From the NCBI GenBank assembly GCA_004298155.1, contig SCRD01000008.1:1-64000 (forward strand): a stretch of 64,000 nucleotides of DNA. The letters run 5' to 3'. Below are positions 1 to 64,000 of the stretch, one piece after another (position 1 is the stretch's first letter; every line of letters starts with the position of its first letter). The translations under genes were made by a program, and so were the position numbers. The notes under the pieces are model-generated. The model saw nothing but the letters and a program-made list of their open reading frames with translations, had not been told where the DNA came from and did not search any database. This DNA comes from Acidobacteriota bacterium (lineage in GTDB: Bacteria > Acidobacteriota > Terriglobia > UBA7540).

Positions 1-1
1 T

Positions 2-1213
2 CGCTCTTACCTTCAGACTTGGCCCGACCTGGATGCCTATGCCATCCATGCCTCCGAGTTCAGCCGCTGTACCTGCGATACCTGCCAGAAGGTATCCCCC
101 CAGGAGGAGTTCCTTAAGTACATCAAGGCATACCACGAGATCTTGCATGGACATAGCCCGAACACGGTTATGGCGTATGTGGCCGTTCCGCCTGACAACT
201 ACTTCTGGATCTCAAAAGAGCATAGAGACCTTCTTCCCAAGGACATCAGAAACTTCATCTGGGCGGATTTTTTCAATTTTCGCGAAACCGGTCCGGGAAA
301 GTGGGAGTTCATCGCCGGTAAGACCAGTTTTCTCTTACCGTTGTCTGAGACCGTCGAGGGGAGATATGACTGGTTCGACGACTTGCCGGGACATACATGG
401 TACTGGCTTTACACCAACGGGTATAGCGATTTGCGCTTCCCTTGTCCAGGCTACTTTAAATCACGAGCCGCCGCCTCGAAATTCAAGAAGGTGGAATTCG
501 TGCAGGGTGAGTTCGGGTACCAGAAGAGTGCAGCCCTAAACACCCTGGCTTTAGCCTCCTTCAGCTGGAATAGCAATGATGACGTAGTTCGCGCGCGCAA
601 GGCAGCTCTTACCGGATTATACCACCGTGAAAACTTGCAGGTACTGCTCCCGATTCAGATCGCTTATGAAAAACTAGTGCAGGATTATGTGGCTATGATC
701 CAGACTGTGGGTTATAACTGGAAGTCTCCGGACGCACGGCGGGTTGATGATTTGCTGAAACAGGTTGTTTCCGAGGTCAACCGATTTTCTGCCCAGATCC
801 AAAGAGCCAAGCGTTCGTCCCCTCTCGTGGCCGAGCGGCTCAAAGGATTTCGAGACGACCTTGCCATTCTCAAGCAGGAAGCGCTAATCAGGCAGAAGCT
901 CCGTGAGGCTTACTTGAACTACGAGCTCTATGCGCCACAACTTTTCGGCATCGGAAGGCGAGAAACCCTTGAGAGAACACAAAGCAGTGTGGCTCGCTTC
1001 AATGAAGCTCTTGAATTAAATCGCGGCCTGGTGGCCATGCGCACGGCAAGAGCAACGCCGATGCGTCCAGTAAAAGCGCAACAAGAAGCTTTAGAGAAAC
1101 TGGGACCTTGCTTGGTGGCAGCTATGAAGGAGATTGAGATGAATCGAATTCCCGGTCGATTAGAGTGGGAAGGCGTGCAGACAAGCTTTTGGAGCCGCAA
1201 TTACTCCTGGTAG
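2..1213 (+). CDS. Exported glycosidase-like protein (DUF4838/GH-like), C-terminal part
   Basis: The reading frame is open from base 2 to the stop at 1213, so the start lies outside the window. The visible part begins with a Cys cluster (SRCTCDTC at about residues 20-27) followed by a segment resembling the middle of DUF4838/alpha-glucuronidase-like TIM-barrel proteins, where a CxCxxC-type cluster is common. The C-terminal half is helical and charged, like the C-terminal helical parts of the two large exported proteins at 14389-19623. I infer an exported carbohydrate-active enzyme of the same functional group as this locus. A TTG at 143 and an ATG at 167 would give shorter proteins, but the coding signal clearly runs upstream of both. 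The family assignment is tentative because the N-terminal domain is missing. Confidence 0.6.
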   Translation, partial: RSYLQTWPDLDAYAIHASEFSRCTCDTCQKVSPQEEFLKYIKAYHEILHGHSPNTVMAYVAVPPDNYFWISKEHRDLLPKDIRNFIWADFFNFRETGPGKWEFIAGKTSFLLPLSETVEGRYDWFDDLPGHTWYWLYTNGYSDLRFPCPGYFKSRAAASKFKKVEFVQGEFGYQKSAALNTLALASFSWNSNDDVVRARKAALTGLYHRENLQVLLPIQIAYEKLVQDYVAMIQTVGYNWKSPDARRVDDLLKQVVSEVNRFSAQIQRAKRSSPLVAERLKGFRDDLAILKQEALIRQKLREAYLNYELYAPQLFGIGRRETLERTQSSVARFNEALELNRGLVAMRTARATPMRPVKAQQEALEKLGPCLVAAMKEIEMNRIPGRLEWEGVQTSFWSRNYSW

Positions 1214-1479
1214 GGCTTCATCATTGAATCCACAGGTAAGGCGAAGCCTTCGGGGAAGACAATAACCTATCCTGACGATGACGATTGATTCTTCGGCACC
1301 GAATTTTCCGTAGTTGTGGATTTCGCCGCTACTCGTGGGCATCCAGAATAAGCGCAACGCGAGTTTTGGATCCGGCAAGGTCGGCTCCGTCATCGAGAAC
1401 ATATGACCTCCCAAAGTAGTTAACATGGCATGGCAACGCCCGGCGCTATAGTCAATTATCAATATATCGTGAGTCTGTG
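1214..1479. other. Intergenic stretch without recognised gene
   Basis: This stretch of about 265 bases holds no reading frame I would trust on the plus strand. A minus-strand frame of 100 codons runs through 1160-1462 into the preceding gene, but it has no ribosome binding site and I recognise no family. Confidence 0.4.
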
Positions 1480-3171
1480 ATGCCAGCTTCTATGAGACGT
1501 CGAGATTTCCTTTGCATGTCTGCAGCAACCTTTCTCACAGGCCAAATTCCAGGGGGGAAGCAGGCAGGAGGATCGAGTGTGCCTGGTGTGCGCTTTACCG
1601 ATGTTACGCGTGAAGCCGGCATTCATTTCCTGCACAACAACGGTGCGTTCGGAAAATTTTACCTTCCTGAAACCATGGGCTCGGGATGTGCTTTTTTCGA
1701 TTTTGATAACGACGGATGGGAAGATCTGTTACTCGTTAACGGGATGGACTGGCCCGACCACAGGCGACACCGAAGCACCATGGCCCTCTATCGCAACAAC
1801 CACAACGGGACCTTCGAGGATGCTACGCGTGAGGCGGGATTGGATTTCGAATTTCCGGGGATGGGCGTAGCGATAGGGGATTACGATAACGACGGGTGGG
1901 ATGACTTCTACATCAGTGGGTTGGGAGGCGGTCGGCTATTTCATAACGAGGGCAATGGCAGGTTTCGCGATGTGACCCTGGAGTGCGGAATCCACTCTGC
2001 TGGATTCGGAACCAGTTGCGCTTGGGCTGATTTCAATCGCGACGGGAAACTGGATTTATTCCTTTGCAACTATGCAAAATGGTCGGAAGGGACTGACGCC
2101 TTTTGTTCCTTCGATGGTCTCCACAAGAATTATTGCCGTCCGGCCGTCTATCCGCCCGACACTTGCCAACTGTTTTTAAACGTTGGAAATGGCTCCTTTC
2201 GAGATGTGACGGAGGAGGCAGGTATCTATAGCCCTAGCTGTAAAGCGCTTGGGGTCGTCGTGGTGGACTACGACCTGGATGGCTGGCCGGATATCTTCGT
2301 CACCAACGACACCATGCCTAACAGACTATATCACAACAATAAGGACGGAACTTTTACGGAAGTTGGGCTCGGCGCTGGCGTGGCCCTGGACACGAACGGC
2401 TTGGCGAGGGCGGGAATGGGTGTTGATGCCGCCGACATTGACCATAGTGGGTATCCAAGTTTTGTGGTAGGGAATTTTTCCATGGAGATGTTAGGCCTGT
2501 TTCGCAATCATGGCGGTAAGTATTTCGTCGACGAAGCTGAAGCCACGGGCATTGGAGCCAGCAGTCTTTATAGCCTCACTTTTGGGTGTTTGTTCTTTGA
2601 CTTCGATTTGGACGGGCACGAGGATATTTTGGCAGCCAATGGTCACATCATGACTAATATTCATGATTTGGACCCTCGATTCACGTATCCTCAATCGGCG
2701 CTTCTCTATCGTAATCAAGGCGATGGGACTTTTGTTCAAATGACTCGTGAAAAGGTGGGGCCCGATCTGTTTATCCCCCTGGTAGGCAGAGGGCTGGCCT
2801 GTGGGGACTTCGATGGTGACGGGGATCTGGATGTTCTGATCACCCAAAACAACGGCCCGGCGCGTTTATTGCGCAATGATCGTTCCAACGACAACCACTG
2901 GTTGCGAATCAGGCTCGTGGGAACAAAGAGCAACAAGAATGGGTATGGGGCCGTCATCAAAGTTACCACTAACAGTCTGGTTCAAACCAAGACTGTTAAA
3001 AGCAACTGCAGTTACTGCTCTCAGTCACAGCCCGCGGTCACTTTCGGTTTGGGCAAGACGGCACAGTTGGAGTCGGTTGGGATCATTTGGCCAAGCGGAC
3101 TGCGAGAAACGTATGAGGGCATAGGCGTAGACCAGGCATTTACGGCTGTGGAGGGCCAAGGAATAAAGTAA
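1480..3171 (+). CDS. Tat-exported FG-GAP/VCBS repeat protein with ASPIC/UnbV C-terminal domain (CRTAC1-like)
   Basis: The product carries a twin-arginine signal at its N-terminus (RRRDFL, then a short hydrophobic stretch). Repeated calcium-binding FG-GAP/VCBS motifs follow: FDFDNDGWED, GDYDNDGWDD, VDYDLDGWPD, FDFDLDGHED and GDFDGDGDLD, a set typical of a beta-propeller. The last ~80 residues (about 480-560) match the ASPIC/UnbV domain, with YGAVIKV and the IIWPSGLRE motif. Such proteins are abundant in Acidobacteriota and are secreted or surface-bound; their biochemical role is mostly unknown, though surface or glycan binding is plausible. The start is ambiguous between GTG 1477, ATG 1480 and ATG 1492, because none has a clear Shine-Dalgarno; the last puts the RR motif right at the N-terminus. 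It lies next to a carbohydrate catabolic island but is not clearly in an operon. Confidence 0.85.
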   Translation: MPASMRRRDFLCMSAATFLTGQIPGGKQAGGSSVPGVRFTDVTREAGIHFLHNNGAFGKFYLPETMGSGCAFFDFDNDGWEDLLLVNGMDWPDHRRHRSTMALYRNNHNGTFEDATREAGLDFEFPGMGVAIGDYDNDGWDDFYISGLGGGRLFHNEGNGRFRDVTLECGIHSAGFGTSCAWADFNRDGKLDLFLCNYAKWSEGTDAFCSFDGLHKNYCRPAVYPPDTCQLFLNVGNGSFRDVTEEAGIYSPSCKALGVVVVDYDLDGWPDIFVTNDTMPNRLYHNNKDGTFTEVGLGAGVALDTNGLARAGMGVDAADIDHSGYPSFVVGNFSMEMLGLFRNHGGKYFVDEAEATGIGASSLYSLTFGCLFFDFDLDGHEDILAANGHIMTNIHDLDPRFTYPQSALLYRNQGDGTFVQMTREKVGPDLFIPLVGRGLACGDFDGDGDLDVLITQNNGPARLLRNDRSNDNHWLRIRLVGTKSNKNGYGAVIKVTTNSLVQTKTVKSNCSYCSQSQPAVTFGLGKTAQLESVGIIWPSGLRETYEGIGVDQAFTAVEGQGIK

Positions 3172-3178
3172 TGAGGGC

Positions 3179-3194
3179 GTGTTCCGGAGAACAC
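3179..3194 (+). other. Short hairpin after the ASPIC gene
   Basis: GTGTTC and GAACAC form a 6-bp stem with a CGGA tetraloop, seven bases after the stop codon of the FG-GAP protein gene. There is no U-tract, so termination is uncertain. It may act as an mRNA 3' stabiliser. Confidence 0.3.
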
Positions 3195-3341
3195 TCCGCT
3201 TGCTACTCAACGGCATTATCGAAAGCCTCCTCCGCAATCTTCAAGGAAGACTTGTGTGAGAAATGTATGAGGGGGGATCCCGATGGTAGGAGGAGAATAT
3301 GGCGTTGCGTGAGATCGTGAGCGGCGGATATGCAACGCACC

Positions 3342-4256
3342 TTACAGTTGCTTTACTAGTTTTTGCTTCCTGGGAAAATATGGTCCTCTCTGCTTGGCCT
3401 GCCCTCCAGTGTAAGCTAGGCGCAGATCCAAAGAGTGACTGCCAAAGGCATTAAGGAGACGCTGGCGGGCTTCCTCAATATGTAGTTGAAGTCGTTTGCG
3501 CGCCTCTTCTGGGTCGTGGTCTCTAATGGCCACCACAATATCCGAATGCGTCACCCAGGGGGTCTCGGGCTTGTGCTGGTATAGCATTGAGTCACATCGC
3601 TGTACGTGTTCCAGAACCGATTGCAGAACGTCCGCGATCCGTTTGTTCCTGGAAAGTTGCGCAAGCTGCATGTGAAACTCGGCGTTTTTGTTAACCAATA
3701 AGTCGTGCAACTTTGCGGTCTCCGGCTGTTCTTCTAGTCGCGCCATTTCTTCCAGACTTTCGATGTCTTTGGGGGTCGCTCTGATCGCTGCGATCTGGAC
3801 ACACGCAGATTCCAACACCAATCTCAATTCGTATATGTCGGCGATGTCCTGCAACGTAATTGGAGGGATAAGATAACCCCTGCGTGACATCGATAATAAC
3901 CAGCCCTCTTCCTTTAAGCGCATGCAAGCTTCGCGGAAGGGAGTGCGGCTGAATCCAAGGCCACGCAAAATACTCCGCTCATCTAGGACGCTGCCAGGAG
4001 CCAGTCGACAAACGAGAATTTGACGTTTTAACTCTCTGTACACTAAGTCGGTTGCCGTGTAGCTTGCATTTTTTTGCTTTTTTTTTGCCACGGTGGTCAC
4101 CCGCGCTTTCTTGACCCGTAGTGATGACTTTGCCCTAAGCTTGATAGCTGGGTCAGGCTGTTGCTGTGTCCAGTCGGCCGCGGGTGCAAGATCGCTTGAG
4201 AGTGTATCGCCAGAATCGCGCAGCCGGTTACTTAGATTATGAGTGTCTTCATTCAT
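3342..4256 (-). CDS. GntR-family transcriptional regulator, FCD (FadR-like) subfamily
   Basis: This is a DNA-binding repressor or activator of the FadR/FCD branch. The winged helix lies at about residues 73-133, with the recognition part GLGFSRTPFREACMRLKEEG. The all-helical FCD ligand domain follows at about 140-275 (LRLVLES, NAEFHMQLA, HSDIVVAIRDHD), including the usual Asp/His metal-ligand pattern. FCD regulators typically sense sugar acids, organic acids or amino-acid-derived metabolites. The basic, low-complexity N-terminal extension of ~70 residues (KKARVTTVAKKKQK) is longer than usual. I chose ATG 4256; an upstream frame to 4427 is open but carries a Cys-rich, unlikely sequence. It is transcribed away from the TonB receptor arm, whose promoter at 4561-4591 contains a dyad suited to such a dimer. 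It is the only specific regulator in the catabolic island. Confidence 0.9.
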   Translation of the reverse strand: MNEDTHNLSNRLRDSGDTLSSDLAPAADWTQQQPDPAIKLRAKSSLRVKKARVTTVAKKKQKNASYTATDLVYRELKRQILVCRLAPGSVLDERSILRGLGFSRTPFREACMRLKEEGWLLSMSRRGYLIPPITLQDIADIYELRLVLESACVQIAAIRATPKDIESLEEMARLEEQPETAKLHDLLVNKNAEFHMQLAQLSRNKRIADVLQSVLEHVQRCDSMLYQHKPETPWVTHSDIVVAIRDHDPEEARKRLQLHIEEARQRLLNAFGSHSLDLRLAYTGGQAKQRGPYFPRKQKLVKQL

Positions 4257-4560
4257 TATTTTCAATATACATAAATAACAATGCAGAATGCAAGTAGAGA
4301 GATTTAAATCCCCACAAGTCCGCTTGGATATTTTCTCATGACATTTCGCGCATTGGCGTAAGGCCGAGCTTCTCATGTTGCGCATCGCGTGGTTAAGAAT
4401 CTCGCCTAAATATAGATCGAGAATCACGTGTCCAAGCCTAATAATCGCTAATTGAATAAGTTACAGATATTTCGTCGCTTGCTTATTTTGGAAGCATTTC
4501 ATTGCTCCTCTCGCGATTGATTCCGAAATTAAATACATGCCAAATATCCAAAGAAAATAC

Positions 4561-4591
4561 TTGACATAGTATGATGAATATCTATACTATG
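4561..4591 (+). promoter_or_regulatory. Sigma70-like promoter with overlapping operator-like dyad, upstream of the TonB arm
   Basis: TTGACA (4561-4566) and TATACT (4583-4588) are separated by 16 bases, close to a consensus housekeeping promoter. An 8-bp inverted repeat, CATAGTAT (4565-4572) and ATACTATG (4584-4591), separated by 11 bases, overlaps both elements, as expected of a repressor operator. The adjacent GntR/FCD gene is the natural candidate regulator (inference). The 13-mer AAAATACTTGACA at 4554-4566 recurs exactly in the opposing promoter at 35910-35922. Confidence 0.7.
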
Positions 4592-5115
4592 CACGATACC
4601 CGTTGATATCGGTCCAAAACATGCTTATTGCAGCGTCCGTTACCCTCGAAGCTCGGTTTAAAGTTTCTGCCATGGATATCCGCAGCGTCGAGCGCTTACT
4701 CTTCAACGACGACTCGCCTGTGGGTTGGCCGGGAGCATCGGGCGACAGTGTCGTATTTGCTGACCATCCGTCTGTCTATAAACCAAAGAGTTCATCCGGG
4801 GTGCTCGTTATCGCGGATCATTTTGGTCAGCTAATCGGAACGAAGGAGCTATCTCACTCAGGTTTGTTAAGTGTTCTAGAAGCAATCATTAAGGTTGGAC
4901 CAGGCGGGGACAAGGCCTTTGGTATCCCCGGGATTTCAGCCGGGGGAACTAGAGGGACCTTTACCTACAGTGATTCCAGGGCTAACGATGGAAGCATTTA
5001 TTCGCTTAGGAGATTTATCTGAAGCTTGCAGCGAGCCCGGCGGGGCGAAGCTGATCCAGGCAAGTTGGGTCTTTGGGCCAATTTCATTTAATTCAGCGGA
5101 TGTCAGGAGGATTTT
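4592..5115 (+). other. Long 5' leader of the TonB receptor mRNA; doubtful ORF inside
   Basis: From the predicted transcription start (about 4595) to the receptor start there are roughly 520 bases. A frame of 139 codons (TTG 4603 or ATG 4621 to 5022) lies in it, but it has no Shine-Dalgarno and resembles no family I know. It may be a non-coding regulatory leader or a decayed gene. Confidence 0.35.
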
Positions 5116-8100
5116 ATGATGAAAGAGCGCATCTTGCGGGTCCGTCTGGCCGCGATTCTGTGCGCGTTATTCCTGATTGGGGCGACTCGTGCCGTCGCGC
5201 AGAACGTAAATACGGGGTCGATTCGTGGTACCGTCACCGACCAGCAGGGCGGTGTGGTGCCCGGGGTTCAGGTAACGATTCTCAACACACTTAAGCAAGT
5301 CAGCCAGCGAACGATGACTGATTCCTCGGGAACTTACAGTGTGCCTTACCTTGCACCGGGGGCATACTCAGTCACGTTTGCTAAGGATGGATTCCAAACG
5401 CTGGTTCGGAATGGAATTCAGCTGAACCTGGATCAGGTGGCTCAAATCGACGGGCAGTTGGCTGTCGGTTCAGCAACCAGCAAGGTCACCGTTACATCGG
5501 CAGCGCCACTACTGGAGACTCAGACCTCGGCTCGAACAACTATGCTCACCAGCGAGACAATTCAGGCCCTTCCGCTCGCTGGCTGGACAGAGTTCAACTT
5601 GGACGTCTTATCACCAGGGCTCTCAACGAGCACCGCACGGTCTGTCGGTATCGATCCGGGGAACTACATCTACGGAGCCACCAGCACCTTCGGCTTCAAC
5701 GGCACACGAAATTTTTCCGGTAACTATGTGCTGGACGGCGGCACGGCAGTTTTCGCGGGTGGCGGCAATCCTGGCTTTTACAAACCACCTCTGGACGCGG
5801 TGCAGGAGTACAACATCAGCGCCAGCACCTTCAGCGCGCGTTATGGAGGCGGGGTTAACGTTATCAATATGGTCACCAAGAGTGGGGCGAACCAGTTTCA
5901 TGGCTCGGCTGCGTATTTCAATAATAATGACGCGCTTGGAGCGCGCAATTTCTTCGCGAAGAAAAGGACGCCCGCCAAATGGAGCGACTGGTCGGGAAGT
6001 ATCGGCGGCCCGATTGTCCGCGACAAGGCTTTCTTCTTCTTCAGCTATGAAGGTGTAAGGGGAGGTAATCCCTCAGCTCGATTTATTACCCTTCCGACGC
6101 CGGCAGAGCTGAACGGAGACTTTTCGGCGCCAGGATTGCCGACGATTTACGATCCGGCCACCACCACGGTTGTGAACGGGCAGGCCGTGCGGCAGCCTTT
6201 TCCGGGGAACAAAATCCCGGCGGACCGGATCGATCCCGTCGCAGCCGCCATTTCGAAGTACTGGCCCGCACCGAACCTTTCCGGCCTGGTTAACAATAAT
6301 TACAGCCTCGGCGGGTTTTCAATCAAAGAGAAGACGTTTGATTCCAAAGTGGATTACTATCCTTCTGCGAAGCACAGGATTACGGGGACCTTCTTCTACT
6401 CCAACGATCCTGAGACCTTCAGTGGGCCGATTCCCGGACCTGCCTGCTATGGGAATTGTGGCTCCATCATCAACCGGGGGCCCCAGGCGACCCTCGGCGA
6501 AACCTGGACTATTAGCCCCAACCTAATTAACGATTTTCGCTTCACCTTTCTCCATGTGTACAATCCCTGGGCAATCCCTAGCCTGGGTCTCGACCTTCCT
6601 ACTAAACTAGGCCTCAAGAATGTTCCCAACTCGGTTTTCCCGAATGTCCTCGTTAGCGGAGCTATTCCAACTCAGATCGACGCAGGGATAAACTTTGTTC
6701 AATCCCAACAAAGTGTTGTACCCTCTGATACCCTCAGCTGGATCAAGGGCCGACACGAGATCAGCATTGGGACTGAGTACGCGAAGCATCAGCTTAACAA
6801 TGCCCAACCGGCTTGGGATTCTGGGACGTTTAATTTTAGCGGGCTCTTTACCCGTAACATGTCCACGCCTGGATCTGGGATTGGCCTCGCGGACTTCCTA
6901 TTAGGCCTACCGGAAGCGTATTCACTTCATGTTGGGCTCCACTCGGGGCAACGGCAATGGTCCTTTGCCCAGTTTATCCAGGACGACTTCAAAGTCACGC
7001 CCAATTTCACTCTAAACTTGGGATTGCGGTATCAGATTGAATCCGGGTGGAGTGAGGTGTTCGATCGTAACTCCAATTTTGATCCTCATCTGAACAACCC
7101 CGCAACGAATACCCCCGGAGCGCTGGTGTTTGCGGATCAGGGCGCGTTCCACGCTCTGCAGAATACCAAATATGCTCTGTTCGCTCCTCGTCTGGGGTTT
7201 GCATGGTCGCCGCGTATGAACTGGGCCGTTCGGGGTGGTTACGGAATCTTCTTTATCCCTGCGTTGGGAGGCCCTTACTCTAACCAGGGCCCTCCAGGTT
7301 ACGATCTTCTCGCGAATCAAATCGTAACCGATCAGGTGACCCCCATTTTTACGCTGTCGCAAGGGCCGGCGCCGTACACGTTTCCGAGCGCGTCAGCTCG
7401 GACCGCCTCCGCTTTGAACGGAAACAGCATTACGTATTACCTTCCTGACAATCCTCAACAATACGTCCAACAGTTCCAGTTGGGCATTCAGCACGAATTG
7501 AAAGGGGGTATTTTGGTTGATATGGCCTACGTTGGCTCCAAGGGAACTCACCTCGGATACAGACGAGACATAAACCAAGTACCACAAAACCTATTGGGAC
7601 CTGGCAACGCCCAATTGCTGCGTCCGTTTCCTCAATATCTAGGAATTAGCAGCTGGCTCAACGATGCGAATTCGATCTATCACTCCCTGCAGCTCAGCGC
7701 GAACAAGAAGTTCTCGCACGGGGTGTCTTTAATAACTAACTACACGTGGTCGAAAGCGATCGATGAGTCTTCATGCGATTACGATTTTGGGGCCGGCTGT
7801 CAAGTACAAATCTCCGCACAACCGGGTTCAAACCGAGGCATCTCCCTTACGGATGTGCCGCAACGGTGGATGGGATCTTTCGTTTATGAACTCCCGGTTG
7901 GGCAAGGGCGGCGTTTCCTGAACCAAGGCGGTGTGGTCAATGCCATCTTGGGTGGTTGGGATACATCCAGCATCATCACCCTTGAATCGGGGGTTCCCAT
8001 TACGGTGACGGTCGGAGGCCCAAACCTGAGCAATTCTCTGGCAGGAAATTGGTATCCCAACCGGCTTGCGAATGGAAATTTGCCCAGCGGCCAAGGAACC

Positions 8101-8403
8101 ATTCAGAGATGGTTTGACACGAGCGCCTTCGTGACCCCATCGCCCTTCACTTTTGGTAACAGTGGAAGGGACATTCTGCGCGGTCCACATTACCGAAACG
8201 TTGACTTTAGTCTCTCGAAAAACTTCATTCTTCCCCTTAAGAGTGAGCGGCCAAAGCTGACCATCCGGGCGGACTTCTTGAACATCTTCAACCACCCCAA
8301 CTTCGGCCTGCCCAACTCTACTCTAGGGTCAAGCGCCTTCGGAACTATTAGAAGCGCACTCATGCCTCGCCAGATCCAATTGGGAGCGCGCATACAATTC
8401 TGA
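5116..8403 (+). CDS. TonB-dependent receptor with carboxypeptidase-regulatory-like N-terminal domain (acidobacterial Oar/Cna-B type)
   Basis: This outer-membrane protein imports oligomeric substrates using TonB energy. The order is: signal peptide (about 1-28, ending AVAQ); carboxypeptidase-regulatory-like beta-sandwich (about 35-115, GSIRGTVTDQQGGVVPGVQV); plug region (about 125-250); and a long beta-barrel ending in the aromatic residue of GARIQF, as expected for BamA-dependent insertion. The length of 1,095 residues is typical of the large acidobacterial family. AGGAGG at 5105-5110 supports ATG 5116 or 5119. It is the first gene of the plus-strand arm behind the promoter at 4561. Its place ahead of exported glycosidase-like enzymes suggests it imports the glycan or glycoconjugate fragments they make or trim. 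A strong hairpin separates it from the next gene and may uncouple expression. Confidence 0.92.
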   Translation: MMKERILRVRLAAILCALFLIGATRAVAQNVNTGSIRGTVTDQQGGVVPGVQVTILNTLKQVSQRTMTDSSGTYSVPYLAPGAYSVTFAKDGFQTLVRNGIQLNLDQVAQIDGQLAVGSATSKVTVTSAAPLLETQTSARTTMLTSETIQALPLAGWTEFNLDVLSPGLSTSTARSVGIDPGNYIYGATSTFGFNGTRNFSGNYVLDGGTAVFAGGGNPGFYKPPLDAVQEYNISASTFSARYGGGVNVINMVTKSGANQFHGSAAYFNNNDALGARNFFAKKRTPAKWSDWSGSIGGPIVRDKAFFFFSYEGVRGGNPSARFITLPTPAELNGDFSAPGLPTIYDPATTTVVNGQAVRQPFPGNKIPADRIDPVAAAISKYWPAPNLSGLVNNNYSLGGFSIKEKTFDSKVDYYPSAKHRITGTFFYSNDPETFSGPIPGPACYGNCGSIINRGPQATLGETWTISPNLINDFRFTFLHVYNPWAIPSLGLDLPTKLGLKNVPNSVFPNVLVSGAIPTQIDAGINFVQSQQSVVPSDTLSWIKGRHEISIGTEYAKHQLNNAQPAWDSGTFNFSGLFTRNMSTPGSGIGLADFLLGLPEAYSLHVGLHSGQRQWSFAQFIQDDFKVTPNFTLNLGLRYQIESGWSEVFDRNSNFDPHLNNPATNTPGALVFADQGAFHALQNTKYALFAPRLGFAWSPRMNWAVRGGYGIFFIPALGGPYSNQGPPGYDLLANQIVTDQVTPIFTLSQGPAPYTFPSASARTASALNGNSITYYLPDNPQQYVQQFQLGIQHELKGGILVDMAYVGSKGTHLGYRRDINQVPQNLLGPGNAQLLRPFPQYLGISSWLNDANSIYHSLQLSANKKFSHGVSLITNYTWSKAIDESSCDYDFGAGCQVQISAQPGSNRGISLTDVPQRWMGSFVYELPVGQGRRFLNQGGVVNAILGGWDTSSIITLESGVPITVTVGGPNLSNSLAGNWYPNRLANGNLPSGQGTIQRWFDTSAFVTPSPFTFGNSGRDILRGPHYRNVDFSLSKNFILPLKSERPKLTIRADFLNIFNHPNFGLPNSTLGSSAFGTIRSALMPRQIQLGARIQF

Positions 8404-8417
8404 TTGGCTTAACGTGC

Positions 8418-8462
8418 GGGCGGACGCGACATGGGGAATGAAATTTCATCCCGGGTCCGCCC
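8418..8462 (+). terminator. Stable hairpin between TonB receptor and TPR gene
   Basis: GGGCGGAC (8418-8425) pairs perfectly with GTCCGCCC (8455-8462), and the enclosed segment contains the palindrome ATGAAATTTCAT. No poly-U follows, so it may be a partial terminator or an mRNA-stability element that keeps receptor mRNA above the downstream operon (inference). Confidence 0.4.
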
Positions 8463-8503
8463 CTATTCGCTCGACAACTGGCAGCAGCAAAACGCATAAC
8501 CAC

Positions 8504-9652
8504 ATGATAAGAGTCCACAGAAGCGGGAACATAATGTTATGCATAGTGTTCCTCGGCGCATACCCTCTACAAGCTGATAGCGGTCAGGAAAGCCAGCTCA
8601 ACACTAAGAGTTCGCGGCAGGCCCAGATCCAAATCCGGCAAGCCGAAAAAGCAGAAAAGAGCGGGAATTGGGATGAAGCTCTAAAAGGTTACATGGAAGC
8701 TCTGAAATTTAAGCCGCGTTCGACGACCCTGGCCGCTAAAATAGGCGCCATTTACTATAACCGCCATGACTATGAGAGGGCGCTTACCTATCTTCAAGAT
8801 GCGCTCAAGATAAGCCCTCGTAACTTTGAAGCCACAAAGTTTGCTGGAATTGCAGCTTATCGCCTGAACAAGTTTGCCGCAGCCGTTCCACTCCTTGAAA
8901 AGGCCGCGCTTTTGCGAGCAAACGATCCAGGAGTTCACTATTGGCTGGGAGTTGCTTACTACGCCCAAGGTAACCCTGGAAAGGCAGTGGATGAACTCCG
9001 CGAATCACTTCGATACAACCAGAAAGACATTGAGACGCTCTACATGCTGGGAAAGATTCAATGGGAGTTGTCCCAGCGGGCGTGGCAAGAAATGCGTGAA
9101 ATCGATCCCGACTCATACCGAGTCCACCAATTGATGGCGGAGTATTACGCGAATAAGGGCAACCTTCCAGAGGCGATTGAACAGTACAAGCTGATTTTAA
9201 AAAAAGCTCCGGACATACCCGGCTTTCGGGCCTCGTTGGGAGATTTATATCTGCGTACGGGCCAGGATCGAGATGCAGAGGAGCAATTCCACGACGAATT
9301 GAAAATTGACGGTCATAGTTTCGTTGCGTATTACGGACTGGCGAAGCTAGCCTTTCAGCAACTTAGGTACCAGGACTCCGTTGAGGACGCCTCATGGGCC
9401 ATCCGGGAAAAGCCTGAGTTTGGCGAGGCCTATTTGTTGCTCGGAAATGTGTACTCACGGATGGGTGAATACCGTCGCGCTGTGGAAGCCCTCGAAAACG
9501 CCGCGCACATCTTGCCTGCTGATCCATCTCCACACTACCTGCTGATGCAGATTTATACGAAGCTTGGGGAAACCGAACTGGCAGACAAGGAGAAAGAGGC
9601 TTTCGAGAGACTCAGCGCGGCAGCGAAATCACAAGGGCCGTCGGTTCATTAA
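8504..9652 (+). CDS. Exported tetratricopeptide-repeat protein
   Basis: The product has an N-terminal signal-like segment (IMLCIVFLGAYPLQA) followed by about eight to ten TPR units, for example ALKGYMEALKFKPRS, ALTYLQDALKISPRN and AIEQYKLILKKAPD, covering residues about 45-375. TPR arrays are protein-interaction scaffolds. In Acidobacteriota, small periplasmic TPR proteins often sit next to TonB receptors and ASPIC proteins, but no catalytic role can be read from the sequence. ATG 8504 was chosen because it places the hydrophobic segment at the N-terminus; the frame is open to GTG 8414, which would add an unlikely leader overlapping the upstream hairpin. It is separated from the receptor gene by about 100 bases and from the permease gene by 75. 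Confidence 0.8.
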   Translation: MIRVHRSGNIMLCIVFLGAYPLQADSGQESQLNTKSSRQAQIQIRQAEKAEKSGNWDEALKGYMEALKFKPRSTTLAAKIGAIYYNRHDYERALTYLQDALKISPRNFEATKFAGIAAYRLNKFAAAVPLLEKAALLRANDPGVHYWLGVAYYAQGNPGKAVDELRESLRYNQKDIETLYMLGKIQWELSQRAWQEMREIDPDSYRVHQLMAEYYANKGNLPEAIEQYKLILKKAPDIPGFRASLGDLYLRTGQDRDAEEQFHDELKIDGHSFVAYYGLAKLAFQQLRYQDSVEDASWAIREKPEFGEAYLLLGNVYSRMGEYRRAVEALENAAHILPADPSPHYLLMQIYTKLGETELADKEKEAFERLSAAAKSQGPSVH

Positions 9653-9727
9653 CAGGGGCCTTGTGGGCCTTATTAGAGGAAGAAAGATGCCGGCGGCATG
9701 ACACACTAGCAACCAGTTTGATCCGCG

Positions 9728-10747
9728 ATGTTTATGGAATTCCTTTTAGGGCCTTCATTGCTACTTGCGGCAGGTTTCTTTCAGGGCAGCTTTATGCTGC
9801 CCATGAAATTCACCCGGCGGTGGGCCTGGGAGAATACCTGGTTGGTTTTTTCCGCCACGGCTTATCTCATCTGGCCCTGGTCGCTAGCGCTCCTGACGGT
9901 GCCGCACCTGGGCCTTGTATTCGGCGCGACCGGCGTCCGGTCTCTCGTTCTGATTGGGCTGTTTGGCGTGGGCTGGGGGTTGGGAGCGTTGACCTTTGGG
10001 TTGGGCGTGGACATGCTGGGCCTCGCTCTCGGTTTCACGGTGATCATTGGGGTGGCGGCGTCCGCAGGCACGCTGATCCCCATGATCGTGCTTTCGCCTG
10101 ACCGACTCTGGGGGCGAGCAGGCTTGCTGATCTCTGTGGCGCTCCTATTGGTCCTGACTGGCGTTGCGATTTGCTCCTGGGCTGGAAAGCTTCGGGACGC
10201 CGGGCGTGACTCGGCGGGGCAAGTTCCGCGCCGCTCCTTCGCAGTCGGATTAATGGTATGCATTGCTTCGGGCTTGCTCTCCGCGTGCGGCAATCTGGGC
10301 TTTGCCTTTGGGAGTGAGGTCATACAGAAAGCCCTCGCCTATGGAGCTTCGGACGTCATGGCAGGAAATTCCTTGTGGGCGCTGATTACCGTCCCGCTGT
10401 TCGTGTGCAACGCGGGATACTGCGGCTGGCTGCTCAAGCGGCGGGGCACCGTCAAGCTCTTCTTTGATCCTCGCACGTGGCGACACTGGTTTCTGGGGTC
10501 GCTGATGGGGGCCTTGTGGATTGCGGGCTTTGCTTGCTACGCGCCTGGGACGCGCCGGCTGGGATCGCTCGGGACTTCTGTTGGTTGGGCGATGATGATG
10601 GCGATGATGATTATTACTGCCAATGTTTGGGGCTACCTCACTGGAGAGTGGAAACAGGCAAGTCTTAGCGCTCGCCGGCTCCTGCTGAGCGGAGTAGGAG
10701 TGCTGATTGTAGCCGTCGGGGTGGCGGGTTTTGCCAATTATAGGTAA
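9728..10747 (+). CDS. RhaT-like sugar permease (DMT superfamily), plus-arm copy
   Basis: This inner-membrane carrier has about ten hydrophobic helices across 339 residues and matches the L-rhamnose-proton symporter (RhaT) family. Hallmarks are GFFQGSFMLPMKFTRRWAWENTW near the N-terminus, the glycine-rich GVGWGLGALTFGLGVDMLG segment, and GTSVGWAMMMAMMIITANVWG near the C-terminus. Known RhaT imports rhamnose or lyxose with a proton; in this context the substrate is more likely the sugar released by the local glycosidases (inference). A paralogue at 33188-34204 keeps the same motifs, so each arm has its own permease. The gene ends 15 bases before the oxidoreductase gene, which suggests cotranscription. 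No clear Shine-Dalgarno precedes ATG 9728 or ATG 9734. Confidence 0.88.
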   Translation: MFMEFLLGPSLLLAAGFFQGSFMLPMKFTRRWAWENTWLVFSATAYLIWPWSLALLTVPHLGLVFGATGVRSLVLIGLFGVGWGLGALTFGLGVDMLGLALGFTVIIGVAASAGTLIPMIVLSPDRLWGRAGLLISVALLLVLTGVAICSWAGKLRDAGRDSAGQVPRRSFAVGLMVCIASGLLSACGNLGFAFGSEVIQKALAYGASDVMAGNSLWALITVPLFVCNAGYCGWLLKRRGTVKLFFDPRTWRHWFLGSLMGALWIAGFACYAPGTRRLGSLGTSVGWAMMMAMMIITANVWGYLTGEWKQASLSARRLLLSGVGVLIVAVGVAGFANYR

Positions 10748-10761
10748 GGAGATCATGGAAA

Positions 10762-11766
10762 ATGGAGAAGCTACGCATAGGTCTCATCGGGTGCGGCGCT
10801 TTCGGGGAAAGCCATCTTGCGACAATGATAGGCATTCCATTCTTGCAGGTGGTAGCAGTTACTGACGTCATTCCGGAGCGGGCCCAAAAACTCGCGGGCC
10901 GATATGGTGTACCCCGCGTCGTGCGAGACTTCCGCGAACTCTGTGCGCTCAGTGATGTGGATGCGGTGAGCGTTGTCACCACTGAGGATCAGCACTTGGA
11001 GCCTGTCCTCTTCGCGCTTGACCAAGGGAAGCATGTGTTCGTCGAGAAACCAATGGCCACGCGCGTCAGTGAGGCCGAGAAAATGATGGAGGCCGCTCAG
11101 AAAGCCGGGCTTCTGCTAATGCCGGGCCATATTCTGCGGTTTGAGACCAAGTACGCGACCGTGAAAGAAATGCTTGCCTCGGGACAGCAAGGTCGCGCTG
11201 TGTTCATTTACGCTCGACGGAACCGCCCGAAAAGAGAAGGCGCCATTTACAACCGCACACCGCTCCCTTTCGAGACCATTATCCACGATATTGATACCAT
11301 GCTCTGGTATACGGAGGCCAAGGTAAAGCGAGTACGCGCCTACGAGCGTCAAGTGGTCGTCAAGAACGGTGCGGACTTGTTCTGCTCTACGCTGGAGTTT
11401 GAGAACGGCGCCCTGGGAATGATTCAAACGATGTGGCTGCTTCCAGACGGCACAGCGGTTCTGGACGATTGCATGCAGGTGGTCACCACCTCGGCGGTCG
11501 CCAATATTGACGTCACGCATTCGGGTCTCACTGTTTGGGGAGAAGAGGGTCAATTATCTCCGGACGTTAGCTACGAACCTCGTTTGCGCGGCGGTGTCTT
11601 TGGGGCTTTACGAGAGGAGCTCAGCTACTTTGCGCTTTGCGTTCTTTCGGGTCGCCAACCCACCGTGGTCACGGCCAAAGATGGGGTGGAAGCAGTCCGC
11701 GTGGCTTCCGCGCTGGTGGAATCGGCCCACTCTGACAAAGAGGTGGAGTTGGCGAGCGGCCTTTAA
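10762..11766 (+). CDS. Gfo/Idh/MocA-family NAD(P)-dependent oxidoreductase, plus-arm copy
   Basis: The N-terminal Rossmann fold (GLIGCGAFGESHL, residues about 5-17) and the family signature VFVEKPMATRVSEAE with its catalytic-region Lys (about residues 92-106) are clear. The C-terminal alpha/beta substrate domain includes HDIDTMLWY. Members oxidise or reduce sugars, inositols and amino-sugar derivatives at a secondary hydroxyl. AAGGAG at 10746-10751 lies about 10 bases before ATG 10762. An out-of-frame ATG at 10755 sits closer and is ignored. It follows the RhaT-like permease directly and precedes a PLP enzyme and a deacylase. A second family member occupies the corresponding place in the opposite arm (28655-29662). 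I infer dehydrogenation of an imported N-acyl-amino sugar or its free form. Confidence 0.88.
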   Translation: MEKLRIGLIGCGAFGESHLATMIGIPFLQVVAVTDVIPERAQKLAGRYGVPRVVRDFRELCALSDVDAVSVVTTEDQHLEPVLFALDQGKHVFVEKPMATRVSEAEKMMEAAQKAGLLLMPGHILRFETKYATVKEMLASGQQGRAVFIYARRNRPKREGAIYNRTPLPFETIIHDIDTMLWYTEAKVKRVRAYERQVVVKNGADLFCSTLEFENGALGMIQTMWLLPDGTAVLDDCMQVVTTSAVANIDVTHSGLTVWGEEGQLSPDVSYEPRLRGGVFGALREELSYFALCVLSGRQPTVVTAKDGVEAVRVASALVESAHSDKEVELASGL

Positions 11767-11853
11767 GTCGGATTTCATACGGCTTCAAGGGCCTTTCCGC
11801 TTAATCAAACGGTTAACGGAGATATTTCGGGAATCGATTTCTCTAGGGATGCT

Positions 11854-12837
11854 ATGAGTTCGCCAACAAAAAGAGATGATTCGGTCACGCTTGAAGACGT
11901 CAGAGCAGCATACGCCCGTGTTGCTCCAGAGATTATTCGCACTCCCTTAGTGCTCAGCGATGCTGCCACCGATCTCGCGGGGGTTCCGGTCTACCTGAAG
12001 CTGGAGAATTTGCAGCGCACGGGAGCCTTTAAGATCCGCGGAGCCTTAAGCAAGGTAACAAGCTTTACGCCGGAAGAACGGCAGCACGGCATAATCTGTG
12101 CCAGCACGGGAAACCATGGGCTGGCAGTGGCGTACGCGTCCGCGCGGTTTGGCGCACGATGCGTCGTTGTACTTCCGGACAATGCCAGCCCCCATAAGGT
12201 TGCTTTAGTCAGGAAATTGGGGGCCGAGATTATCACGGATGGGAGGGCTTCGGACGCTCGGCAGCAAAAGGTTGACCAGTTCACCCAGGAGCGAGGCTAC
12301 AAGCAAGTCCATCCATTTTCTGACCCGGTACTGATTGCGGGTCAGGGAACGGTCGGATTAGAGATTTTGGAAGATTTGCCCGAAGCAGATGAAGTATATG
12401 TTCCCATTGGGGGCGGAGGGTTGATTTCGGGCATTGCTGTTGCGATCAAGGAACAGAAGCCTTCGGTGCGCATTTATGGCGTGGAACCGGAGAACTCTAA
12501 CGCCATGTTCGAGGCTCTACGCTACTCGGAACCGGTTCCACTGCCCCGAGTCGACACTATTGCGGACGGACTGGCCGCCCGGATCACGGAGGGCTTGAAT
12601 TACTCCATCGTCTCCCACTACGTTGATGAGGTTATTCTGGTCAGCGATCGCGAAATTCTGGAAGCAACATTTTTCCTTCTGGAACATGCCAGGCTTTTGG
12701 TGGAGCCCTCGGCCGCGGCAAGCTTCGTGGGGCTTTTGTCGAATCCAAAAAGGCGAGGGAAGGCAGTTGCCGTGATCAGCGGGGGTAATGTCACCTTACA
12801 GCAGATTCAGAAATTCCAGAAAGCTCAAGAAATCTGA
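11854..12837 (+). CDS. Threonine/serine dehydratase-like PLP enzyme (fold type II)
   Basis: The product is a PLP-dependent ammonia-lyase of the threonine dehydratase / serine racemase / threo-3-hydroxyaspartate lyase group. The Schiff-base lysine sits in TGAFKIRGA (about residue 57), the substrate loop is STGNHGLAVAYA, the phosphate-binding loop is GGGGLISG, and a Ser-Gly-Gly-Asn motif lies near the C-terminus. At 327 residues it is the short form without an ACT regulatory domain, so isoleucine feedback is not expected and a catabolic role is favoured. AGGGA eight bases upstream supports ATG 11854. Its position between a Gfo/Idh/MocA dehydrogenase and an M20 deacylase suggests removal of an amino group by elimination from a deacylated amino acid or 2-amino sugar acid (inference). 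A fold-II relative occupies the other arm at 29715-30749. Confidence 0.88.
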   Translation: MSSPTKRDDSVTLEDVRAAYARVAPEIIRTPLVLSDAATDLAGVPVYLKLENLQRTGAFKIRGALSKVTSFTPEERQHGIICASTGNHGLAVAYASARFGARCVVVLPDNASPHKVALVRKLGAEIITDGRASDARQQKVDQFTQERGYKQVHPFSDPVLIAGQGTVGLEILEDLPEADEVYVPIGGGGLISGIAVAIKEQKPSVRIYGVEPENSNAMFEALRYSEPVPLPRVDTIADGLAARITEGLNYSIVSHYVDEVILVSDREILEATFFLLEHARLLVEPSAAASFVGLLSNPKRRGKAVAVISGGNVTLQQIQKFQKAQEI

Positions 12838-13157
12838 TCCCAAGTGTTAGCCCTGTTCCTTCGAGAGGATTGCCACGAAGCTGACGGATAATATCAACCT
12901 TACTTATCCGTTTTTCAGGCGACACAGTTTTTACGGTGGAAAGATACTCATAACCAACGTGTACGATTGCTACTTCCAAGAATACGTGAAGGGTGTTCAA
13001 AAGTTAGGTAGGCTCTCAGTAGATGGCTTACTTCCTCGACACCTCTGTGTTGCATCAAGTGGCGGTTAATCATACATTCAAAAAGCGGTTGATTGCCCGA
13101 GCTGTATGGTCCTTCCCCCGAACCTGCTTTAGCCATGTATAGTGGTACAGAGAACTG
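12838..13157. other. Intergenic gap inside the plus arm
   Basis: About 320 bases separate the PLP enzyme from the M20 hydrolase. I see no gene and no convincing hairpin or promoter. A long minus-strand frame crossing this gap from the M20 gene is an antisense shadow. Confidence 0.4.
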
Positions 13158-14321
13158 ATGAGTCTGAGGCTTGTTTTGGATCACGAATCCCTCTTCACGA
13201 CCCTCGCAGATCTGGTTTCCATTAACAGTGTCAATCCCCAATACGCGGGCGGTCCGGGAGAGGCTGCCTTGGCCGCCTACGTCGGCGATTACCTGACCAG
13301 GAACGATATCTCCTTCAAGCTTCAGCCCGTATTCGACGGACGTCCTAACGTGATTGCCAGGCTTGAGGGGCGACCGGGCGGCCGCACCCTGATCTTGGAA
13401 GCCCACATGGATACGGCTTCCGAGCTGGGTATGAGCCGCAAGCCTTTTGAACCGGTGCGCGAGGGCAATCGGATGTTCGGCCGGGGTGCTTGTGATGCGA
13501 AGGGCGGCCTCGCCGCGATGTTGCACGCCTTGAAGGTCCTGCGTGATGCGAAGCTTCAACCCAAGGCATCGGTTGTTCTCGTTGCGGCTGTGGATGAGGA
13601 ATTCTCCTTCCGTGGGATCGCCAAGTTTCTTGAAAATGAGGTGAAAGCAGATGGTGCGATCGTGGCGGAACCCACAAGTTTGGATATCGTGATTGCTTCC
13701 AAAGGTGTGCTGCGCTGGCGGCTCCGGACGCATGGGCGCGCAGCGCACAGCTCGAAACCGCATCTCGGCATCAACGCTGTTGCGAAGATGGCCAAGGTGA
13801 TCGTGGCAGTGGAGGAGAGGTTTCCTCCGCTCTTTGAGAAACGCAGACATCAACTAGTGGGTTCGCCGACTCTCAATGTGGGGATTATTTCTGGCGGGAT
13901 CCAGGTGAACCAGGTGCCGGATTCGTGCGTGATTGAGATCGACCGCCGCTTAATTGCCGGTGAAACGAAGGAGTCAGTCCGGGGCGAGTTCGAGAGCTTT
14001 CTTGCTGAATTGCGAGCCCACGATCCGGAGTTGGAGGTTGAAGTGGAGGCGCCCACGATCGAAGACTATCCGCTGGAAACCCCCGTTACCGAGAGGATTG
14101 TTCAGGTCGTGATGGGGGTGTCACAGGAAGTAGCGGGTCGCGGGCGCGCTATCGGCGTGCCCTACGGTTCGGATGCCAGCAAGCTGGCGAAGGCCGGGAT
14201 CCCAGCCGTCATTCTTGGCCCTGGTAGCATCGACCAAGCCCACGCCGCGGAAGAGTTTGTGGAGTTGGATCAGGTGGCGCTTGCTGCGGAAATTTACGCG
14301 CGCGCCATTTTGGAGTTTTGA
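13158..14321 (+). CDS. M20-family metallohydrolase (ArgE/DapE/ACY1-like N-deacylase or peptidase)
   Basis: This zinc hydrolase cleaves amide bonds, typically N-acetyl or N-acyl amino acids or dipeptides. All metal and catalytic motifs are present: AHMDTA (His and catalytic Asp, about residue 77), GRGACDAKGG (bridging Asp), VDEEFSFRG (catalytic Glu pair), AEPTS, and the final His in GSIDQAHAAEEF. The inserted dimerisation domain spans about residues 180-295. At 387 residues it has normal family length. No strong Shine-Dalgarno precedes ATG 13158. In the plus arm it is the only N-deacylase and so parallels the D-aminoacylase of the minus arm. I infer that it frees an amine from an acylated amino compound before the PLP lyase acts. 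The exact substrate cannot be read from sequence. Confidence 0.87.
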   Translation: MSLRLVLDHESLFTTLADLVSINSVNPQYAGGPGEAALAAYVGDYLTRNDISFKLQPVFDGRPNVIARLEGRPGGRTLILEAHMDTASELGMSRKPFEPVREGNRMFGRGACDAKGGLAAMLHALKVLRDAKLQPKASVVLVAAVDEEFSFRGIAKFLENEVKADGAIVAEPTSLDIVIASKGVLRWRLRTHGRAAHSSKPHLGINAVAKMAKVIVAVEERFPPLFEKRRHQLVGSPTLNVGIISGGIQVNQVPDSCVIEIDRRLIAGETKESVRGEFESFLAELRAHDPELEVEVEAPTIEDYPLETPVTERIVQVVMGVSQEVAGRGRAIGVPYGSDASKLAKAGIPAVILGPGSIDQAHAAEEFVELDQVALAAEIYARAILEF

Positions 14322-14388
14322 GATTGGCCTCGTCGTTCGGAAGGTCGACCAATTCGTAGTTGGATTGCACAGATAAGGACAATAGGAG

Positions 14389-16692
14389 ATGAACCGTCGG
14401 CATTTTTTCAGTCACGGCGCTCTTTGCACGTTGTTACCGCGCGGGTTATGGGCAGGCTTGCTCAAAGCGCAATCGAGAGTGGCGGACGAAAAGATTGGTT
14501 TTTCGGAATTCGATTCCGAAGCTTTTGCAGCTCTCCCAATTGAGCAGCCTTATGATTTCTTTAATGATCTCACAAAGGGCGCTCACGGGTCCAGGCGCGA
14601 CATGTCTGCCGCGCCCACCTCCACCGAGATGTCCATTCCTCCCGAGGGCTGGACGTTGACGGTCCCATCCGACGCGGAAACGGTTCTCTGCGCCGCCGCA
14701 CAAGAATTCCAGTCATACCTGGACAACGCCATGCAAACGCGCGTGACTTTGCAGACCAGGCAGTCTCTAGCAGATTGGAGAAATCTCAGGCAAACAATCG
14801 TCGCGGGAACAATAAACCACTTTCCTGGCTGCGGGGCCTCCTTGAAAGGCGCGAAGGACTATCAGATTACCGTCACATCCAATCGCATTGTGGTCTGCGG
14901 GTTCGACGAGCGCGGCGTCATGCACGGACTTTACAATCTGGAAGCGCGAATGAACCTGCGAGAGGCTCCCTTCCTGCCGCGCGACCTTAATACCACTCGC
15001 CTTAGCCTCTATAGAACGCGCATGACGCTTTCCGGTTTGGGATGGATGGAGTGGCCCGATCCGTACCTTGCACTGCTTGCCCGGCTCGGTTTTGACTCAA
15101 TTTTTGCCTCCGTGTACAGCAATCCGAACGGTGTGACCGGCCCTCCGCCCTTCTGGGACAAGATGAAGAGCCAAGACCCGGCTCGTATGCACGATTTGAT
15201 ACGCCGCGCCGCCCGATACGGAATCAGCGTGTACTGTCCGATTCTTTACTGTTACACGGGTGAACCCGACAACGAGGCGGGGCTTCGAAAGCTGGTACGT
15301 AGCATTGTTGAAGAGTTTCCGGAGATCCGAGGGTACGTGCTGTTGACCGAAGGTTTTTTCTATAAGTACTGGTTCGACGCCGGTCCTCATAACATAGATC
15401 TGCGAGACTGGATCAGGCATTGGGCCCGAGGGATAAGCATCGTTGTGGAGGAATGCCACAGAATCAACGATACGATCGAGGTGCTACCGTGGGACTATAG
15501 CATTAACTTTCGGCCTGACCAGGTCGAAGTCAAGAAATACGTTATCGATCAGCTTCCAGAACAGTCAATACCACTGATAACTTTCGAAAACGGCAAGAGC
15601 TTCACCCTCGACGGCGAGAGCGGCTATCTCAGAGATTATTCAATCAACCAGATTGGGCCTTCGGAGGTTGCCGCCGCGCAGATCGAAGAAGCCAAGAAGC
15701 GGGGCATGCGCGTCTATGCAAAGGCCGATGCTTGGACGTGTTGGCAGTTTGGGACATTCCCCTACTTGCCTTTTCCTCAGCAGTGGTACGCGCGCTACCA
15801 AGCCCTCGAGAAATACGGCGTGGACGGGACGCTCGAAAGCTGGAGCTATGGACCAGGTCGTAATTTTATTTCCGAGTTGCGCGCCTGGTATTGCTGGACC
15901 GACGCGCCTCCGGTAAATGATCTTTTGCGGGCCATCGCGCGCCGCGACTTCGGCCGCGGCTCAGAAGACGTGGTTCTAAGAAGTTGGGAGCACTTTAGCG
16001 CTGCCATCAAGCTTGTTCCAAATACATCTCCAGGCGTTGTGGGAAGTAACGCCGTGGCCGCGCCATTCTTTTTTGATAAGCCGAAGCCTCGAACCTTAAC
16101 GATCGAGCACTCATGGACGGATCCCGCGAAATGGGAGGATGAATCCAACCTGAGTCCTTACTGGCCTTATACCTACGACTGGTTGCTGCTAATTCCGGAT
16201 TTCGCGAACCGGGTCAACGTAGCCGAGCAATACGCTAGCCCTTTTACTCTCCAGGTTTTCTACAAGTACCTGCTGCTTGCAGCCGGCGAGATGGAAAAAG
16301 GTTTGGAGAGCTATCGTCGTGCAGCCCTATCAGCACCCGAAGAAAAAAAGAAAGGAGCGTTTCGAGAAGTTCTGCTGGCCGAGCAACTTGAGCGGATGAT
16401 GAGAAGCTCGCAGGCGTTACTGGAATTTGAGGGTCTCCGCTTCCGCCTTGCAAAGGTTAGCGATCGCCTTGAAATAGAACGAGTGTTGGACCGCATGAGC
16501 GCAATTATCAGGGAGGAGATCGTACGAAGTAATGCCGCCATGGAAGCGGCTCGCCGTGATTCCCGCCTTGGTTATGAATGGGAAGCAGATTACGTTTACA
16601 CGCCGGCCGTTATTCAGCGGAAGATCGAATTGCTACGGGCGACATTAGAAGAACAAATCCCAATGTATCGGAGACTTCACAAGACTTCCTGA
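14389..16692 (+). CDS. Tat-exported glycosidase-like protein (GH20b/alpha-glucuronidase-type N-domain plus TIM barrel)
   Basis: The N-terminus carries a twin-arginine signal (NRRHFFS). Residues about 80-190 form a domain like the non-catalytic N-domain of GH20 and GH67 enzymes (AAAQEFQSYLDNAM, then VCGFDERGVMHGLYNLEARM). A TIM-barrel region follows at about 210-560 with Glu and Asp candidates in VLLTEGFFYKYW and EVLPWDYSINF. The C-terminal ~150 residues are helical. The overall plan is shared with the next gene, though sequence identity is low. I infer an exported or periplasmic glycoside hydrolase acting on the material imported by this locus; I cannot assign a CAZy family with confidence. 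An in-frame ATG at 14389 with GGAG eight bases upstream supports the start. The gap to the M20 gene is 67 bases. Confidence 0.7.
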   Translation: MNRRHFFSHGALCTLLPRGLWAGLLKAQSRVADEKIGFSEFDSEAFAALPIEQPYDFFNDLTKGAHGSRRDMSAAPTSTEMSIPPEGWTLTVPSDAETVLCAAAQEFQSYLDNAMQTRVTLQTRQSLADWRNLRQTIVAGTINHFPGCGASLKGAKDYQITVTSNRIVVCGFDERGVMHGLYNLEARMNLREAPFLPRDLNTTRLSLYRTRMTLSGLGWMEWPDPYLALLARLGFDSIFASVYSNPNGVTGPPPFWDKMKSQDPARMHDLIRRAARYGISVYCPILYCYTGEPDNEAGLRKLVRSIVEEFPEIRGYVLLTEGFFYKYWFDAGPHNIDLRDWIRHWARGISIVVEECHRINDTIEVLPWDYSINFRPDQVEVKKYVIDQLPEQSIPLITFENGKSFTLDGESGYLRDYSINQIGPSEVAAAQIEEAKKRGMRVYAKADAWTCWQFGTFPYLPFPQQWYARYQALEKYGVDGTLESWSYGPGRNFISELRAWYCWTDAPPVNDLLRAIARRDFGRGSEDVVLRSWEHFSAAIKLVPNTSPGVVGSNAVAAPFFFDKPKPRTLTIEHSWTDPAKWEDESNLSPYWPYTYDWLLLIPDFANRVNVAEQYASPFTLQVFYKYLLLAAGEMEKGLESYRRAALSAPEEKKKGAFREVLLAEQLERMMRSSQALLEFEGLRFRLAKVSDRLEIERVLDRMSAIIREEIVRSNAAMEAARRDSRLGYEWEADYVYTPAVIQRKIELLRATLEEQIPMYRRLHKTS

Positions 16693-16947
16693 TCTGAATT
16701 CGGGTTGCTTCAATGAGCCGCGTGCCTATGAATACCGCTCTGGCGCCGTTGACGTTCGGGATGCAAGAGAACGCTAGGATAAGAATCTCAGACTATGGTT
16801 CGCGTCATGCGGCTCAATTTGATTCACCATCTGAAGGTGAGATGTAAATCTGTATCACCACAGATGGTTCGCTCGTTACTGGACATGCGAGGGATTGGTC
16901 GGATGCAGTGATGTTACTACATGCCCCTGTCTGCAAAGCGTAAACCG
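16693..16947. other. Gap between the two large exported enzymes
   Basis: About 250 bases without a gene. I see neither a clear promoter nor a strong hairpin; a weak internal promoter cannot be excluded. Confidence 0.35.
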
Positions 16948-19623
16948 ATGGATCGACGAAAATTCCTGGGACAGAGTGCGTTTTACGGTTTCTTGCTGGC
17001 CAGCGGCCGGTTGAATTGCGCCGCAGATCAGGGATCGGAATTTGAGAGGGGATCGCCGACCCCAGAACCAATACCGGAACTGCATTTTCCCGACCGCCTT
17101 CATTTATTTGTCTGGCGCAACTGGGAACTGGCGAACACCGACCGAATCGCCTTGGTGCTGGGTACGACGCCGGAAAAAGTCCTCGAGATCGGGGCCTCGA
17201 TGGGATTGCCCCCCAAACCTCACCTAACCGACGATCAGCTCCGACGGATCTATATCACCGTCATTCGCCAGAACTGGCACGTGCTGCCGGATGACCAATT
17301 GATGGAGCTTTTGGGTTGGGAGTCGCAGCGTTACCAGTACACGCTCAAGGAAGACGACTTTCTCTGGATCAAGCTTGGTATGTTGAGACCCCGCTGCGAG
17401 CGGCTGCTTTACGAAGAGCCGTCGGCCGTGGCGAGACAGCGCGCGGCAGAGATCAAGTGCTTGGTTCGGGAGGCGTTCGGCGCCGTAGTCGACGACCCAG
17501 GGGAGCCGCCGTTCCGGTTTATCGCTGACCTTAGCAGCACTTGTACGCTATCCATTCCGGATCCCCACCGCCGGCCTGGCGACGAGGAAGTCGATTTGTG
17601 CCGTGGTTGGATATTAAAGGAACCCGGCGAGGGTTCGGGAATCCCCGCGCGACTTGCGCAGGAGTTTCAGACTTACCTGCGGTCCGCATTTGGCAGCCAG
17701 ATGAGTTTAGGACAAGGGAGAGTGGGGGGATCGAATGTAGTCGAGATGGCGCTCGACTACACGATCGCCCCAACAGCAGGCAGTTTTGAAGTGAGTGTGA
17801 AGACTGAAGCGATAAGGATCGTAGGGCGGGACTTGGCGGGACTACGGCAGGGTATTTACTACCTGCAAGACCAGATGGAGGAGCGACACGGTCCCTACTT
17901 GCCGAAGGGTTCGGTGCTGCGCACTACCCGGCTTGATCCGCGCTATGTCTATTCCTACCTTGCCCTTTACGGCGACCCCCTAATGGAAGCGGATATCGAC
18001 CCGTTTCCGGACGGGTTCCTGGAAAAGCTGGCGAGGGTGGGCGTCAATGGCGTTTGGTTGCAGGTCGTGTTGCGGACCCTGGCGCCTTCGAAGATCTTTC
18101 CGGAATTCGGCGAGGGTTGGGAGAAGCGGCAGAAGATTCTATCCAATCTGGTGAACCGGGCGGAGAACTACGGAATCAAGGTTTATCTCTACCTCAACGA
18201 GCCGCGTTCCATGCCCTTGGAGTTTTACAGAAAGCATCCAGGTATTAAAGGGACTTATGACGGCCGCGACCCACAGTACTTCGCGATTTGCACGAGCGCC
18301 CCGGAAGTCCGGGAGTGGCTCGCCGGCAGCTTGACGCACATTTTCACGCATGTTCCGCGCCTGGGCGGGATCTTCAGCACCACGGCGTCGGAGAACCTGA
18401 CCAACTGCTACTCACACGGCCAAGCCCAGTTTTGTCCGCGCTGTTCCAAGCGGTCAGGTGCGCAAGTGGTTGCGGAAGTGATCCAGACTTTCCGTGATGG
18501 CGTGCGCCGCGGCAGCCGCGATGCTGCGGTAATCGCCTGGGATTGGGGTTGGGGAAACGATTGGGTCCGCAACGGCGCCGATTCCGCGGGCGTCATCGAA
18601 AGGCTTCCCAAAGACGTGGCTCTGCTCAGCGTCAGCGAATGGGACCAACCGGTCAACCGCGGCGGGTTCCACACCAAGGTCGGTGAATATTCTATCTCCG
18701 TAGTCGGTCCGGGACCGCGCGCGCTTCGTAATTGGCGCCTGGCGCGCGAGCGAGGACTTACCACGTTGGCTAAGGTGCAGTTTAATAACACCTGGGAAAT
18801 CTCCGCCGTTCCCTACATTCCGGTCCCCAACCTGATCGCCCAACACTGCGAGAACCTTTTGAAGGCGGGCATCCAGGGATTAATGGTGTCCTGGACCGTG
18901 GGCGGCTACCCTTCACCCAACTTCGAGGCAGCTCAGGGATTCTATTCCTCACCTGCCCCCGACGCTGGTGAGGCGCTGCGCATCGTCGCCGAGCGAAGAT
19001 ACGGTAAGGAAGCAGCGCCTGCCCTCCTGGAAGCTTGGACAGTCTTCAGCAAGGCCTTCGAAGAATTCCCTTACGGAGTTGCGATTTATACGATACCCAC
19101 CCAGCATGGCCCGGCGAACCTCTTGCGTTTCCACCCCACCGGCTTTAAGGCTTCCATGATGTTGTTCCCTTATGACGACTACAAAACCTGGGTCGGGCCT
19201 TATCCGGTGGAAATTGTGGAGGAACAATTTGAAAAGATGACCCGAATGTGGGAAGCGGGACTTGATATCTTCCGCAGGGCCCTGCCCCGAGTGCCTCCCC
19301 ACAAACAAACCCAGACCCGGAGAGACTTGGGCATTGCCGAGACCTGTTACCTACATTTTCAGAGTGTGGCAAACCAAATTTGTTTTTACCGCCTCCGCGA
19401 TGAATGGGAGCGGGAAACAGTCGAAGACCGATCGAGGATCACTGCCCGCATGGTCAACATTGCTGAGGCGGAAATCGAATTGGCCAAGCGCCAGTACGTG
19501 ATTGCCCGACACGATTCCACGATCGCCTATGAGGCGTCGAATCATTACTATTATCGCCCGCTCGACTTAGTGGAAAAGGTGCTGAACTGCCGAGAGGTGA
19601 TTGATATGCTCCGGAAGAGTTAG
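16948..19623 (+). CDS. Tat-exported glycosidase-like protein with extra N-terminal helical domain
   Basis: A twin-arginine signal (DRRKFLGQS) opens the 891-residue product. Residues about 40-190 form a helical, tryptophan-rich domain not found in the preceding enzyme (LFVWRNWELANTDRIALVLG). A GH20/GH67-like N-domain follows (VGRDLAGLRQGIYYLQDQM), then a TIM-barrel region with DPRYVYSYLAL, IKVYLYLNEPR and the Cys cluster NCYSHGQAQFCPRC, which resembles the cluster in the partial gene at the left edge. A long helical C-terminus ends the protein. I infer an exported carbohydrate-active hydrolase; the family is not certain, with DUF4838-like enzymes the nearest guess. ATG 16921 in the same frame would add nine residues before the RR motif; ATG 16948 gives a conventional Tat N-terminus, but neither has a good ribosome binding site. 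Confidence 0.7.
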   Translation: MDRRKFLGQSAFYGFLLASGRLNCAADQGSEFERGSPTPEPIPELHFPDRLHLFVWRNWELANTDRIALVLGTTPEKVLEIGASMGLPPKPHLTDDQLRRIYITVIRQNWHVLPDDQLMELLGWESQRYQYTLKEDDFLWIKLGMLRPRCERLLYEEPSAVARQRAAEIKCLVREAFGAVVDDPGEPPFRFIADLSSTCTLSIPDPHRRPGDEEVDLCRGWILKEPGEGSGIPARLAQEFQTYLRSAFGSQMSLGQGRVGGSNVVEMALDYTIAPTAGSFEVSVKTEAIRIVGRDLAGLRQGIYYLQDQMEERHGPYLPKGSVLRTTRLDPRYVYSYLALYGDPLMEADIDPFPDGFLEKLARVGVNGVWLQVVLRTLAPSKIFPEFGEGWEKRQKILSNLVNRAENYGIKVYLYLNEPRSMPLEFYRKHPGIKGTYDGRDPQYFAICTSAPEVREWLAGSLTHIFTHVPRLGGIFSTTASENLTNCYSHGQAQFCPRCSKRSGAQVVAEVIQTFRDGVRRGSRDAAVIAWDWGWGNDWVRNGADSAGVIERLPKDVALLSVSEWDQPVNRGGFHTKVGEYSISVVGPGPRALRNWRLARERGLTTLAKVQFNNTWEISAVPYIPVPNLIAQHCENLLKAGIQGLMVSWTVGGYPSPNFEAAQGFYSSPAPDAGEALRIVAERRYGKEAAPALLEAWTVFSKAFEEFPYGVAIYTIPTQHGPANLLRFHPTGFKASMMLFPYDDYKTWVGPYPVEIVEEQFEKMTRMWEAGLDIFRRALPRVPPHKQTQTRRDLGIAETCYLHFQSVANQICFYRLRDEWERETVEDRSRITARMVNIAEAEIELAKRQYVIARHDSTIAYEASNHYYYRPLDLVEKVLNCREVIDMLRKS

Positions 19624-19716
19624 AGATGCGGCCAAGCCGAGGCGTCGCAGGCTCGTTTTGGGCGGCTCATTGCAACAACACTTTCTATAGCTGAAAACTC
19701 TGGAGGTGAAAACAAC

Positions 19717-20475
19717 GTGGTGGATCTCTTCAATCTCGATGGATGTGTGGCTCTGGTTACGGGAGGGGCAGGGGGAATCGGTGCGGCGGCAGCACTGGCG
19801 TTAGCGGAAGCCGGCGCTAACGTGGCCATTGTGGGTCATGTTCAGGACCCTGAGGAGACCCGGCTGTCTATCGAGAAAATGGGTCGCCGTTCGCTTGCCT
19901 TTCGAGGCGATCTGGCTGAAACCGGGTTTCAAGATAAAGTCGTCGAGGGAACACTCAAGGAATGGGGGCATATTGACATTCTGGTGAATAACGCCGGGGC
20001 GATCACGCGCGCCCCGGTGGCGGATTACTCTGAGGAGGACTGGGATCGTGTCATTGGGTTGAATTTGACCGCCGTATTTCGAATGTGTCAGCGCGTTGGG
20101 CGTTTGATGATCAAACAGAAGCGCGGCAAGATCATCAATGTGGCATCCTTATTGAGCTTCTCGGGCGGGATACGAGTTCCCGCCTACGCGGCCAGCAAGG
20201 GCGCCGTTGCGCAGGTGACGAAGGCGATCTCCAACGAATGGGCCTCTCTGAATATTAACGTCAATGCAATAGCACCCGGCTATATTTTGACGAAGCTCTC
20301 TCGCTCTTTGTATGAGGACCCGCTCCGGTCTGCACGAATTACCGAACGCATCCCGGCCGGGCGTTGGGGGAATGCAGAAGATTTGAAGGGCGCAATTATT
20401 TTCCTGGCCTCACGTGCATCCGATTATGTCCACGGTCACATCTTGATCGTCGACGGTGGGTGGATGGCACGATAA
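19717..20475 (+). CDS. Short-chain dehydrogenase/reductase, KduD-like (2-deoxy-D-gluconate / 2-keto-3-deoxygluconate dehydrogenase group)
   Basis: The product is a classical SDR of 252 residues: cofactor motif TGGAGGIG (about 15-22), NNAGAITRAP, the catalytic Ser of VASLLSFSGG, and the YAASKGA motif with Tyr and Lys. It ends with the family's usual VDGGW. The closest familiar group is KduD-like gluconate-derivative dehydrogenases, which interconvert keto and hydroxy forms of deoxy sugar acids. Start GTG 19717 is backed by an excellent Shine-Dalgarno, GGAGGTGA at 19702-19709. It ends 23 bases before the MDR dehydrogenase and is surely cotranscribed with it. A KduD-like activity is what one expects downstream of elimination of an amino sugar acid to a 2-keto-3-deoxy acid, which fits the pathway proposed here (inference). 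Confidence 0.85.
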   Translation: MVDLFNLDGCVALVTGGAGGIGAAAALALAEAGANVAIVGHVQDPEETRLSIEKMGRRSLAFRGDLAETGFQDKVVEGTLKEWGHIDILVNNAGAITRAPVADYSEEDWDRVIGLNLTAVFRMCQRVGRLMIKQKRGKIINVASLLSFSGGIRVPAYAASKGAVAQVTKAISNEWASLNINVNAIAPGYILTKLSRSLYEDPLRSARITERIPAGRWGNAEDLKGAIIFLASRASDYVHGHILIVDGGWMAR

Positions 20476-20498
20476 GGAAATTGAAAGGAGTATTTGGA

Positions 20499-21518
20499 AT
20501 GCGAGCAGGCGTTTATGTCGGTAAGGAAAGTATTCATGTCGAAGAACGGCCCCTCCCACAGCTGCAGGCTGGAGAAGCTTTGGTGCATGTCCGCTATGCT
20601 GGGATTTGCGGTACAGATATGCTGATTTACAGCGGCAAACACCCCCGCGTGGCGCCTCCGCGCGTTCTGGGTCATGAAGTGTTTGGATCGGTGGTGGAAG
20701 TTAATTCGCCCCATGGCGCCGAATGGAAACCGGGGCAGCGCGTCGCTGTCTATCCTCTGATTAGCTGTGGGAGGTGTGCCCCCTGTCGGGAAGGAAACGC
20801 GCACGTTTGCGAAAAGCTGGGGCTCATTGGCATTGATGTGGACGGAGGCTTTGCTGAGTATGTGAAGGTGACTTCGGAACAACTCGTTGCCGTCCCGGAG
20901 GGAGTGAGCGATGAGCAGGCCGCGGTGATCGAGCCATTGTCGGTAGCTATTCATGCGGTTCGCAGGTCGAGTTTCCAAACAGGTGATACCGTATTAGTGA
21001 CTGGAGGAGGACCCATTGGGAACCTCATTGCCCAGGTGCTACGCGCCTCGGGAGCGCGACGAGTAATTATCTCGGAAACGAAAAAGTTTCGGCGCGAACT
21101 GGCTCAGCGTTTGGGCTTTGCCGTCGTTGATTCAGGGAGTGATAACCTGGCGGAAGCTCTTCAGTCGCTTCTCGGTGAGCCCTTTGTCGATCGTGTGTTC
21201 GAGGCCACCGGAGCTCCTGCCGTCTACCCGGAAGCTGTGAAGATTTGTAAGGTGCGTGGCGAAATTGTGTTCGTTGGTTTGCCCAAGACTTCACCCGGGA
21301 TCGATGTTATCAGCCTGGTGTTTAAGGAGATTCATACGACCGGCGCCCGCGTGTACACGCGAAAGGATTACCTGGCTGCCGTCGCCTTGCTCCAACGATC
21401 CGCCGTTGATGTCGTGGCGCTGATTACCGATTGCCTCGCTCTAGACGAGGCGAACTTGGGCTTCCAGAAGATGCGAGAGGCGGATACGAGTTTGAAGATT
21501 CTCTTCGGAACGCAATGA
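20499..21518 (+). CDS. Zinc-dependent medium-chain alcohol/polyol dehydrogenase (MDR family)
   Basis: The product has the catalytic zinc site CGTD and GHEVFG, the structural zinc loop with four cysteines (CGRCAPCREGNAHVC, about residues 88-102), and a Rossmann motif VTGGGPIGNLIAQVL (about 165-180). It belongs to the sorbitol/threonine/galactitol dehydrogenase group, which oxidises secondary alcohols of polyols, sugar acids or L-threonine-like compounds with NAD. ATG 20499 follows AAAGGAG at 20484-20490 with 8-base spacing. The frame is open further upstream inside the SDR gene, but those codons are out-of-phase overlap. It is the last gene of the plus arm, followed by a stem-loop terminator at 21606-21639. 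The substrate cannot be fixed from sequence. Confidence 0.87.
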   Translation: MRAGVYVGKESIHVEERPLPQLQAGEALVHVRYAGICGTDMLIYSGKHPRVAPPRVLGHEVFGSVVEVNSPHGAEWKPGQRVAVYPLISCGRCAPCREGNAHVCEKLGLIGIDVDGGFAEYVKVTSEQLVAVPEGVSDEQAAVIEPLSVAIHAVRRSSFQTGDTVLVTGGGPIGNLIAQVLRASGARRVIISETKKFRRELAQRLGFAVVDSGSDNLAEALQSLLGEPFVDRVFEATGAPAVYPEAVKICKVRGEIVFVGLPKTSPGIDVISLVFKEIHTTGARVYTRKDYLAAVALLQRSAVDVVALITDCLALDEANLGFQKMREADTSLKILFGTQ

Positions 21519-21605
21519 CGACCCAATCTGCGGGCAACAAATTCGGCAAGGCTTTCCCCCGGACTCAATTTAATGAATCTCGCACAATATAGTAACAAGC
21601 ACTGA

Positions 21606-21639
21606 GGTTGCGTGCATCATGGGTGCACGCAACCGTTTT
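21606..21639 (+). terminator. Intrinsic terminator at the end of the plus arm
   Basis: GGTTGCGTGCA (21606-21616) pairs perfectly with TGCACGCAACC (21624-21634) over a 7-base loop, followed by GTTTT. This 11-bp stem with a short T-tract sits 88 bases after the MDR stop and between two converging operons. The rest of the tail-to-tail spacer up to 21847 holds no recognised gene. Confidence 0.75.
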
Positions 21640-21847
21640 CACATCCGCGCCGAAACTTCCAAGCCCTGGGAGACCGACGGCTACAGGCCGCCCAGCCACT
21701 CCAAACCGTCGAGGTTCTGGCCTGAGTGGCGCGGGTGCTCCACGTCAGCCGCCAGAGCGTCAGTTGCTGGTAGTGACTGTGGCGACCGGGTGGCGTCCGT
21801 GCGCTGCCCGCGCGGTCAGTCCGAAGACGCGACATGGGCTCGAAGTC

Positions 21848-24250
21848 TCACCTTGCATCATTCCCGGAGCAAGGGAATTCCTTCAGAATCTCCTCGACGG
21901 TGGCGATGACCCGTTGCGGGTCGGGCTTTCTCTCAACCAGCGGGAACCCTTCATTAACCCACTTTTTCTCAATGGCTTCGTACTCTCTAACGAGTTTGCC
22001 GTCATAAGTCACTCGGTTTAATACACGTTGTCCCTTATGCAGGTCCTCACCTAATTTCCGGACGTAGGCCTGGACGCGCGGCCGGTAATACCCTTCTACT
22101 AACTCATAGTAATCACGGCAGGCGTAGTCCACAATCGCGCCTGCCCAGAGCGTTAGGATATCGCGAACCCGCCTGTCGATATCCGCGGGCGCACCGGGCA
22201 GGGTTCTCGCCTTCAGAATGGATGGGCTTAACCAGTAGTAATCATCATGGCTCAAGAGGCTTTCGATAAAAGTCATGATTTTGTGGATGACCACGGCTTC
22301 TTGTTCGAAGCGCGTTTCCCTGGACTCCTCGAAGGCAGCGTTCATGGCGATGAGGTGAAAACTGAAGAGCTCGGCGAGATACTTCCGCGCGATATCATTC
22401 AGGTCATGCAGAGCGAGTGGATTCTCCGCAAGTGCCAGTTTTGCGGTAAGTGCTCGTTCGAGAGCCCGGCGCAACGACGGAATATACATATGAGCCGCGC
22501 TATGCCGAGGGATAATGGATGCCTCCGAGGTTCCCAGACGCTTCCAGTAGAGTGGAAAGGCCAATTGTTCGTCGTCCCGGTAAGTACGGGCCAGTAATTC
22601 TTCCAACACGGCGATCATGCTGGGAGCAGCGGCAGAGCCGAAACGCTGGAGTGCATACTCGCGCGTGAAGGAACGTAAACTTGTCTCGGCGGGGTTCCAA
22701 CCGAGTTTAGCTAGAAACTGAAAACAGAAATAATTGTCACCAAGAGTCTCTTCGAGTGAGGAGAATCCCACGCATTGATCGGCGCGCGGATCCTTTGCGA
22801 TTTGGCGAAATTGTTGCTCCATCAAGGGGAGATTGCCGAATAAGTACGTAGAGTAACCGAAAACTCGAATGGCGCCAAAATGCCACGGTCGCCTCCACCA
22901 GTAGTCCATCTCTTCGTAGAGCCTGTATCTTTCCCAAAAATCGATGATTCTTATCCGGTTCATCGGCAGTTTATCGAGACTTTCCTTAACGAGCGCCGGG
23001 GTCCAGATCTCGGGCCGGTCCAGGTAGCTCCAGCCTTCGATGAACCCGGTGGCCTGAGGGTCTAATTCATCCACAATTTGGAAATTCGCGGCCGCAATGT
23101 CGCGCCGTACTTCACGCTGTAGTCGGTCGTCTCCAATGACCGAACATTCGAGGTAGGTTTCCAGCCAGTAAAGGTGATCGGTCCCGTAAAGGGAAAGGTA
23201 TTCTTCTAGGAAAGCTTTTCCCACATCATGGTACAGGGTGCTCGACGGTAAGAGGTACTGCTGAACGTGCGAAGGTCCAAGCCAGGTCAGCTTGAAAGTG
23301 GGGGCATCGGGATAAACACGGTGGAACTCCGGAGGAACGATGCCCGGCACAAAAGGGACCAAGGTGCGCATTCCACGGGCGCGTGCATAGTGGATGATCT
23401 TCTGGGTCAGTTCGCTTTGCCCTTCGCGCCATGCGGCAGGAAGTGGCGGGGCAATACCATACTTGATGGCCGAGTAGATTCCATAAGGCGGCCCGGAGTA
23501 ACTACCGTCCGCGACGTCGACACCGAACTTGTTCCAGGTCTTGTGCCAAACGATGTCCTCGCCGGGATTGCATTGAAGGCTGATGATGTTGTAGCGGTTC
23601 TTCAGCGCCCAGTCGAGGTATTTTTGCCAGTCTTCCCAGCGCCACCAGGGCACGGCATACCAGTAAGTACACAGACTCTGGTGCATCCTCTCCTTGAAGC
23701 GCGGTTGTGCGAAAATATCGATCCCGTCTACCGGAATCAACGTACGTTGGGGGACGTGGTCGCCATCCGCAAAGCATCCGACACCGCAGTGCCGCTGAAG
23801 GTAGTGGTAAACGGCGTAAAGTGTAGCGATGCCCGTTCCACCAAGGAAGACAAGCTGTTTTGGACCGGGCGCCGAGACCGTCTGAACCAGGTATGCCTCG
23901 GAATCCTTCTCAGCCGGATCCTTGATTTTTCCCGAGGAAATCAATCGGGTTGTTGAAATGGTTCGGCCTACATGGAAAGTAGCACCCCGTCCTATCTGCA
24001 GTTCCTGAACAGAAGCGTCAAACAAGAGAGGAGCAGTTCCCGTCATTTGCTTTAAGAACTTCTCGAGCTCCAGGGCGGCGGCTGATTCTGGAGACGACTT
24101 GCCGTTATATGCTATACAAATGCCTCTCGGGCTTATCCCGCCCTGCAAGACGACGGGATCAATTGCCGGCCATGCCTCATTTACATTACTGCCCAAGCCG
24201 GTCGGCAAGACTCCTGCCAACGCCGTTCCAAGAAAGCTTCTTCTGTGCAC
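21848..24250 (-). CDS. GH89-family alpha-N-acetylglucosaminidase (NAGLU-like), Tat-exported
   Basis: The product is an exported glycosidase that removes terminal alpha-linked N-acetylglucosamine. An RRSFLG Tat-type signal opens it. The NAGLU N-terminal domain is followed by a TIM barrel with the diagnostic SLCTYWYAVPWWRWEDWQKY segment (about residues 200-220), LPAAWREGQSEL, YGTDHLYWLETYLEC (region of the catalytic acid/base in the family) and GFIEGWSYLDRPEIW. A helical C-terminal domain follows, as in family GH89. The start GTG 24250 has GGAGG seven bases upstream. It is the last gene of the minus arm and lies 52 bases after the exported protein at 24303. With the GH20 enzyme it points to a GlcNAc-containing substrate. 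The barrel N-domain is otherwise divergent from human NAGLU, so specificity may differ. Confidence 0.82.
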   Translation of the reverse strand: MHRRSFLGTALAGVLPTGLGSNVNEAWPAIDPVVLQGGISPRGICIAYNGKSSPESAAALELEKFLKQMTGTAPLLFDASVQELQIGRGATFHVGRTISTTRLISSGKIKDPAEKDSEAYLVQTVSAPGPKQLVFLGGTGIATLYAVYHYLQRHCGVGCFADGDHVPQRTLIPVDGIDIFAQPRFKERMHQSLCTYWYAVPWWRWEDWQKYLDWALKNRYNIISLQCNPGEDIVWHKTWNKFGVDVADGSYSGPPYGIYSAIKYGIAPPLPAAWREGQSELTQKIIHYARARGMRTLVPFVPGIVPPEFHRVYPDAPTFKLTWLGPSHVQQYLLPSSTLYHDVGKAFLEEYLSLYGTDHLYWLETYLECSVIGDDRLQREVRRDIAAANFQIVDELDPQATGFIEGWSYLDRPEIWTPALVKESLDKLPMNRIRIIDFWERYRLYEEMDYWWRRPWHFGAIRVFGYSTYLFGNLPLMEQQFRQIAKDPRADQCVGFSSLEETLGDNYFCFQFLAKLGWNPAETSLRSFTREYALQRFGSAAAPSMIAVLEELLARTYRDDEQLAFPLYWKRLGTSEASIIPRHSAAHMYIPSLRRALERALTAKLALAENPLALHDLNDIARKYLAELFSFHLIAMNAAFEESRETRFEQEAVVIHKIMTFIESLLSHDDYYWLSPSILKARTLPGAPADIDRRVRDILTLWAGAIVDYACRDYYELVEGYYRPRVQAYVRKLGEDLHKGQRVLNRVTYDGKLVREYEAIEKKWVNEGFPLVERKPDPQRVIATVEEILKEFPCSGNDAR

Positions 24251-24302
24251 CGTGTGCCCTCCGAAGTTCGGATGATAGAACGCTCCCGGTTATCTGCGTT
24301 AT

Positions 24303-25238
24303 TTAAAGCTTTTCATCGCCCACTTTTTGGATCCAATCCCTCGTCCATTCCACGGCCTTCAGATCCAAATCGCAGTTGCCACTTCCAAGAAAGATCATCC
24401 CCTCGATCCGGCCTTCCCGGAGCCATTTGAGTCCCAACTCGCATTGCTTCTGCATCAACGCCACCGGCATCGGCGAGTGGCTGCCATAATCCCACATGTA
24501 GCATCCCAACACCTTCCTTAGCCCCGGCATGGCCTTCTCTAACTCCTCAAACCCTTCCTCCAGTTTCTCCAAATCCTTCGCATTCCCTGTCCAGTACGAG
24601 GCCACATCTACATGGTGCAAATAGGGAACAATTTCGTATTTCAGATTGTGATCGTAAAGGGTCATCCAAAGATCCAGCTTCCTCCCTTCAACCTGAAGCC
24701 GATTCCGGATATACGCCAGTTCGCCAGGCGTGCGATTCCCCACCTCGCTGCCATCCAGGGTGAATCGGAAAAAGTCATCCATGATCACGCCGACGATGTT
24801 AGGGAATTTCTGGGCCAGTTGCCGCACTACCGCCAGGTCCTTCGGGTCCATTTCCAAATAGCCTCGACCGATGAACCAAACCACCCTCTTCAGGGGGCGG
24901 AAGGAGATGGCATATGCGTCGAAGTCAGGAGTTTCCGGCTTCCAGCTACTGGGCACTTTGGGGTCCGGCAGGCCAACCAAGATGAGGTTCGGCACCCCCA
25001 GATAAAATGCTCCTTCAGCCGGCGTCATCCGAGAAGTGCCCGGTACTCCGTATTGGTTGTTAAGCGCGCCTGCTTTCCAACCCCAGATCCACAACCGGTC
25101 CCTCAATGTGACTACGGCTTGTGCGCTCGGTGGAGCGGGCACGTTAGAGATCTGGCTTTGACCAAGTGTGGGGAGCGAAGCCCAAGCACCTACGATCCCA
25201 GTAAGCCCTTTTAGGAAGTTTCTTCTCTCATCCCGCAT
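24303..25238 (-). CDS. Tat-exported TIM-barrel-like protein of unknown function, copy A
   Basis: This 311-residue protein has an RRNFLKG twin-arginine signal and a hydrophobic stretch, then a globular domain with alternating beta-alpha character and conserved acidic and aromatic motifs: DRLWIWGWKAGALNN, GVIMDDFFRFT, LDLWMTLYDHNL and LGCYMWDYGSHSP. These suggest a TIM-barrel hydrolase with Asp and Glu residues at strand ends, but I recognise no named family. A close paralogue lies at 27588-28520, and the two flank the GH20 gene. ATG 25238 was chosen over ATG 25250 because GGAGG overlaps the latter and is correctly spaced for the former. I infer an accessory glycosidase or glycan-binding protein. 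Confidence 0.75.
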   Translation of the reverse strand: MRDERRNFLKGLTGIVGAWASLPTLGQSQISNVPAPPSAQAVVTLRDRLWIWGWKAGALNNQYGVPGTSRMTPAEGAFYLGVPNLILVGLPDPKVPSSWKPETPDFDAYAISFRPLKRVVWFIGRGYLEMDPKDLAVVRQLAQKFPNIVGVIMDDFFRFTLDGSEVGNRTPGELAYIRNRLQVEGRKLDLWMTLYDHNLKYEIVPYLHHVDVASYWTGNAKDLEKLEEGFEELEKAMPGLRKVLGCYMWDYGSHSPMPVALMQKQCELGLKWLREGRIEGMIFLGSGNCDLDLKAVEWTRDWIQKVGDEKL

Positions 25239-25265
25239 CACGTCCTCCATTGACCTTGTTTACAT

Positions 25266-27431
25266 TCATTTACTCTTTGTGCCAACCGGAAGCAGTCCCA
25301 AAGACTCTGCGGAAGGCATGGGTTTACCCTGGCTGTGGACGAAATTGATGTTCAGAAACTTGGCGATCAGTTCCTGCCACAATTGGCTGTTGCGGTCATA
25401 CAATTGGAGGACGTTAGGAAGCCAATTGGGCAGGTTTTCGCTCAGCCACAATTGTCTATAGAGTTCGCGGAGGCGAGTTGTATAGTCTCGCAGGCTGTCT
25501 AGCCGCCCGTAAGAGGACTGGATGTTCGCCAGATCGAACCATAAGGGAGTCTGGTTCTTGTCATGCTCGTGGGCCAATGCGTCTGTGTAATATTCTGAGA
25601 TTTCTTGTGCAAACTGGTAATGTAGTCCAAGAGCATCAAGCTTCAGGGCCGCGAACCTCAGGTCCGCAAGTGTATCGGCGTTGCGGCGCGCTAAGTGAGC
25701 ATCATCAGTGAACACCGTGTAAGCAGACTCGGCAGTCTGCCGTACATGGGAAACAACCGGGAGAGCCTTTTGGATATCCTTGTGACCCTGGGGGGAAAAG
25801 GGGTCTCGCCAGAATAGATAATCCTCAGTCCCGCCAAAACCTTGATCGTTGGTTTCACCTTCCTTGCCAGTACGTAGGACCTCATTAATATGGCTGAGAT
25901 TCCAGATGGCTTGCGCAAAGCGATGATCGGTGTTGCGATAGAAGGCCCAGTCATATTTCGTGTTGAAGTCGCGCACATCGGTTTGGCCTGGTTCCCACGC
26001 GCACGCCGCTCCATAGACGATGCTCCACCAGTTCAGCCCGTAGAGCGATTGGCCATCATCGTTCCAAGCCGTAATATCCGTGCCGATTGCCCCCGCCTTC
26101 TTGCCGTCGCTTAGAAATGTTCCAATATTAGCAGCCGCTTCCTCGTAGTCTGGAATGATCATGAAGCTGTTTCCCACCCAAGGGCACACAAAGATTTTCA
26201 TGCCGGTACCCGCGAAGGGCTTGAGCCACTTTTCATAATTGGGGTGAGGGAAATACTCCCAACTCGCCACAATCAGATTCTTGGGCAGGCTGGGGATCAT
26301 CTCCGGATGCTGCACCGCGATGTCCCCCCAGAACATCACCTGTTTGTGATAGCGCCGAACCAGATCGGCAACTTGAATCAGGTTATCAACGTAAACCTTT
26401 CCGTACCCTTCCTTTTTGACCAGTTCGGCGCTCCTGCCCATTCCCAGCTCCAGCGTTTCGTCGCAGCCAATGTGTTCAAGCGGCGCTGAAAATACCGAGG
26501 CTATTTGGCCATACATATCGTTAAGAAAGTTAAGAGACAATGGGTTGCTCGGCAATAAGTCCATTCCGTGCGGACGCTCCGCGAGGTTAGCGTACGTTTC
26601 AAACCGAAGAATCTTATTCAGGTGTCCGCACCCCTCCGTGGCGGGAACAATCTGGACGTGATAAGGACGGGCGTACGCGATCAGCCCTTTCCAGTCGTCG
26701 CGGGAGAGAGTATCCCCCAGGACACCGACAAGCGGCTGTCCCTCTAGCCGGAACCCGTCTTCGATGTACATATAAAGCTGATTCATTTTGAATTCAGCAA
26801 TCGTGCGCACAATCCGTTTGAGATAGTCCGTGTTGGGCACGGCGCCACGGCTCATGTCCACCTGGGTTCCGCGATACTGAAGGGCCGGCCAGTCCCGCAC
26901 GCGAACGCCCAGAACTTGGGCCTGCTTCTCATCGCCTACCACGAGTTGCCGCAAGGTTTGAACCCCGTAGAAGAGACCGGCGCTGTCCTTGCCCGCCACA
27001 ACAATCTGCTTAGGCCCGACGTCGAGCACGTAACCCTGTTCTCCGATTCCGTCCACCTCGATTCGCTTCGACCGTAGGATCTGGCGTATCAAGGGCAGAT
27101 CCAGACGGCCCAGGATAACTGCGGGTGCCCCCGCTGCAGGCTTCGTCGAGACAATGCGGAACTTTCGCTGAGTTACCTGCTGCAGTTCATCCTGCAGGGT
27201 TTCGGCGGCGAAGCGATCCTCGGACGAACCCTCAGAAAGCAGCACAATTTCAAGGCTTCGCATAATTCGGAAAGATTGCGGTTTAGTTTCGAGCTCCCTG
27301 GGTTGTGGTATGAGTTGAGGCTGCTGGGCAAGGACGGCGCTCGGCAGGAGGAGCAGTGCCCAAATGAGCAACCCGCTCACAAGATGAACTGGATTGAAAT
27401 TGATACTCGATAGAACTAGAAATTTCTTCAT
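25266..27431 (-). CDS. GH20 beta-N-acetylhexosaminidase-like enzyme
   Basis: The product has a signal peptide (ending SAVLAQQ), the GH20b N-domain (about 50-165; ELQQVTQRKF, GKDSAGLFYGVQTLRQLV) and the catalytic GH20 barrel (about 180-500). The Asp-Glu pair is visible in HIGCDETLELG; in this family the Glu is the acid/base and the Asp positions the substrate acetamido group. RDWPALQYRGTQVDMSRG is the usual barrel entry. The C-terminal ~200 residues are helical and extend beyond minimal GH20 length. The enzyme would release terminal beta-linked GlcNAc or GalNAc outside the cytoplasm. ATG 27431 has GGAGG five bases upstream. It is flanked by two near-identical exported proteins, evidence of a local duplication around it. 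Confidence 0.9.
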   Translation of the reverse strand: MKKFLVLSSINFNPVHLVSGLLIWALLLLPSAVLAQQPQLIPQPRELETKPQSFRIMRSLEIVLLSEGSSEDRFAAETLQDELQQVTQRKFRIVSTKPAAGAPAVILGRLDLPLIRQILRSKRIEVDGIGEQGYVLDVGPKQIVVAGKDSAGLFYGVQTLRQLVVGDEKQAQVLGVRVRDWPALQYRGTQVDMSRGAVPNTDYLKRIVRTIAEFKMNQLYMYIEDGFRLEGQPLVGVLGDTLSRDDWKGLIAYARPYHVQIVPATEGCGHLNKILRFETYANLAERPHGMDLLPSNPLSLNFLNDMYGQIASVFSAPLEHIGCDETLELGMGRSAELVKKEGYGKVYVDNLIQVADLVRRYHKQVMFWGDIAVQHPEMIPSLPKNLIVASWEYFPHPNYEKWLKPFAGTGMKIFVCPWVGNSFMIIPDYEEAAANIGTFLSDGKKAGAIGTDITAWNDDGQSLYGLNWWSIVYGAACAWEPGQTDVRDFNTKYDWAFYRNTDHRFAQAIWNLSHINEVLRTGKEGETNDQGFGGTEDYLFWRDPFSPQGHKDIQKALPVVSHVRQTAESAYTVFTDDAHLARRNADTLADLRFAALKLDALGLHYQFAQEISEYYTDALAHEHDKNQTPLWFDLANIQSSYGRLDSLRDYTTRLRELYRQLWLSENLPNWLPNVLQLYDRNSQLWQELIAKFLNINFVHSQGKPMPSAESLGLLPVGTKSK

Positions 27432-27587
27432 GATTGCCTCCGTTGCTTGAGTCAATGAGAACTAGTAAGAATGAATCTGCCATGCTTATCCCGACGTCTG
27501 CGTTGAATGGTCGGAATATTGTGGAAACTACTTGGTTCCGGCAGCCTCAGAATGTTAATAGGGGCGAAGGTCAAGCGCTGTGCTTGC

Positions 27588-28520
27588 CTAGAGCTTTTCA
27601 TCGCCCACTTTTTGGATCCAATCCCTCGCCCATTCCACAGCTTTAAGCTCCAAATCGCAGCTGCCACTTCCAAGAAAGATCATTCCCTCGATTCGGCCTT
27701 CCCGGAGCCATTGGAGCCCCAACTCGCATTGCTTCTGCATCAACGCCACCGGCATCGGCGAGTGGCTGCCATAGTCCCACATGTAACATCCCAACACCTT
27801 CCGGCGCCCAGCCACCTTCTCCAGCCGCTCGAACCCTTCCCGGAGTTTTTCCAGGTTCTTCGCATAAGGAGTCCAGTACGTGACCACATCTATATGGCGT
27901 AAATAGGGAGCAATTTCGTACTCCAGGTTGTGGTCATAAAGCGTGATCCAGAGATCGAGCTTCCGCTCGTCCACCTTAAGCTGACCCTGGATATAGGCCA
28001 ACTCGTCTGGAGTAAGATTGCCTACCTCACTGCCATCCAGGGTAAATCGGAAAAAGTCATCCATGATCACGCCGTCGACGTTTGGAAATTTCTGGGCCAG
28101 TTGCCGCACTATCTCCAGGTCCTTCGCATTCATGCGCAAATACCCCTGACCAATGAACCAAACCACCCTCTTCAACGGGCGGAAGGAGATGGCATACGCG
28201 TCGAAGTCAGAAGTTTCCGGCTTCCAGCTACCGGGCACTTTGGGGTCCGGCAGGCCAACCAAGATGAGGTTCGGCACCCCCAGATAAAACGCCCCTTCGG
28301 CCGGCGTCATCCGCGAGGTGTCCGGTAACCCGTATTGGTTGTTAAGCGCGCCTGCTTTCCATCCCCAAATCCAAAACTTATCCCGTATACTGAGCTTTTT
28401 CTCGTTTTGTCGTCCGGCCGGGCGACCGGTCCCCGAGTCGTGGGACACACGGGGTCGGCCCTCCCAGGCGCCGGTTATTCCCGCCAATCCCATTAAGAAG
28501 TCTCTCCTCTGACTCTTCAT
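27588..28520 (-). CDS. Tat-exported TIM-barrel-like protein of unknown function, copy B
   Basis: This is the paralogue of copy A at 24303-25238. From the FWIWGWKAGALNN segment to the C-terminal WIQKVGDEKL most residues are identical, and the last ~60 bases of both genes are almost the same at DNA level. The signal peptide and the following ~25 residues differ, as expected where selection is weak. The Tat motif is QRRDFLMG. ATG 28520 follows GGAGGT by five bases and is preferred over an open upstream frame to 28547. Two copies kept on either side of the hexosaminidase suggest that dosage or slight specificity differences matter. Function unknown; likely exported carbohydrate-related. Confidence 0.75.
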   Translation of the reverse strand: MKSQRRDFLMGLAGITGAWEGRPRVSHDSGTGRPAGRQNEKKLSIRDKFWIWGWKAGALNNQYGLPDTSRMTPAEGAFYLGVPNLILVGLPDPKVPGSWKPETSDFDAYAISFRPLKRVVWFIGQGYLRMNAKDLEIVRQLAQKFPNVDGVIMDDFFRFTLDGSEVGNLTPDELAYIQGQLKVDERKLDLWITLYDHNLEYEIAPYLRHIDVVTYWTPYAKNLEKLREGFERLEKVAGRRKVLGCYMWDYGSHSPMPVALMQKQCELGLQWLREGRIEGMIFLGSGSCDLELKAVEWARDWIQKVGDEKL

Positions 28521-28654
28521 TGCAACCTCCGGCCCGACAGCAACCACTGTACTTGGTTAGGTCTCTGATTAGTTCCGGGGGGCAAGCACCCGGCGGAAAA
28601 CCTAAGCCCTTCCAGTCCTAGCAGCTCCTTAGAAGTCGACGGTTCCTCGCATGC

Positions 28655-29662
28655 TTAAACATTGCCCCCTTCCGCCTGAGCTTTGCGATACGCTTCAAAG
28701 ACCAGCTCGATTACTTTGCGGGCCGTGTATCCGTCCGTTTGCGGCCTTTCTCCCGTTTCGACACAATTGAAGAAGTGCTCAATCTCGGGAGTAAAGTCCA
28801 ACCCCTCATCACTCTCGAGCAGGACTTCTTCTGGTTGAGCAACAATGCGCGTCGACCACCGGCATCGGTGACCTTCCTTCGCTAGATTCCCCAGGGGGGT
28901 GGTAGTCAGGGTGATGTACGCCTTTTCACAAACCGCGTTCATGGTGTACCAGATTCGAGGTCTTGGAGAAGCCCAGGTGTGACGAGTTACTCCGATGATT
29001 CCGTTCTTGAACTTGATCACGGAAGCTGCTGTGTCCTCGCCCTCCATCGGAATCCCACCGCGCGTCCCCACCATCGAAGCAGTTTGTACATCTCCTCCGA
29101 TCCAGAGCATGACGTCGAGCATGTGGGGGGATGAAGAAAAGAAGACGCCACCCCCTAGCGTTTCTCGCTTGGAGATCCAGCCAAGGGCATACCCTTGCAG
29201 TGCTTCGTCCATGAGTCCATCAAGCATGAAGAGTTTTCCATAGCGTCCGCTCTCGAGGATCTGCTTGAAGAGTTGCATGCTCTTCCGATAACGGTGAGGA
29301 TACGCCACCATGAGGGTTTTCTTCTGGCGCTCTGCGGCGGCGATCATCTCGTCGGTTTGTTTCAAGCTGGTCGCAATCGGCTTTTCCAGGAAGACGTGGC
29401 AACCAGCCTTGAAACAATCCAAGGTCACGGAGTGGTGAAGGTGATGGGGTAGGAGCACGAATGCACAATCGATTTCCCCGAGTCCCTCACGGTAGTCGGT
29501 CAAGGGGCGCGCTCCTACTTGGTGGCCGATAGCTTCCGCGCGTTCGCGGACGGGGTCGGCAGCCCACACGATTTGCGCTCGGCTCCTAAGATTGGCCAGC
29601 CCGGCCAGGTGAAAAGGCGCCACCCAACCACATCCAATTACGCCGATTTTGTGAACAGCCAT
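28655..29662 (-). CDS. Gfo/Idh/MocA-family oxidoreductase, minus-arm copy
   Basis: The Rossmann motif GVIGCGWVAPFHLAG opens the 335-residue protein and the signature HVFLEKPIATSLKQTDE carries the active-region Lys. The C-terminal substrate domain includes FFSSSPHMLDVMLWIGG, with the His-x-x-Asp arrangement usual in the family. AGGAGGG eight bases upstream fixes the start at ATG 29662. It lies 52 bases after the PLP enzyme and 134 bases before exported copy B. It is only distantly similar to the plus-arm member at 10762, so it may act on another epimer or on the deacylated form. Sugar or amino-sugar dehydrogenation is inferred from family and neighbours. Confidence 0.87.
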   Translation of the reverse strand: MAVHKIGVIGCGWVAPFHLAGLANLRSRAQIVWAADPVRERAEAIGHQVGARPLTDYREGLGEIDCAFVLLPHHLHHSVTLDCFKAGCHVFLEKPIATSLKQTDEMIAAAERQKKTLMVAYPHRYRKSMQLFKQILESGRYGKLFMLDGLMDEALQGYALGWISKRETLGGGVFFSSSPHMLDVMLWIGGDVQTASMVGTRGGIPMEGEDTAASVIKFKNGIIGVTRHTWASPRPRIWYTMNAVCEKAYITLTTTPLGNLAKEGHRCRWSTRIVAQPEEVLLESDEGLDFTPEIEHFFNCVETGERPQTDGYTARKVIELVFEAYRKAQAEGGNV

Positions 29663-29714
29663 ATGGACATCCCTCCTGAATGCCAACTCGCCAGCAGGCT
29701 GGCGGAGCGTCGAG

Positions 29715-30749
29715 TCACAGCAGACTTAAGACTTCACGGTGATACGCAAAGAGAGCTGTATTGCCCCCGGTATGAACGAAGATGACATCCTCTTCCGGGG
29801 GGATTTTCTGTTTCTGAAAGTAGTCGAGCAGGCCGGCCATCGCTTTTCCCGTGTAAACGGGATCGAGAAAAACCCCCTCGGTTTGTGCCAGCAGTTTGAT
29901 GGCATCGACAGCCGCGGTGGAAACCTTTGCATAACCGTCGCCTGCATAGTCCGCCAGGTTATGAACGTCATTCGGTTCCAGGCTCGGCTCAATGTCCAGC
30001 AGTTGGGCAACGGCCCGGATGCCAGACCATATGGCTTCTTGAATGGCGTACTCGCCGCCGTTCAGAGGTGAAAAACCCAGCACGTGCCCTTTCCAGCCTA
30101 GTAGCCGGAGGCCAAGGAGCAAGCCCGCCTGGGTGGCGCCCACGGCTGCTGTTGCCACATAACGGGGTACGGAAGGCAAGCCCTGGAACTGGTCAAAGAT
30201 CTCCACCGCCGCACCAACGAAAGAAGCTGTCCCCAGAATTTCGGATTGAGGATACGTAATCAAGTACGGCCTTCGTCCCGCAGCAGCAAGACGCTCCGTC
30301 GCACGCCGTTTTCGCGCTTCTTGCTCAGCACCCAGGGGCTCGTCGATCAGCTCGATCGACACGCCCGCAATGCGGTCGAGAAGGAAATTTCCTTGATCCT
30401 CAGGCTGGTCGTAGGCCCGGCTAAGAACGAGGTGGCAATCCAAGCCCAGCTTCCTTGACGCTGCGGCAAGAGTCCGGCAGTAGTTGGATTGGACTGCTGC
30501 ACCGTGCACAATGACGTCCGCACCTACTGCCAGCGCGTCTCCGAGGAGGAACTCCAACTGTCGAACCTTATTACCTCCAAAGGCCAACCCGCTCAGATCC
30601 TCGCGTTTTGCATAAAAACGACCTTTCCGATTCAGATGCTTCTCGAGCTGCGTCCAGTGATCGAGGGGAGTTGGATAGTACCCCAGCGATACGCGAGGAA
30701 AACGCTCCAAGTGTGACCGTAACTCCTGTGGTGTAAGGACAATACTCAT
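29715..30749 (-). CDS. D-cysteine desulfhydrase / ACC-deaminase-like PLP enzyme (fold type II)
   Basis: The product matches the D-cysteine desulfhydrase/1-aminocyclopropane-1-carboxylate deaminase family: Schiff-base Lys in LAFGGNKVRQLE (about residue 54), AVQSNYCRTLAAA, and VHTGGNTALF near the C-terminus. The phosphate loop reads AAVGATQAGL instead of the usual GSGGTQAG form, a mild deviation. Such enzymes eliminate ammonia, with or without a second leaving group, from D-amino acids. ATG 30749 overlaps the stop of the preceding gene as ATGA, so translation is coupled. Its upstream neighbours are an MBL protein and a D-aminoacylase, making a chain of N-acyl-D-amino compound to free amine to keto product plausible (inference). 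Confidence 0.85.
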   Translation of the reverse strand: MSIVLTPQELRSHLERFPRVSLGYYPTPLDHWTQLEKHLNRKGRFYAKREDLSGLAFGGNKVRQLEFLLGDALAVGADVIVHGAAVQSNYCRTLAAASRKLGLDCHLVLSRAYDQPEDQGNFLLDRIAGVSIELIDEPLGAEQEARKRRATERLAAAGRRPYLITYPQSEILGTASFVGAAVEIFDQFQGLPSVPRYVATAAVGATQAGLLLGLRLLGWKGHVLGFSPLNGGEYAIQEAIWSGIRAVAQLLDIEPSLEPNDVHNLADYAGDGYAKVSTAAVDAIKLLAQTEGVFLDPVYTGKAMAGLLDYFQKQKIPPEEDVIFVHTGGNTALFAYHREVLSLL

Positions 30750-31525
30750 TGAATCAGGCCGTTGAGGAAGCGATCGGAAATGGTTGGATCGTGCCCAGCG
30801 AGTACCACATCGCATTCGCGCTTATAACGCCGGATCACTTCGCGACAGAGCGAAGCGTCCTCGGCGATTCCAACCGGCAAATCTAAATCCACATTCTCTT
30901 TCAAGAACGCAGTTTCGAGGATGCCTACCCGGCCCTGCGCGGTTTCAACGCACACACCAGCCGATCCTGGGTGGTGACCGCCGGTGGTCTCGAAAGTCAA
31001 ACCCGGAACGACTTCCGTGGTCTCATCCACCAAGTGCAGGCGGTTTTCAATGAGAAGCGTCCGCATGAACGTCCAGGTCGCCTCCGTGAAATACAAATCT
31101 CGAGGTGGATGACCGGGGGATTCCAGCAAGAGCTCCGTGACTCCGGCACGGGAGATGTAAACCTGGGCGCGAGGGAAAAATTGCTGCAGTAGTCCCCCCG
31201 AATTATACGTAATGGTCTGAGTGAGCAAAACGAAGTCGATCGACTGCGGTGACAAGCGGTGTTCTTGAAAAAATCTGTCAAGAGTGACGATGTTGGCAAA
31301 AACACATCGCTTGTCGACGATCTGGCACCCTTCGATGAGTCGACGACGCTCAGCTTCGTCCACAGGCAAGCCGGTGTCCACTAACCCCGTGTGCCCATTT
31401 CCTCGTACGATCCAGATATAAAAAGCGAGATTAAGGAATTCGACATCGTGCCGGCCAAAGAAGCACTCCCAACCCGGGACCGGCAAGGTTGCCACGCAGC
31501 GAGCCTGCAATTCGTAAGTTGGCAT
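30746..31525 (-). CDS. MBL-fold (AHL-lactonase-like) protein with degenerate metal site
   Basis: Fold and length (about 259 residues) match the N-acyl-homoserine-lactonase-like branch of metallo-beta-lactamase-fold hydrolases: GLVDTGLP near the N-terminus, TTGGHHPGSAGV, and LAGHDPT near the C-terminus. The central HxHxDH zinc motif is replaced: where relatives read TH-L-H-x-DH-x-GG this protein has TQTITYNSGG, so all four ligands are gone, and the later bridging Asp appears to be Glu. It is either a non-metal protein (binding, scaffolding or regulatory) or a decayed enzyme, though the rest of the frame is intact. GGAG eight bases upstream favours ATG 31525; ATG 31558, overlapping the previous stop, is an alternative. 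It overlaps the next gene by ATGA. Confidence 0.8.
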   Translation of the reverse strand: MPTYELQARCVATLPVPGWECFFGRHDVEFLNLAFYIWIVRGNGHTGLVDTGLPVDEAERRRLIEGCQIVDKRCVFANIVTLDRFFQEHRLSPQSIDFVLLTQTITYNSGGLLQQFFPRAQVYISRAGVTELLLESPGHPPRDLYFTEATWTFMRTLLIENRLHLVDETTEVVPGLTFETTGGHHPGSAGVCVETAQGRVGILETAFLKENVDLDLPVGIAEDASLCREVIRRYKRECDVVLAGHDPTISDRFLNGLIQ

Positions 31526-31550
31526 CGATTTCGCTCCATCCCGAAAAGAG

Positions 31551-33191
31551 TCAAGCATGCCTTCTGAGAACTTGTCCCGCTAAGACTCCGGTGTGCTTCC
31601 CGTATTCGACCACCACTTTCCCGTTCACCAGAACGAATTGAATGCCACGCGGATGATTGCGCGGATTCTCGTACGTGGCGGTATCTTCGACGGACTCCGG
31701 ATTGAAAACGACCAAATCCGCGATCTGACCTTTGCGAACGAACCCCCGATCGTGCAAACCCAGGACGGCTGCAGGCAGCGAGGTCATTTTTTGAATACAT
31801 GCCTCGAGGGTCAGGAGCTTGAGCTCGCGAGTGTAGTGCTGCAAGTAACGCGCAAAAGTACCGTAGGCTCGGGGATGAGGGCGTGAACCAACCAAAAGGC
31901 CATCGGTACCCACCATGTGTGCCGGATGTTTCATGATTGCCTGAACGTTCTTGTCGTACCCGAAGAAAGCAAGGCAGCTAACCTGCAGGTTTTCGTCGAT
32001 AAGCAGCCCACAGGCGAAATCAAAAGCACTTTTCCCTGTCAAGCGTGCAAGCTCCGCCACAGATTTTCCTGCCATCCATTGATTCTTTAAGCTTCCTACA
32101 CCGGCGACGGCAATCTTTTCCCACTCGACGGGAACGTGACTGTACCCGTCACAACCCTCCTCTTCCATTTCCCTCTGGATTCTTTTCCGGTCATTTAGGG
32201 AAGAAATTCTTGCCAGGAACTTGTTCGGCCCTCCTCCATGGACCCAGGAGGGAAAGAAGCCACCCAGGAATGTCGATCCGGCCGTGTAGGGGTAGGAATC
32301 CAAGGTAACTTTGATTCCGGTCGCGGCCGCTTGATCGAGGTGGGCTAAAATTTCCTCTACCCGGTCCTTATTCACTTCGAAGGAGCAATGAAAGTGGGTC
32401 AAATGAAGGGAGACACTGCTTTCACGGGCCACTTGCAAAGCCTCTTCGATCGCCGATGTAAAATGCCCTCCGTAGCTTCTCAAGTGAGGCGCAAAATAAC
32501 CTCCGAAGGGCTCAATTCCCCGGCAGCAGGCCACCAATTCCCTGGTATCAGAAAACGCGCACGGAGCGTAAGTGAGCCCTGTCGAAAAGCCTACGGCGCC
32601 TTCCCGCATTGCCTCGACGACGGCAGCTTGCATGCGTGCAAGCTCGCCATCGGTCGCCAAACGATCCTCTTCACCAAGGACCATTAGTCGAATGGCTGCA
32701 TGGGGCACCAGGTAACAGACGTTAACGGCGACGTTCCCGTCGAACCGGCTCAGGAAGTCCCCCACGCTCGTCCAATCCCAGGAAACACCCTCGGCATCGC
32801 CATTCAACGCCGTCAGACTCTTTCTCAAAGTTGAAAGGGTTACAGCATCGACGGGAGCATAGGAGAGACCATCCTGGCCTAAAACCTCGGTGGTCACTCC
32901 TTGCATTACCTTGCTTTCCTGGCGCGGATTGGCCAACAACGAAATGTCAGAATGGGTGTGCATGTCGATAAATCCCGGGCACACCGCCAGCCCATGTGCA
33001 TCGATAATTTTTGTGGCTTGCTTAATTTTGCAGTCACCGACTTCGCAAATTCTTCCGCCATCTACCACGATGTCGGCGGAAAACGCGGGACCGCCGCTTC
33101 CGTCTACAACTATGCCGTTCTTGATCAGCAGGTCAACCAAGTTTTGCTCCCTCGCCAACATAGAGGCCGGGCCCGATACAACCGGCTTCAT
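31551..33191 (-). CDS. D-aminoacylase / N-acyl-D-amino-acid deacylase (amidohydrolase superfamily)
   Basis: The product cleaves N-acyl groups from D-amino acids or related compounds. Family marks are the small beta-domain (IVVDGSGGPAFSADIVVDGG), the metal-binding DMHTHSD, SLHLTHFHCS with a further His, DSYPYTAGST, and the C-terminal GLHDRGFVRKGQIADLVVFNPE, followed by NPRNHPRGIQFVLVNG. In the Alcaligenes D-aminoacylase a Cys lies in the NCG motif and binds zinc; here the site reads GQDGLSYAP with Asp instead. At 546 residues it has normal family length. The true start is ATG 33191, which overlaps the stop of the permease gene as ATGA; a longer open frame upstream is antisense-type overlap inside the permease. 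It is the minus-arm N-deacylase. Confidence 0.9.
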   Translation of the reverse strand: MKPVVSGPASMLAREQNLVDLLIKNGIVVDGSGGPAFSADIVVDGGRICEVGDCKIKQATKIIDAHGLAVCPGFIDMHTHSDISLLANPRQESKVMQGVTTEVLGQDGLSYAPVDAVTLSTLRKSLTALNGDAEGVSWDWTSVGDFLSRFDGNVAVNVCYLVPHAAIRLMVLGEEDRLATDGELARMQAAVVEAMREGAVGFSTGLTYAPCAFSDTRELVACCRGIEPFGGYFAPHLRSYGGHFTSAIEEALQVARESSVSLHLTHFHCSFEVNKDRVEEILAHLDQAAATGIKVTLDSYPYTAGSTFLGGFFPSWVHGGGPNKFLARISSLNDRKRIQREMEEEGCDGYSHVPVEWEKIAVAGVGSLKNQWMAGKSVAELARLTGKSAFDFACGLLIDENLQVSCLAFFGYDKNVQAIMKHPAHMVGTDGLLVGSRPHPRAYGTFARYLQHYTRELKLLTLEACIQKMTSLPAAVLGLHDRGFVRKGQIADLVVFNPESVEDTATYENPRNHPRGIQFVLVNGKVVVEYGKHTGVLAGQVLRRHA

Positions 33192-34204
33192 GCTTTTGTG
33201 CTGGCGAAGCCGAGAATAACCACAGCTACAACAAGTATCCCCAAGCCCCAGGCCATTGTTCCGACTGCTCTTCTCCCCGCTCCACGCCATTCTCCAGTCG
33301 CAACTCCCCAGAGATTTGAGACGACAATGCACAAGGACATAAGGATCGGCCACCCCACCGACGGCCCCAGGCGGCCAATCCGGTTGGCGCCCACTCCGTA
33401 TGCCACCAAACTCCCAACCCAGAGCAGCCCCATTGCAAGGGCCCCACCCAGATAAAGTGGTGTTTCGTGCCGGCCGTACCTTTGCCAACTCCGCTTGGTC
33501 ACCAGGAGATACACACAATAAATGGCGTTGGCTAGGAAGCCAGCACTCATGATGATCAGCCACAGGACGTTTGGCGCATCTGTTGCGGTGGCGCCGAGCG
33601 CTTCGGCACGCCGGGTGATCTCGGCCCCATACGCAAACCCCAAATTCATGAAACACGAAAGGATTCCGCTTGCAACACAGATTGCCAATCCAAAGACAAA
33701 CCCGTGTCGGGGCTCGCTTGGGGTGGCGTGAGCGCCTGCTTTCCGTTCGCGCTCTCGGCCTGCCAACGAGCAGACAACCACACCCGCCAGCATGGCCAAC
33801 ACGCCACACCAGAGCAGAACGTTGTAATTAAGGCTTTTGGCAGGCGCACTGAACCAAGGGATGAGCGAGCCCAGTCCGCCCGTCAGACCCAGGATAATGC
33901 TGTAGCCAAGCCCCATTCCAAGCGCCTTGATTCCCAATCCAAAACACACCGAGCCGCAGCCCCAACCTAGACCGAAAAGCGTGGTGAGAAACAGGATACG
34001 GGGTGGAGAGCTCGCCAAGACCAACTCGAAGCGCGGAACGGTCAGCAGAACGAGCGCAAAGGGCAGAATGATGAAACCCAGAAGGCAGAACACCAGCCAC
34101 GTGTTTTCCCACTCCCACTTGGATGTATACTTCATGGGAAACATGAAGCTACCCTGCATCAGGCCCGCCGAAAAAACTAGGATGAGTGCCGAACGGCTCA
34201 GCAT
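33188..34204 (-). CDS. RhaT-like sugar permease (DMT superfamily), minus-arm copy
   Basis: This 338-residue inner-membrane protein has about ten hydrophobic helices and the same landmarks as the plus-arm permease: GLMQGSFMFPMKYTSKWEWENTW, FGLGWGCGSVCFGLGIKALG, and GPSVGWPILMSLCIVVSNLWG. AGGAGAG lies about ten bases upstream of ATG 34204. Its stop overlaps the D-aminoacylase start, so importer and deacylase are translationally coupled, which is the strongest hint in the window that the imported compound is the N-acylated substrate (inference). The two permeases are clearly paralogous but far from identical, so the duplication is old or the copies were acquired separately. Confidence 0.88.
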   Translation of the reverse strand: MLSRSALILVFSAGLMQGSFMFPMKYTSKWEWENTWLVFCLLGFIILPFALVLLTVPRFELVLASSPPRILFLTTLFGLGWGCGSVCFGLGIKALGMGLGYSIILGLTGGLGSLIPWFSAPAKSLNYNVLLWCGVLAMLAGVVVCSLAGRERERKAGAHATPSEPRHGFVFGLAICVASGILSCFMNLGFAYGAEITRRAEALGATATDAPNVLWLIIMSAGFLANAIYCVYLLVTKRSWQRYGRHETPLYLGGALAMGLLWVGSLVAYGVGANRIGRLGPSVGWPILMSLCIVVSNLWGVATGEWRGAGRRAVGTMAWGLGILVVAVVILGFASTKA

Positions 34205-34583
34205 TCAGATAATCTCTCCTCAGACTCTTAGACCTGAAGGAATGTTTTGGATCAGCTTCCCAGGATGCTCGCGTCCCGGCGGCCATTAGTAACGATGGCG
34301 TAAGCCGGCTCGAAAGCTCCCGGTTTTCTTCCCAGCGGTTTCTTCGAAACCAGTAGAACTCCAACCGATTCTTAATCCCAGGCTCTGGCGTTGAGCTTGA
34401 GTTGTGCGCGCTGCAAGCCCTCTGCGCAGAACAGACCCCGGGGCGGCTTGGGCTATCCGGAGGAGCAGCCAGGCTCTTGGAGTTATATTCAGCGTGGCGG
34501 GTCCGGTGCTGCACTTCGTTCCGAATGACAGCATCATCGGCAACCCAGAGTTTCACCCCTTTCGCGGATGTACACGCCTGTTA
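34205..34583. other. Gap between permease and isomerase genes
   Basis: About 380 bases. Frames on the minus strand exist but are arginine- and serine-rich and fit no family. I see no promoter-like pair, so it may be a remnant of a lost gene. Confidence 0.35.
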
Positions 34584-35478
34584 TCAAGGCTTCTCTCGCC
34601 CGCAGAAGGGTTGGAGAGCTTTGTAGTAGAGTTGTGCCACAGTCTGAGGATTTCCATTCTGATACTGTGCTCCGAACAGTTCCGTACTCAGGTTGCCGGT
34701 GTAACCAATGCGGCTCAGCGCGGCCGTGACCTTCCTGAGTGGAATCACGCCCTGGCTTGGCGGAATGCGGTCCCGACCAACAAGAATTTCCCGTGGGATC
34801 GCCTTCGGAACGTCGTGGAAGTGCACGTGTTCAATCTCTCCCGGATGGATGTTGATCGAGGTCCTCGAACTTACTGACCGCCACAAAGAAATGAAATGTG
34901 TCCAAACAAATGCCGGTGTTGGGCTGCCGGGCCTCACGCAGCACCCGGAGCGATGTAACGAGCGATCCGATAAGCGCCGAACGGGCGATAAACTCAAATG
35001 CGATTCCCACATGGTAGCGCGCCGCAAGTTCCGCCAGCTTCACAAACCGCCCTGTGGCGACCTTGTAGTCATCCTGCTCTATCTTGTCGCCGATGGAGGA
35101 AAACACAATGTAACGGGGAATATCGAGCGCCTGACACATCTCAAATTCCTGTTGGAGATGGGACTCGATATCTCCCTGCTGCCGGCCCAGGCTGTCTCCT
35201 GAGGCGCAGGCGGAAACGGGTGTCAGGCCGTGTTGTCGCAACAGGCTTGCCACCCGCGACGGTTCCCAGCTTTGATTCCGCGGCTTGGCAAACCAAAGCT
35301 CAATGTGCTTGAGCCCCGCGGCGGAATAAGCCCCGCAATCGTTTTCGAACGGCGCATTGAGCGTGGTGGACTCGTTCAGGCAAGGCGAAAAGTTCCCGGA
35401 CGATTCTGCTGCGGCTCCGTCCGCGAGCGCCAAGGCCCATGCCGTTACCGTCTGCGCGAGAGAATGGCGTCGGTGCAT
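34584..35478 (-). pseudogene. Sugar phosphate isomerase/epimerase (AP-endonuclease-2-like TIM barrel), frameshifted
   Basis: Two minus-strand frames encode consecutive parts of one xylose-isomerase-like TIM-barrel protein. The first (35478 or 35529 down to 34831) runs through GLKHIELWFAKPRN, PRYIVFSSIGDKIEQ, GIAFEFIARSAL and TGICLDTFHFFVAVSKFEDL. The second frame (ending 34584) resumes with NIHPGEIEHVHFHDVPKAIP and ends GRDRIPPSQGVIPLRKV, LSTELFG. The join lies at about 34845-34855 and needs a one-base change. The N-terminus from ATG 35478 has a Tat-like HRRHSL start, which is common for such proteins in this phylum. The intact family isomerises or epimerises keto sugars or processes 3-keto glycosides. 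The protein may be lost, or the break may be a sequencing error. Confidence 0.75.
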
Positions 35479-35504
35479 GATTACCAGCCCCAGATCACGA
35501 ACAG

Positions 35505-35858
35505 CTAAGACTTCGCGCTTGTACAACACGGGAAAGAAGTCGAATAGGTGTTGCCTTGATATAGCAAGTCGCCGTGAATGCCTATCTCTGACGTGTAGTA
35601 TCCGTTGATGGTCATTGTCTTGAGTTCACCAAAGAAGCGTTCGAGATCCGTCTTCGGATCATCTTCATGAGCGGCAGATTTGGCAAGAGCTACGTCGAGC
35701 GAGGTGTGAGCCGACTCCTCGCGAATCGGTTGGAGTCCATTCTTCCATTGTTCCTTCATCTCGCTGCCGCTCGTCCCTACTATCCGATCAGCAAAAAGAC
35801 TCACTTGCGCCGCATAGGCGCCGGGTGAGTGCTTATCGGCAGGGGTGACCATTTCCAT
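35505..35858 (-). CDS. Gluconate 2-dehydrogenase subunit-3-like protein, N-terminally short
   Basis: The 117-residue product matches the C-terminal two thirds of gluconate 2-dehydrogenase subunit 3 (gamma) proteins: TPADKHSPGAYAAQVSLFAD, then FFGELKTMTINGYYTSEIG and LLYQGNTYSTSFPCC, where relatives have a similar GYYTS...GNT...FPGC tail. The usual Tat signal and first helices are missing, since the family motif IIPADEHSPGA lies immediately at the start codon. The full-length protein would escort a membrane GMC-type sugar dehydrogenase, but no such partner is present here. ATG 35858 (or 35852) lies about 20 bases behind a predicted transcription start, so the leader consists of the 20-base palindrome at 35859-35878. 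It is the first gene of the minus arm. Confidence 0.6.
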   Translation of the reverse strand: MEMVTPADKHSPGAYAAQVSLFADRIVGTSGSEMKEQWKNGLQPIREESAHTSLDVALAKSAAHEDDPKTDLERFFGELKTMTINGYYTSEIGIHGDLLYQGNTYSTSFPCCTSAKS

Positions 35859-35878
35859 TTATCCCAAGAATGGGATAA
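35859..35878. promoter_or_regulatory. Perfect 8-4-8 palindrome in the leader of the minus arm
   Basis: TTATCCCA, spacer AGAA, TGGGATAA: an exact inverted repeat directly between the predicted start of transcription (about 35880) and the start codon at 35858. Its position at +1 to +20 is typical of a repressor operator; as RNA it would also form a hairpin blocking the start codon. Which factor binds is unknown. Confidence 0.65.
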
Positions 35879-35886
35879 CGTGCTAC

Positions 35887-35915
35887 AACATACGGATTCT
35901 CTGTGTGTTTGTCAA
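35887..35915 (-). promoter_or_regulatory. Sigma70-like promoter of the minus arm
   Basis: On the minus strand TTGACA (35915-35910) and TATGTT (35892-35887) are separated by exactly 17 bases. The 13-mer AAAATACTTGACA (35922-35910) is identical to the one at 4554-4566 in front of the plus arm. Further upstream lies an AT-rich tract with ATAGTA-like half sites. Between here and the transposase remnant at 36413 no gene is seen. Confidence 0.7.
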
Positions 35916-36412
35916 GTATTTTATTTCTATATTTACTATATCCACATAAGTGAGGATGCATACAATTATTTTCCCTTGGGCTTTTATGCTTAAAGGCCAT
36001 ACGGAACTCGCAGGGCTGGCGAAGAAATCGAAGCCGATTTCAAGTAAACAACTACAGACTGGAAGGCGCTATCGTTGAGGGAGTATGGATTGTAAATCGG
36101 CTATCGTCATGGATGGACTCACTCTCATGCAGCGTAATGTATACGCAGACAATCTCGTACGTTAGATTCCCTATGCCGGCGGCCAGGTTGACCTGCCCAC
36201 CGGTTTCTGTAGCAATCAGCGGGTGGATTCCTTGGAATCCGTTGAAATTCCTTTTGGGGTGGCGGCGGGGTGGGGGGGCGTCCGTTGCTGGGCGGCACCT
36301 AAGAAGAACCTGCGCGCACGTCCCGGTTCAGGTAGAGTTTGTTATTGCAATTTTGTTCTGGATAAACAACCTGGGTTGTGTGGGTTCCTGGACTCTGCGG
36401 CCCAGCTAGCGC

Positions 36413-37457
36413 ATCTTAGGAGCCATCAGTTCTGTAGGGGTGTACAAGCGTTTGCGAGCTGCAGGGCCCTGGCTCTGTTGGTTGGCGCAGCAGGAGCGGG
36501 GGACGGCAGCGCTGCCGTTGGGGACGGTTGGCGGAAGAGTTCGCGCGGTGGACGCTACGACGGTCTGCGAGCCGGGCAGCACGGGAGGAGATTGGCGCGT
36601 GCACTATGCGGTGAATCTGGCTGACTTGCAGTGCGACTTTTTTCAGCTGACGGAAATAGGGGAGAGCGGCGAGACCTTTCGCCGGGTGCCGGTGAACGAG
36701 GGCGACATTATGCTCGGCGACCGCGTGTATGCGGCCCCGCCAGGGGTGGCTCATGTCCTCGGAGGCGGCGGAGATGTCATCGTGCGCCTCAACCGGCAGG
36801 CTCTGCCGATGTACGACTCTCGGCGTCGGCGGATGGATTTGGCAGCCCGCATGCGGAGACTGCCCGGGCATTCGCGCGCCGAGTACCGGTCTTGGGTAAA
36901 AGGTCCGCAGGGCGACTGGATCGCCGGACGCATAGTGGCGCTGCGACAGAGTGCAGAGGTTACGCGATGGTGGCGTAAGCGGATGTTGCGCAGGGCGCAG
37001 CGCGATCAGCAAACCGTCTCCCCGCTCTCACTGGAACTGGCCGAATACTTTATGCTCTGGACCAGCCTCCAGGGGCTTCCCGCCGCCGAGGTTCTCGAAC
37101 TCTACCGCCTGCGCTGGCAAATCGAACTGGTCTTTGAACGGATGAAATCGATCCTGGGGCTCGGTCACCTGCCCAAGAAAGACCCGCTCAGCGCACAGGC
37201 CTGGCTGCAAGGCAGACTCTTCGTGGGCCTGCTCACGGAACGCATGGTCGATGCGGCAGCGTCGTTTTTCCCCTGGGGCTATCCCTTGGCAACCGCGGCG
37301 CAGTCGGTGGTGGGAAATTGAATTCATGTATCGCCAAGTCGGCGCGGCGCTGCTGCTACCGCAACACCTGATGGCCGTCATCAACCAATGGCCGGCGATC
37401 AGCAAGGCCCTTGCCGCTACGCCGCGGAAGCGCAAGCGGTTTGAATGGCACTCTTAG
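36413..37457 (+). mobile_element. Decayed IS4-family transposase
   Basis: A frame from about 36413 to 37321 encodes the DDE core of an IS4-type transposase: RAVDATTVCEPGSTGGDWRVHY (first Asp), GDIMLGDRVYAAPPGV (second Asp), and YRLRWQIELVFERMKSILGLGHLPKKD, which carries the YREK signature with the catalytic Glu. An in-frame TAG lies just upstream of the conserved VYKRLRAAGPWL segment and the N-terminal ~100 residues of the family are absent. Near 37310 the frame breaks; the family C-terminus (YRQVGAALLLPQHLMAVINQW, RKRKRFEWHS) continues in another frame to 37457. No terminal inverted repeats were found. The element is truncated, frameshifted and surely immobile. Confidence 0.85.
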
Positions 37458-37541
37458 GTTAACGCTTATTCGGCTCTGCCGGGGGATACTTACCGACAGT
37501 GACCATGCCAGAACTCCCAACAAACAGGGTACAATGAGAGC

Positions 37542-37727
37542 ATGAGCGTAGCTGAAGATAGGAAGGGAGCTATTCGAGCGGAAGATTTGGCGATTTCAAA
37601 TTAGGTGGCGTTAACGGCGCTGGTTGAACTGTTGGAAGAACGTGGTGTCATCAGCCGGGACGAAGTGTTAGCCCAAACGACGGGGATAGTGGATCGCAGA
37701 AAGCCCCATATCAAATCGCTCCCCTAA
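37542..37727 (+). pseudogene. Small broken ORF with in-frame TAG
   Basis: ATG 37542 begins MSVAEDRKGAIRAEDLAISN, meets TAG at 37602-37604, and the same frame continues VALTALVELLEERGVISRDE to a TAA at 37725. The two parts look like one small soluble protein of about 60 residues with an amphipathic C-terminal helix, interrupted by one nonsense codon. I recognise no family with certainty. The rest of 37458-37933 holds nothing else that I can name. Confidence 0.35.
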
Positions 37728-37933
37728 AGGATATCGGTGAGATTTTCGCTCAAGACAAGGTAGGGCAGGTCATTGAAGCGGGGGATCTTTGGCCCTTGAA
37801 GTTATATCCTCCAAAGGCGCCACTGCCCCTCCAACATGTGACGTAAAGAGCGTTCTCGCTCAACAAGGCGCCATCGAGAAATAGACTGTGGTCGAAGGGA
37901 ACTTTCGCCGAGAACCGGGCTCGATAGCTCGCT

Positions 37934-38878
37934 TCAATTACCGAGGAATACCCATCCGATCCGACTCAGGAGGGACCTCAACCACCCTGCACGGGACCAT
38001 TGATTCTGTGAAGAAGGGTGATTGGCAAGAACAGCTCTGATCTGAAATGTAGTGTATTCTGATTGGAGATGATTGAGCACTTCAACGGCTGAATAATAGC
38101 GGTCCTCCTTATCTCTCGCCAAGCACCTTTGAGTTATGGCCCTTAAACCGGCAGGAATGGTCATGGGCAAAAGTTTCATAGTCCCTGTCATGATGTCCAT
38201 ACCCAACTCGAACGGTGATTGACCGGAGAATGGCAGCTCCCCGGTGAGCATCTCAAACAAGACTACGCCCAGAGACCAGACACCGGACTGCGTCGTTGCT
38301 TTTTCCCCATGCAGAAGCTCAGGGGCCAAATAGGGAAGAGTTCCGACGAGCCATCCTATTTCTTGGGCGGAGGAATCAGAGGCCTTACCCTCTTTTCTCC
38401 TCTCCTCTTCGACCAATTTGGAGAGGCCGAAGTCAACCAGTTTGATCCGGCCTCTGGGAGTCACCATGATATTTGCGCACTTTAGATCCCGGTGCAGGAT
38501 TCCAGCACCGTGGGTATACGCCGTTGCCTCGGCAATCTGTATGCCGAAATGAAAGGCGTGTTGGACCGGCAGAGGACCCGAATCAAGGATCGCCCGTAGT
38601 GTCTTGCCTTCCACGAACTCCAGGACAATATAGTTGATGTCTTGATCTTCGCCAATATCATAAAGGATACAGATGTTGGGATGGTTCAGGATCGAGGCCA
38701 TTCGGGCCTCCCGCAACAGTCGTCCCCAGGTCGTATCGGGCTGCAGGGAATTTTCTTTGAGGACCTTGACCGCAACCGTCCGATCCAGCCGAATATCGCG
38801 GGCTTTATAAAGGACCGCGAACTGACCTTCACCAACCTTTGCATCGATATGATAATGGCCCAAAACCTGGCCGACCAT
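37934..38878 (-). CDS. Hanks-type serine/threonine protein kinase, catalytic domain only
   Basis: This soluble kinase phosphorylates protein Ser/Thr. Visible landmarks are the glycine loop VGEGQFAVLYKA, VAVKVLK (ATP-binding Lys), HRDLKCANIM (catalytic loop), DFGLS, and GTLPYLAPE as activation-segment end. In the subdomain IX motif the normally invariant Asp of DVWSLG is Gly (TQSGVWSLGVV), which may lower stability or activity. At 314 residues it is just the kinase domain plus a short tail, without the transmembrane, TPR or WD40 sensors common in this phylum. ATG 38878 has a purine-rich GGGGGAGG tract immediately upstream, and a promoter at 38958-38986 fits this start; the frame is open to 38986, which would begin inside the -35 box. 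Confidence 0.87.
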   Translation of the reverse strand: MVGQVLGHYHIDAKVGEGQFAVLYKARDIRLDRTVAVKVLKENSLQPDTTWGRLLREARMASILNHPNICILYDIGEDQDINYIVLEFVEGKTLRAILDSGPLPVQHAFHFGIQIAEATAYTHGAGILHRDLKCANIMVTPRGRIKLVDFGLSKLVEEERRKEGKASDSSAQEIGWLVGTLPYLAPELLHGEKATTQSGVWSLGVVLFEMLTGELPFSGQSPFELGMDIMTGTMKLLPMTIPAGLRAITQRCLARDKEDRYYSAVEVLNHLQSEYTTFQIRAVLANHPSSQNQWSRAGWLRSLLSRIGWVFLGN

Positions 38879-38957
38879 AACCTCCCCCTCCCGAAGGTTG
38901 GTTACCAGACAACGTCCGGTCTGGTAACCCAGGCCGTGAGCGCAATCGTAACAGAAA

Positions 38958-38986
38958 TTTATATAATACCTACAATATGTCGTCAA
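38958..38986 (-). promoter_or_regulatory. Promoter of the kinase gene with a direct repeat
   Basis: Minus strand: TTGACG (38986-38981) and TATAAA (38963-38958), 17 bases apart. The 10-mer TTGACGACAT occurs here and again about 28 bases further upstream at the edge of the IS256 remnant, so the -35 region may have been shaped by that element. Confidence 0.6.
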
Positions 38987-39002
38987 TGAACGAAAGTTCT
39001 AG

Positions 39003-39560
39003 ATGTCGTCAACTTCGTTGTGTAAGAAGTTCGAGGGTGCAGGTTCGCCAATCTTCGTTCAAGCGCTGGAAGATGGCATAGCTGATTCGGTCGGGGCATT
39101 CGACGATGACGAAGGAGACCATAGCCCGAGCGCAGGGACGGACTTCCACGAAGCACCGCACGATGACATTTGGTGGTGCGCAGGCTGCGCCAGAGATGGA
39201 GAGAGAAGCCGAATAAGTTCAGCAACTCCTACCGCCTCGCACCGGCCTTCACCGCGGCGCAGTCCCGCTTGCGAACCTTCTCCAAATTGTTCCACATCTT
39301 GTCACCCAGTAGCGTCGATGCTTCACGTGCGGGTCAACGGTCTAGATCGCCACCGCCAGCCCCGCCTGCCGCGTCGAGATTCCGTGCAAAAACTCTCCTC
39401 GAATCAGCATTATCACTACTTCCGCCCGCGGCTGAAATCGTTGCACTCCCGGCGGCCGAAAACTCTGATCGCGCGCCTGCGCCAAGCGTAGGCATAACGT
39501 CCCGAACCGCATCCTCAGACCGCGCACATAAAATCCATGCCTTTACACACACTGATTTGC
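39003..39560 (-). mobile_element. Decayed IS256 (Mutator)-family transposase remnant
   Basis: On the minus strand, several frames together spell IS256-type transposase blocks in the right order. YVRGLRMRFGTLCLRLAQ and LIRGEFLHGISTRQAGLAVAI come first (39530-39340). Then come MWNNLEKVRKRDCAAVKAGARR, LFGFSLHLWRSLRTT and, in a third frame, CFVEVRPCARAMVSFVIVE and DRISYAIFQRLNEDW, ending at a TGA near 39008. The catalytic core between HGISTRQ and the C-terminal blocks is deleted, and at least two frameshifts are present. It is a fossil, next to the kinase promoter. No inverted repeats were identified. Confidence 0.75.
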
Positions 39561-39720
39561 GTTACCGTTCTAACCTTAAGAAGAGTGACTTATTTGATGT
39601 TTGCCACTATTCCGATTTGGGTGGCGGGAACAGGACAATAGCTGACTGAACCTCAAATGTTGACACGGATCATTGGCCTGCCCAAGCTCACACCCGAATT
39701 ACCACAACCATGATCGACGG

Positions 39721-39745
39721 GACTCGCTGCAGTTAACAGCGAGTC
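39721..39745 (+). other. Strong hairpin ahead of a small broken ORF
   Basis: GACTCGCTG (39721-39729) and CAGCGAGTC (39737-39745) form a perfect 9-bp stem with a 7-base loop. A good ribosome binding site (GGAGG at 39748-39752) and ATG 39758 follow directly. Confidence 0.45.
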
Positions 39746-39757
39746 GTGGAGGAATTG

Positions 39758-39934
39758 ATGCCGACCTGGTACCCGCAAGACACAAAGAAAATTGTTGATA
39801 ACTTGGCTGCTGACTAAGACTTACCCATCGAAAGAAGGTCTATTCTGCTTAGTATGGGGAGCGATTACATAACGGAAGTGATGAAAAAACTAGGGGACGG
39901 ACTGGTCCGAGGACCTTGCAGTCAAAGTCATTGA
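39758..39934 (+). pseudogene. Small broken ORF with in-frame TAA
   Basis: Behind a good Shine-Dalgarno, ATG 39758 reads MPTWYPQDTKKIVDNLAAD, hits TAA at 39815-39817, and continues in the same frame with DLPIERRSILLSMGSDYITE to a TGA at 39932. The two parts read like a single small protein interrupted by one nonsense codon. No family recognised. The stretch 39935-40061 holds nothing else I can support. Confidence 0.3.
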
Positions 39935-40061
39935 TTAAGGCACAAGAGATTTCCAGGCTGCGCCGCAGTACTTTGCTGATTGTCAGGCGGAGGGAATCCG
40001 GCCTTGTTGTCTGGAAATACCACCTGTGAGACGACGGAATTTCTCGCAGAACAATTAGGGC

Positions 40062-40382
40062 TCACCAGAACTTCGGGAACTTGGAGTGGGACGGCGGACG
40101 ACAGATAGGCTTTAATTCCCGTATCAATTCGGCCTCGCGGTCGGCGGGGCGGTCGGTTAGCTCGAAGCAGAAGGCAGCGGGACCGTGGTCCCAGATCGCT
40201 TCGTCGGTAAAATTTTCACGGTTCCAGTGGTTCAGGAGGCGCTGGCGGATGTTGCCTTTGCCGATGTGGATGACCTTGCCTTCTTTATCCAGGATCGAAT
40301 AGACTCCCTCGGCATTTGGTGCTTTGAACTTGATCCATGATCTGCTCCACGTGTAATTGTGACTTTTGATCTCGTTCAACAT
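40062..40382 (-). CDS. GIY-YIG-like small protein
   Basis: The 106-residue product resembles a single GIY-YIG nuclease-type domain: GVYSILDKEGKVIHIGKGNIRQRLLNHW covers the GIY and YIG strands in divergent form (GVY and HIG) and the following Arg, and DREAELIRELKPICRPP carries the usual Glu near the C-terminus. Stand-alone proteins of this type occur as putative endonucleases or DNA-processing accessory proteins; function here is unknown. ATG 40382 has GGAGG only three bases upstream, a tight but usable spacing. It is isolated between a pseudogene and a lipoprotein gene and is probably monocistronic. Confidence 0.65.
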   Translation of the reverse strand: MLNEIKSHNYTWSRSWIKFKAPNAEGVYSILDKEGKVIHIGKGNIRQRLLNHWNRENFTDEAIWDHGPAAFCFELTDRPADREAELIRELKPICRPPSHSKFPKFW

Positions 40383-40451
40383 GAACCTCCACGCCAAAAA
40401 TCAATCGACCCATTAACCACCCTCATGCCGCGATACCCCGAGGCACAGTCG

Positions 40452-42059
40452 CTACTGTTGTACGGTCCAAGCAACGGTGTCAGGGGGAGGAGTTATAGCT
40501 CCGGAGGTTGGATTGCACAGTATGGGCGTCAAATATCCGCCACTCACCTTTCCCGTGACAAGGAGATTACTGAATTCCTGGGGAGACATCAGGATGCTTG
40601 CGGATGGGCCGCCGGCCGCGGGCACCGGCTGCAGCGACGTACAGCCGTAAGGGGCGATTGGTGAACCCGGTACGGTAAAGGTGCCTGTTACAGGCGCGCC
40701 ATTTCCTTGCCCCGTGATGACAAGGGGAGACAGGTTATTCGCCTCTCCAGACCATCTGAGGTCGTGCCACCCGGTTGCGTATCCAGGATCATAATTCCCG
40801 ACGGGTATGTTGACGCAGTTCTGCTGTTTTCCGCAGGAAAAGTTTAAGTCGCTCAGAATCGCAACCCCCGGCGTCGCGCTTTGCGTCGCGTCGTAGAAAA
40901 AATTGGTCGTCGCGAAGGGATACTCGTCCCAAATGGAAAAGTCATCGTGGACAATGTTGGCACTCCCGTCCGTGAATTCAACGGCGTGGACGGAGCTCAG
41001 GCCCGAAGCGTTCAGAAATGGAGCGTTTGTCCCGTAGATCTGGCTGTCTCCCAAGGTGAACTGCGTGGACAGGAATCCTGGAAAGCCCTCCTGGCGCCAC
41101 TTCAAGGAAATTGAGAGGTTTGATCCCTTGAACATGAGCGCATACTGCTGTAGCGTCGACGATGGGTATGGGCTGGCCGTACTGAAATTCCAGCTGTGTC
41201 CCGTAAATGTCATATCGGACACGCTGTCGACATAGATCGCGTTTCCGAAACCGGAAGTATCAAGCTCCATGTCTGTAAAGGATGCATCGGTCTCAGATTG
41301 GGGTCCCGTGGCTAGCGGCGCGAAAGGACTGCTGACGTTAAAATCATTGGTCCCGCTGACAACCAGGGGGTAGTCCGCTACAAACACATCCCGCGCCATA
41401 AAGGTGATCTCAGAGCCGTAGAGATATACTCCGAACGAGTAATTGCTTCCGCCGGAATGGAGAGGCATCGCGAACTTGCAATCCACGACATAATCGTTCG
41501 TTCCTGAATTTCCATTGCTGTCACGAGCGAAGAGGATGCCGATCAGGCTCGGGTGCGTAACGCCACTCTGTGCGGTTACCGTGACGTTATGGAACGTCTT
41601 GTTCGCGGAGTTCGTCAGGTCGAACAGCACTCCCCCGGTGTTCGCGCAAATGGACCCGACCGAGCCATAGCCGGTCGCCCCGCTAGACATGGAGTCGTCT
41701 TCGATCGTCACGGTATGGTTGTCCTCAGTCATATTGATAGGGGTTGAGAGCAGATAACAGTTGGAAGATGGGGGAATAAAGACCATCCCGCCGCCGGCTG
41801 CAACCGCGGCGTTATAGGCCGCCTGAAAAGCCGGGCTGTCGTTCGTTTCCGCGTCCCCCTTGGCTCCATAGTCCCTGATACTGAACACCTGACCTGGCTT
41901 GTCCGCCAGTGAGCTGTTGGAGCCCGTAGAGATGCCCTGCGCGTTTAGAACCCCTGGCGGGCTTCCTCCCCCACTGATCGAGCATCCAACGGCAAACCCG
42001 CCCGTGAAGAGCAGCAGAAGCCATAGACCCAGATGCTGTGACTTCGAGCTGTAGCGCAT
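40452..42059 (-). CDS. Pectate-lyase-3-like beta-helix lipoprotein
   Basis: A lipoprotein signal peptide with lipobox FAVGC (Cys about residue 26) opens the 535-residue product. After a short linker comes the N-terminal block of pectate-lyase-superfamily beta-helix proteins: VFSIRDYGAKGDAETNDSPAFQAAYNAAVAAGGGMVFIPP. Repetitive beta-strand sequence follows, rich in Asn, Ser, Thr and Gly, as expected for a right-handed parallel helix. Such proteins include rhamnogalacturonases, phage tailspikes and epimerases; the catalytic residues cannot be fixed by eye. It sits at the edge of a polysaccharide biosynthesis set and may be its lyase or modifying enzyme. AGAGGGA about ten bases upstream supports ATG 42059. 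Confidence 0.75.
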   Translation of the reverse strand: MRYSSKSQHLGLWLLLLFTGGFAVGCSISGGGSPPGVLNAQGISTGSNSSLADKPGQVFSIRDYGAKGDAETNDSPAFQAAYNAAVAAGGGMVFIPPSSNCYLLSTPINMTEDNHTVTIEDDSMSSGATGYGSVGSICANTGGVLFDLTNSANKTFHNVTVTAQSGVTHPSLIGILFARDSNGNSGTNDYVVDCKFAMPLHSGGSNYSFGVYLYGSEITFMARDVFVADYPLVVSGTNDFNVSSPFAPLATGPQSETDASFTDMELDTSGFGNAIYVDSVSDMTFTGHSWNFSTASPYPSSTLQQYALMFKGSNLSISLKWRQEGFPGFLSTQFTLGDSQIYGTNAPFLNASGLSSVHAVEFTDGSANIVHDDFSIWDEYPFATTNFFYDATQSATPGVAILSDLNFSCGKQQNCVNIPVGNYDPGYATGWHDLRWSGEANNLSPLVITGQGNGAPVTGTFTVPGSPIAPYGCTSLQPVPAAGGPSASILMSPQEFSNLLVTGKVSGGYLTPILCNPTSGAITPPPDTVAWTVQQ

Positions 42060-42438
42060 CGTGGTTATTCCCTCTCGGAAGATGGCACATCAAGTAAATT
42101 GAAGTGCAAAGGCCGCTGTTCATTTCTCCGCATCCCGCCTGTAGTGAAACTGCCCAGGGCAAGAGGACAAGCAGACCGCGACACGGCTGGTTTGGCCGCC
42201 TCGCGTGGTTCCTCAGCCCCTGTGCTGCCGGCCCAAAATGCGCGCAACGTGGACAATTCCGGCTGGGGCTGCACCTTGCTAGCGGGTTAGGACTGAATTG
42301 AACCCGCACAATAGGTAACGGCCTTTTTTTGATCCGGCATGAGGGGAAGTTTTGCTAGGGGTTAGCAGCATCAGAGCGCCATTTGACCTGTAGTCGCGGC
42401 GGGTGGGATACTCGCTTAACAGCCACGAAGAGTATTGT
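42060..42438. other. Divergent intergenic region
   Basis: About 380 bases between the divergent lyase-like gene and the flippase gene. I find no gene; promoters for both directions probably lie here, but none with good boxes stands out. Confidence 0.35.
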
Positions 42439-43887
42439 GTGAGCGAAGAAAACATAACCGGCTTGCGAGCAGCAATTGTGAGAGGCGGCGCGTACCTTGC
42501 TCTCCGCCAGGGACTGGTGATCATCGTCAACGTGGTGGGCATGCTCCTGCTCACCCGCGAGATCGGGCCGGGACCGTACGGTATTTATATGGCCTGTTTC
42601 GATCTCCTGGGCTATTTCGGCGACGTGATGACCTTTGGCGTGAACGTTTACCTTATTAGGAAAGATGGCGATATCCCGGAGGAAGACTATCACCAAGCCT
42701 TCACGCTTATCCTCTTGTTGAGTATCGCAGGCGTTGGTATCGGCTTGTTACTTCTGCCGCTGGTTCAGCATTGGATTCGGATGAAAGGTTTCGAGGTTGC
42801 GGCGCTGTGGATGCTCCTGTGCATGCCCGTCGTTCTCATGGGCTATGTCCCGCTTGCATACCTTGAGCACGCCCTTGATTACCGCCGTGTGGCAACCATA
42901 GAGGTCGCGGGGCGAGTCGCCTTCTATGGCGTTGCCCTCCCGGTAGCTTTTACTGGCGGCGGAGTGTGGGCGCCGGTGGCAGGCTTTTGGTCACTGAATC
43001 TGCTCCAACTCATATGGTTTTATTCGGTCGTGAAGCTCCAGCCAAGGCTTTATTGGAAATGGGAACGCCTCCGGCCAATGACAAGCTATGGAATAAGCTT
43101 CTCGGCCTCAAATTGGATTTCTCGGCTGCGCAACCTGGTCAACTCCTTAGTGGTTGGCAGATTTCTGGGACCCTCGGCCGTGGGCTATGTAGCCCTCTGC
43201 ATGCGCATTGCGCAAGTGTTGACCTTCATCAAGATCGTTGCAGCAAGGCTCTCGATTGCCGCTCTGGCGCGAGTTCAGAATGATGCTGTACGTTTGGGAA
43301 GAGCCGTAACCGAGGGAATGACGATGCAAGTACTTGCTGCGGGACCTTTGCTCGCAGCCTTTGCATTCTTCTCGCACTGGATTATTCCACTTTTCTTCGG
43401 TCCGGCCTGGTGGCCAACCACCAAGCTCTTCCCATTCATAGCGGCTGCGGTCCTTACCGAGGCCGTCTTCAGCATGCACTCGTCGAGCCTGTACGTCAGG
43501 AAGCGAAATTGGGAGGTTGCGTCGTTTAGTGCCTGCCACCTGCTGATTCTTGGGGCTTCGGCTTGGCTCCTGGTCCCGCGGATGGGAGTGAGCGGCTACG
43601 GTTGGGCTGAAGTGATGGCGTTGCCAAGCTATCTCATACTCCATTGGTGGTTCAGATTGATCGGAGGAAAGGCGAATTATTCATATGCTGCCATTTGGTA
43701 TCTTTCATGTGTAATATGTATGTTCGGATGGTATCTCGGGCCATGGGCATGGCCTCTCTTGTTCGTGCCCTTCGTGTTGCCAAGCACCCGCAAGAACCTG
43801 ACGGCTATGCTCTCGCTGGTTTGGGAAAAGCAGGGAACAAAGTTCGGCTGGGGCCGGTGCCTCCGAAAGGCGATTCTGAAGCCTTGA
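42439..43887 (+). CDS. Polysaccharide flippase (Wzx/MATE-like oligosaccharide exporter)
   Basis: The protein is almost entirely hydrophobic with about 12-14 transmembrane segments over 482 residues. The N-terminal block GGAYLALRQGLVIIVNVVGMLLLTREIGPGPYGIY is typical of Wzx/RfbX flippases of the MOP superfamily, as are SASNWISRLRNLVNSLVVGRFLGPSAVGYV in the second half and GPAWWPTTKLFPFIA. It would flip lipid-linked repeat units across the inner membrane. The frame is open from GTG 42403; GTG 42439 is preferred because a GAAGAG sequence precedes it at normal spacing, but this is not decisive. It leads a three-gene plus-strand set with a glycosyltransferase and a polymerase-like protein. Confidence 0.87.
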   Translation: MSEENITGLRAAIVRGGAYLALRQGLVIIVNVVGMLLLTREIGPGPYGIYMACFDLLGYFGDVMTFGVNVYLIRKDGDIPEEDYHQAFTLILLLSIAGVGIGLLLLPLVQHWIRMKGFEVAALWMLLCMPVVLMGYVPLAYLEHALDYRRVATIEVAGRVAFYGVALPVAFTGGGVWAPVAGFWSLNLLQLIWFYSVVKLQPRLYWKWERLRPMTSYGISFSASNWISRLRNLVNSLVVGRFLGPSAVGYVALCMRIAQVLTFIKIVAARLSIAALARVQNDAVRLGRAVTEGMTMQVLAAGPLLAAFAFFSHWIIPLFFGPAWWPTTKLFPFIAAAVLTEAVFSMHSSSLYVRKRNWEVASFSACHLLILGASAWLLVPRMGVSGYGWAEVMALPSYLILHWWFRLIGGKANYSYAAIWYLSCVICMFGWYLGPWAWPLLFVPFVLPSTRKNLTAMLSLVWEKQGTKFGWGRCLRKAILKP

Positions 43888-43935
43888 AGTAATTCCGCGC
43901 CAAGGGCGACTTGGGACGGAACGATGTCTATCTAA

Positions 43936-45153
43936 ATGACCAGATTCGAATCCGAAACAGCGAATGCCCGGCCACGCGTCCTCCTTTGCGACAATGAGAT
44001 GTCCCCGTATAAACTTCCTCTCTACGAGGAGCTATCGAAGATCTGGGACCTGACCGTCTACTTTTCCCGCCACCGTGGGGCAGGGCGACTTTGGCATGTG
44101 GACCCGCAAAAGTGGACCTTTCGCTACCATGTCCTGAAGAGGCTCCCCTGGATTCCCTTCACTATCAACCCCTCCTTACCTTTTCGTGTATTGGGCTCTT
44201 ACGACATATGTATCGTGGCGGGCGGTGCCCTGCAGGACGCATATGGCATGCTAACAGCAATTGCGGCTGCAAAGGTCCGAAGGCGGCCTTCAATTTTTTG
44301 GACTGATGCGTTTATACCCTCGAACCCTGTGCCCGTCGACTTCGGCTGGTTGCACGAGGCAAAGCGTTTCCTGGAGAGGCAGCTTTATGACAAGCTGCTC
44401 TTTCGACTGCCAGACTATTTCATGGCTCAGGGGCTCCGTCCCGTCGAAGAACTTAGGAAGAGAGGAGTCTCGGAGGACCGGATTGCCATCACGATTTGGG
44501 CAGTACCCGAGCTCGAAGAGGACCCTCCAATTCTCCCCGAGGAAGTCCGGGAACTAACAGCTACTAAACGGGTCATAATGACGGCAGCTTATTTCCGGAA
44601 GTCAAAAGGAATTGACGGTGTTATTCGCGCTTTTCGAAGGCTGAAGGGGGAAGATTTGTGCCTCATTATCATGGGGGAAGGACGCGATCGAGCTCGCCTC
44701 GAATCGTTAACCGGCAATGATTCTCGAATACACTTCGTAGGGTTTTGTGAGGGCCGGAGGAAATGGGGTTTTTTTTTCGCGGCTGAAATCTTTTTGTTGT
44801 TTACCTATCAGGACCCCTGGGGATTAGTGATTAACGAAGCGATGCAATGCGGATCTGCCATTGTTACTACAGATGGCGCCGGATGCGTAACTCACCTGGT
44901 CAGGAACGGTGAAAATGGGCTTGTGATCAAGGCCGGTGATGAGGATGCCCTTTACAGGGCCCTTGAAAGACTGACGAGCGACTGGAGTTTAGTACGCAGG
45001 ATGGGGGACAGGTCGAGAGAGGCTATCGCCGACTTGGGCATCGCCAAGGTCACGCAAGACTTCGCGGTTGCCGTTCGAACCTGGACGAACCAAGGCAGCA
45101 AGTTGATGACTGGCGCTAAGGAAGCTCCCACCTCGCAGGTCATTCATCCATAG
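43936..45153 (+). CDS. GT4-family glycosyltransferase
   Basis: This is a GT-B fold glycosyltransferase of 405 residues. The N-terminal domain has the early PRVLLCDNEMSPYKLPLYEELS; the C-terminal domain includes MTAAYFRKSKGIDGVIRAF, LCLIIMGEGRDRARL, FVGFCEG and the family motif region DPWGLVINEAMQCGSAIVTTDGAG, where the E-x7-E pattern of retaining GT4 enzymes is reduced to a Glu at NEA. It adds a sugar to a lipid-linked glycan in the cytoplasm. It lies 48 bases after the flippase gene and before the polymerase-like gene, so all three likely act on one exopolysaccharide. ATG 43936 lacks a strong ribosome binding site. Confidence 0.87.
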   Translation: MTRFESETANARPRVLLCDNEMSPYKLPLYEELSKIWDLTVYFSRHRGAGRLWHVDPQKWTFRYHVLKRLPWIPFTINPSLPFRVLGSYDICIVAGGALQDAYGMLTAIAAAKVRRRPSIFWTDAFIPSNPVPVDFGWLHEAKRFLERQLYDKLLFRLPDYFMAQGLRPVEELRKRGVSEDRIAITIWAVPELEEDPPILPEEVRELTATKRVIMTAAYFRKSKGIDGVIRAFRRLKGEDLCLIIMGEGRDRARLESLTGNDSRIHFVGFCEGRRKWGFFFAAEIFLLFTYQDPWGLVINEAMQCGSAIVTTDGAGCVTHLVRNGENGLVIKAGDEDALYRALERLTSDWSLVRRMGDRSREAIADLGIAKVTQDFAVAVRTWTNQGSKLMTGAKEAPTSQVIHP

Positions 45154-45210
45154 CCAGGTTATTCAGCGACGGCAGCCGCGGCAGGAGTTGTCGGGACCGG
45201 AGCGCACGGG

Positions 45211-46716
45211 GTGCGGCTGTTCCTGATTGCCCCACGTGCCAGGTCAAGTATCAAGGAGTTCGACTTGCCCGAGGTCATAGTCTCGATTTTTGTCGCCGCG
45301 ATCATTACCGCGATCTACCGTCGGTACCGCAGTATATTTTGCCTTCCATTTTTCTGGGCGGCCGTATTTGCTCTCTTGTACCTGGGCATGCTTCAAATTC
45401 ATGCCACGTACGGGGGTTCTTCCTACGTATATTCCGCTTCGGCTTTCGGGTTGTTTTACGCCGGCCTGCTTGTGCGTGACTTCGCTCCCTTCCTTCACCC
45501 TATGCTCAAAAGGAAAAGGTCCAGAAGTTCTCCCGGTCGAGCTTCACAGGTAACCGGGTCCAGGACGCCGTCCCAGCCTCCCAAAGGTGACCATCAACCA
45601 TCGGCATCGTCAAGTCGAGCTTCGCAAGAAACTGGTTCGAGGACCCGGCGGCAACCCATGGGTACAAAGATTGAACTGATGTTACCGGTCCTTCCGTTGA
45701 ATATCGGGCTGTTTTTGTCGCTCAGTGCTGCAGTCATTGTTACTTCGCTTCTCTTTGTTGAAAACGGAATCCCAATCCTTTCGAGTTTCCCTGCCATGGC
45801 CTGGGTTCAGGCCACAAGTGGAACTGTCAATCGGCTGATGTCGGTATTCGGCCCGAGTTGTTTTGCGAGCCTTGGGCTCGTTGCCTGGGGGGTACATCGC
45901 AAATCGGGGTCGCCTGCCGCACTTGTGATGATGTACCTGGGACTGGGATTTGGAATACTCAGCCAGGCTCTGCTTGCTTCCAAGGCTGCCGCCATTCTCA
46001 TTTTTGTCTGGTTCAACATTGTGCTCTTCTATATGAACAAGAAGCGGGAGTTCCGCAAGTCAGTGCTGCCGCTTCTTCTGGTAGTCGTCCCCGTATCCGC
46101 TGCGATCGTGGTCGTACGCTCAGTGTCGACTCATGGATACTGGGAAAGCAGGAGTATCTATCAGACTTACTACGAAAGACTTACGACCATATCAGCGGAA
46201 CCGGTGGACTTCATTTTCAAAAACATGCATCGCTTCGGTCCCGCACACGGCGGAGCAATTCATCAGGAAGTAGCTCGAATCGGCGACCAACTGACACGCC
46301 GGCCCAAGACACCCCTCCTTTCTGAGTTTGTGTACAACCTTTTGAGCGGGGAATCCATTTATAACACGGGTTTATCAGCATCGGTGACGCTCTTCGGCAC
46401 AGGCTATGTGGAGTGGGGAATAGCGGGAATGTTGATATACTCCTTTCTCCAAGGGCTCGGATTTGATTGGGTTCACCGGCGTCTCCTGCGGCAGGAAAAA
46501 GTGAATATTTTTGCGCTGATTTTCTGGGGAGCAATTATAAATTATCTCCTGGGGGTCAGCGTCAGCGGGACTGTACTGGTGGCCCTTGAAACGGTTTTAC
46601 TTAATATTATTCCTCCTTTGGCCCTGCTTCTCCCCTTTTGTGGATTTTTCTTCTTGCCGGTAGCTCGACGGTATGGTACTTACGCTCGGAGGAGGACATC
46701 GAAAGTAACCGGGTAA
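45211..46716 (+). CDS. O-antigen/exopolysaccharide polymerase-like membrane protein
   Basis: The 501-residue product is a polytopic membrane protein with about ten helices, a large central hydrophilic region and conserved-looking segments such as LLSEFVYNLLSGESIYNTG and GTGYVEWGIAGMLIYS near the C-terminus. The arrangement fits Wzy-type polymerases or O-antigen-ligase-like proteins; sequence is too variable to be sure. Between helices at residues about 105-150 lies a charged linker in which a block repeats (GRASQVTGSRTPSQPP and SRASQETGSRTRRQP), visible also in the DNA. The start is GTG 45211. It completes the flippase-glycosyltransferase-polymerase set. Confidence 0.65.
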   Translation: MRLFLIAPRARSSIKEFDLPEVIVSIFVAAIITAIYRRYRSIFCLPFFWAAVFALLYLGMLQIHATYGGSSYVYSASAFGLFYAGLLVRDFAPFLHPMLKRKRSRSSPGRASQVTGSRTPSQPPKGDHQPSASSSRASQETGSRTRRQPMGTKIELMLPVLPLNIGLFLSLSAAVIVTSLLFVENGIPILSSFPAMAWVQATSGTVNRLMSVFGPSCFASLGLVAWGVHRKSGSPAALVMMYLGLGFGILSQALLASKAAAILIFVWFNIVLFYMNKKREFRKSVLPLLLVVVPVSAAIVVVRSVSTHGYWESRSIYQTYYERLTTISAEPVDFIFKNMHRFGPAHGGAIHQEVARIGDQLTRRPKTPLLSEFVYNLLSGESIYNTGLSASVTLFGTGYVEWGIAGMLIYSFLQGLGFDWVHRRLLRQEKVNIFALIFWGAIINYLLGVSVSGTVLVALETVLLNIIPPLALLLPFCGFFFLPVARRYGTYARRRTSKVTG

Positions 46717-47096
46717 GCGGAGGCGGCGTGGTTAAGATAGCGGCCGCCTATGGTTTGGCTCAATTTGAGTTATCCGCCTGAGTTTCTCAGTTCTGGTCCG
46801 CGGACCAACGATCAATTCTCTGAAGTGTCACCATTCCGGGAAGACTAAATCTCTCCCAGACAACTTTGCTTCAATCTCCAGTACTTTCCCGAGTATCCAG
46901 GCGAGCAAGAGGAGGGGTATCGCTAACACAGCCCTGAGCCAATATGGAGCCGCAGACACGCTTTTCATGCCAACAGAGTATCATATATCGAGAGACCGCT
47001 CCAGAGTGTTCCAGGCAGATAGGCATCACCTATATCGTGACCCGCGATCAGCAGGTCAGTTCCTGGACAAGGGAAAAGTTCTAAACAAACCGGTGT
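46717..47096. other. Intergenic region with a possible tiny membrane-protein ORF on the minus strand
   Basis: About 380 bases. On the minus strand 46968-46828 a 46-codon ORF starts MKSVSAAPYWLRAVLAIPLL and would form one transmembrane helix plus a charged tail. No good ribosome binding site; low support. Nothing else seen. Confidence 0.3.
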
Positions 47097-47975
47097 GTGT
47101 TGGGGTGCGCGGGGTTCTTATACCGCTTAGGGATTGAGTTTTTTTGCCCTTTTGTGAGACTCCTATCACTGGAAACCTTCCCTCGTCCGCCCACACAGTG
47201 GACGGATTCAATACTGCTTGGTTCACTTTCAACGGCAGGATCTCCCGTAATACTGAGGACCGGCCTGAGCGTTCGGCTTTTACTCTTTACAGTCGTCATC
47301 ACGGGACTAACCGCCCTGCTAGCCGGGCTGGTGCCCTCCATGTTTTTCTCGCGGGTGGGCCTTAATGAGGAACTGGCGGCGCATCCGGGCGCGGGATTTT
47401 TATCTCGGCGGTCCAAGGTTAGCAACACGTTTCTTCTGGCTCAGATTTCCGTTTGCGTTATTCTTCTTGCCGGCGCCGGGCTGCTATTGCGCAGCCTAAT
47501 CATCCTCGAAACATTTAATCCTGGATTTGATCGCGACCACGTTCTGGCTGTCTCCCTCCACGATACCGCGCAGAAGCGCAGTTCGGGGGAGCAGACTACC
47601 TCTCATCAGGAACTCTTGGATCGAGTGAGGAGCCTGCCCGGCGTTCGTTCGGCATCCTATTCAGCATTCCTGCCGATCAGTGGTCACGAAATGGGAATCA
47701 ATATCGAGGTTGAGGGCTATACCCTGGGACAAGGCGAAACGGCAAACATCCTCTTCGATCCGGTCTCACCCGGATACTTCGAAACGATGGGAATCCCGAT
47801 CATAAGGGGACGCGGCTTCGAGGAGGAAGATGCCAAGCCGCCGTTTCGCGTTGCGATCATCAACAAAGCGATGGCACACCGGTTTTTCGGTTCAAGCAGT
47901 CCTATTGGCAAACACTTCAAGTTTGTGGAAGGGAACCGCCCTCCAGTTGAAATCATCGGCGTCGTGGTGACGTGA
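47097..47975 (+). pseudogene. MacB/FtsX-type (ADOP-like) ABC permease fragment, cut by an IS element
   Basis: The frame encodes the middle of the large acidobacterial MacB/FtsX permease family: a transmembrane pair (RLLLFTVVITGLTALLAGLVPSM), the arm with LNEEL, a further helix (NTFLLAQISVCVILLAGAGLLLRSL), then the periplasmic MacB-PCD domain up to GIPIIRGRGF and VEIIGVV. Relatives are about 800 residues; here the first ~380 and the last ~200 are missing. The 3' break coincides with the left end of the IS3-family element at 47973, which supplies an immediate stop. The 5' break has no visible cause. The product is non-functional as a transporter. Confidence 0.8.
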
Positions 47976-48034
47976 CCGGCGTTTTATGTGCCAGGTGAAC
48001 TGAGAGAGAATTCACCTATGGAGGAAGGTCGGTC

Positions 48035-48313
48035 ATGCCAAACCAAAGGTACAAGCCGGAGCAGATCGTGAATCTGCTGCGAAAGATTGAAGTAGAAATT
48101 GCGAATGGGAAGACGACGCCGCAAGCATCCCGAGAAGCTGGGATTACTGAGCAGACCTACTACAGGTGGCGGAAGGAGTTTGGCGGGCTGAAGCTTGACC
48201 AGGCGAAGCGGCTGAAGGAGCTGGAAAAAGAGAACGCCCGGTTGAAGCGATTGGTGGCTGAACTCTCCCTGGAAAAGCAGGTGTTGCGCGACGTGGCGCA
48301 GGGAAACTTCTAA
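48035..48313 (+). CDS. IS3-family transposase OrfA (HTH protein)
   Basis: The 92-residue protein has the IS3/IS911 helix-turn-helix ([38 protein letters not shown], residues about 8-52) followed by a leucine-zipper coiled coil ([22 protein letters not shown]) used for dimerisation with OrfAB. It ends at a TAA just before the conserved ERRRCAVEH block of OrfB. It begins at ATG 48035 behind GGAGGAAGG. A -1 shift near its last codons would produce the OrfAB fusion transposase; the classic A-AAA-AAG slippery heptamer is not visible there. Confidence 0.92.
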
Positions 48314-49179
48314 GCTCCGAGCGGCGGCGTTGTGCGGTGGAGCATGCGCGGGAACAGCACAGACTCTCCGAGCGTCATGCCTGCCGGTTGCTGGGGCAAG
48401 GGCGAGGGACACAACGATATGCTCCGATTTTGCGAAGTGACGAGGATGCCCTGACGCGGGCGATCATCACGCTGGCGAGCCAGTATGGGCGATACGGATA
48501 TCGGCGGATCACGGCCCTGCTGAAACAGGCTGGATGGCAGGTGGGCAAGGACCGGGTGCAGCGGATCTGGAGGCGAGAAGGGCTGAAGGTACCGCAAAAG
48601 CAGAGGCCGCGAAGGCGATTGTGGTTGAATGACGGTTCATGCATGAGGCTGCGGCCGGAACGGCCGAGACACGTTTGGAGCTACGATTTCGTTAGCGCGG
48701 CAACCCATGATGGCAGGACGCTACGTTTGCTGACGCTGATCGACGAATACACGCGGGAGTGCCTGGCGATCCGGGTGGCCCGCAGGCTGGGCAGCCAGGA
48801 AGTGATCGAGACGCTGGCGGACGTGATGCTGGTACAGGGTATCCCGGAGCACCTTCGCTCGGACAACGGCCCGGAGTTCGTGGCCAGGGAGCTGCGGAAG
48901 TGGCTGGCCCGTCTGGGCACTGGAACGTTGTACATCGAGCCAGGAAGCCCTTGGGAAAACGGCTACTGCGAAAGCTTCAACGGCAAGCTCCGAGATGAAT
49001 GCTTGAATGGAGAAATCTTCTATTCGCTGAAGGAGGCACAGGTCGTGATCGAGCGGTGGAGGGTGGAATACAACACTCAAAGGCCCCACTCGGCGCTCGG
49101 CTATAGGCCGCCGGTACCGGCGGCCTATAGCCCCATGGCTCCAGCAAATCTAGTTTCACAGCCCGGAATTGTAATGTAG
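48313..49179 (+). CDS. IS3-family transposase OrfB (integrase core)
   Basis: The DDE domain of an IS407-like transposase. In the OrfB frame the coding signal runs from about 48313 ([16 protein letters not shown]), just after the OrfA stop; ATG-like GTG 48337 is the first in-frame start for separate translation. Motifs: HTH_21 block [28 protein letters not shown], first catalytic Asp in VWSYDFVSA, second in LRSDNGPEF, catalytic Glu in [18 protein letters not shown], then [20 protein letters not shown]. After the usual C-terminal motif the frame runs through a 34-bp perfect palindrome (49099-49132) and continues ~15 residues beyond the normal end. The enzyme appears intact. Confidence 0.92.
49099..49132. 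repeat. 34-bp perfect palindrome inside the IS transposase 3' end
   Basis: The 17 bases 49099-49115 (GGCTATAGGCCGCCGGT) are exactly the reverse complement of 49116-49132. It encodes the last conserved residues of the transposase ([12 protein letters not shown]). It can form a cruciform or a very stable RNA hairpin, about 80 bases before the right inverted repeat. Confidence 0.9.
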
Positions 49180-49249
49180 ACTGTCTCACTTCAGCTGGTA
49201 CAAAAACTCGGGCACCTCACTCAACCACAATCGATCTTAAAAAAAGCTC

Positions 49250-49281
49250 TTGACTCTAGACGTAGGTCTAGGGTTCATCCT
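49250..49281 (+). promoter_or_regulatory. MerR-type promoter/operator P1
   Basis: TTGACT (49250-49255) and CATCCT (49276-49281) are separated by 20 bases, the overlong spacing typical of MerR-regulated promoters. The spacer holds a perfect dyad CTAGAC-GTAG-GTCTAG (49256-49271). The layout closely resembles ZntR/MerR target promoters. It drives merR and the following genes. Confidence 0.85.
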
Positions 49282-49304
49282 ATGGGTGAGTGAGGTGAAG
49301 AGCT

Positions 49305-49742
49305 ATGGCGGAGGGATTGTACATCGGCCAGGTTGCCCGAGAAAGCGGGCTGGGGATCCACGCGATCCGCTTTTATGAACGCGAGGGCTTGTTGCTGGAG
49401 CCGGCGCGCAGCGAGAGCGGATACCGTCTTTTCGATCACGATACAGTTGACGATTTAAAGTTCATCGGCAAAGCGCAGGATCTTGGGTTTACGCTGTCCG
49501 AAATCCGCGAGCTGCTGGTTCTCCGGCGCACCACCCGGGGATGCTCGCACGTCCGGGACTTGCTGGACCGAAAATTGGACGCCGTTCGAAACAAGATTGC
49601 GGAGCTTGCGAAACTCGAAGTGGAACTCAGTTCCGCATTGAAGAAGTGCAACCGCGACTTGCGGCGGGCGCACGACAGGGTCGAAAAGGCCTGTCCTGTG
49701 CTGGCAGAGCTGGGGCGTGCAAACGGAAACCAGGAGACATAA
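49305..49742 (+). CDS. merR: MerR-family mercury/heavy-metal-responsive regulator (first copy)
   Basis: This dimeric regulator distorts the 20-bp-spaced promoter P1 when metal binds. The winged helix spans about residues 6-75 (YIGQVARESGLGIHAIRFYEREGLL, ESGYRLFDHDTVDDLKFI). Metal-site cysteines are at about 80, 115 and 130. The first two have the 35-residue spacing of the Hg-binding Cys82/Cys117 of Tn501 MerR; the third is six residues further away than the canonical Cys126. Hg(II) is the likely inducer, given merA and merB downstream. Start ATG 49305 lies 24 bases behind the -10 box. Unlike classic mer operons it is transcribed in the same direction as its targets, so P1 is autoregulatory. 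Confidence 0.88.
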   Translation: MAEGLYIGQVARESGLGIHAIRFYEREGLLLEPARSESGYRLFDHDTVDDLKFIGKAQDLGFTLSEIRELLVLRRTTRGCSHVRDLLDRKLDAVRNKIAELAKLEVELSSALKKCNRDLRRAHDRVEKACPVLAELGRANGNQET

Positions 49743-49744
49743 AA

Positions 49745-50086
49745 ATGAAAATCGAACTTTTATACTTTTCGGGCTGCCCAACATACCAAGAAGCCGATGC
49801 TCTGATCGAGGCTGCGGTGCGGTCGCTCGGCGTTCCGGCTGAGGTCGAGGTGAAGGAGGTGAAAACGCCTGAAGACGCGACGAGCTTGCGCTTCCTGGGT
49901 TCACCCACCATCCGAGTCGACGGTATAGACATTGACCCGAAGGCCCGCGCCAGCGTTGACTACGGCTTGAAGTGTCGCGTGTATCGGAACGGAAAGCGCT
50001 TCGCCGGCGTGCCGCCGCGCGAACTGCTGGACCGAGCTATCAAGGAGGCTCGCAATGGCCAAGACTGTTGTGCTCCTGACCGCTAG
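49745..50086 (+). CDS. Small thioredoxin-fold protein with Cys-Pro motif (DUF-type, mer-associated)
   Basis: The 113-residue cytoplasmic protein starts with a thioredoxin-like beta-strand and GCP motif (IELLYFSGCPTYQEA, Cys about residue 11), continues with FLGSPTIRVDGIDID (cis-Pro loop) and ends with a Cys-Cys pair (GQDCCAPDR). Such proteins often accompany merR/merB-type clusters, and the single N-terminal Cys plus C-terminal CC suggests binding or relay of Hg(II) to the reductase, whose own C-terminus also ends in CC (inference). AGGAG eight bases upstream of ATG 49745 is clear, and the stop codon of merR lies two bases before. Its 3' end overlaps the next gene by 32 bases. Confidence 0.75.
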   Translation: MKIELLYFSGCPTYQEADALIEAAVRSLGVPAEVEVKEVKTPEDATSLRFLGSPTIRVDGIDIDPKARASVDYGLKCRVYRNGKRFAGVPPRELLDRAIKEARNGQDCCAPDR

Positions 50087-50342
50087 CTGGTGTCCGCGCT
50101 GCCCAATTGCAAGGCGGCTTTGGGCGGGGCTGCGGGACCGGCTCGGTTTCGACTTGCGAGAACTGGACGTGGACTCCGGGGAAGGCCAGGACGCTGCGTC
50201 GCTTTGGGGAATCTCCAGCGTCCCGGCAGTGATCGTGGACGGAGAATTGGCGGGGGACGTTTCCGATGAGGCGAGAGCGATGGGGATTTTAAGCGCGGGC
50301 GAAACGCCTCGGCGGGCAGCCGGGACAGGGGCCGCAAAATGA
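50055..50342 (+). CDS. Glutaredoxin/thioredoxin-like protein (CPRC)
   Basis: This 95-residue thioredoxin-fold protein has an active-site type CxxC (TASWCPRCPIARRLW, Cys about 13 and 16) and the cis-Pro loop SSVPAVIVDGE. It would reduce disulfides or Hg-thiolate adducts in the cytoplasm. It overlaps the previous gene by 32 bases and its own stop overlaps the start of the sigma-factor gene (ATGA), so three genes are tightly coupled. Its presence beside an ECF sigma factor suggests a thiol-redox component of the mercury response (inference). Confidence 0.78.
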   Translation: MAKTVVLLTASWCPRCPIARRLWAGLRDRLGFDLRELDVDSGEGQDAASLWGISSVPAVIVDGELAGDVSDEARAMGILSAGETPRRAAGTGAAK

Positions 50343-50989
50343 TTCACACCGCTAGTTCGCCAGTGGAGCGCAGGTTGGCCGCGCCTGACAGCGATATAGC
50401 GTGCGTTCGAGCGGCCAAGGCGGGGCAATTCGGGGCGTTTGAAGAGCTCGTAAATCGCTACGAACGCCGAATCTACCGGCTGGGCCTGAAAATCACTGCC
50501 AATCCTGCTGACGCCGAAGAGGTTCTGCAGGAGACGTTTCTCAAAGCGTTTGTCCACCTGCGGGAATTCCGCGAGGACTCACGCTTCTATACGTGGCTGG
50601 CGCGCATCGCGATCAACGAAGGTTTAATGAAGCTCCGCAAGCAACGGTCCGACAAATCGGTTCCCGTCGAAGATTTCGTGAACGAGGATGGCGGTGCGGT
50701 TACCCGGGAGTTTGCTGATGGGAAGCCGGATCCTGAAGAAGTCGCGACTCAGTCCGAATTGCGGGCCATGCTGCTCAAAGCCATCGGATCTTTGCCGTTT
50801 GGGTCGCGGGTCGTCTTCGTCCTGCGTGACGTGGAAGGGTTTACGCCCAAAGAGACGGCCGAAATGCTGCGCCTGACGGAACAGGTCGTCAAGAGTCGGC
50901 TTTTTCGAGCGCACATGCGGCTGCGGAAGATATTGAGCAAAACACTTCAGCCAGGCAGCCCGGCTATGGCGGGGGCAATGCGCGACTGA
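50339..50989 (+). CDS. ECF (sigma-24-type) RNA polymerase sigma factor
   Basis: The 216-residue protein has sigma region 2 (FEELVNRYERRIYRLGLKITANPADAEEVLQETFLKAF and FYTWLARIAINEGLMKLRKQ, residues about 32-105) and region 4 (LLKAIGSLPFGSRVVFVLRDVEGFTPKETAEMLRLTEQVVKSRLFRAHMRLR, about 145-200). The insert between them (about 105-140) is acidic. No anti-sigma factor with a ZAS-type domain lies nearby, which is unusual for the class. Start ATG 50339 overlaps the preceding stop. Its place inside a MerR-controlled mer operon implies that metal or thiol stress raises its level and so recruits a wider regulon (inference). Confidence 0.9.
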   Translation: MIHTASSPVERRLAAPDSDIACVRAAKAGQFGAFEELVNRYERRIYRLGLKITANPADAEEVLQETFLKAFVHLREFREDSRFYTWLARIAINEGLMKLRKQRSDKSVPVEDFVNEDGGAVTREFADGKPDPEEVATQSELRAMLLKAIGSLPFGSRVVFVLRDVEGFTPKETAEMLRLTEQVVKSRLFRAHMRLRKILSKTLQPGSPAMAGAMRD

Positions 50990-51000
50990 TGAGAACCTTG

Positions 51001-51050
51001 GCCGGAAAGTTCCGGCGACGGACAAAATCTTGACCCCTGAAGGCAGGGGT
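51001..51050 (+). promoter_or_regulatory. Two consecutive hairpins between the sigma factor and merTP
   Basis: GCCGGAA (51001-51007) pairs with TTCCGGC (51010-51016), and ACCCCTG (51033-51039) pairs with CAGGGGT (51044-51050). The second ends just before the ribosome binding site GAAAGAGG (51053-51060) of merTP. Both are perfect 7-bp stems. They may control processing or translation of the downstream genes. Confidence 0.5.
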
Positions 51051-51065
51051 GAGAAAGAGGATGAT

Positions 51066-51641
51066 ATGAGGTCGAGAAACTTAGGCTTGATTTCGGCACT
51101 GGTCAGTTCAATCTGCTGTGTGGGGCCGGCGCTGCTGGCGTTCGTGGGGCTATTTGGTTTTGCCGGAGGCGTTTTCTCTCGGTATCACTGGTACTTTATC
51201 GCCGCCGGCGTGATCGGCGTGGCGGTGGCATGGTGGCAATATACGCGGGAAAAGAGGCAACTGCATGCGCTTGGTTCTCGGATGCGAAACGAAGGTACCA
51301 CGCGGGCGGTCCTGGCGTTTTCGACAGCGATCATTGTGGTCGTGCTGGGATTTGCTGTGTACCCGCTGATGGCCCGGCAGGCGAGTTCGCCGGCCGGTTC
51401 CGTTGCGGCGATGGCGGTATCACTGAAGTCGATGACGATCCCGGTTTCAGGAATGGACTGCGCGATGTGCGCGTACCCGATCAAGGCTCGGCTCCATGAG
51501 CTGCCTGGCGTGGGCAAAGTCGATGTGGACGTGCCAAACGGAAGGGTGAGCGTCAACTACGATCCATCCCGTGTGAAACCCGCGCAGCTCCTGACGGCCA
51601 TTGACTCGACGGGCTACAAAGCGAGCTTGCCCAAGCCCTAG
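51066..51641 (+). CDS. merT: MerT-MerP fusion, mercuric ion transport protein
   Basis: This 191-residue inner-membrane protein imports Hg(II). The N-terminal MerT-like part has the vicinal Cys pair in the first helix (LVSSICCVGPALLAFVGLFGF, about 11-30), a second helix near 40-60, and a third near 85-105. The C-terminal part (about 125-190) is an HMA/MerP domain with the metal motif GMDCAMCAYPI. Mercury is presumably captured by the CxxC of the HMA domain and passed to the CC pair, then to cytoplasmic MerA. Fusions of this type are known. Start ATG 51066 follows AGAGG. The frame extends upstream to 51030, but those codons lie in the hairpin region. Confidence 0.88.
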   Translation: MRSRNLGLISALVSSICCVGPALLAFVGLFGFAGGVFSRYHWYFIAAGVIGVAVAWWQYTREKRQLHALGSRMRNEGTTRAVLAFSTAIIVVVLGFAVYPLMARQASSPAGSVAAMAVSLKSMTIPVSGMDCAMCAYPIKARLHELPGVGKVDVDVPNGRVSVNYDPSRVKPAQLLTAIDSTGYKASLPKP

Positions 51642-51685
51642 GCGGCTGCCGGAGCAGTTTCTACACGGATTGAAAAGGAGATGCA

Positions 51686-53107
51686 ATGATTGGATTGAGC
51701 AGCACAAAGCATGACCTGGAGTTGATGATCATTGGCGGGGGCTCGGCGGCCTTTGCGGCGGCCATTCGGGCGGCGGAGCTTGGCGCAAAAGTGGGCGTGG
51801 CGGAGAGCGGCGTTATCGGCGGCACATGCCTGAACCGGGGCTGTCTGCCTTCCAAGAACCTGCTCTACGCGGCCGAACGCTACCACCTCTACCGCAAAAA
51901 TTCCTTTCCCGGCCTGCCCCACGGCAGAGATGCGGTCAAATTCCAGGACATCATCGGCCAGAAGGATGCCCTGGTCACGGAAATGCGGAAGCAGAAATAC
52001 CTGAACGTGCTGGAAGCTTTCCCTACCATCCAATACTTTCCGGAGAGCGCGGTGTTTGTGGATGATCACCGCGTGCAGGTTGGCGGCAAAGCGGTGAGCG
52101 CCGACCATTTTCTGGTGGCCACGGGCGCGTCGCCGGTTGCGCCGCCCATTCCGGGCCTGAAAGAAAACGGATACATCACTTACAAGGAATCTCTGGACCT
52201 GAAAGTTCTTCCCGCCAGCATGGTCATTGTTGGCGGCGGGGCCATCGGGCTTGAGATCGGGCAGATGTATGCGCGTTTTGGGACGCGGGTAACCATCCTG
52301 GAAGCTTTACCCCGCATCGCCCCCATGGAGGAACCGGAAATCTCCGAGGCGCTGAAAAAGTATCTGCTGGAGGAAGGGATTGGGATCCACACGGGTGCCA
52401 GGGTCAAGAGAGTTGAAACACAGGGTTTGGGAAAGAAAGTTCTGGCGGACATCAACGGGATGCCGGAGGTCTTTTCCGCTGAACAGATTTTAGTGGCCAC
52501 GGGGCTGCGGCCCAACACCGCTGATCTGGGCCTTGAGAAATGCGGTGTGGCGCTCGACCAGCGGGGAGCGATCATGGTGGATGAAGAGCTGAGAAGCTCG
52601 GCCAAACATCTGTGGGCGGCGGGCGATGTGACAGGCCGGATGATGCTGGTCACGGTGGCGGCATACGAGGGTGGCATGGCGACGGAAAACGCTCTGCTGA
52701 AATCCGGCAACAAAATGGCCTTTGATGCCGTGCCCCACGCGATTTTCACCGATCCTGGAGTCGCCAGCGTAGGCTTGAAAGAGGCTGATGCGCGCGAAGC
52801 CGGGCGAAAGGTCTTGACCACGGTGGTGCCCTTCGAGCATGTCCCTAAAGCAGGGGCCATTCGCGATACCCGCGGGCTTATTAAAATGGTCGTGGACGCG
52901 AAGAACTACACCATTCTGGGCGTGCATATCCTGGGGCCGGAGGCTCCCGACTTGATTCACCTTGGCGTGCTGGCCATTCAGAATAAGATGACCGTCGGCG
53001 ACGTGATTCGAACTGTCTTTGTCTATCCCACGATGGCGGAGGCCTTCAAGATTGCCGCCATCTCGTTCAAGAAAGATGTAACCAAACTGAGCTGCTGCGC
53101 AGCCTGA
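51686..53107 (+). CDS. merA: Mercuric reductase without HMA domain
   Basis: This cytoplasmic flavoprotein reduces Hg(II) to Hg(0) with NADPH. FAD motif GGGSAAFAAAIRAAELGAKV (about 17-36), redox-active disulfide GTCLNRGCLPSK (about 47-58), NAD(P) motif VGGGAIGLEIG, second FAD motif WAAGDVTG, and the dimerisation domain ending FKKDVTKLSCCAA, with the C-terminal Cys pair diagnostic for MerA versus lipoamide dehydrogenase. The N-terminal NmerA domain is absent, as in many short MerA. AAGGAG seven bases upstream of ATG 51686 is strong. A second, longer reductase lies at 57249-58913; the two diverge clearly (CLNRGC against CVNIGC), so this is not a recent duplication. Confidence 0.93.
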   Translation: MIGLSSTKHDLELMIIGGGSAAFAAAIRAAELGAKVGVAESGVIGGTCLNRGCLPSKNLLYAAERYHLYRKNSFPGLPHGRDAVKFQDIIGQKDALVTEMRKQKYLNVLEAFPTIQYFPESAVFVDDHRVQVGGKAVSADHFLVATGASPVAPPIPGLKENGYITYKESLDLKVLPASMVIVGGGAIGLEIGQMYARFGTRVTILEALPRIAPMEEPEISEALKKYLLEEGIGIHTGARVKRVETQGLGKKVLADINGMPEVFSAEQILVATGLRPNTADLGLEKCGVALDQRGAIMVDEELRSSAKHLWAAGDVTGRMMLVTVAAYEGGMATENALLKSGNKMAFDAVPHAIFTDPGVASVGLKEADAREAGRKVLTTVVPFEHVPKAGAIRDTRGLIKMVVDAKNYTILGVHILGPEAPDLIHLGVLAIQNKMTVGDVIRTVFVYPTMAEAFKIAAISFKKDVTKLSCCAA

Positions 53108-53160
53108 GGCTGCTGTTTAACCAACAAATTACTCGTACGCAAAAGGAAGGTAAATCTCTT

Positions 53161-53820
53161 GTGACAACGAGTCATCAGATTGAAGACCTGGCAGCGGTAC
53201 CGAATACCAGTTTGCGTGAAAGCTTTGATTCGGAGACGCGCGCCGTGTTCGATCACCTGGTTCTTCTCCTGGCGGAGAGACACCCCGTATCTCCTGAGCG
53301 CCTAGCTGCGGCACTCGGACGTTCACCTGAAGAGATCGCGACCACGCTGCGCCAGTTGCCGAGTATCGAATTGGATGAACTTGGCAACGTCGTCGGGGCT
53401 GGCCTGACCTTGCGTCCAACTCCCCACCACTTCACCATAAACGGCAGAACGATGTTTACGTGGTGTGCGTTAGATGCGTTGCTGTTCCCAGGATTACTTG
53501 GGCGAACGGTGCAGGTCGAGTCGCCCTGCGTGACGACGGGTATCGCGGTGCGAATGAAGGTCACGCCGGACGGTATAGGGCAAGTTGAGCCAGCCGACGC
53601 CGTCGTATCATTTGTCATTCCAGAGGCGTCCGCGGACATCCGGCGTGCATTTTGCGACTACGTGAACTTCTTTAGTTCAAAGGAAGCGGCTTCCGAATGG
53701 TTAAGCGAACATCCAGGCGCAACGAATTTGCCCGTCAATGAAGCCTACCAGGTTGGTCAGCACCCGGCAAAATCCTTCCTCGGAATCAAGGAGGAGAACG
53801 GGCCAGGATCACAAATTTGA
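53161..53820 (+). CDS. merB: Alkylmercury lyase (organomercurial lyase)
   Basis: MerB cleaves the C-Hg bond of organomercurials and passes Hg(II) to MerA. The catalytic triad region is visible: FTWCALDALLFPGLLG (first Cys and Asp, about residues 100-103 in this protein) and AFCDYVNFFSS (second Cys, about 164). The N-terminal ~75 residues form the usual winged-helix-like domain (HPVSPERLAAALGRSPEEIATTLRQLP). Length of 219 is normal. The start is GTG 53161 with GGAAGG about ten bases upstream. Lying 53 bases after merA, it makes this a broad-spectrum resistance locus. Confidence 0.93.
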   Translation: MTTSHQIEDLAAVPNTSLRESFDSETRAVFDHLVLLLAERHPVSPERLAAALGRSPEEIATTLRQLPSIELDELGNVVGAGLTLRPTPHHFTINGRTMFTWCALDALLFPGLLGRTVQVESPCVTTGIAVRMKVTPDGIGQVEPADAVVSFVIPEASADIRRAFCDYVNFFSSKEAASEWLSEHPGATNLPVNEAYQVGQHPAKSFLGIKEENGPGSQI

Positions 53821-53836
53821 AAAAGAGGACAAGACC

Positions 53837-54232
53837 ATGAAAAGTAGTTTTGTGAAGGTTTCGGTGGCGATTCTGGGGTTATTGCTCCTGAGTGGCGGCC
53901 TGCTCGTCGGGGGTCAAGGCGACCCGTGCTGCCCACCCGCGGCAAAACCGAAGCCGGCCGCTCGGGCCTCTGCAAACCCTGTTTTCTGCCCTGTCAAATC
54001 TGCCGGGCGGCTCTGCGATCACGGGACGACGGCGATATTGAATCTGGAGGGAGAAAAGCGGGCGCGATGGAACAAGGCCGTCCGAAATTACAACCGTGCT
54101 GTCGAGTCGGCCCAAAGCGAGCTGGTCAGGGAAGCCCAAAAGTTTCCATCTCCGGAGGAGGCTCAGCAAGTCGAGAGCTGGTTCGCCGCCAAGGGAAAGG
54201 AAAGCGAACGGGCAGGCCTCGACGGCAAATAG
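53837..54232 (+). CDS. Small exported Cys-rich protein, unknown
   Basis: A clear signal peptide (VAILGLLLLSGGLLVGG) is followed by a Cys-rich, proline-rich stretch (GDPCCPPAAKPK, FCPVKSAGRLCDHG) and an amphipathic helical C-terminus with many charged residues (about 131 residues in total). The four Cys, one as a CC pair, would sit in the periplasm, where Hg(II) or organomercury arrives before MerT. I recognise no family. GAGG nine bases upstream of ATG 53837 and the close packing after merB place it in the mer operon. Function inferred only as metal binding or thiol buffering. Confidence 0.6.
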   Translation: MKSSFVKVSVAILGLLLLSGGLLVGGQGDPCCPPAAKPKPAARASANPVFCPVKSAGRLCDHGTTAILNLEGEKRARWNKAVRNYNRAVESAQSELVREAQKFPSPEEAQQVESWFAAKGKESERAGLDGK

Positions 54233-54336
54233 GACGGAAAGCAGCGAGGCTTCGGCAGGAGTTGGAATCCGACTGAAAAAGCACGCGCGACGAGGAAGAA
54301 AGAACTCAAATTATTCACAAAAAAGGAGATGCGCTT

Positions 54337-54630
54337 ATGACAAAGAACTTCAAAGTGGCAACTGCTGCGCTGGCGCTTGGGGGCGCGCTGATCTTTCCTT
54401 TCGGCTTCATGGCCGCCCAAGGGAACTCCATGAAGTCGATGAAGATGAGCAGCCAAACGGTTTACGTGTGCAGTTGCATGAAGACGAAATCCTGCCCGTG
54501 CGAGACGGAGGCCAATATGGAGGGCAAATGCGCCTGCGGGATGAAGGCTTCGGAGATGAAGGCCGTGCCCAAGGACAGCGCGTGGGCCCGTGCCAATCGC
54601 CGGGGGCTTGAGGAAGGACCACGGAAATAG
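54337..54630 (+). CDS. Small exported Met/Cys-rich protein, probable metal-binding
   Basis: The 97-residue product has a signal peptide (ATAALALGGALIFPFGFMAA) and a mature part dominated by Met, Ser and Cys: NSMKSMKMSSQTVYVCSCM, then KTKSCPCETEANMEGKCACGM. Six cysteines fall in three CxC pairs (CSC, CPC, CAC), a pattern suited to soft-metal thiolate coordination. I know no named family. GGAG lies eight bases upstream of ATG 54337. It follows the other Cys-rich exported protein by about 100 bases. A periplasmic Hg(II) or Cu(I) sponge is a reasonable guess. Confidence 0.6.
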   Translation: MTKNFKVATAALALGGALIFPFGFMAAQGNSMKSMKMSSQTVYVCSCMKTKSCPCETEANMEGKCACGMKASEMKAVPKDSAWARANRRGLEEGPRK

Positions 54631-55056
54631 CCGGACGGGACGCGGCGCCGGAAGCATTGTGCCCGGCTTCGTGAGTTAGTAGTACATATGAGATGTGCAG
54701 AGGTGTTGGGAATCGATCCCAGGAAAGGAGGTGAGGGTCGAGAGGACGTGACGGCTGGGGCCGAGAAAAGTCCTGGAAACGGCGCGAGTGCTCTGGTCAG
54801 CGTGGCAAGGTAATCACCAAGACTTACCTCCTGTTGGCGGCTACTGTGGTGTCCTACCCTGTCCCCTCCGCAACACCACTGCTTCGCTCAGAACAAAATC
54901 GCTGCGTCTCGGCCCCAGCCCCCGCCCTGCAATAGAAAGGCGGGACTTGTGCTGATCTGTTAAACGGACGGAGGCAGACACGAGAGCGAAGGTGAGGGCG
55001 CTGTTGGGTTTCTATGGAACATCAAAGGTCTATCAGAATCCATGAGGAGGGAGAGT
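54631..55056 (+). ncRNA. Non-coding stretch with extensive RNA structure potential
   Basis: About 425 bases without a coding frame, but with several perfect complementary segments. GGCTGGGGCCGAGA (54753-54766) pairs with TCTCGGCCCCAGCC (54907-54920). AGGAGGTGAG (54726-54735) pairs with CTTACCTCCT (54823-54832), crossing the first helix as a pseudoknot. GTGGTGT (54846-54852) pairs with ACACCAC (54873-54879). CCCGCC (54921-54926) pairs with GGCGGG (54939-54944). I could not match it to RNase P, tmRNA, a self-splicing intron or a known riboswitch by eye. It precedes the merP gene and could be a cis-regulator or an independent RNA. Confidence 0.45.
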
Positions 55057-55347
55057 ATGAATCGAACAACAAAGATTTTGAGCGCGATCTGCTTGGCGCT
55101 GGCGCTGTGCAGCCCGCTGCTGGCGGCTGAAAAGAAGGCGACCATCAAGGTTTACGGGATGAGCTGCCCGATGTGCGCCGAGGGCGTGACGGGTTCACTG
55201 AAACAACTGAAAGGCGTGGAAAGCGCCGAGGTCAGCGTGAAGAAGGCGGAAGCGGTGGTGGTCTATAACGATAAGGAGGTTACCGTCGTTGAGTTGAAGA
55301 AGCAGATCAAGAAGAGCGGCTTTTCGACCGAGCCGAAATCCAAATAG
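55057..55347 (+). CDS. merP: Periplasmic mercury-binding protein, MerP-like
   Basis: The 96-residue product has a signal peptide (SAICLALALCSPLLAAEKK) and a single HMA ferredoxin-like domain with the metal motif YGMSCPMCAEGV (about 35-46), then GVESAEVSVKKAEAVVVY. It would bind Hg(II) outside the membrane and deliver it to a MerT/MerC carrier such as the next gene. GGAGGGAGAG immediately before ATG 55057 supports this start over ATG 55042. It follows the structured non-coding stretch and begins the second transport module of the island. Confidence 0.88.
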   Translation: MNRTTKILSAICLALALCSPLLAAEKKATIKVYGMSCPMCAEGVTGSLKQLKGVESAEVSVKKAEAVVVYNDKEVTVVELKKQIKKSGFSTEPKSK

Positions 55348-55389
55348 GGGAGCGCCGGTGGACAGCTCCCCTGGGCAGAGAGGAACGGA

Positions 55390-55764
55390 ATGTCCTGGAA
55401 GTGCCATCTTGACAAACTGGGAATCATCGGGTCATTGGTGGCCGCCGCGTGCTGTCTGGGATTGCCGGCGGTGCTGGCGATTTTCAGCGCCGTCGGCCTC
55501 GGCTTTCTGATTAGTGACGCCTTCCTGCGCCCGCTCATCATCATCTTTCTGGCGGCAACCATCGCTGGGCTGGTTTTCGAGTACCGTGCGCACAGGCGGT
55601 TTGGGGCTCTGGCTCTGGGCGTTGTCAGTGCGGTAGCGGTCTATTTCTTTATTTACGGTCACTATGTGAAGTGGGCCGCCTACATCTCTATGGCGGGCTT
55701 GGTGGCCGCGGGGGTGCTGAACATAATCCTCCGCCGCCGGTGTGCTCCCGCGTGCGATGTTTGA
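55390..55764 (+). CDS. merC: MerC-like mercury transporter
   Basis: A 124-residue protein with four transmembrane helices. The first carries the Cys pair in GSLVAAACCLGLPAVLAIFSAVGLGFL, as in MerC/MerT-type importers. The second half includes FEYRAHRRFG and a further three helices, ending in a basic tail with Cys (RRRCAPACDV). It would receive Hg(II) from the MerP-like protein encoded 42 bases upstream. The homologue at 56742 lacks the second Cys. Confidence 0.82.
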   Translation: MSWKCHLDKLGIIGSLVAAACCLGLPAVLAIFSAVGLGFLISDAFLRPLIIIFLAATIAGLVFEYRAHRRFGALALGVVSAVAVYFFIYGHYVKWAAYISMAGLVAAGVLNIILRRRCAPACDV

Positions 55765-55917
55765 GTACGCGGAACGGTGTTAGCAAGTTTACTCAAGCCC
55801 TGGAAGCAAGCCGAAGGCCGCGTCCCAATCTCTTTCGAAGCGGGCGCTTCCTCGACCGCATTCGCTGCGAGATGGCATCACAAATGATGCAATTCCTCGC
55901 CTCCTTCATCGTTCATT

Positions 55918-56601
55918 GTGGCTACCCCTATGATCGTGGTGGGAGTGATGGCGGAAAACCTTGGCATCCCTCTGCCGGGCGAGATTCTCGTGCTACTGGC
56001 CAGCTCGATGGTTGGCCAGGGCCGCCTGACACTGACGGGCATTGCCCTGGCCGCCACGCAGGGGGCCTGGGCGGGTGACCACCTGTCTTTCTTGATGGGT
56101 CGGAAAGCAGGATCGAAGGTCATTGATCTCTACTGCCGGGCCACTGTCTGTTCAAGACAATGCAGCATGCTCGGACAGCGCTTTTACCGCAAGTACGGAC
56201 TGCTGACCCTTGTGTTCGCACGTTATCTGGTCGGAGTTCGGGCGCTCGCGGTTCCGATGGCAGGGATGTCCGGTGTTCCATACCGCCGGTTTGCCTTGTT
56301 TGACTTTGCCGGCGCCCTGTTATGGGCGACCTCAATGACTTTGATGGGAGACCTCTTGGGGAAAATGCTCTTTGCATGGATCGTTATTGGCCGTCACGCC
56401 GGTGAGATTGCCAGTGCAGTCGTTCTGCTGATGGTAATCATTATCCTTGCCTATAAGGTTTGGAAGGTTAAGCGGTTTGGATCAGCGAGGCTCAGCAGAG
56501 CAATCCTGGGATCACCCCTTCACGATGCCTCACCATCCTCCGCCGAGGATTTGTTTCCGATGCCAAGCGCCGAGTCAGCGAAAAAGCGCAGGAAGTCCTG
56601 A
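55918..56601 (+). CDS. DedA-family membrane protein, N-terminus frameshifted
   Basis: DedA/SNARE-associated-like proteins are inner-membrane proteins with roles in lipid flipping and proton-motive force. Typical blocks are NLGIPLPGEILVLLASSM (residues about 13-30), FARYLVGVRALAVPMAGMSGVPYRRF, and DFAGALLWATSM. The remaining family N-terminus (QFLASFIVHCGYP) is encoded in another frame from ATG 55884, and the join falls at a short C-run near 55924-55928, so one base appears gained or lost. Translation from GTG 55918 would give a protein missing about ten residues. Inside a mer island its role is unclear; some DedA proteins affect metal and antimicrobial tolerance. Confidence 0.8.
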   Translation: MATPMIVVGVMAENLGIPLPGEILVLLASSMVGQGRLTLTGIALAATQGAWAGDHLSFLMGRKAGSKVIDLYCRATVCSRQCSMLGQRFYRKYGLLTLVFARYLVGVRALAVPMAGMSGVPYRRFALFDFAGALLWATSMTLMGDLLGKMLFAWIVIGRHAGEIASAVVLLMVIIILAYKVWKVKRFGSARLSRAILGSPLHDASPSSAEDLFPMPSAESAKKRRKS

Positions 56602-56638
56602 CCATCGGTTGTCGAATTCGTTTTCTGAGGTATGAACC

Positions 56639-56722
56639 TTGAGCGAGATTGTCTGCTGCGGAATTGTTTTGATTGCGTTGGCGGGGTTGTGGCTGATGAG
56701 CCGGAGTGACCGCGGTCAATAG
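56639..56722 (+). CDS. Possible 27-residue membrane peptide
   Basis: TTG 56639 with GAGG eight bases upstream starts SEIVCCGIVLIALAGLWLM and ends after SRSDRGQ: one hydrophobic helix with a vicinal Cys pair at its start. An overlapping frame from ATG 56632 gives a Cys-rich soluble peptide instead. It resembles in design the tiny membrane proteins of some mer operons, but no family match is claimed. Confidence 0.3.
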   Translation: MSEIVCCGIVLIALAGLWLMSRSDRGQ

Positions 56723-56741
56723 AGGGAACTGAGCCGATCTC

Positions 56742-57176
56742 ATGCGACTGAAAAGAGCGCTCGACAAAGCCGGCGTCGGGGGTTTGTTCCTGGTAGCGGC
56801 GTGCTATCTCAGGATCAAGGCTGTTTTCTGGCTCCTTGCAGCCATGGGGCTTGGCTTTCTCACGCGCAACGCCTTTCTGATGCCAGCGATGGGAATATTG
56901 CTGGCGATCATTCTGGCTGGTCTGGTACTGGATTTCGGGGTCCATCGGCGGGTTGTACCGTTAGCCATCGCGGTTCCCGGCGCCCTCGCATTGTACTTTT
57001 TCGTTTTTATTCACCGCGTGAACCTGGCCGTTTATGTCGCGCTTTCCGGACTGATTCTGGGCCGCATCCTCAATCATATTTTCGTGCGGCAGCCAATCCG
57101 CGTCAGACCGGGTGATCACGCAGGGGACAAAGCCGCGCCAGCTCTCGGTGAAGGTTACGAATCATCAGGACACTGA
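56742..57176 (+). CDS. MerC-like membrane protein with lost Cys pair
   Basis: This 144-residue, four-helix protein aligns along its length with the MerC-like protein at 55390: LFLVAACYLRIKAVFWLLAAMGLGFLTRNAFLMP against the same region there. The metal-binding pair is broken: CC in the homologue is CY here, and the following LGLP is LRIK. The C-terminus is longer and polar. It may be a degraded copy, or a carrier that no longer uses thiolates. It ends 72 bases before the second merA. Confidence 0.75.
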   Translation: MRLKRALDKAGVGGLFLVAACYLRIKAVFWLLAAMGLGFLTRNAFLMPAMGILLAIILAGLVLDFGVHRRVVPLAIAVPGALALYFFVFIHRVNLAVYVALSGLILGRILNHIFVRQPIRVRPGDHAGDKAAPALGEGYESSGH

Positions 57177-57248
57177 TTCAGGCGCGTGAGAATTTGCTTT
57201 GAACTTCATGGATGTTCGATACCAGGACAAATGGATGAAAGGAGCAAC

Positions 57249-58913
57249 ATGCCAGAAAAGAATCACATTACGCTGCGTATTGAGGGCATGACGTGTGATG
57301 GGTGCGCCCGACACGTAACAGAGGCCCTCAAAAGCGTGCCAGGCGTCGAACACGCCGAAGTGGGGTCATGGAAAGGCGGCCAGGCGACCGTTGTGGCCCC
57401 GGCCGAAGTCCAAGAAGCGGATCTGACCGAGGCGGTGAAGAAGTCGGGGTACCGCGCCGTCCTGCGGGAGAAGAGGCCGCTGGAAGGCGGTCGGCGTGTG
57501 CCGTCCCGTAATGGAGCTGAATACGACCTGATGACGATTGGCGGCGGGTCGGCGGCGTTTGCAGCGGCGATCAAGGCTGCGGAGCTTGGGGCGAAGGTGG
57601 CGATTGTGGAAAAGGGAACCATCGGTGGGACGTGCGTCAACATTGGCTGCGTGCCCTCGAAGACGCTTATCAAAGCCGCAGAGCTTTGTTATCACTCGGC
57701 ATATCCGAAATTCGAGGGGTTGACGGCCTGCCCTCCTCCGTCAGACTGGCAGAGAGTAGTGCAACAAAAGAACGAGCTGGTGGCAGGTTTGCGCGAGGGC
57801 AAGTACGTGCATGTGGCGGAAATGTACTCCAACATCGCCATTATTCGAGGCGAAGTGAAGCTTCTGGGCGGTCGCAAACTCGCCGTGGAAGGGAAGACTT
57901 ACACGCCGGGAAAGATTCTGCTCGCTACGGGTTCCCACAACTGGGCTCTGGCCATTCCCGGCCTTGAAGAAGCCGGTTACTTTGACAGCACCGAGGCGCT
58001 TGATCTCGAAGAACTGCCCGAATCGTTAATCATCATTGGGGGTGGCGCGATCGGGCTTGAATTCGCCCAGCTCTTTACGCGCTTCGGCGTAAAAGTCATG
58101 GTCCTTGAAGGAGGGCCGCACGTGGCGATGGCGGAAGAGCCTGAAATCGGCGATGCCATGGTGAAATATCTCGAAGGTGAAAAGGTTCGCGTTTGCGCGA
58201 ACGCGAAGATCAGGAAAGTTGAGCGCGCGAACGGAGAAGTAAGGGTTCATGCGACCATGAACGGCACAGAGGAAATCTGCGCTGCGAAGCAATTGATGGT
58301 GGCCGCGGGGCGCCGCGCCAATAGCGTCGGATTCGGCATCGAAGAGGCGGGCATCAAACTCGGTTCGAAAGGCGAAATCCTGGTGAACGAACATCTTCAA
58401 ACGGCGAACCCTGATATCTACGCGGCGGGCGACTGCATCGGCGACCCCATGTATGTCTATGTGGCGGCTTATGCGGGGGGGATTGCTGCGGAGAACGCTT
58501 TGAACGGCGCAGGGAAGGTTTTCGACCTCTTTGCTCTGCCTCGCGTGACCTTCACCGACCCGCAGATTGCGAGCGTCGGACTGACGGAGGCCGAGGCAAA
58601 GGCGAAAGGGTTTGAGGTTGTTACTTCCGTCTTGGACCTCAAGAACGTGCCTCGCGCGCTTGCTTCCCGTGATACGCGCGGCCTGATCAAGCTCGTGGCC
58701 GAAAAAGAGGGCGGGCGGCTGCTCGGCGCGCATGTACTTGCGGCGGGCGCGGGCGAGGTCATCCAAGAGACGACTCTGGCCGTTCGCTTTGGCCTGACGG
58801 TCCAAGACCTTGTTGAGACCTTCCATCCCTACTTAACAATGGTTGAAGGCATCAAGCTCGCAGCACTGACATTCAAGAAAGACGTCGGCAAGCTCTCCTG
58901 CTGCGCGGCATGA
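57249..58913 (+). CDS. merA: Mercuric reductase with N-terminal HMA domain (second copy)
   Basis: This 554-residue MerA has an NmerA-type HMA domain (GMTCDGCARHVTEAL, residues about 13-27) and then the flavoprotein core: GGGSAAFAAAIKAAELGAKV, redox motif GTCVNIGCVPSK, NADPH motif IGGGAIGLEFAQLFTRFG, YAAGDCIG, and the C-terminal KLSCCAA. It matches canonical MerA more closely than the copy at 51686. AAAGGAGC eight bases upstream supports ATG 57249; the open frame to 57186 is rejected. It follows the second MerC-like gene and precedes the second merR by about 100 bases. Two divergent reductases in one island suggest that two mer modules were joined. Confidence 0.94.
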   Translation: MPEKNHITLRIEGMTCDGCARHVTEALKSVPGVEHAEVGSWKGGQATVVAPAEVQEADLTEAVKKSGYRAVLREKRPLEGGRRVPSRNGAEYDLMTIGGGSAAFAAAIKAAELGAKVAIVEKGTIGGTCVNIGCVPSKTLIKAAELCYHSAYPKFEGLTACPPPSDWQRVVQQKNELVAGLREGKYVHVAEMYSNIAIIRGEVKLLGGRKLAVEGKTYTPGKILLATGSHNWALAIPGLEEAGYFDSTEALDLEELPESLIIIGGGAIGLEFAQLFTRFGVKVMVLEGGPHVAMAEEPEIGDAMVKYLEGEKVRVCANAKIRKVERANGEVRVHATMNGTEEICAAKQLMVAAGRRANSVGFGIEEAGIKLGSKGEILVNEHLQTANPDIYAAGDCIGDPMYVYVAAYAGGIAAENALNGAGKVFDLFALPRVTFTDPQIASVGLTEAEAKAKGFEVVTSVLDLKNVPRALASRDTRGLIKLVAEKEGGRLLGAHVLAAGAGEVIQETTLAVRFGLTVQDLVETFHPYLTMVEGIKLAALTFKKDVGKLSCCAA

Positions 58914-59020
58914 AGGCGTGCTAGAAATAATCGATCGGCTTCTCGATGAGAGCCGACCGCGAAGGACGCGAAACTGAATTCCTGACATTCCGTTGGGGCG
59001 AAGGTTGGAAATTCTCACTC

Positions 59021-59461
59021 ATGCAAATTGGAGAACTGGCCAAAAGAGGCGGCATTTCGATTCAAACGGTGCGCTTCTATGAGCGCCGGGGTCTGCTGCC
59101 CAGTCCGCCGCGGAAGGAATCCGGGTATCGCGTTTACGGCGAAGGAGACTTGCGCCGACTGCTGTTTATTCGGCACGCGAAGGCGCTCGGTTTCTCATTG
59201 GAGGAAATCCGCAAGATTCTGGCGATGCGAGCGCGCGGAGCGTGCCCGTGCGGCCAAGTCATCACGCTCGCCGAGCGGCACCTCCAGAACATTCGGGAAA
59301 CCATCCGTAACCTTGCCGGATTTGAGCACGACCTGAGCCGCGCCGTGAAGAAATGGAAGAACTCACCCCAGCCAAAGCTAGCGGCGAATGATTTTTGCGC
59401 GCTCATCGAGCGAGCAGTGCAAGGAGAGGACCTGCGAGGAGCCAAGGACGTCGACAATTAG
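59021..59461 (+). CDS. MerR-family heavy-metal-responsive regulator (second copy)
   Basis: This 146-residue protein has the MerR winged helix (MQIGELAKRGGISIQTVRFYERRGLL, ESGYRVYGEGDLRRLLFIRHAKALGF) and a C-terminal metal region with a CPC motif (GACPCGQVITLAERHLQ, about residues 75-80) and one late Cys (NDFCALIE, about 127). This differs from the three-Cys mercury pattern of the first copy and is closer to ZntR/PbrR/CadR-type sensors. It sits directly upstream of two MerR-type promoters (59542, 59693) and of a P1B-type ATPase gene, which it probably controls. ATG 59021 lacks a strong ribosome binding site; an upstream in-frame extension to 58946 is not supported. Confidence 0.87.
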   Translation: MQIGELAKRGGISIQTVRFYERRGLLPSPPRKESGYRVYGEGDLRRLLFIRHAKALGFSLEEIRKILAMRARGACPCGQVITLAERHLQNIRETIRNLAGFEHDLSRAVKKWKNSPQPKLAANDFCALIERAVQGEDLRGAKDVDN

Positions 59462-59541
59462 AGAGGCCCTTGCCAGCGGCCAGCCCCTGCGCCCACGACC
59501 TTCCTTCCTCTAACGTTTCGCCTTCGTAAAGAAAAAACGAC

Positions 59542-59573
59542 TTGACTCTATACCTGAGTACAAGGCTTAGCCT
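59542..59573 (+). promoter_or_regulatory. MerR-type promoter/operator P2
   Basis: TTGACT (59542-59547), 20-base spacer, TAGCCT (59568-59573). The spacer carries the dyad ATAC-CTGA-GTAC, very close to the classic mer operator half sites around ATGA. It would drive the 27-residue ORF at 59594 and read on to the ATPase. Confidence 0.8.
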
Positions 59574-59593
59574 GCACATGAAGGGAAGGAACG

Positions 59594-59677
59594 GTGATCA
59601 AGCAAGGCGATGTCAATTTCCTTCGCCCTGACGAGGATTGCTGCAAAGAGCCGGCGTCGCGCCGGAGCTATAGCTAA
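59594..59677 (+). CDS. 27-residue Cys-Cys peptide behind promoter P2
   Basis: GTG 59594 has a purine-rich ribosome binding site (GGGAAGGA, 59583-59590) and encodes MIKQGDVNFLRPDEDCCKEP followed by ASRRSYS before TAA 59675. It is the only frame between P2 and P3. A CC pair near the middle suggests metal binding or a metal-responsive leader peptide. The 3' end overlaps a hairpin (CCGGCG/CGCCGG at 59651-59665) that could act as attenuator. No homologue known to me; could also be a remnant of a longer gene. Confidence 0.4.
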   Translation: MIKQGDVNFLRPDEDCCKEPASRRSYS

Positions 59678-59692
59678 GGCCTCGAAAAAATC

Positions 59693-59724
59693 CTGAACCC
59701 TGTACTCGGTACAAGGTTCATCTT
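59693..59724 (+). promoter_or_regulatory. MerR-type promoter/operator P3
   Basis: CTGAAC (59693-59698), 20-base spacer, CATCTT (59719-59724). The spacer contains the dyad TGTAC-TCG-GTACA (59701-59713). Its -10 side (GGTTCATCTTAT) is nearly the same as in P1 (GGTTCATCCTAT). It lies 45 bases before the ATPase start. Confidence 0.75.
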
Positions 59725-59768
59725 ATCGGTGTGAAAGGAAAGATTGGCATTCAAATGGAGGCACAATC

Positions 59769-62222
59769 ATGAGTATGACAGCAACTGTTGAATTCGCTCC
59801 GCGTTATTGGAGCGACGAACCTTCGAACGTGCCTGGCCGGCGGCGGATCCGCGCCCGGATCGGCGGGCTGCATTGTTCGCTCTGCACCGGCACGATTGAA
59901 AAGGCGCTTAGCAAGCTGCCCGGCGTCGAAAAAGTGGCGGTCAGCCTGACACACGAGCAGGCGCTTATCGAATACAACCCGAGCGTGGCACGAGCCGAAG
60001 ACTTGTTGCAGACGCTCAAGGATATCGGCTACACCGTTTCCGATCCGCGCAAGCTGCGGCCATTCGATGAAGAAGAACGAGCCCTGGTGCGCGAGCGCCG
60101 ACGCTTCCTTCTGGCCCTCGCCATGAGCATTGCCGCCATGGGGCTGGCCGGATATCCGGTTGCGAGCGCCTGGTTCCCTTTGTGTGTGTTCTCGATTGCG
60201 AGCATGGTCGCGTTTTCTTTCGTCGTTCTGCGCGGCTACGGGTTGCGGCTCGCCGCTGCGGAAGCGGCTTCCCTCGCCACGTTCGGAGCCGTCATCTACG
60301 TTCTCCAATTGCGCGGCGCGTTCGGGGCCGCAACCCCGTGGCTCGCCGGCGGTCTTGCCCTGTTTCTCGTATTCGGCGTGGGGCTGCATATCTTGCGCAT
60401 GGGGGCCGCATCGCTCAGACGCGGCATCCTCAACCAGCACGTGCTGGTGGAATTCGGGGCATTTGCGGGACTCATTGGCGGGGCCATCGGCTTGGCGTTC
60501 CACCCTGCGGGTTATCCGACGGTGCCTTTCTTCTCCGTGGCGGTGATGGTGCTCGCGTATCACATGTTTTCCGAGTGGCTCTCGCTGATCGTCAAAACGC
60601 GCAGCTCGCAGGCGGTGAAGAAGCTCCTCGATCTTGAGCCTGACATCGCTTATGTCGTCAGGGACGGCAAAGAAGAAGCGACGCCGCTTGAAAAGGTGAT
60701 TGTGGGCGACTTGGTGCGCATCCGGCCGGGCGAGCGGGTGCCGGTGGACGGCGAGGTCGAGTCGGGCGAATCGGACGTGGACGAATCGCTCGTCACCGGG
60801 GAGCCGTTGCCGGTGGATAAGCGCCGTGGAGACCAGACGGTAAGCGGCTCGCTGAACGGTCGCGGGACGCTGCTTGCGCGCGTCACCGCCGTAGGTGAAG
60901 AGAGCTTTCTCCGGCAGGTGGTCCGCAGTGTGGAAGACGCTCGCGCACTGAAGCCCGGCCTGCTGCACCTCGTGGACCGCGTGCTTCGCGTCTATACACC
61001 CACGGTGCTTTTGACAGCGGCCGGTGCAACGCTTTTGTGGCTTATCGGTCCATATCTCTGGGGAGGCTCGCCCGATCTCCAAAGGGCGATGTTTGCGGGA
61101 TTAAGCGTTCTGGTTATGGGCTATCCCTGCGCCGTAGGCATCTCGGCGCCACTTTCGATTGTGCGCGGGGCGGGCGAGGCCGCCGAGCGGGGCGTGCTGA
61201 TGCGTACCGGCGAGGCCTTTGAAGCCTTGCGGCTCGTCTCCCATGTGGTTTTTGACAAGACCGGAACGATAACCGAAGGGCGTCCCGCTTTGCGAAAAAT
61301 CGTTCCTGTGGCCAGTTCGGAACAGGAACTGCTTGCGCTCGCAGCTGCCGTCGAGGCTGGCTCTGAACATCCGCTCGCCCGAGCGGTGGCGGATGAAGCT
61401 GTTGAGCAGCACCTCGAGCTGCCCGAGGTCGAAGGGTTCAAGGCTATCCCGGGTCAGGGCGTCGAGGCGTGGCTTGCCGGTACAAAGCTCATCGTTGGCA
61501 GCCCGACTTTTCTCCAGAGCGAGGCCGTGGACGTCATCCCGCTGCGTGAGAAGACCAGCGAGCTCGAAGCGCAGGGACTGACCGTCATCGGCGTGGCGCG
61601 GCAAGGGGCGCTTTTGGGTCTTTTGGCCCTTGGCGACGCATTGCGGGCCGAGGCCAGAGAAGCGGTGCGCCGCCTCCACGCGCTCGGCATCCGCACCAGC
61701 CTGATCACCGGCGATAACGAGCGGGCGGCACGCCACTTCGCCCGCGCCGCCGGAATTGAAGAGGTTTATGCACGGGTCTTGCCGGCCGAGAAGGCGGCGA
61801 TGATCCGCAAGCTTCAGCAAAACGCGCGCGTGGCCATGGTGGGCGACGGCATCAACGACGCCCCGGCCTTGATGCAGGCGGACGTTGGCATCGCGTTTGG
61901 CAGCGGGGCTGACGTCTCAATGGAATCGGCGGACGTGATCATTCTCAACCAGCGGGTGGGCGCGGTGCTCGATGTTTATGAGATCAGCCGCTACAGCTAC
62001 CGAAAGATGGTGCAGAACGTAACGCTCGCCTTCGCGTTCAACGGCATCGGCATTCCGCTCGCCACGACTGGCTTGATCTATCCCATCTGGGGCATGCTCG
62101 CTATGGCGGCCAGTGTAACGGCGATCTTCATCAATTCTCTGCATGGCCGCGGCGCTTATTTCTTCGAGGCCGTGAAAGGGGTCGGGCGCAGGCCCGAGAT
62201 GCCTTCGAGCGCGGAGGCGTAA
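59769..62222 (+). CDS. P1B-type heavy-metal-translocating ATPase
   Basis: This inner-membrane pump exports a soft metal ion. Order: HMA domain with [15 protein letters not shown] (residues about 33-47), transmembrane helices 1-4, actuator loop with TGE ([12 protein letters not shown]), the membrane metal site MGYPCAVG, phosphorylation site [18 protein letters not shown] (nucleotide-binding His-Pro), [20 protein letters not shown], and two last helices. The intramembrane motif is YPC where CPC (Cu), CPC/TPC or SPC are usual, so ion specificity cannot be assigned; Hg, Pb, Cd or Zn are candidates given the MerR regulator. GGAGG seven bases before ATG 59769. Length of 817 is normal. A large antisense frame through its 5' half is not a gene. 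Confidence 0.92.
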
Positions 62223-62237
62223 GCAAGGAGGTGTTCC

Positions 62238-62948
62238 ATGCTCAAGTGAATCACTCTTGAAGTCATTGGGGATCAGCAGCTCCACTGTCAGAGTTGCGAG
62301 CAGCGAGTTGAGAAGGCGCTCACAGCGCTTCAGGGTGTGAGAAAGGTTCGCGCGCACGCACGGGATCAACAGATTGGGATACTGTTCGACCCGGCGGTGC
62401 TTGACACGACCGTGATCGCGGAGCGCTTACGCGAGGCCGGTTACGACACCGAGGAGGCAATATCACACGGGCCGCTCATGACAAAATCAATTTCTGGCTC
62501 CAATAGCGGTCAAGGCGCGCGTGGAAGCAATCGCTCCTCAAGAGGCAAGGATTGGCTTCGTTCCCTGGCCGTGATCCCCGCCGCCTTCTTCTCCCTACTG
62601 CCGAGCGCGACCTGCCCAGCTTGTCTTACCGCCTATGCCGGCCTGCTTTCAGCCATCGGCTTGGGATTCTTGTTTAACAAGAGAGTTCTCGCCCCGCTCA
62701 TTGGAATCTTTCTTGCCATCGGCATCATCAGCGTCGCCTGGTCAATGCGCACGCACCGGCGTCTCGGCCTTCTCGTGATGACCGTCGTTGGGTCAGCCAT
62801 AGTCGTCGCTGGGCGCTTGGTCTGGAACATCCCAGCCGTTCTCTATGCTGGCGTCGCGCTGCTCGTTGGCGCGTCCGTCTGGAACCTGTGGCTCAAACGG
62901 CCTCGGCCGGAGTCGCTCGTTCAAATAGTGGATGGGTCGAACAGATGA
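62238..62948 (+). pseudogene. HMA-MerC fusion protein with in-frame TGA at codon 4
   Basis: Behind an excellent ribosome binding site (AAGGAGGTG, 62225-62233) ATG 62238 reads Met-Leu-Lys, then TGA (62247-62249), then the same frame continues ITLEVIGDQQLHCQSCEQRV, an HMA domain with CxxC, followed by a linker and a MerC-like four-helix domain with the Cys motif LLPSATCPACLTAYAGLLSAIGLGFL. Homologous N-termini usually have Arg or Thr at this place, so a CGA-to-TGA change is the simplest reading. Downstream starts (GTG 62337, ATG 62478) could still make the membrane part without the first Cys motif. The 3' end overlaps the MFS gene start by ATGA. Confidence 0.75.
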
Positions 62949-64000
62949 GTCCAGGAAGCAACGTAGAAGGCACAAAAGCCCAGAACCAGCGCGAGCGCCT
63001 GCTTTGGCTCTTATCAGGGGCCACATTCCTCATCTTCTTCCAAGGGTACATGGTCGCCCCGCTCATTCCTCGCCTCTCGGCGCTATTCGGAGTTTCTCCG
63101 AGGGCGATGGGTCTGGTCGTTCCGGCCTACATGATCCCGTATGGCGTAGCGACCTTGTTCTACGGTCTGCTCTCGGACCGTCTGGGCCGGTGGCCCGTCA
63201 TGTTCGCCTCGCTTGTCGCCTTTGTCGTATTCACAGCGGCTACCGCGACCGCGCATTCCGCCTCTCAGTTGATCGGTTGGCGATTATTGACGGGGCTCGG
63301 AGCGAGTGGAGTCATACCGCTGGGGCTAGCATTGATGGGCGATCTTTTCCCCTATGAGCAGCGAGGGCGTCCGCTGGGATGGTTGTTCGGCGCAATGGCT
63401 GGCGGCGCTGCTTTCGGGGCAAGTGCGGGAGTGATTCTCGGGGCATTCATCGGTTGGCGGCTGTTGTTCATCGATGTGGCGGGTGGCGCTGCTTGTGTTT
63501 TGGCGCTTCTGTTTCCTTACCGCTCGCTTTTCCCGAGGCCGTCGGCGGGGCCGGCTCTCTCCTTGAGCGAGGTTTTCGCGAGCTATTGTAGCCTGGTCGC
63601 AACGGGCCGTGGACTCCGTACTTACGGGTACGTGTTCTGGAACGGGATATTCCATGGAGGTGTTTTTGCATGGCTAGGCCTGTATCTTGTCCGGCGCTAT
63701 GGGCTGGGCGAGGCGGGCATCGGACTCGCGCTCCTGGGCTATGGTATCCCCGGCTTCCTGCTAGGGCCGACCATTGGAAGAGCGGCGGATCGTTGGGGGC
63801 GGCGGTGGCTGTTACCCGCCGGCTTTGGAATCGCTGCGGCTTCGGCGGCGGTGTTCAGTCTCAGGATACCGCTGATAATGGTTCCTCTCACAGCAGCAAC
63901 GCTGTCGCTCGGTTACGACATGACCCAGCCGCTGCTTGCGGGAATTGTCACCGATCTCGACAGAAAGCGCGTCGGCCAGGCCATGGGGCTGAACGTCTTC
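62945..64000 (+). CDS. MFS transporter, truncated by the right window edge
   Basis: The frame is open from ATG 62945 to the end of the window (352 codons seen). It is a major-facilitator protein: first helix LLWLLSGATFLIFFQGYMVA, the loop 2-3 motif YGLLSDRLGRWPVMF (GxxxDRxGR type), RLLTGLGASGVIPLGLALMGD, and in the second half LGPTIGRAADRWGRRW. This pattern is like drug/metabolite efflux members of the DHA1 type. Its start overlaps the stop of the HMA-MerC gene as ATGA, so it belongs to the same transcript. Substrate unknown; a role in efflux of a metal-organic compound or a passenger function are both possible. Confidence 0.88.
   Translation, partial: MSPGSNVEGTKAQNQRERLLWLLSGATFLIFFQGYMVAPLIPRLSALFGVSPRAMGLVVPAYMIPYGVATLFYGLLSDRLGRWPVMFASLVAFVVFTAATATAHSASQLIGWRLLTGLGASGVIPLGLALMGDLFPYEQRGRPLGWLFGAMAGGAAFGASAGVILGAFIGWRLLFIDVAGGAACVLALLFPYRSLFPRPSAGPALSLSEVFASYCSLVATGRGLRTYGYVFWNGIFHGGVFAWLGLYLVRRYGLGEAGIGLALLGYGIPGFLLGPTIGRAADRWGRRWLLPAGFGIAAASAAVFSLRIPLIMVPLTAATLSLGYDMTQPLLAGIVTDLDRKRVGQAMGLNVF

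Follow-up and report, generated by a model that had tools for sequence, protein, structure and literature searches.

Two facing gene sets of an Acidobacteriota bacterium with a putative oxidative, non-phosphorylative route for N-acetyl amino sugars

The closest described system is the ong pathway of Pseudoalteromonas, an oxidative chitin (GlcNAc1A) route in which the GlcNAc aldonate is deacetylated by an enzyme of D-aminoacylase fold and deaminated by a PLP enzyme to give KDG (PMC9537276; PMC12017989). For the haloarchaeon Natrarchaeobius, a route that is predicted only would oxidise GlcNAc towards glucosaminate without prior phosphorylation and continue through Entner-Doudoroff reactions; it differs from the route proposed below in that CE14 deacetylation precedes oxidation, for which a glucose dehydrogenase would be responsible, and in that it assumes a kinase step (PMC12343721). 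The NagA/NagB pathway has the same outcome, acetate and ammonia from GlcNAc, but it goes through phosphorylated intermediates. DgaE also eliminates ammonia from a 2-amino-2-deoxy gluconate by PLP chemistry, although its named substrate is phosphorylated.

The window, that is, the whole stretch of 64,000 nucleotides of an Acidobacteriota contig that was analyzed, holds an island of two convergent gene sets, a plus arm (5116-21518) and a minus arm (35858-21848). As shown in Table 1, the kit of each arm includes a RhaT-like permease, a Gfo/Idh/MocA dehydrogenase, an N-deacylase, a fold-II PLP enzyme and exported glycosidase-like proteins. The initial annotation had described converging twin operons with the same functional kit, and all the families that it named were found in their places by Pfam and NCBIfam profile matches. 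The recurrence of kits of similar composition elsewhere indicates more than chance.

Table 1. Coordinates of the island features in the window, with strand and supporting matches.
Feature	Coordinates	Strand	Evidence or remark
GntR/FCD regulator	3342..4427	-	PF00392 + PF07729; divergent from plus arm
Outer-membrane beta-barrel protein (OMP_b-brl_4), TonB-receptor-like	5116..8403	+	PF25183 3e-240
TPR-repeat protein	8414..9652	+	
RhaT-like permease 1 (RhaT1)	9728..10747	+	PF06379 2e-24; NCBIfam RhaT 243.6 bits, cut-off 369
Gfo/Idh/MocA dehydrogenase 1 (Gfo1)	10762..11766	+	PF01408 3.5e-29
Fold-II PLP lyase, threonine-dehydratase-like	11854..12837	+	PF00291 (PALP) 2e-82
M20 N-deacylase, ArgE/DapE type	13158..14321	+	PF01546 2e-35; TIGR01910 250 bits, above cut-off 217.6
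Exported-type protein, twin-arginine-like N terminus (by eye)	14389..16692	+	distant paralogue of 16921-19623
Exported glycosidase-like protein (EXP900), GH20b-type-domain family	16921..19623	+	
SDR dehydrogenase, KduD-like	19717..20475	+	NF005390 329.6 bits, cut-off 369
Zinc-type MDR dehydrogenase	20499..21518	+	PF08240 4.5e-30; first ATG of ORF 20364-21518
Inverted repeat, terminator-like	21606..21634	strandless	GGTTGCGTGCA...TGCACGCAACC, then CGTTTTC
GH89, NAGLU, alpha-N-acetylglucosaminidase-like, predicted exported	21848..24250	-	PF05089 1e-53 (183 bits), PF12972 (NAGLU_C) 9e-25 (88 bits)
Predicted exported protein, no assigned family	24303..25250	-	76% identical to 27588-28547
GH20 beta-N-acetylhexosaminidase-like	25266..27455	-	PF02838 3e-22, PF00728 2e-15
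Tandem paralogue of 24303-25250	27588..28547	-	
Gfo/Idh/MocA dehydrogenase 2 (Gfo2)	28655..29662	-	PF01408 5e-27
Fold-II PLP lyase, D-cysteine-desulfhydrase/ACC-deaminase-like	29715..30749	-	PF00291 8e-41
MBL-fold protein, AiiA-lactonase-like	30746..31558	-	phmmer to AiiA 3e-6
D-aminoacylase-family N-deacylase (DAA; Amidohydro_3), GxDG clade	31551..33161	-	phmmer AfDam 1m7j 3.5e-87, PpOngB 9kb1 1.9e-61
RhaT-like permease 2 (RhaT2)	33188..34204	-	NCBIfam RhaT 249.6 bits, cut-off 369
Xylose-isomerase-like gene, split over two frames	34584..35529	-	PF01261 (AP_endonuc_2) profile 5-165 in one frame, 177-234 in the other
Gluconate_2-dh3 piece	35505..35858	-	PF13618

That no described system has this arrangement, as had been stated, was too strong, as the ong pathway carries out the same deacetylation and deamination on the GlcNAc aldonate (PMC9537276; PMC12017989). 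The likeness lies in the GH20 enzyme, present in both clusters, the D-aminoacylase-fold deacetylase and the PLP deaminase, in such a way that a 2-acetamido aldonate would give KDG and ammonia with the amino sugar never phosphorylated. The differences are several. The ong aldonate arises extracellularly, through LPMO attack on chitin, whereas in the island it would be formed inside the cell by a Gfo dehydrogenase; OngC belongs to fold III of the PLP enzymes, whereas both island enzymes are of fold II; the ong transporter is of the SSS family, in place of two RhaT-like permeases; and the ong deacetylase is OngB, with a Cys metal ligand, whereas the island deacylase is a non-OngB enzyme with Asp instead. 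The ong cluster also has KdgK, but no PfkB was found among the island proteins scanned, and the genome-wide PfkB list has none in the window. The island has in addition GH89 and a further arm, whose deacylase is M20 and whose lyase is threonine-dehydratase-like. No DgaE-like gene was seen in it.

We propose, with confidence just above even, that the enzymes of each arm degrade an N-acetyl amino sugar oxidatively, by a non-phosphorylative route, and from the gene families we infer the reactions of this route, the C1 position, the substrates and the export of the glycosidases. Exported glycosidases would free the sugar, GH20 and GH89 in the minus arm, which would make its sugar of GlcNAc type, and GH20b-domain proteins of unassigned specificity in the plus arm. 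The freed sugar would be imported by the RhaT-like permease and oxidised at C1 by the Gfo/Idh/MocA enzyme to a lactone, which would open spontaneously or by a lactonase, the MBL-fold protein being the minus-arm candidate. The N-deacylase would then take acetate off the 2-acetamido aldonate, by then an N-acyl alpha-amino acid, and the PLP lyase would convert the 2-amino-3-hydroxy acid into ammonia and a 2-keto-3-deoxy aldonate. In the case of GlcNAc this product would be KDG, and a PfkB-family kinase (C11:32122-33063) and the adjoining KDPG-aldolase-family protein (PF01081, C11:33290-33868) on contig 11 could plausibly finish the route. The initial annotation had sketched similar chemistry, from uptake and oxidation of a sugar carbon to N-deacylation and ammonia elimination to a keto-deoxy acid, and this putative chemistry is supported by the gene context in other phyla and by the recurrence of the plus-arm kit. 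Its absence of NagA and NagB is true of the island, with none among the proteins scanned and no genome-wide match inside the window, but NagA (329.5 bits, above cut-off) and Glucosamine_iso of the NagB family (230 bits) are encoded elsewhere in the genome, and therefore the organism need not use the island route for GlcNAc. We counted against the proposed route the non-OngB residues of the DAA and its higher score to AfDam, the missing first metal motif of the window MBL, the C3- and inositol-type relatives of the Gfo enzymes, the sub-cut-off scores of neighbours in other loci, the lack of clade specificity of M20 and GH89, the limited recurrence of both arms described below and the decay of the outer end.

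The genome has two further plus-arm kits, at L174 and L176, in the order EXP900, Gfo1 (43-45%), MBL, M20 (47-49%), Aminotran_5 and RhaT1 (48-51%). In both loci the MBL beside Gfo1 has an intact metal motif; that of L174 matches B3 metallo-beta-lactamase models under cut-off, and no lactonase model matched it. Partial kits were detected in L177, L188, L201, L202, L204, L207 and L214. This kit also recurs, shuffled and incomplete, in other Acidobacteriota. The full minus arm was found in no other locus examined. Of 20 EXP900 loci, 16 lack RhaT1, Gfo1, M20 and both PLP types, and of 17 further M20 loci, 12 have neither RhaT1 nor Gfo1 nor PLP genes. The GntR/FCD gene is likely the regulator of the plus arm, and its relatives adjoin plus-arm relatives (58% identical in L177; 35-40% in L201, L207 and L214).

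Export signals of the plus arm were judged by eye at the N termini of two proteins. The profile of the EXP900 family matched the GH20 lacto-N-biosidase 4h04 at 1.5e-5, and Glyco_hydro_20b was matched in 7/17 family members (E up to 1; best 9.4e-6); the window protein gave no such match. The preceding gene product, without a match in the Pfam search, is 24% identical to this 900-residue protein (2e-39). Both permeases score under the equivalog cut-offs for RhaT, the L-rhamnose/proton symporter, and the threonine-dehydratase-like lyase under every NCBIfam cut-off among the 25 matches listed.

In the minus arm, all nine genes between RhaT2 and GH89, these two included, have open reading frames, and the core is compact, with the MBL gene between deacylase and lyase, overlapping the first by 8 bases and the second by 4. 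RhaT2 and Gfo2 lie near this core, and GH20 and GH89 follow on the same strand. Both the catalytic and the C-terminal NAGLU domains of GH89 exceed the Pfam cut-offs, and GH20 shows a GCDE motif with its D-E pair at residues 332-333. The lyase is closest among solved structures to the D-cysteine desulfhydrase 7ysk (5e-60), and its top NCBIfam match is D-cysteate sulfo-lyase (276.6 bits, cut-off 450). The MBL-fold gene had been overlooked in the initial annotation. Its product has TQTITYN in place of the first metal motif, HxHxDH in motif-bearing relatives; this motif is also missing from 19 of 30 aligned relatives, so its loss is not confined to the window protein.

The deacylase was compared with OngB by transferring positions through the AfDam alignment and the numbering of the OngB paper, leaving out Gln298. 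Four active-site differences were found, Cys97 to Asp94, Lys254 (the alpha-carboxylate anchor of OngB) to His255, Glu226 to Tyr227 and Ser292 to Thr294, while the catalytic Asp417, the metal ligands His223 and His253, Tyr287 and Arg428 are retained. With these replacements and a score of 296 bits to the D-aminoacylase AfDam, against 212 bits to PpOngB, its identification as OngB was rejected. Compared with the Cys/His/His metal site of D-aminoacylases (subtype V amidohydrolases), Asp replaces Cys and the other residues of the site are conserved; among the 111 other distinct DAA loci in the alignment, 64 have the same replacement.

An unlikely alternative is that the arms break down N-acyl amino acids or cell-wall peptides, M20 acting on N-acyl-L- and the D-aminoacylase on N-acyl-D-amino acids, with lyases that deaminate hydroxy-amino acids and with glycosidases and Gfo enzymes as separate neighbours. 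The higher score to true D-aminoacylases, which also have Thr at the Ser292 position, and the resemblance of the lyases to threonine dehydratase and D-cysteine desulfhydrase speak for it, but recurrences of the kit include Gfo and RhaT-like genes, and relatives of the window deacylase keep company with sugar genes. Gfo was found near DAA in 7/23 loci of the window's D/H group and in 0/38 classical C/K-group loci (Fisher 0.0006), an association also recovered with the window queries alone; with 8 kb of sequence required on both sides, the figures were 6/18 and 0/20 (Fisher 0.007). ABC permeases were likewise near 0/38 C/K loci, and near 7/18 D/H against 0/20 C/K loci with full flanks. M20 (2/23 and 2/38) and GH89 (2/23 and 1/38) are not clade-specific. 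Three PLP families lie near DAA in 9/15 clade relatives (5 of those 9 by query self-match) against 3/96 other loci. None of the 111 other DAA loci had a PLP enzyme of the minus-arm type within 8 kb.

Individual neighbourhoods of window-clade deacylases show the same company. In Anaerolineae, L089 has the order ABC, Gfo, PTE, a fold-III PLP enzyme (Ala_racemase_N + D-ser_dehydrat, a gene also present in L082; top score to BhcC aldolase), a Gfo 58% identical to Gfo2, and DAA (46%). L087 and L090 (Anaerolineales) have ABC, Gfo, DAA, an SMP30/gluconolactonase-family gene, M20 and Gfo, with MDR too in L090, and lactonase-family genes accompany Gfo and DAA in L086, L087, L089 and L090. In L104 (Occultella) DAA is followed by NAGLU (1e-121), a sugar ABC system, Gfo and, about 10 kb downstream, a DgaE-like gene, and such genes stand immediately upstream of window-clade DAA in L092 and L093. 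The DgaE-like genes score 272 bits to TIGR01437 (cut-off 385); these, PTE and the fold-III PLP neighbours are under all NCBIfam equivalog cut-offs among the matches listed.

Rather improbable is a 3-keto-glycoside route, in which an intact glycoside or sugar would be oxidised at C3 by the Gfo enzymes, with deacylases and lyases acting later on other intermediates. The closest solved relatives of Gfo2 are 3q2i/3q2k and DgpA, which we take to be C3 oxidisers, whereas those of Gfo1 are inositol-type dehydrogenases; UDP-GlcNAc 3-dehydrogenase (NF040723) is the top NCBIfam match of both, far under cut-off, and a broken AP_endonuc_2 gene ends the minus arm. Against this, D-aminoacylases and OngB bind an alpha-carboxylate beside the N-acyl group, and therefore C1 oxidation would be needed; the window DAA keeps only part of these anchors. 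The lactonase-family genes near Gfo and DAA, and the intact-motif MBL beside Gfo1, point in the same direction.

The minus arm reaches 35858 with the families that had been claimed, but its outer end (34584-35858) is decayed and a DDE transposase follows at 36440-37321. That this arm is a recent, partly decayed and partly non-working assembly of horizontally acquired pieces is the least probable explanation, for although the window MBL lacks its metal motif and no Gfo2 match at 1e-60 was found in the other 296 of 297 Acidobacteriota searched (up to 7 candidates were scored in each genome), the closest Gfo2 relative found being in Anaerolineae, the stretch between RhaT2 and GH89 has open genes throughout, with a tight core, and most aligned MBL relatives lack that motif too. 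The single terminator claimed for both arms corresponds to the inverted repeat between them; it was not called by the terminator scan and has no T-run for the minus direction, so that a shared terminator is only plausible.

Under the proposed oxidative route, the D-aminoacylase family and the D-amino-acid-type lyase of the minus arm would fit D-glucosaminate (2R), GlcNAc-like, and the plus arm possibly treats a 2S amino sugar (for example ManNAc or one of the 6-deoxy-L-amino sugars), which would fit its ArgE/DapE-type M20 and threonine-dehydratase-like lyase. Arms sorted by D/L form or epimer, as initially suggested, would be consistent with the D-type pair of families facing an L-type pair, though not cleanly: D-aminoacylase relatives outside the D/H group have threonine-dehydratase-like matches nearby as well (L046, L050, L105 and L147), and Aminotran_5 genes accompany both deacylase types. 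If the proposed route is true, the island would show a chitin-sugar route that was discovered recently in a new arrangement, with two facing sets and no prior phosphorylation, in a soil-type bacterium.

The families named in the initial annotation were found at the positions claimed for them by Pfam and NCBIfam searches, and the island is a real, sensible operon pair in a host genome assembly of 5.2 Mb in 29 contigs. The plus arm encodes, in this order, an outer-membrane protein (OMP), a TPR protein, a RhaT-like permease (RhaT1), a Gfo/Idh/MocA dehydrogenase (Gfo1), a threonine-dehydratase-like PLP enzyme, an M20 deacylase, two exported proteins, a KduD-like SDR and an MDR protein, with a GntR/FCD regulator divergent from it. 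The minus arm runs from a RhaT-like permease through an N-deacylase of the D-aminoacylase family (DAA), a metallo-beta-lactamase-fold protein (MBL), a D-cysteine-desulfhydrase-like PLP enzyme and a second Gfo/Idh/MocA dehydrogenase (Gfo2) to GH20 and GH89 genes, which are interleaved with two exported proteins 76% identical to each other. The inventory first drawn up for this arm was right in its families but overlooked the MBL gene, which overlaps DAA by 8 bases and the PLP gene by 4 bases. Export of the island proteins is predicted from their N termini, read by eye.

NagA and NagB had been described as absent, which is true of the island but not of the genome, where a NagA over the cut-off and a strong NagB-family protein are encoded elsewhere. 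The single terminator proposed for both arms corresponds to a strong inverted repeat between them, although its shared use is only a candidate. The frame split at the outer end of the minus arm may reflect an assembly error. Rfam (gathering cut-off) and tRNA scans of the window gave no match.

Positions of the island features, of neighbouring genes and of two DgaE-like PLP genes in other genomes
Feature	Position	Strand	Remark
Plus arm	5116-21518	+	
EXP900, 900-aa exported protein	16921-19623	+	
Inverted repeat	21606-21634		Between the arms
Short frame reading VARVLHVSRQSVSCW	~21735-21780		Between the arms; by-eye translation; possibly like an IS630-type helix-turn-helix remnant
Minus arm	35858-21848	-	
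Exported protein, tandem pair	24303-25250		Pair flanks the GH20 gene; no Pfam, NCBIfam or PDB match
Exported protein, tandem pair	27588-28547		No Pfam match
MBL	30746-31558	-	
DAA	31551-33161	-	
Xylose-isomerase-like gene split over two frames, with a Gluconate_2-dh3 (gluconate 2-dehydrogenase subunit 3) piece	34584-35858		Outer end of the minus arm, near a DDE transposase
Polysaccharide biosynthesis protein and glycosyltransferase	42403-45153		Downstream of the island
DgaE-like PLP gene, L092	8791-9984		Chloroflexota; immediately upstream of a DAA-family gene
DgaE-like PLP gene, L093	8787-10001		Chloroflexota; immediately upstream of a DAA-family gene

The non-phosphorylative chemistry first proposed for the island has a precedent: the same deacetylation and deamination occur in the published oxidative chitin (ong) pathway. 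There, the D-aminoacylase-fold enzyme OngB deacetylates the GlcNAc aldonate, the fold-III PLP enzyme OngC deaminates the product to KDG, and both D-aminoacylases and OngB bind the alpha-carboxylate next to the N-acyl group (PMC9537276; PMC12017989). In the island, oxidation at C1 would turn an N-acetyl amino sugar into an N-acyl alpha-amino acid, suited to the deacylases. Alpha-amino acids are the substrates of ArgE/DapE-type M20 enzymes and of enzymes like threonine dehydratase and D-cysteine desulfhydrase; a 2-amino-2-deoxy aldonate is itself an alpha-amino acid with a beta-hydroxy group, as the substrates of such lyases are. A lactone intermediate would fit the neighbours of lactonase families (PTE, SMP30 and MBL), and might also open spontaneously, while a PfkB-family kinase and an adjacent PF01081 aldolase on contig 11 are candidates for completing the route from KDG. 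Against C1 oxidation and a lactone count the nearest solved relatives of Gfo2, which we take to be C3 oxidisers, and the inositol-type relatives of Gfo1; against the lactone also counts that the window MBL has no metal motif and that the intact-motif MBL of the plus-arm-type kit gave no match to lactonase models.

The metal motif is likewise missing from 19 of 30 aligned relatives of the window MBL (a set that leaves out L001, L009 and L040, which are the window itself). Many genomes in this family and class encode MBL-fold proteins that carry TPLQAYA or similar instead of HxHxDH, a non-canonical MBL group. Orthology of the window MBL with the motif-less acidobacterial genes of loci L010-L028 was ruled out by identities of 24-33% and different neighbours; an SDR match lies close to the MBL-like gene in 13 of these 19 loci.

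By the features tested the island is outside the ong family, and the best reading is a variant of the oxidative amino-sugar route. The window DAA is not OngB: it scores closer to AfDam (296 bits) than to PpOngB (212 bits), and four OngB positions, transferred through AfDam numbering, are changed (the Cys metal ligand to Asp, Lys254 to His, Glu226 to Tyr and Ser292 to Thr). In open-licence texts, where absence is weak evidence, the literature was searched for GlcNAc oxidation by a sugar dehydrogenase and for comparable kits in Acidobacteria. The relevant results were the two ong papers, a study of chitin in Aeromonas (PMC11653859) and one prediction for archaea; no oxidative route of this type for 2S amino sugars was found.

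Relatives of DAA were found by two peptide patterns taken from the window protein and from L042, the locus of the nearest acidobacterial deacylase, so that the set leans to the window's clade; the named set holds the best 80 of 559 confirmed relatives, and L042, taken to be the same locus as L088, is not counted separately. Among the matches listed, Asp takes the Cys metal-ligand position in 64 and Cys is kept in 41 of 111 distinct loci besides the window. A midpoint-rooted FastTree of the matches listed assigns the window DAA to a 16-member clade (support 0.82) and, nested inside it, to one with 12 members (0.98), its clade-mates being mostly Chloroflexota and Actinobacteriota.

Relatives with Asp and His at the Cys and Lys254 positions (D/H) differ in their neighbours from the classical ones (C/K). 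Among the matches listed, and in loci of unequal length, Gfo genes, ABC permeases and fold-III PLP genes lie within 8 kb of DAA in 7, 7 and 5 of 23 D/H loci, respectively, versus 0 of 38 C/K loci each. Where the full 8 kb flanks were available the figures are 6/18, 7/18 and 4/18 versus 0/20 each (P 0.04 for fold-III PLP), with loci taken as independent whatever their kinship. The Gfo count holds with window queries alone; the ABC and fold-III PLP queries, like those for PTE, SMP30, DgaE-like and Aminotran_5 genes, were taken from loci of the set and so match themselves. A member of one of three PLP families accompanies DAA in 9 of the 15 relatives in the clade (5 through self-match) versus 3 of 96 other loci among the matches listed. 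GH89 (1/38) and M20 (2/38) matches are found in C/K loci too. Such links, read from gene order, are an association only and imply no activity.

The arrangements themselves vary. The order is ABC, Gfo, PTE, fold-III PLP, Gfo (58% to Gfo2) and DAA in L089; DAA, PTE, hydrolase, Gfo, Gfo, Aminotran_5 and ABC in L086; ABC, Gfo, DAA, SMP30/gluconolactonase family, M20 and Gfo in L087 and L090, the latter with an MDR gene and an Aminotran_5 gene 10 kb downstream; and ABC, DAA and fold-III PLP in L082. Of two Occultella loci, L104 has DAA, NAGLU, ABC, Gfo and a DgaE-like gene, and L114 has GH89, permease and Gfo matches without a DgaE match; L092 includes an SBP_bac_5 ABC system. PLP queries found no match in L083 (neighbours: a GntR regulator and an HpcH/HpaI aldolase), L084, L085 (another amidohydrolase, a methyltransferase and Band_7 proteins), L087, L088 or L114. 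The DgaE-like, PTE and fold-III PLP neighbours are under NCBIfam cut-offs, and the L089 PLP enzyme scores highest, in NCBIfam, as the aldolase BhcC.

Co-occurrence in other genomes, suggested in the initial annotation as a check, was found for the plus-arm kit, shuffled and incomplete, but in the loci examined not for the full minus arm, whose vertical conservation was rejected for the Acidobacteriota searched on the strength of genome searches and neighbourhoods. The nearest acidobacterial deacylase (L042/L088) is adjoined by Aminotran_3, with a weak Gfo match some 7-8 kb off among the matches listed and no match to the remaining kit queries. None of eight loci of minus-arm PLP relatives (L062-L069) has a DAA or RhaT match, and other window-type matches occur in four: GntR in L063, MBL, GntR and SDR in L065, SDR in L067 and Gfo1 in L069.

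Of the 200 genomes searched, 28 match EXP900, the host genome among them, and the kit genes RhaT1, Gfo1, M20 or PLP are present in 4 of 20 loci fetched. Three of these, L174 and L176 (contigs 15 and 20 of the host genome) and L188, share the order EXP900, Gfo1, M20, Aminotran_5 and RhaT1. In L174 and L176, unlike L188, an MBL whose motif is intact separates Gfo1 from M20; these two loci are 85% identical to each other in MBL and 80% in Aminotran_5. The fourth, L177, has the lyase (62%), Gfo1 (64%), RhaT1 (57%), EXP900 (62%), GntR (58%) and an outer-membrane protein, without an M20 match, and the remaining 16 have OMP, MDR or weak Gfo matches at most. Kit genes are also found in 5 of 17 further M20 loci fetched (L201, L202, L204, L207 and L214), RhaT1, Gfo1 and PLP genes being missing from the other 12, some on short contigs. 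These loci show the plus-arm kit to be real, repeated and shuffled, with its PLP partner exchanged. Among 199 genomes apart from that of the host, 27 are positive for M20 and 17 for EXP900, and 15 have both, with 8 genera represented; ancestry confounds this co-occurrence.

With a profile of the EXP900 family, GH20 enzymes are matched over their GH20b region, and Glyco_hydro_20b is matched by 7 of 17 members and GH67, weakly, by 3 of 17; the window EXP900 itself matches neither, and its AlphaFold2 model has a mean pLDDT of 43, so that the putative GH20 link stands on profile searches. A PDB search with the 767-aa and first 315-aa exported proteins gave no useful match.

D-glucosaminate is 2R at C2, and D-mannosaminate and L-fucosaminate are 2S. 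We hypothesize that the division of the arms between D- and L-type enzymes would follow this configuration, but a clean handedness rule is opposed by threonine-dehydratase-like matches near DAA relatives L046, L050, L147 and L105, all outside D/H, and by Aminotran_5 genes accompanying both deacylase types. It is conceivable, though on balance we doubt it, that Acidobacteriota, Chloroflexota and Actinobacteriota have a modular, stereochemically sorted class of amino-sugar pathways, of which the island is a matched 2R/2S arm pair. Its parts would be a permease or ABC transporter, a Gfo dehydrogenase, a lactonase of several folds (MBL, PTE or SMP30), a GxDG-clade amidohydrolase or M20 as N-deacylase, and a PLP ammonia-lyase of at least five families (threonine-dehydratase-like, D-cysteine-desulfhydrase-like, D-serine-dehydratase-like, DgaE-like and Aminotran_5), one arm serving 2R sugars (GlcNAc) and the other 2S amino sugars.

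Amino sugars are a large carbon and nitrogen store in soil. If the oxidative amino-sugar reading is right, some genes now named D-aminoacylase, threonine dehydratase, cysteine desulfurase or Gfo/Idh oxidoreductase would be amino-sugar enzymes, an amidohydrolase clade would be defined by GxDG and His for Lys, an LPMO would not be required for oxidative GlcNAc use, and the handedness of deacylase and lyase would predict the sugar C2 as a testable rule.
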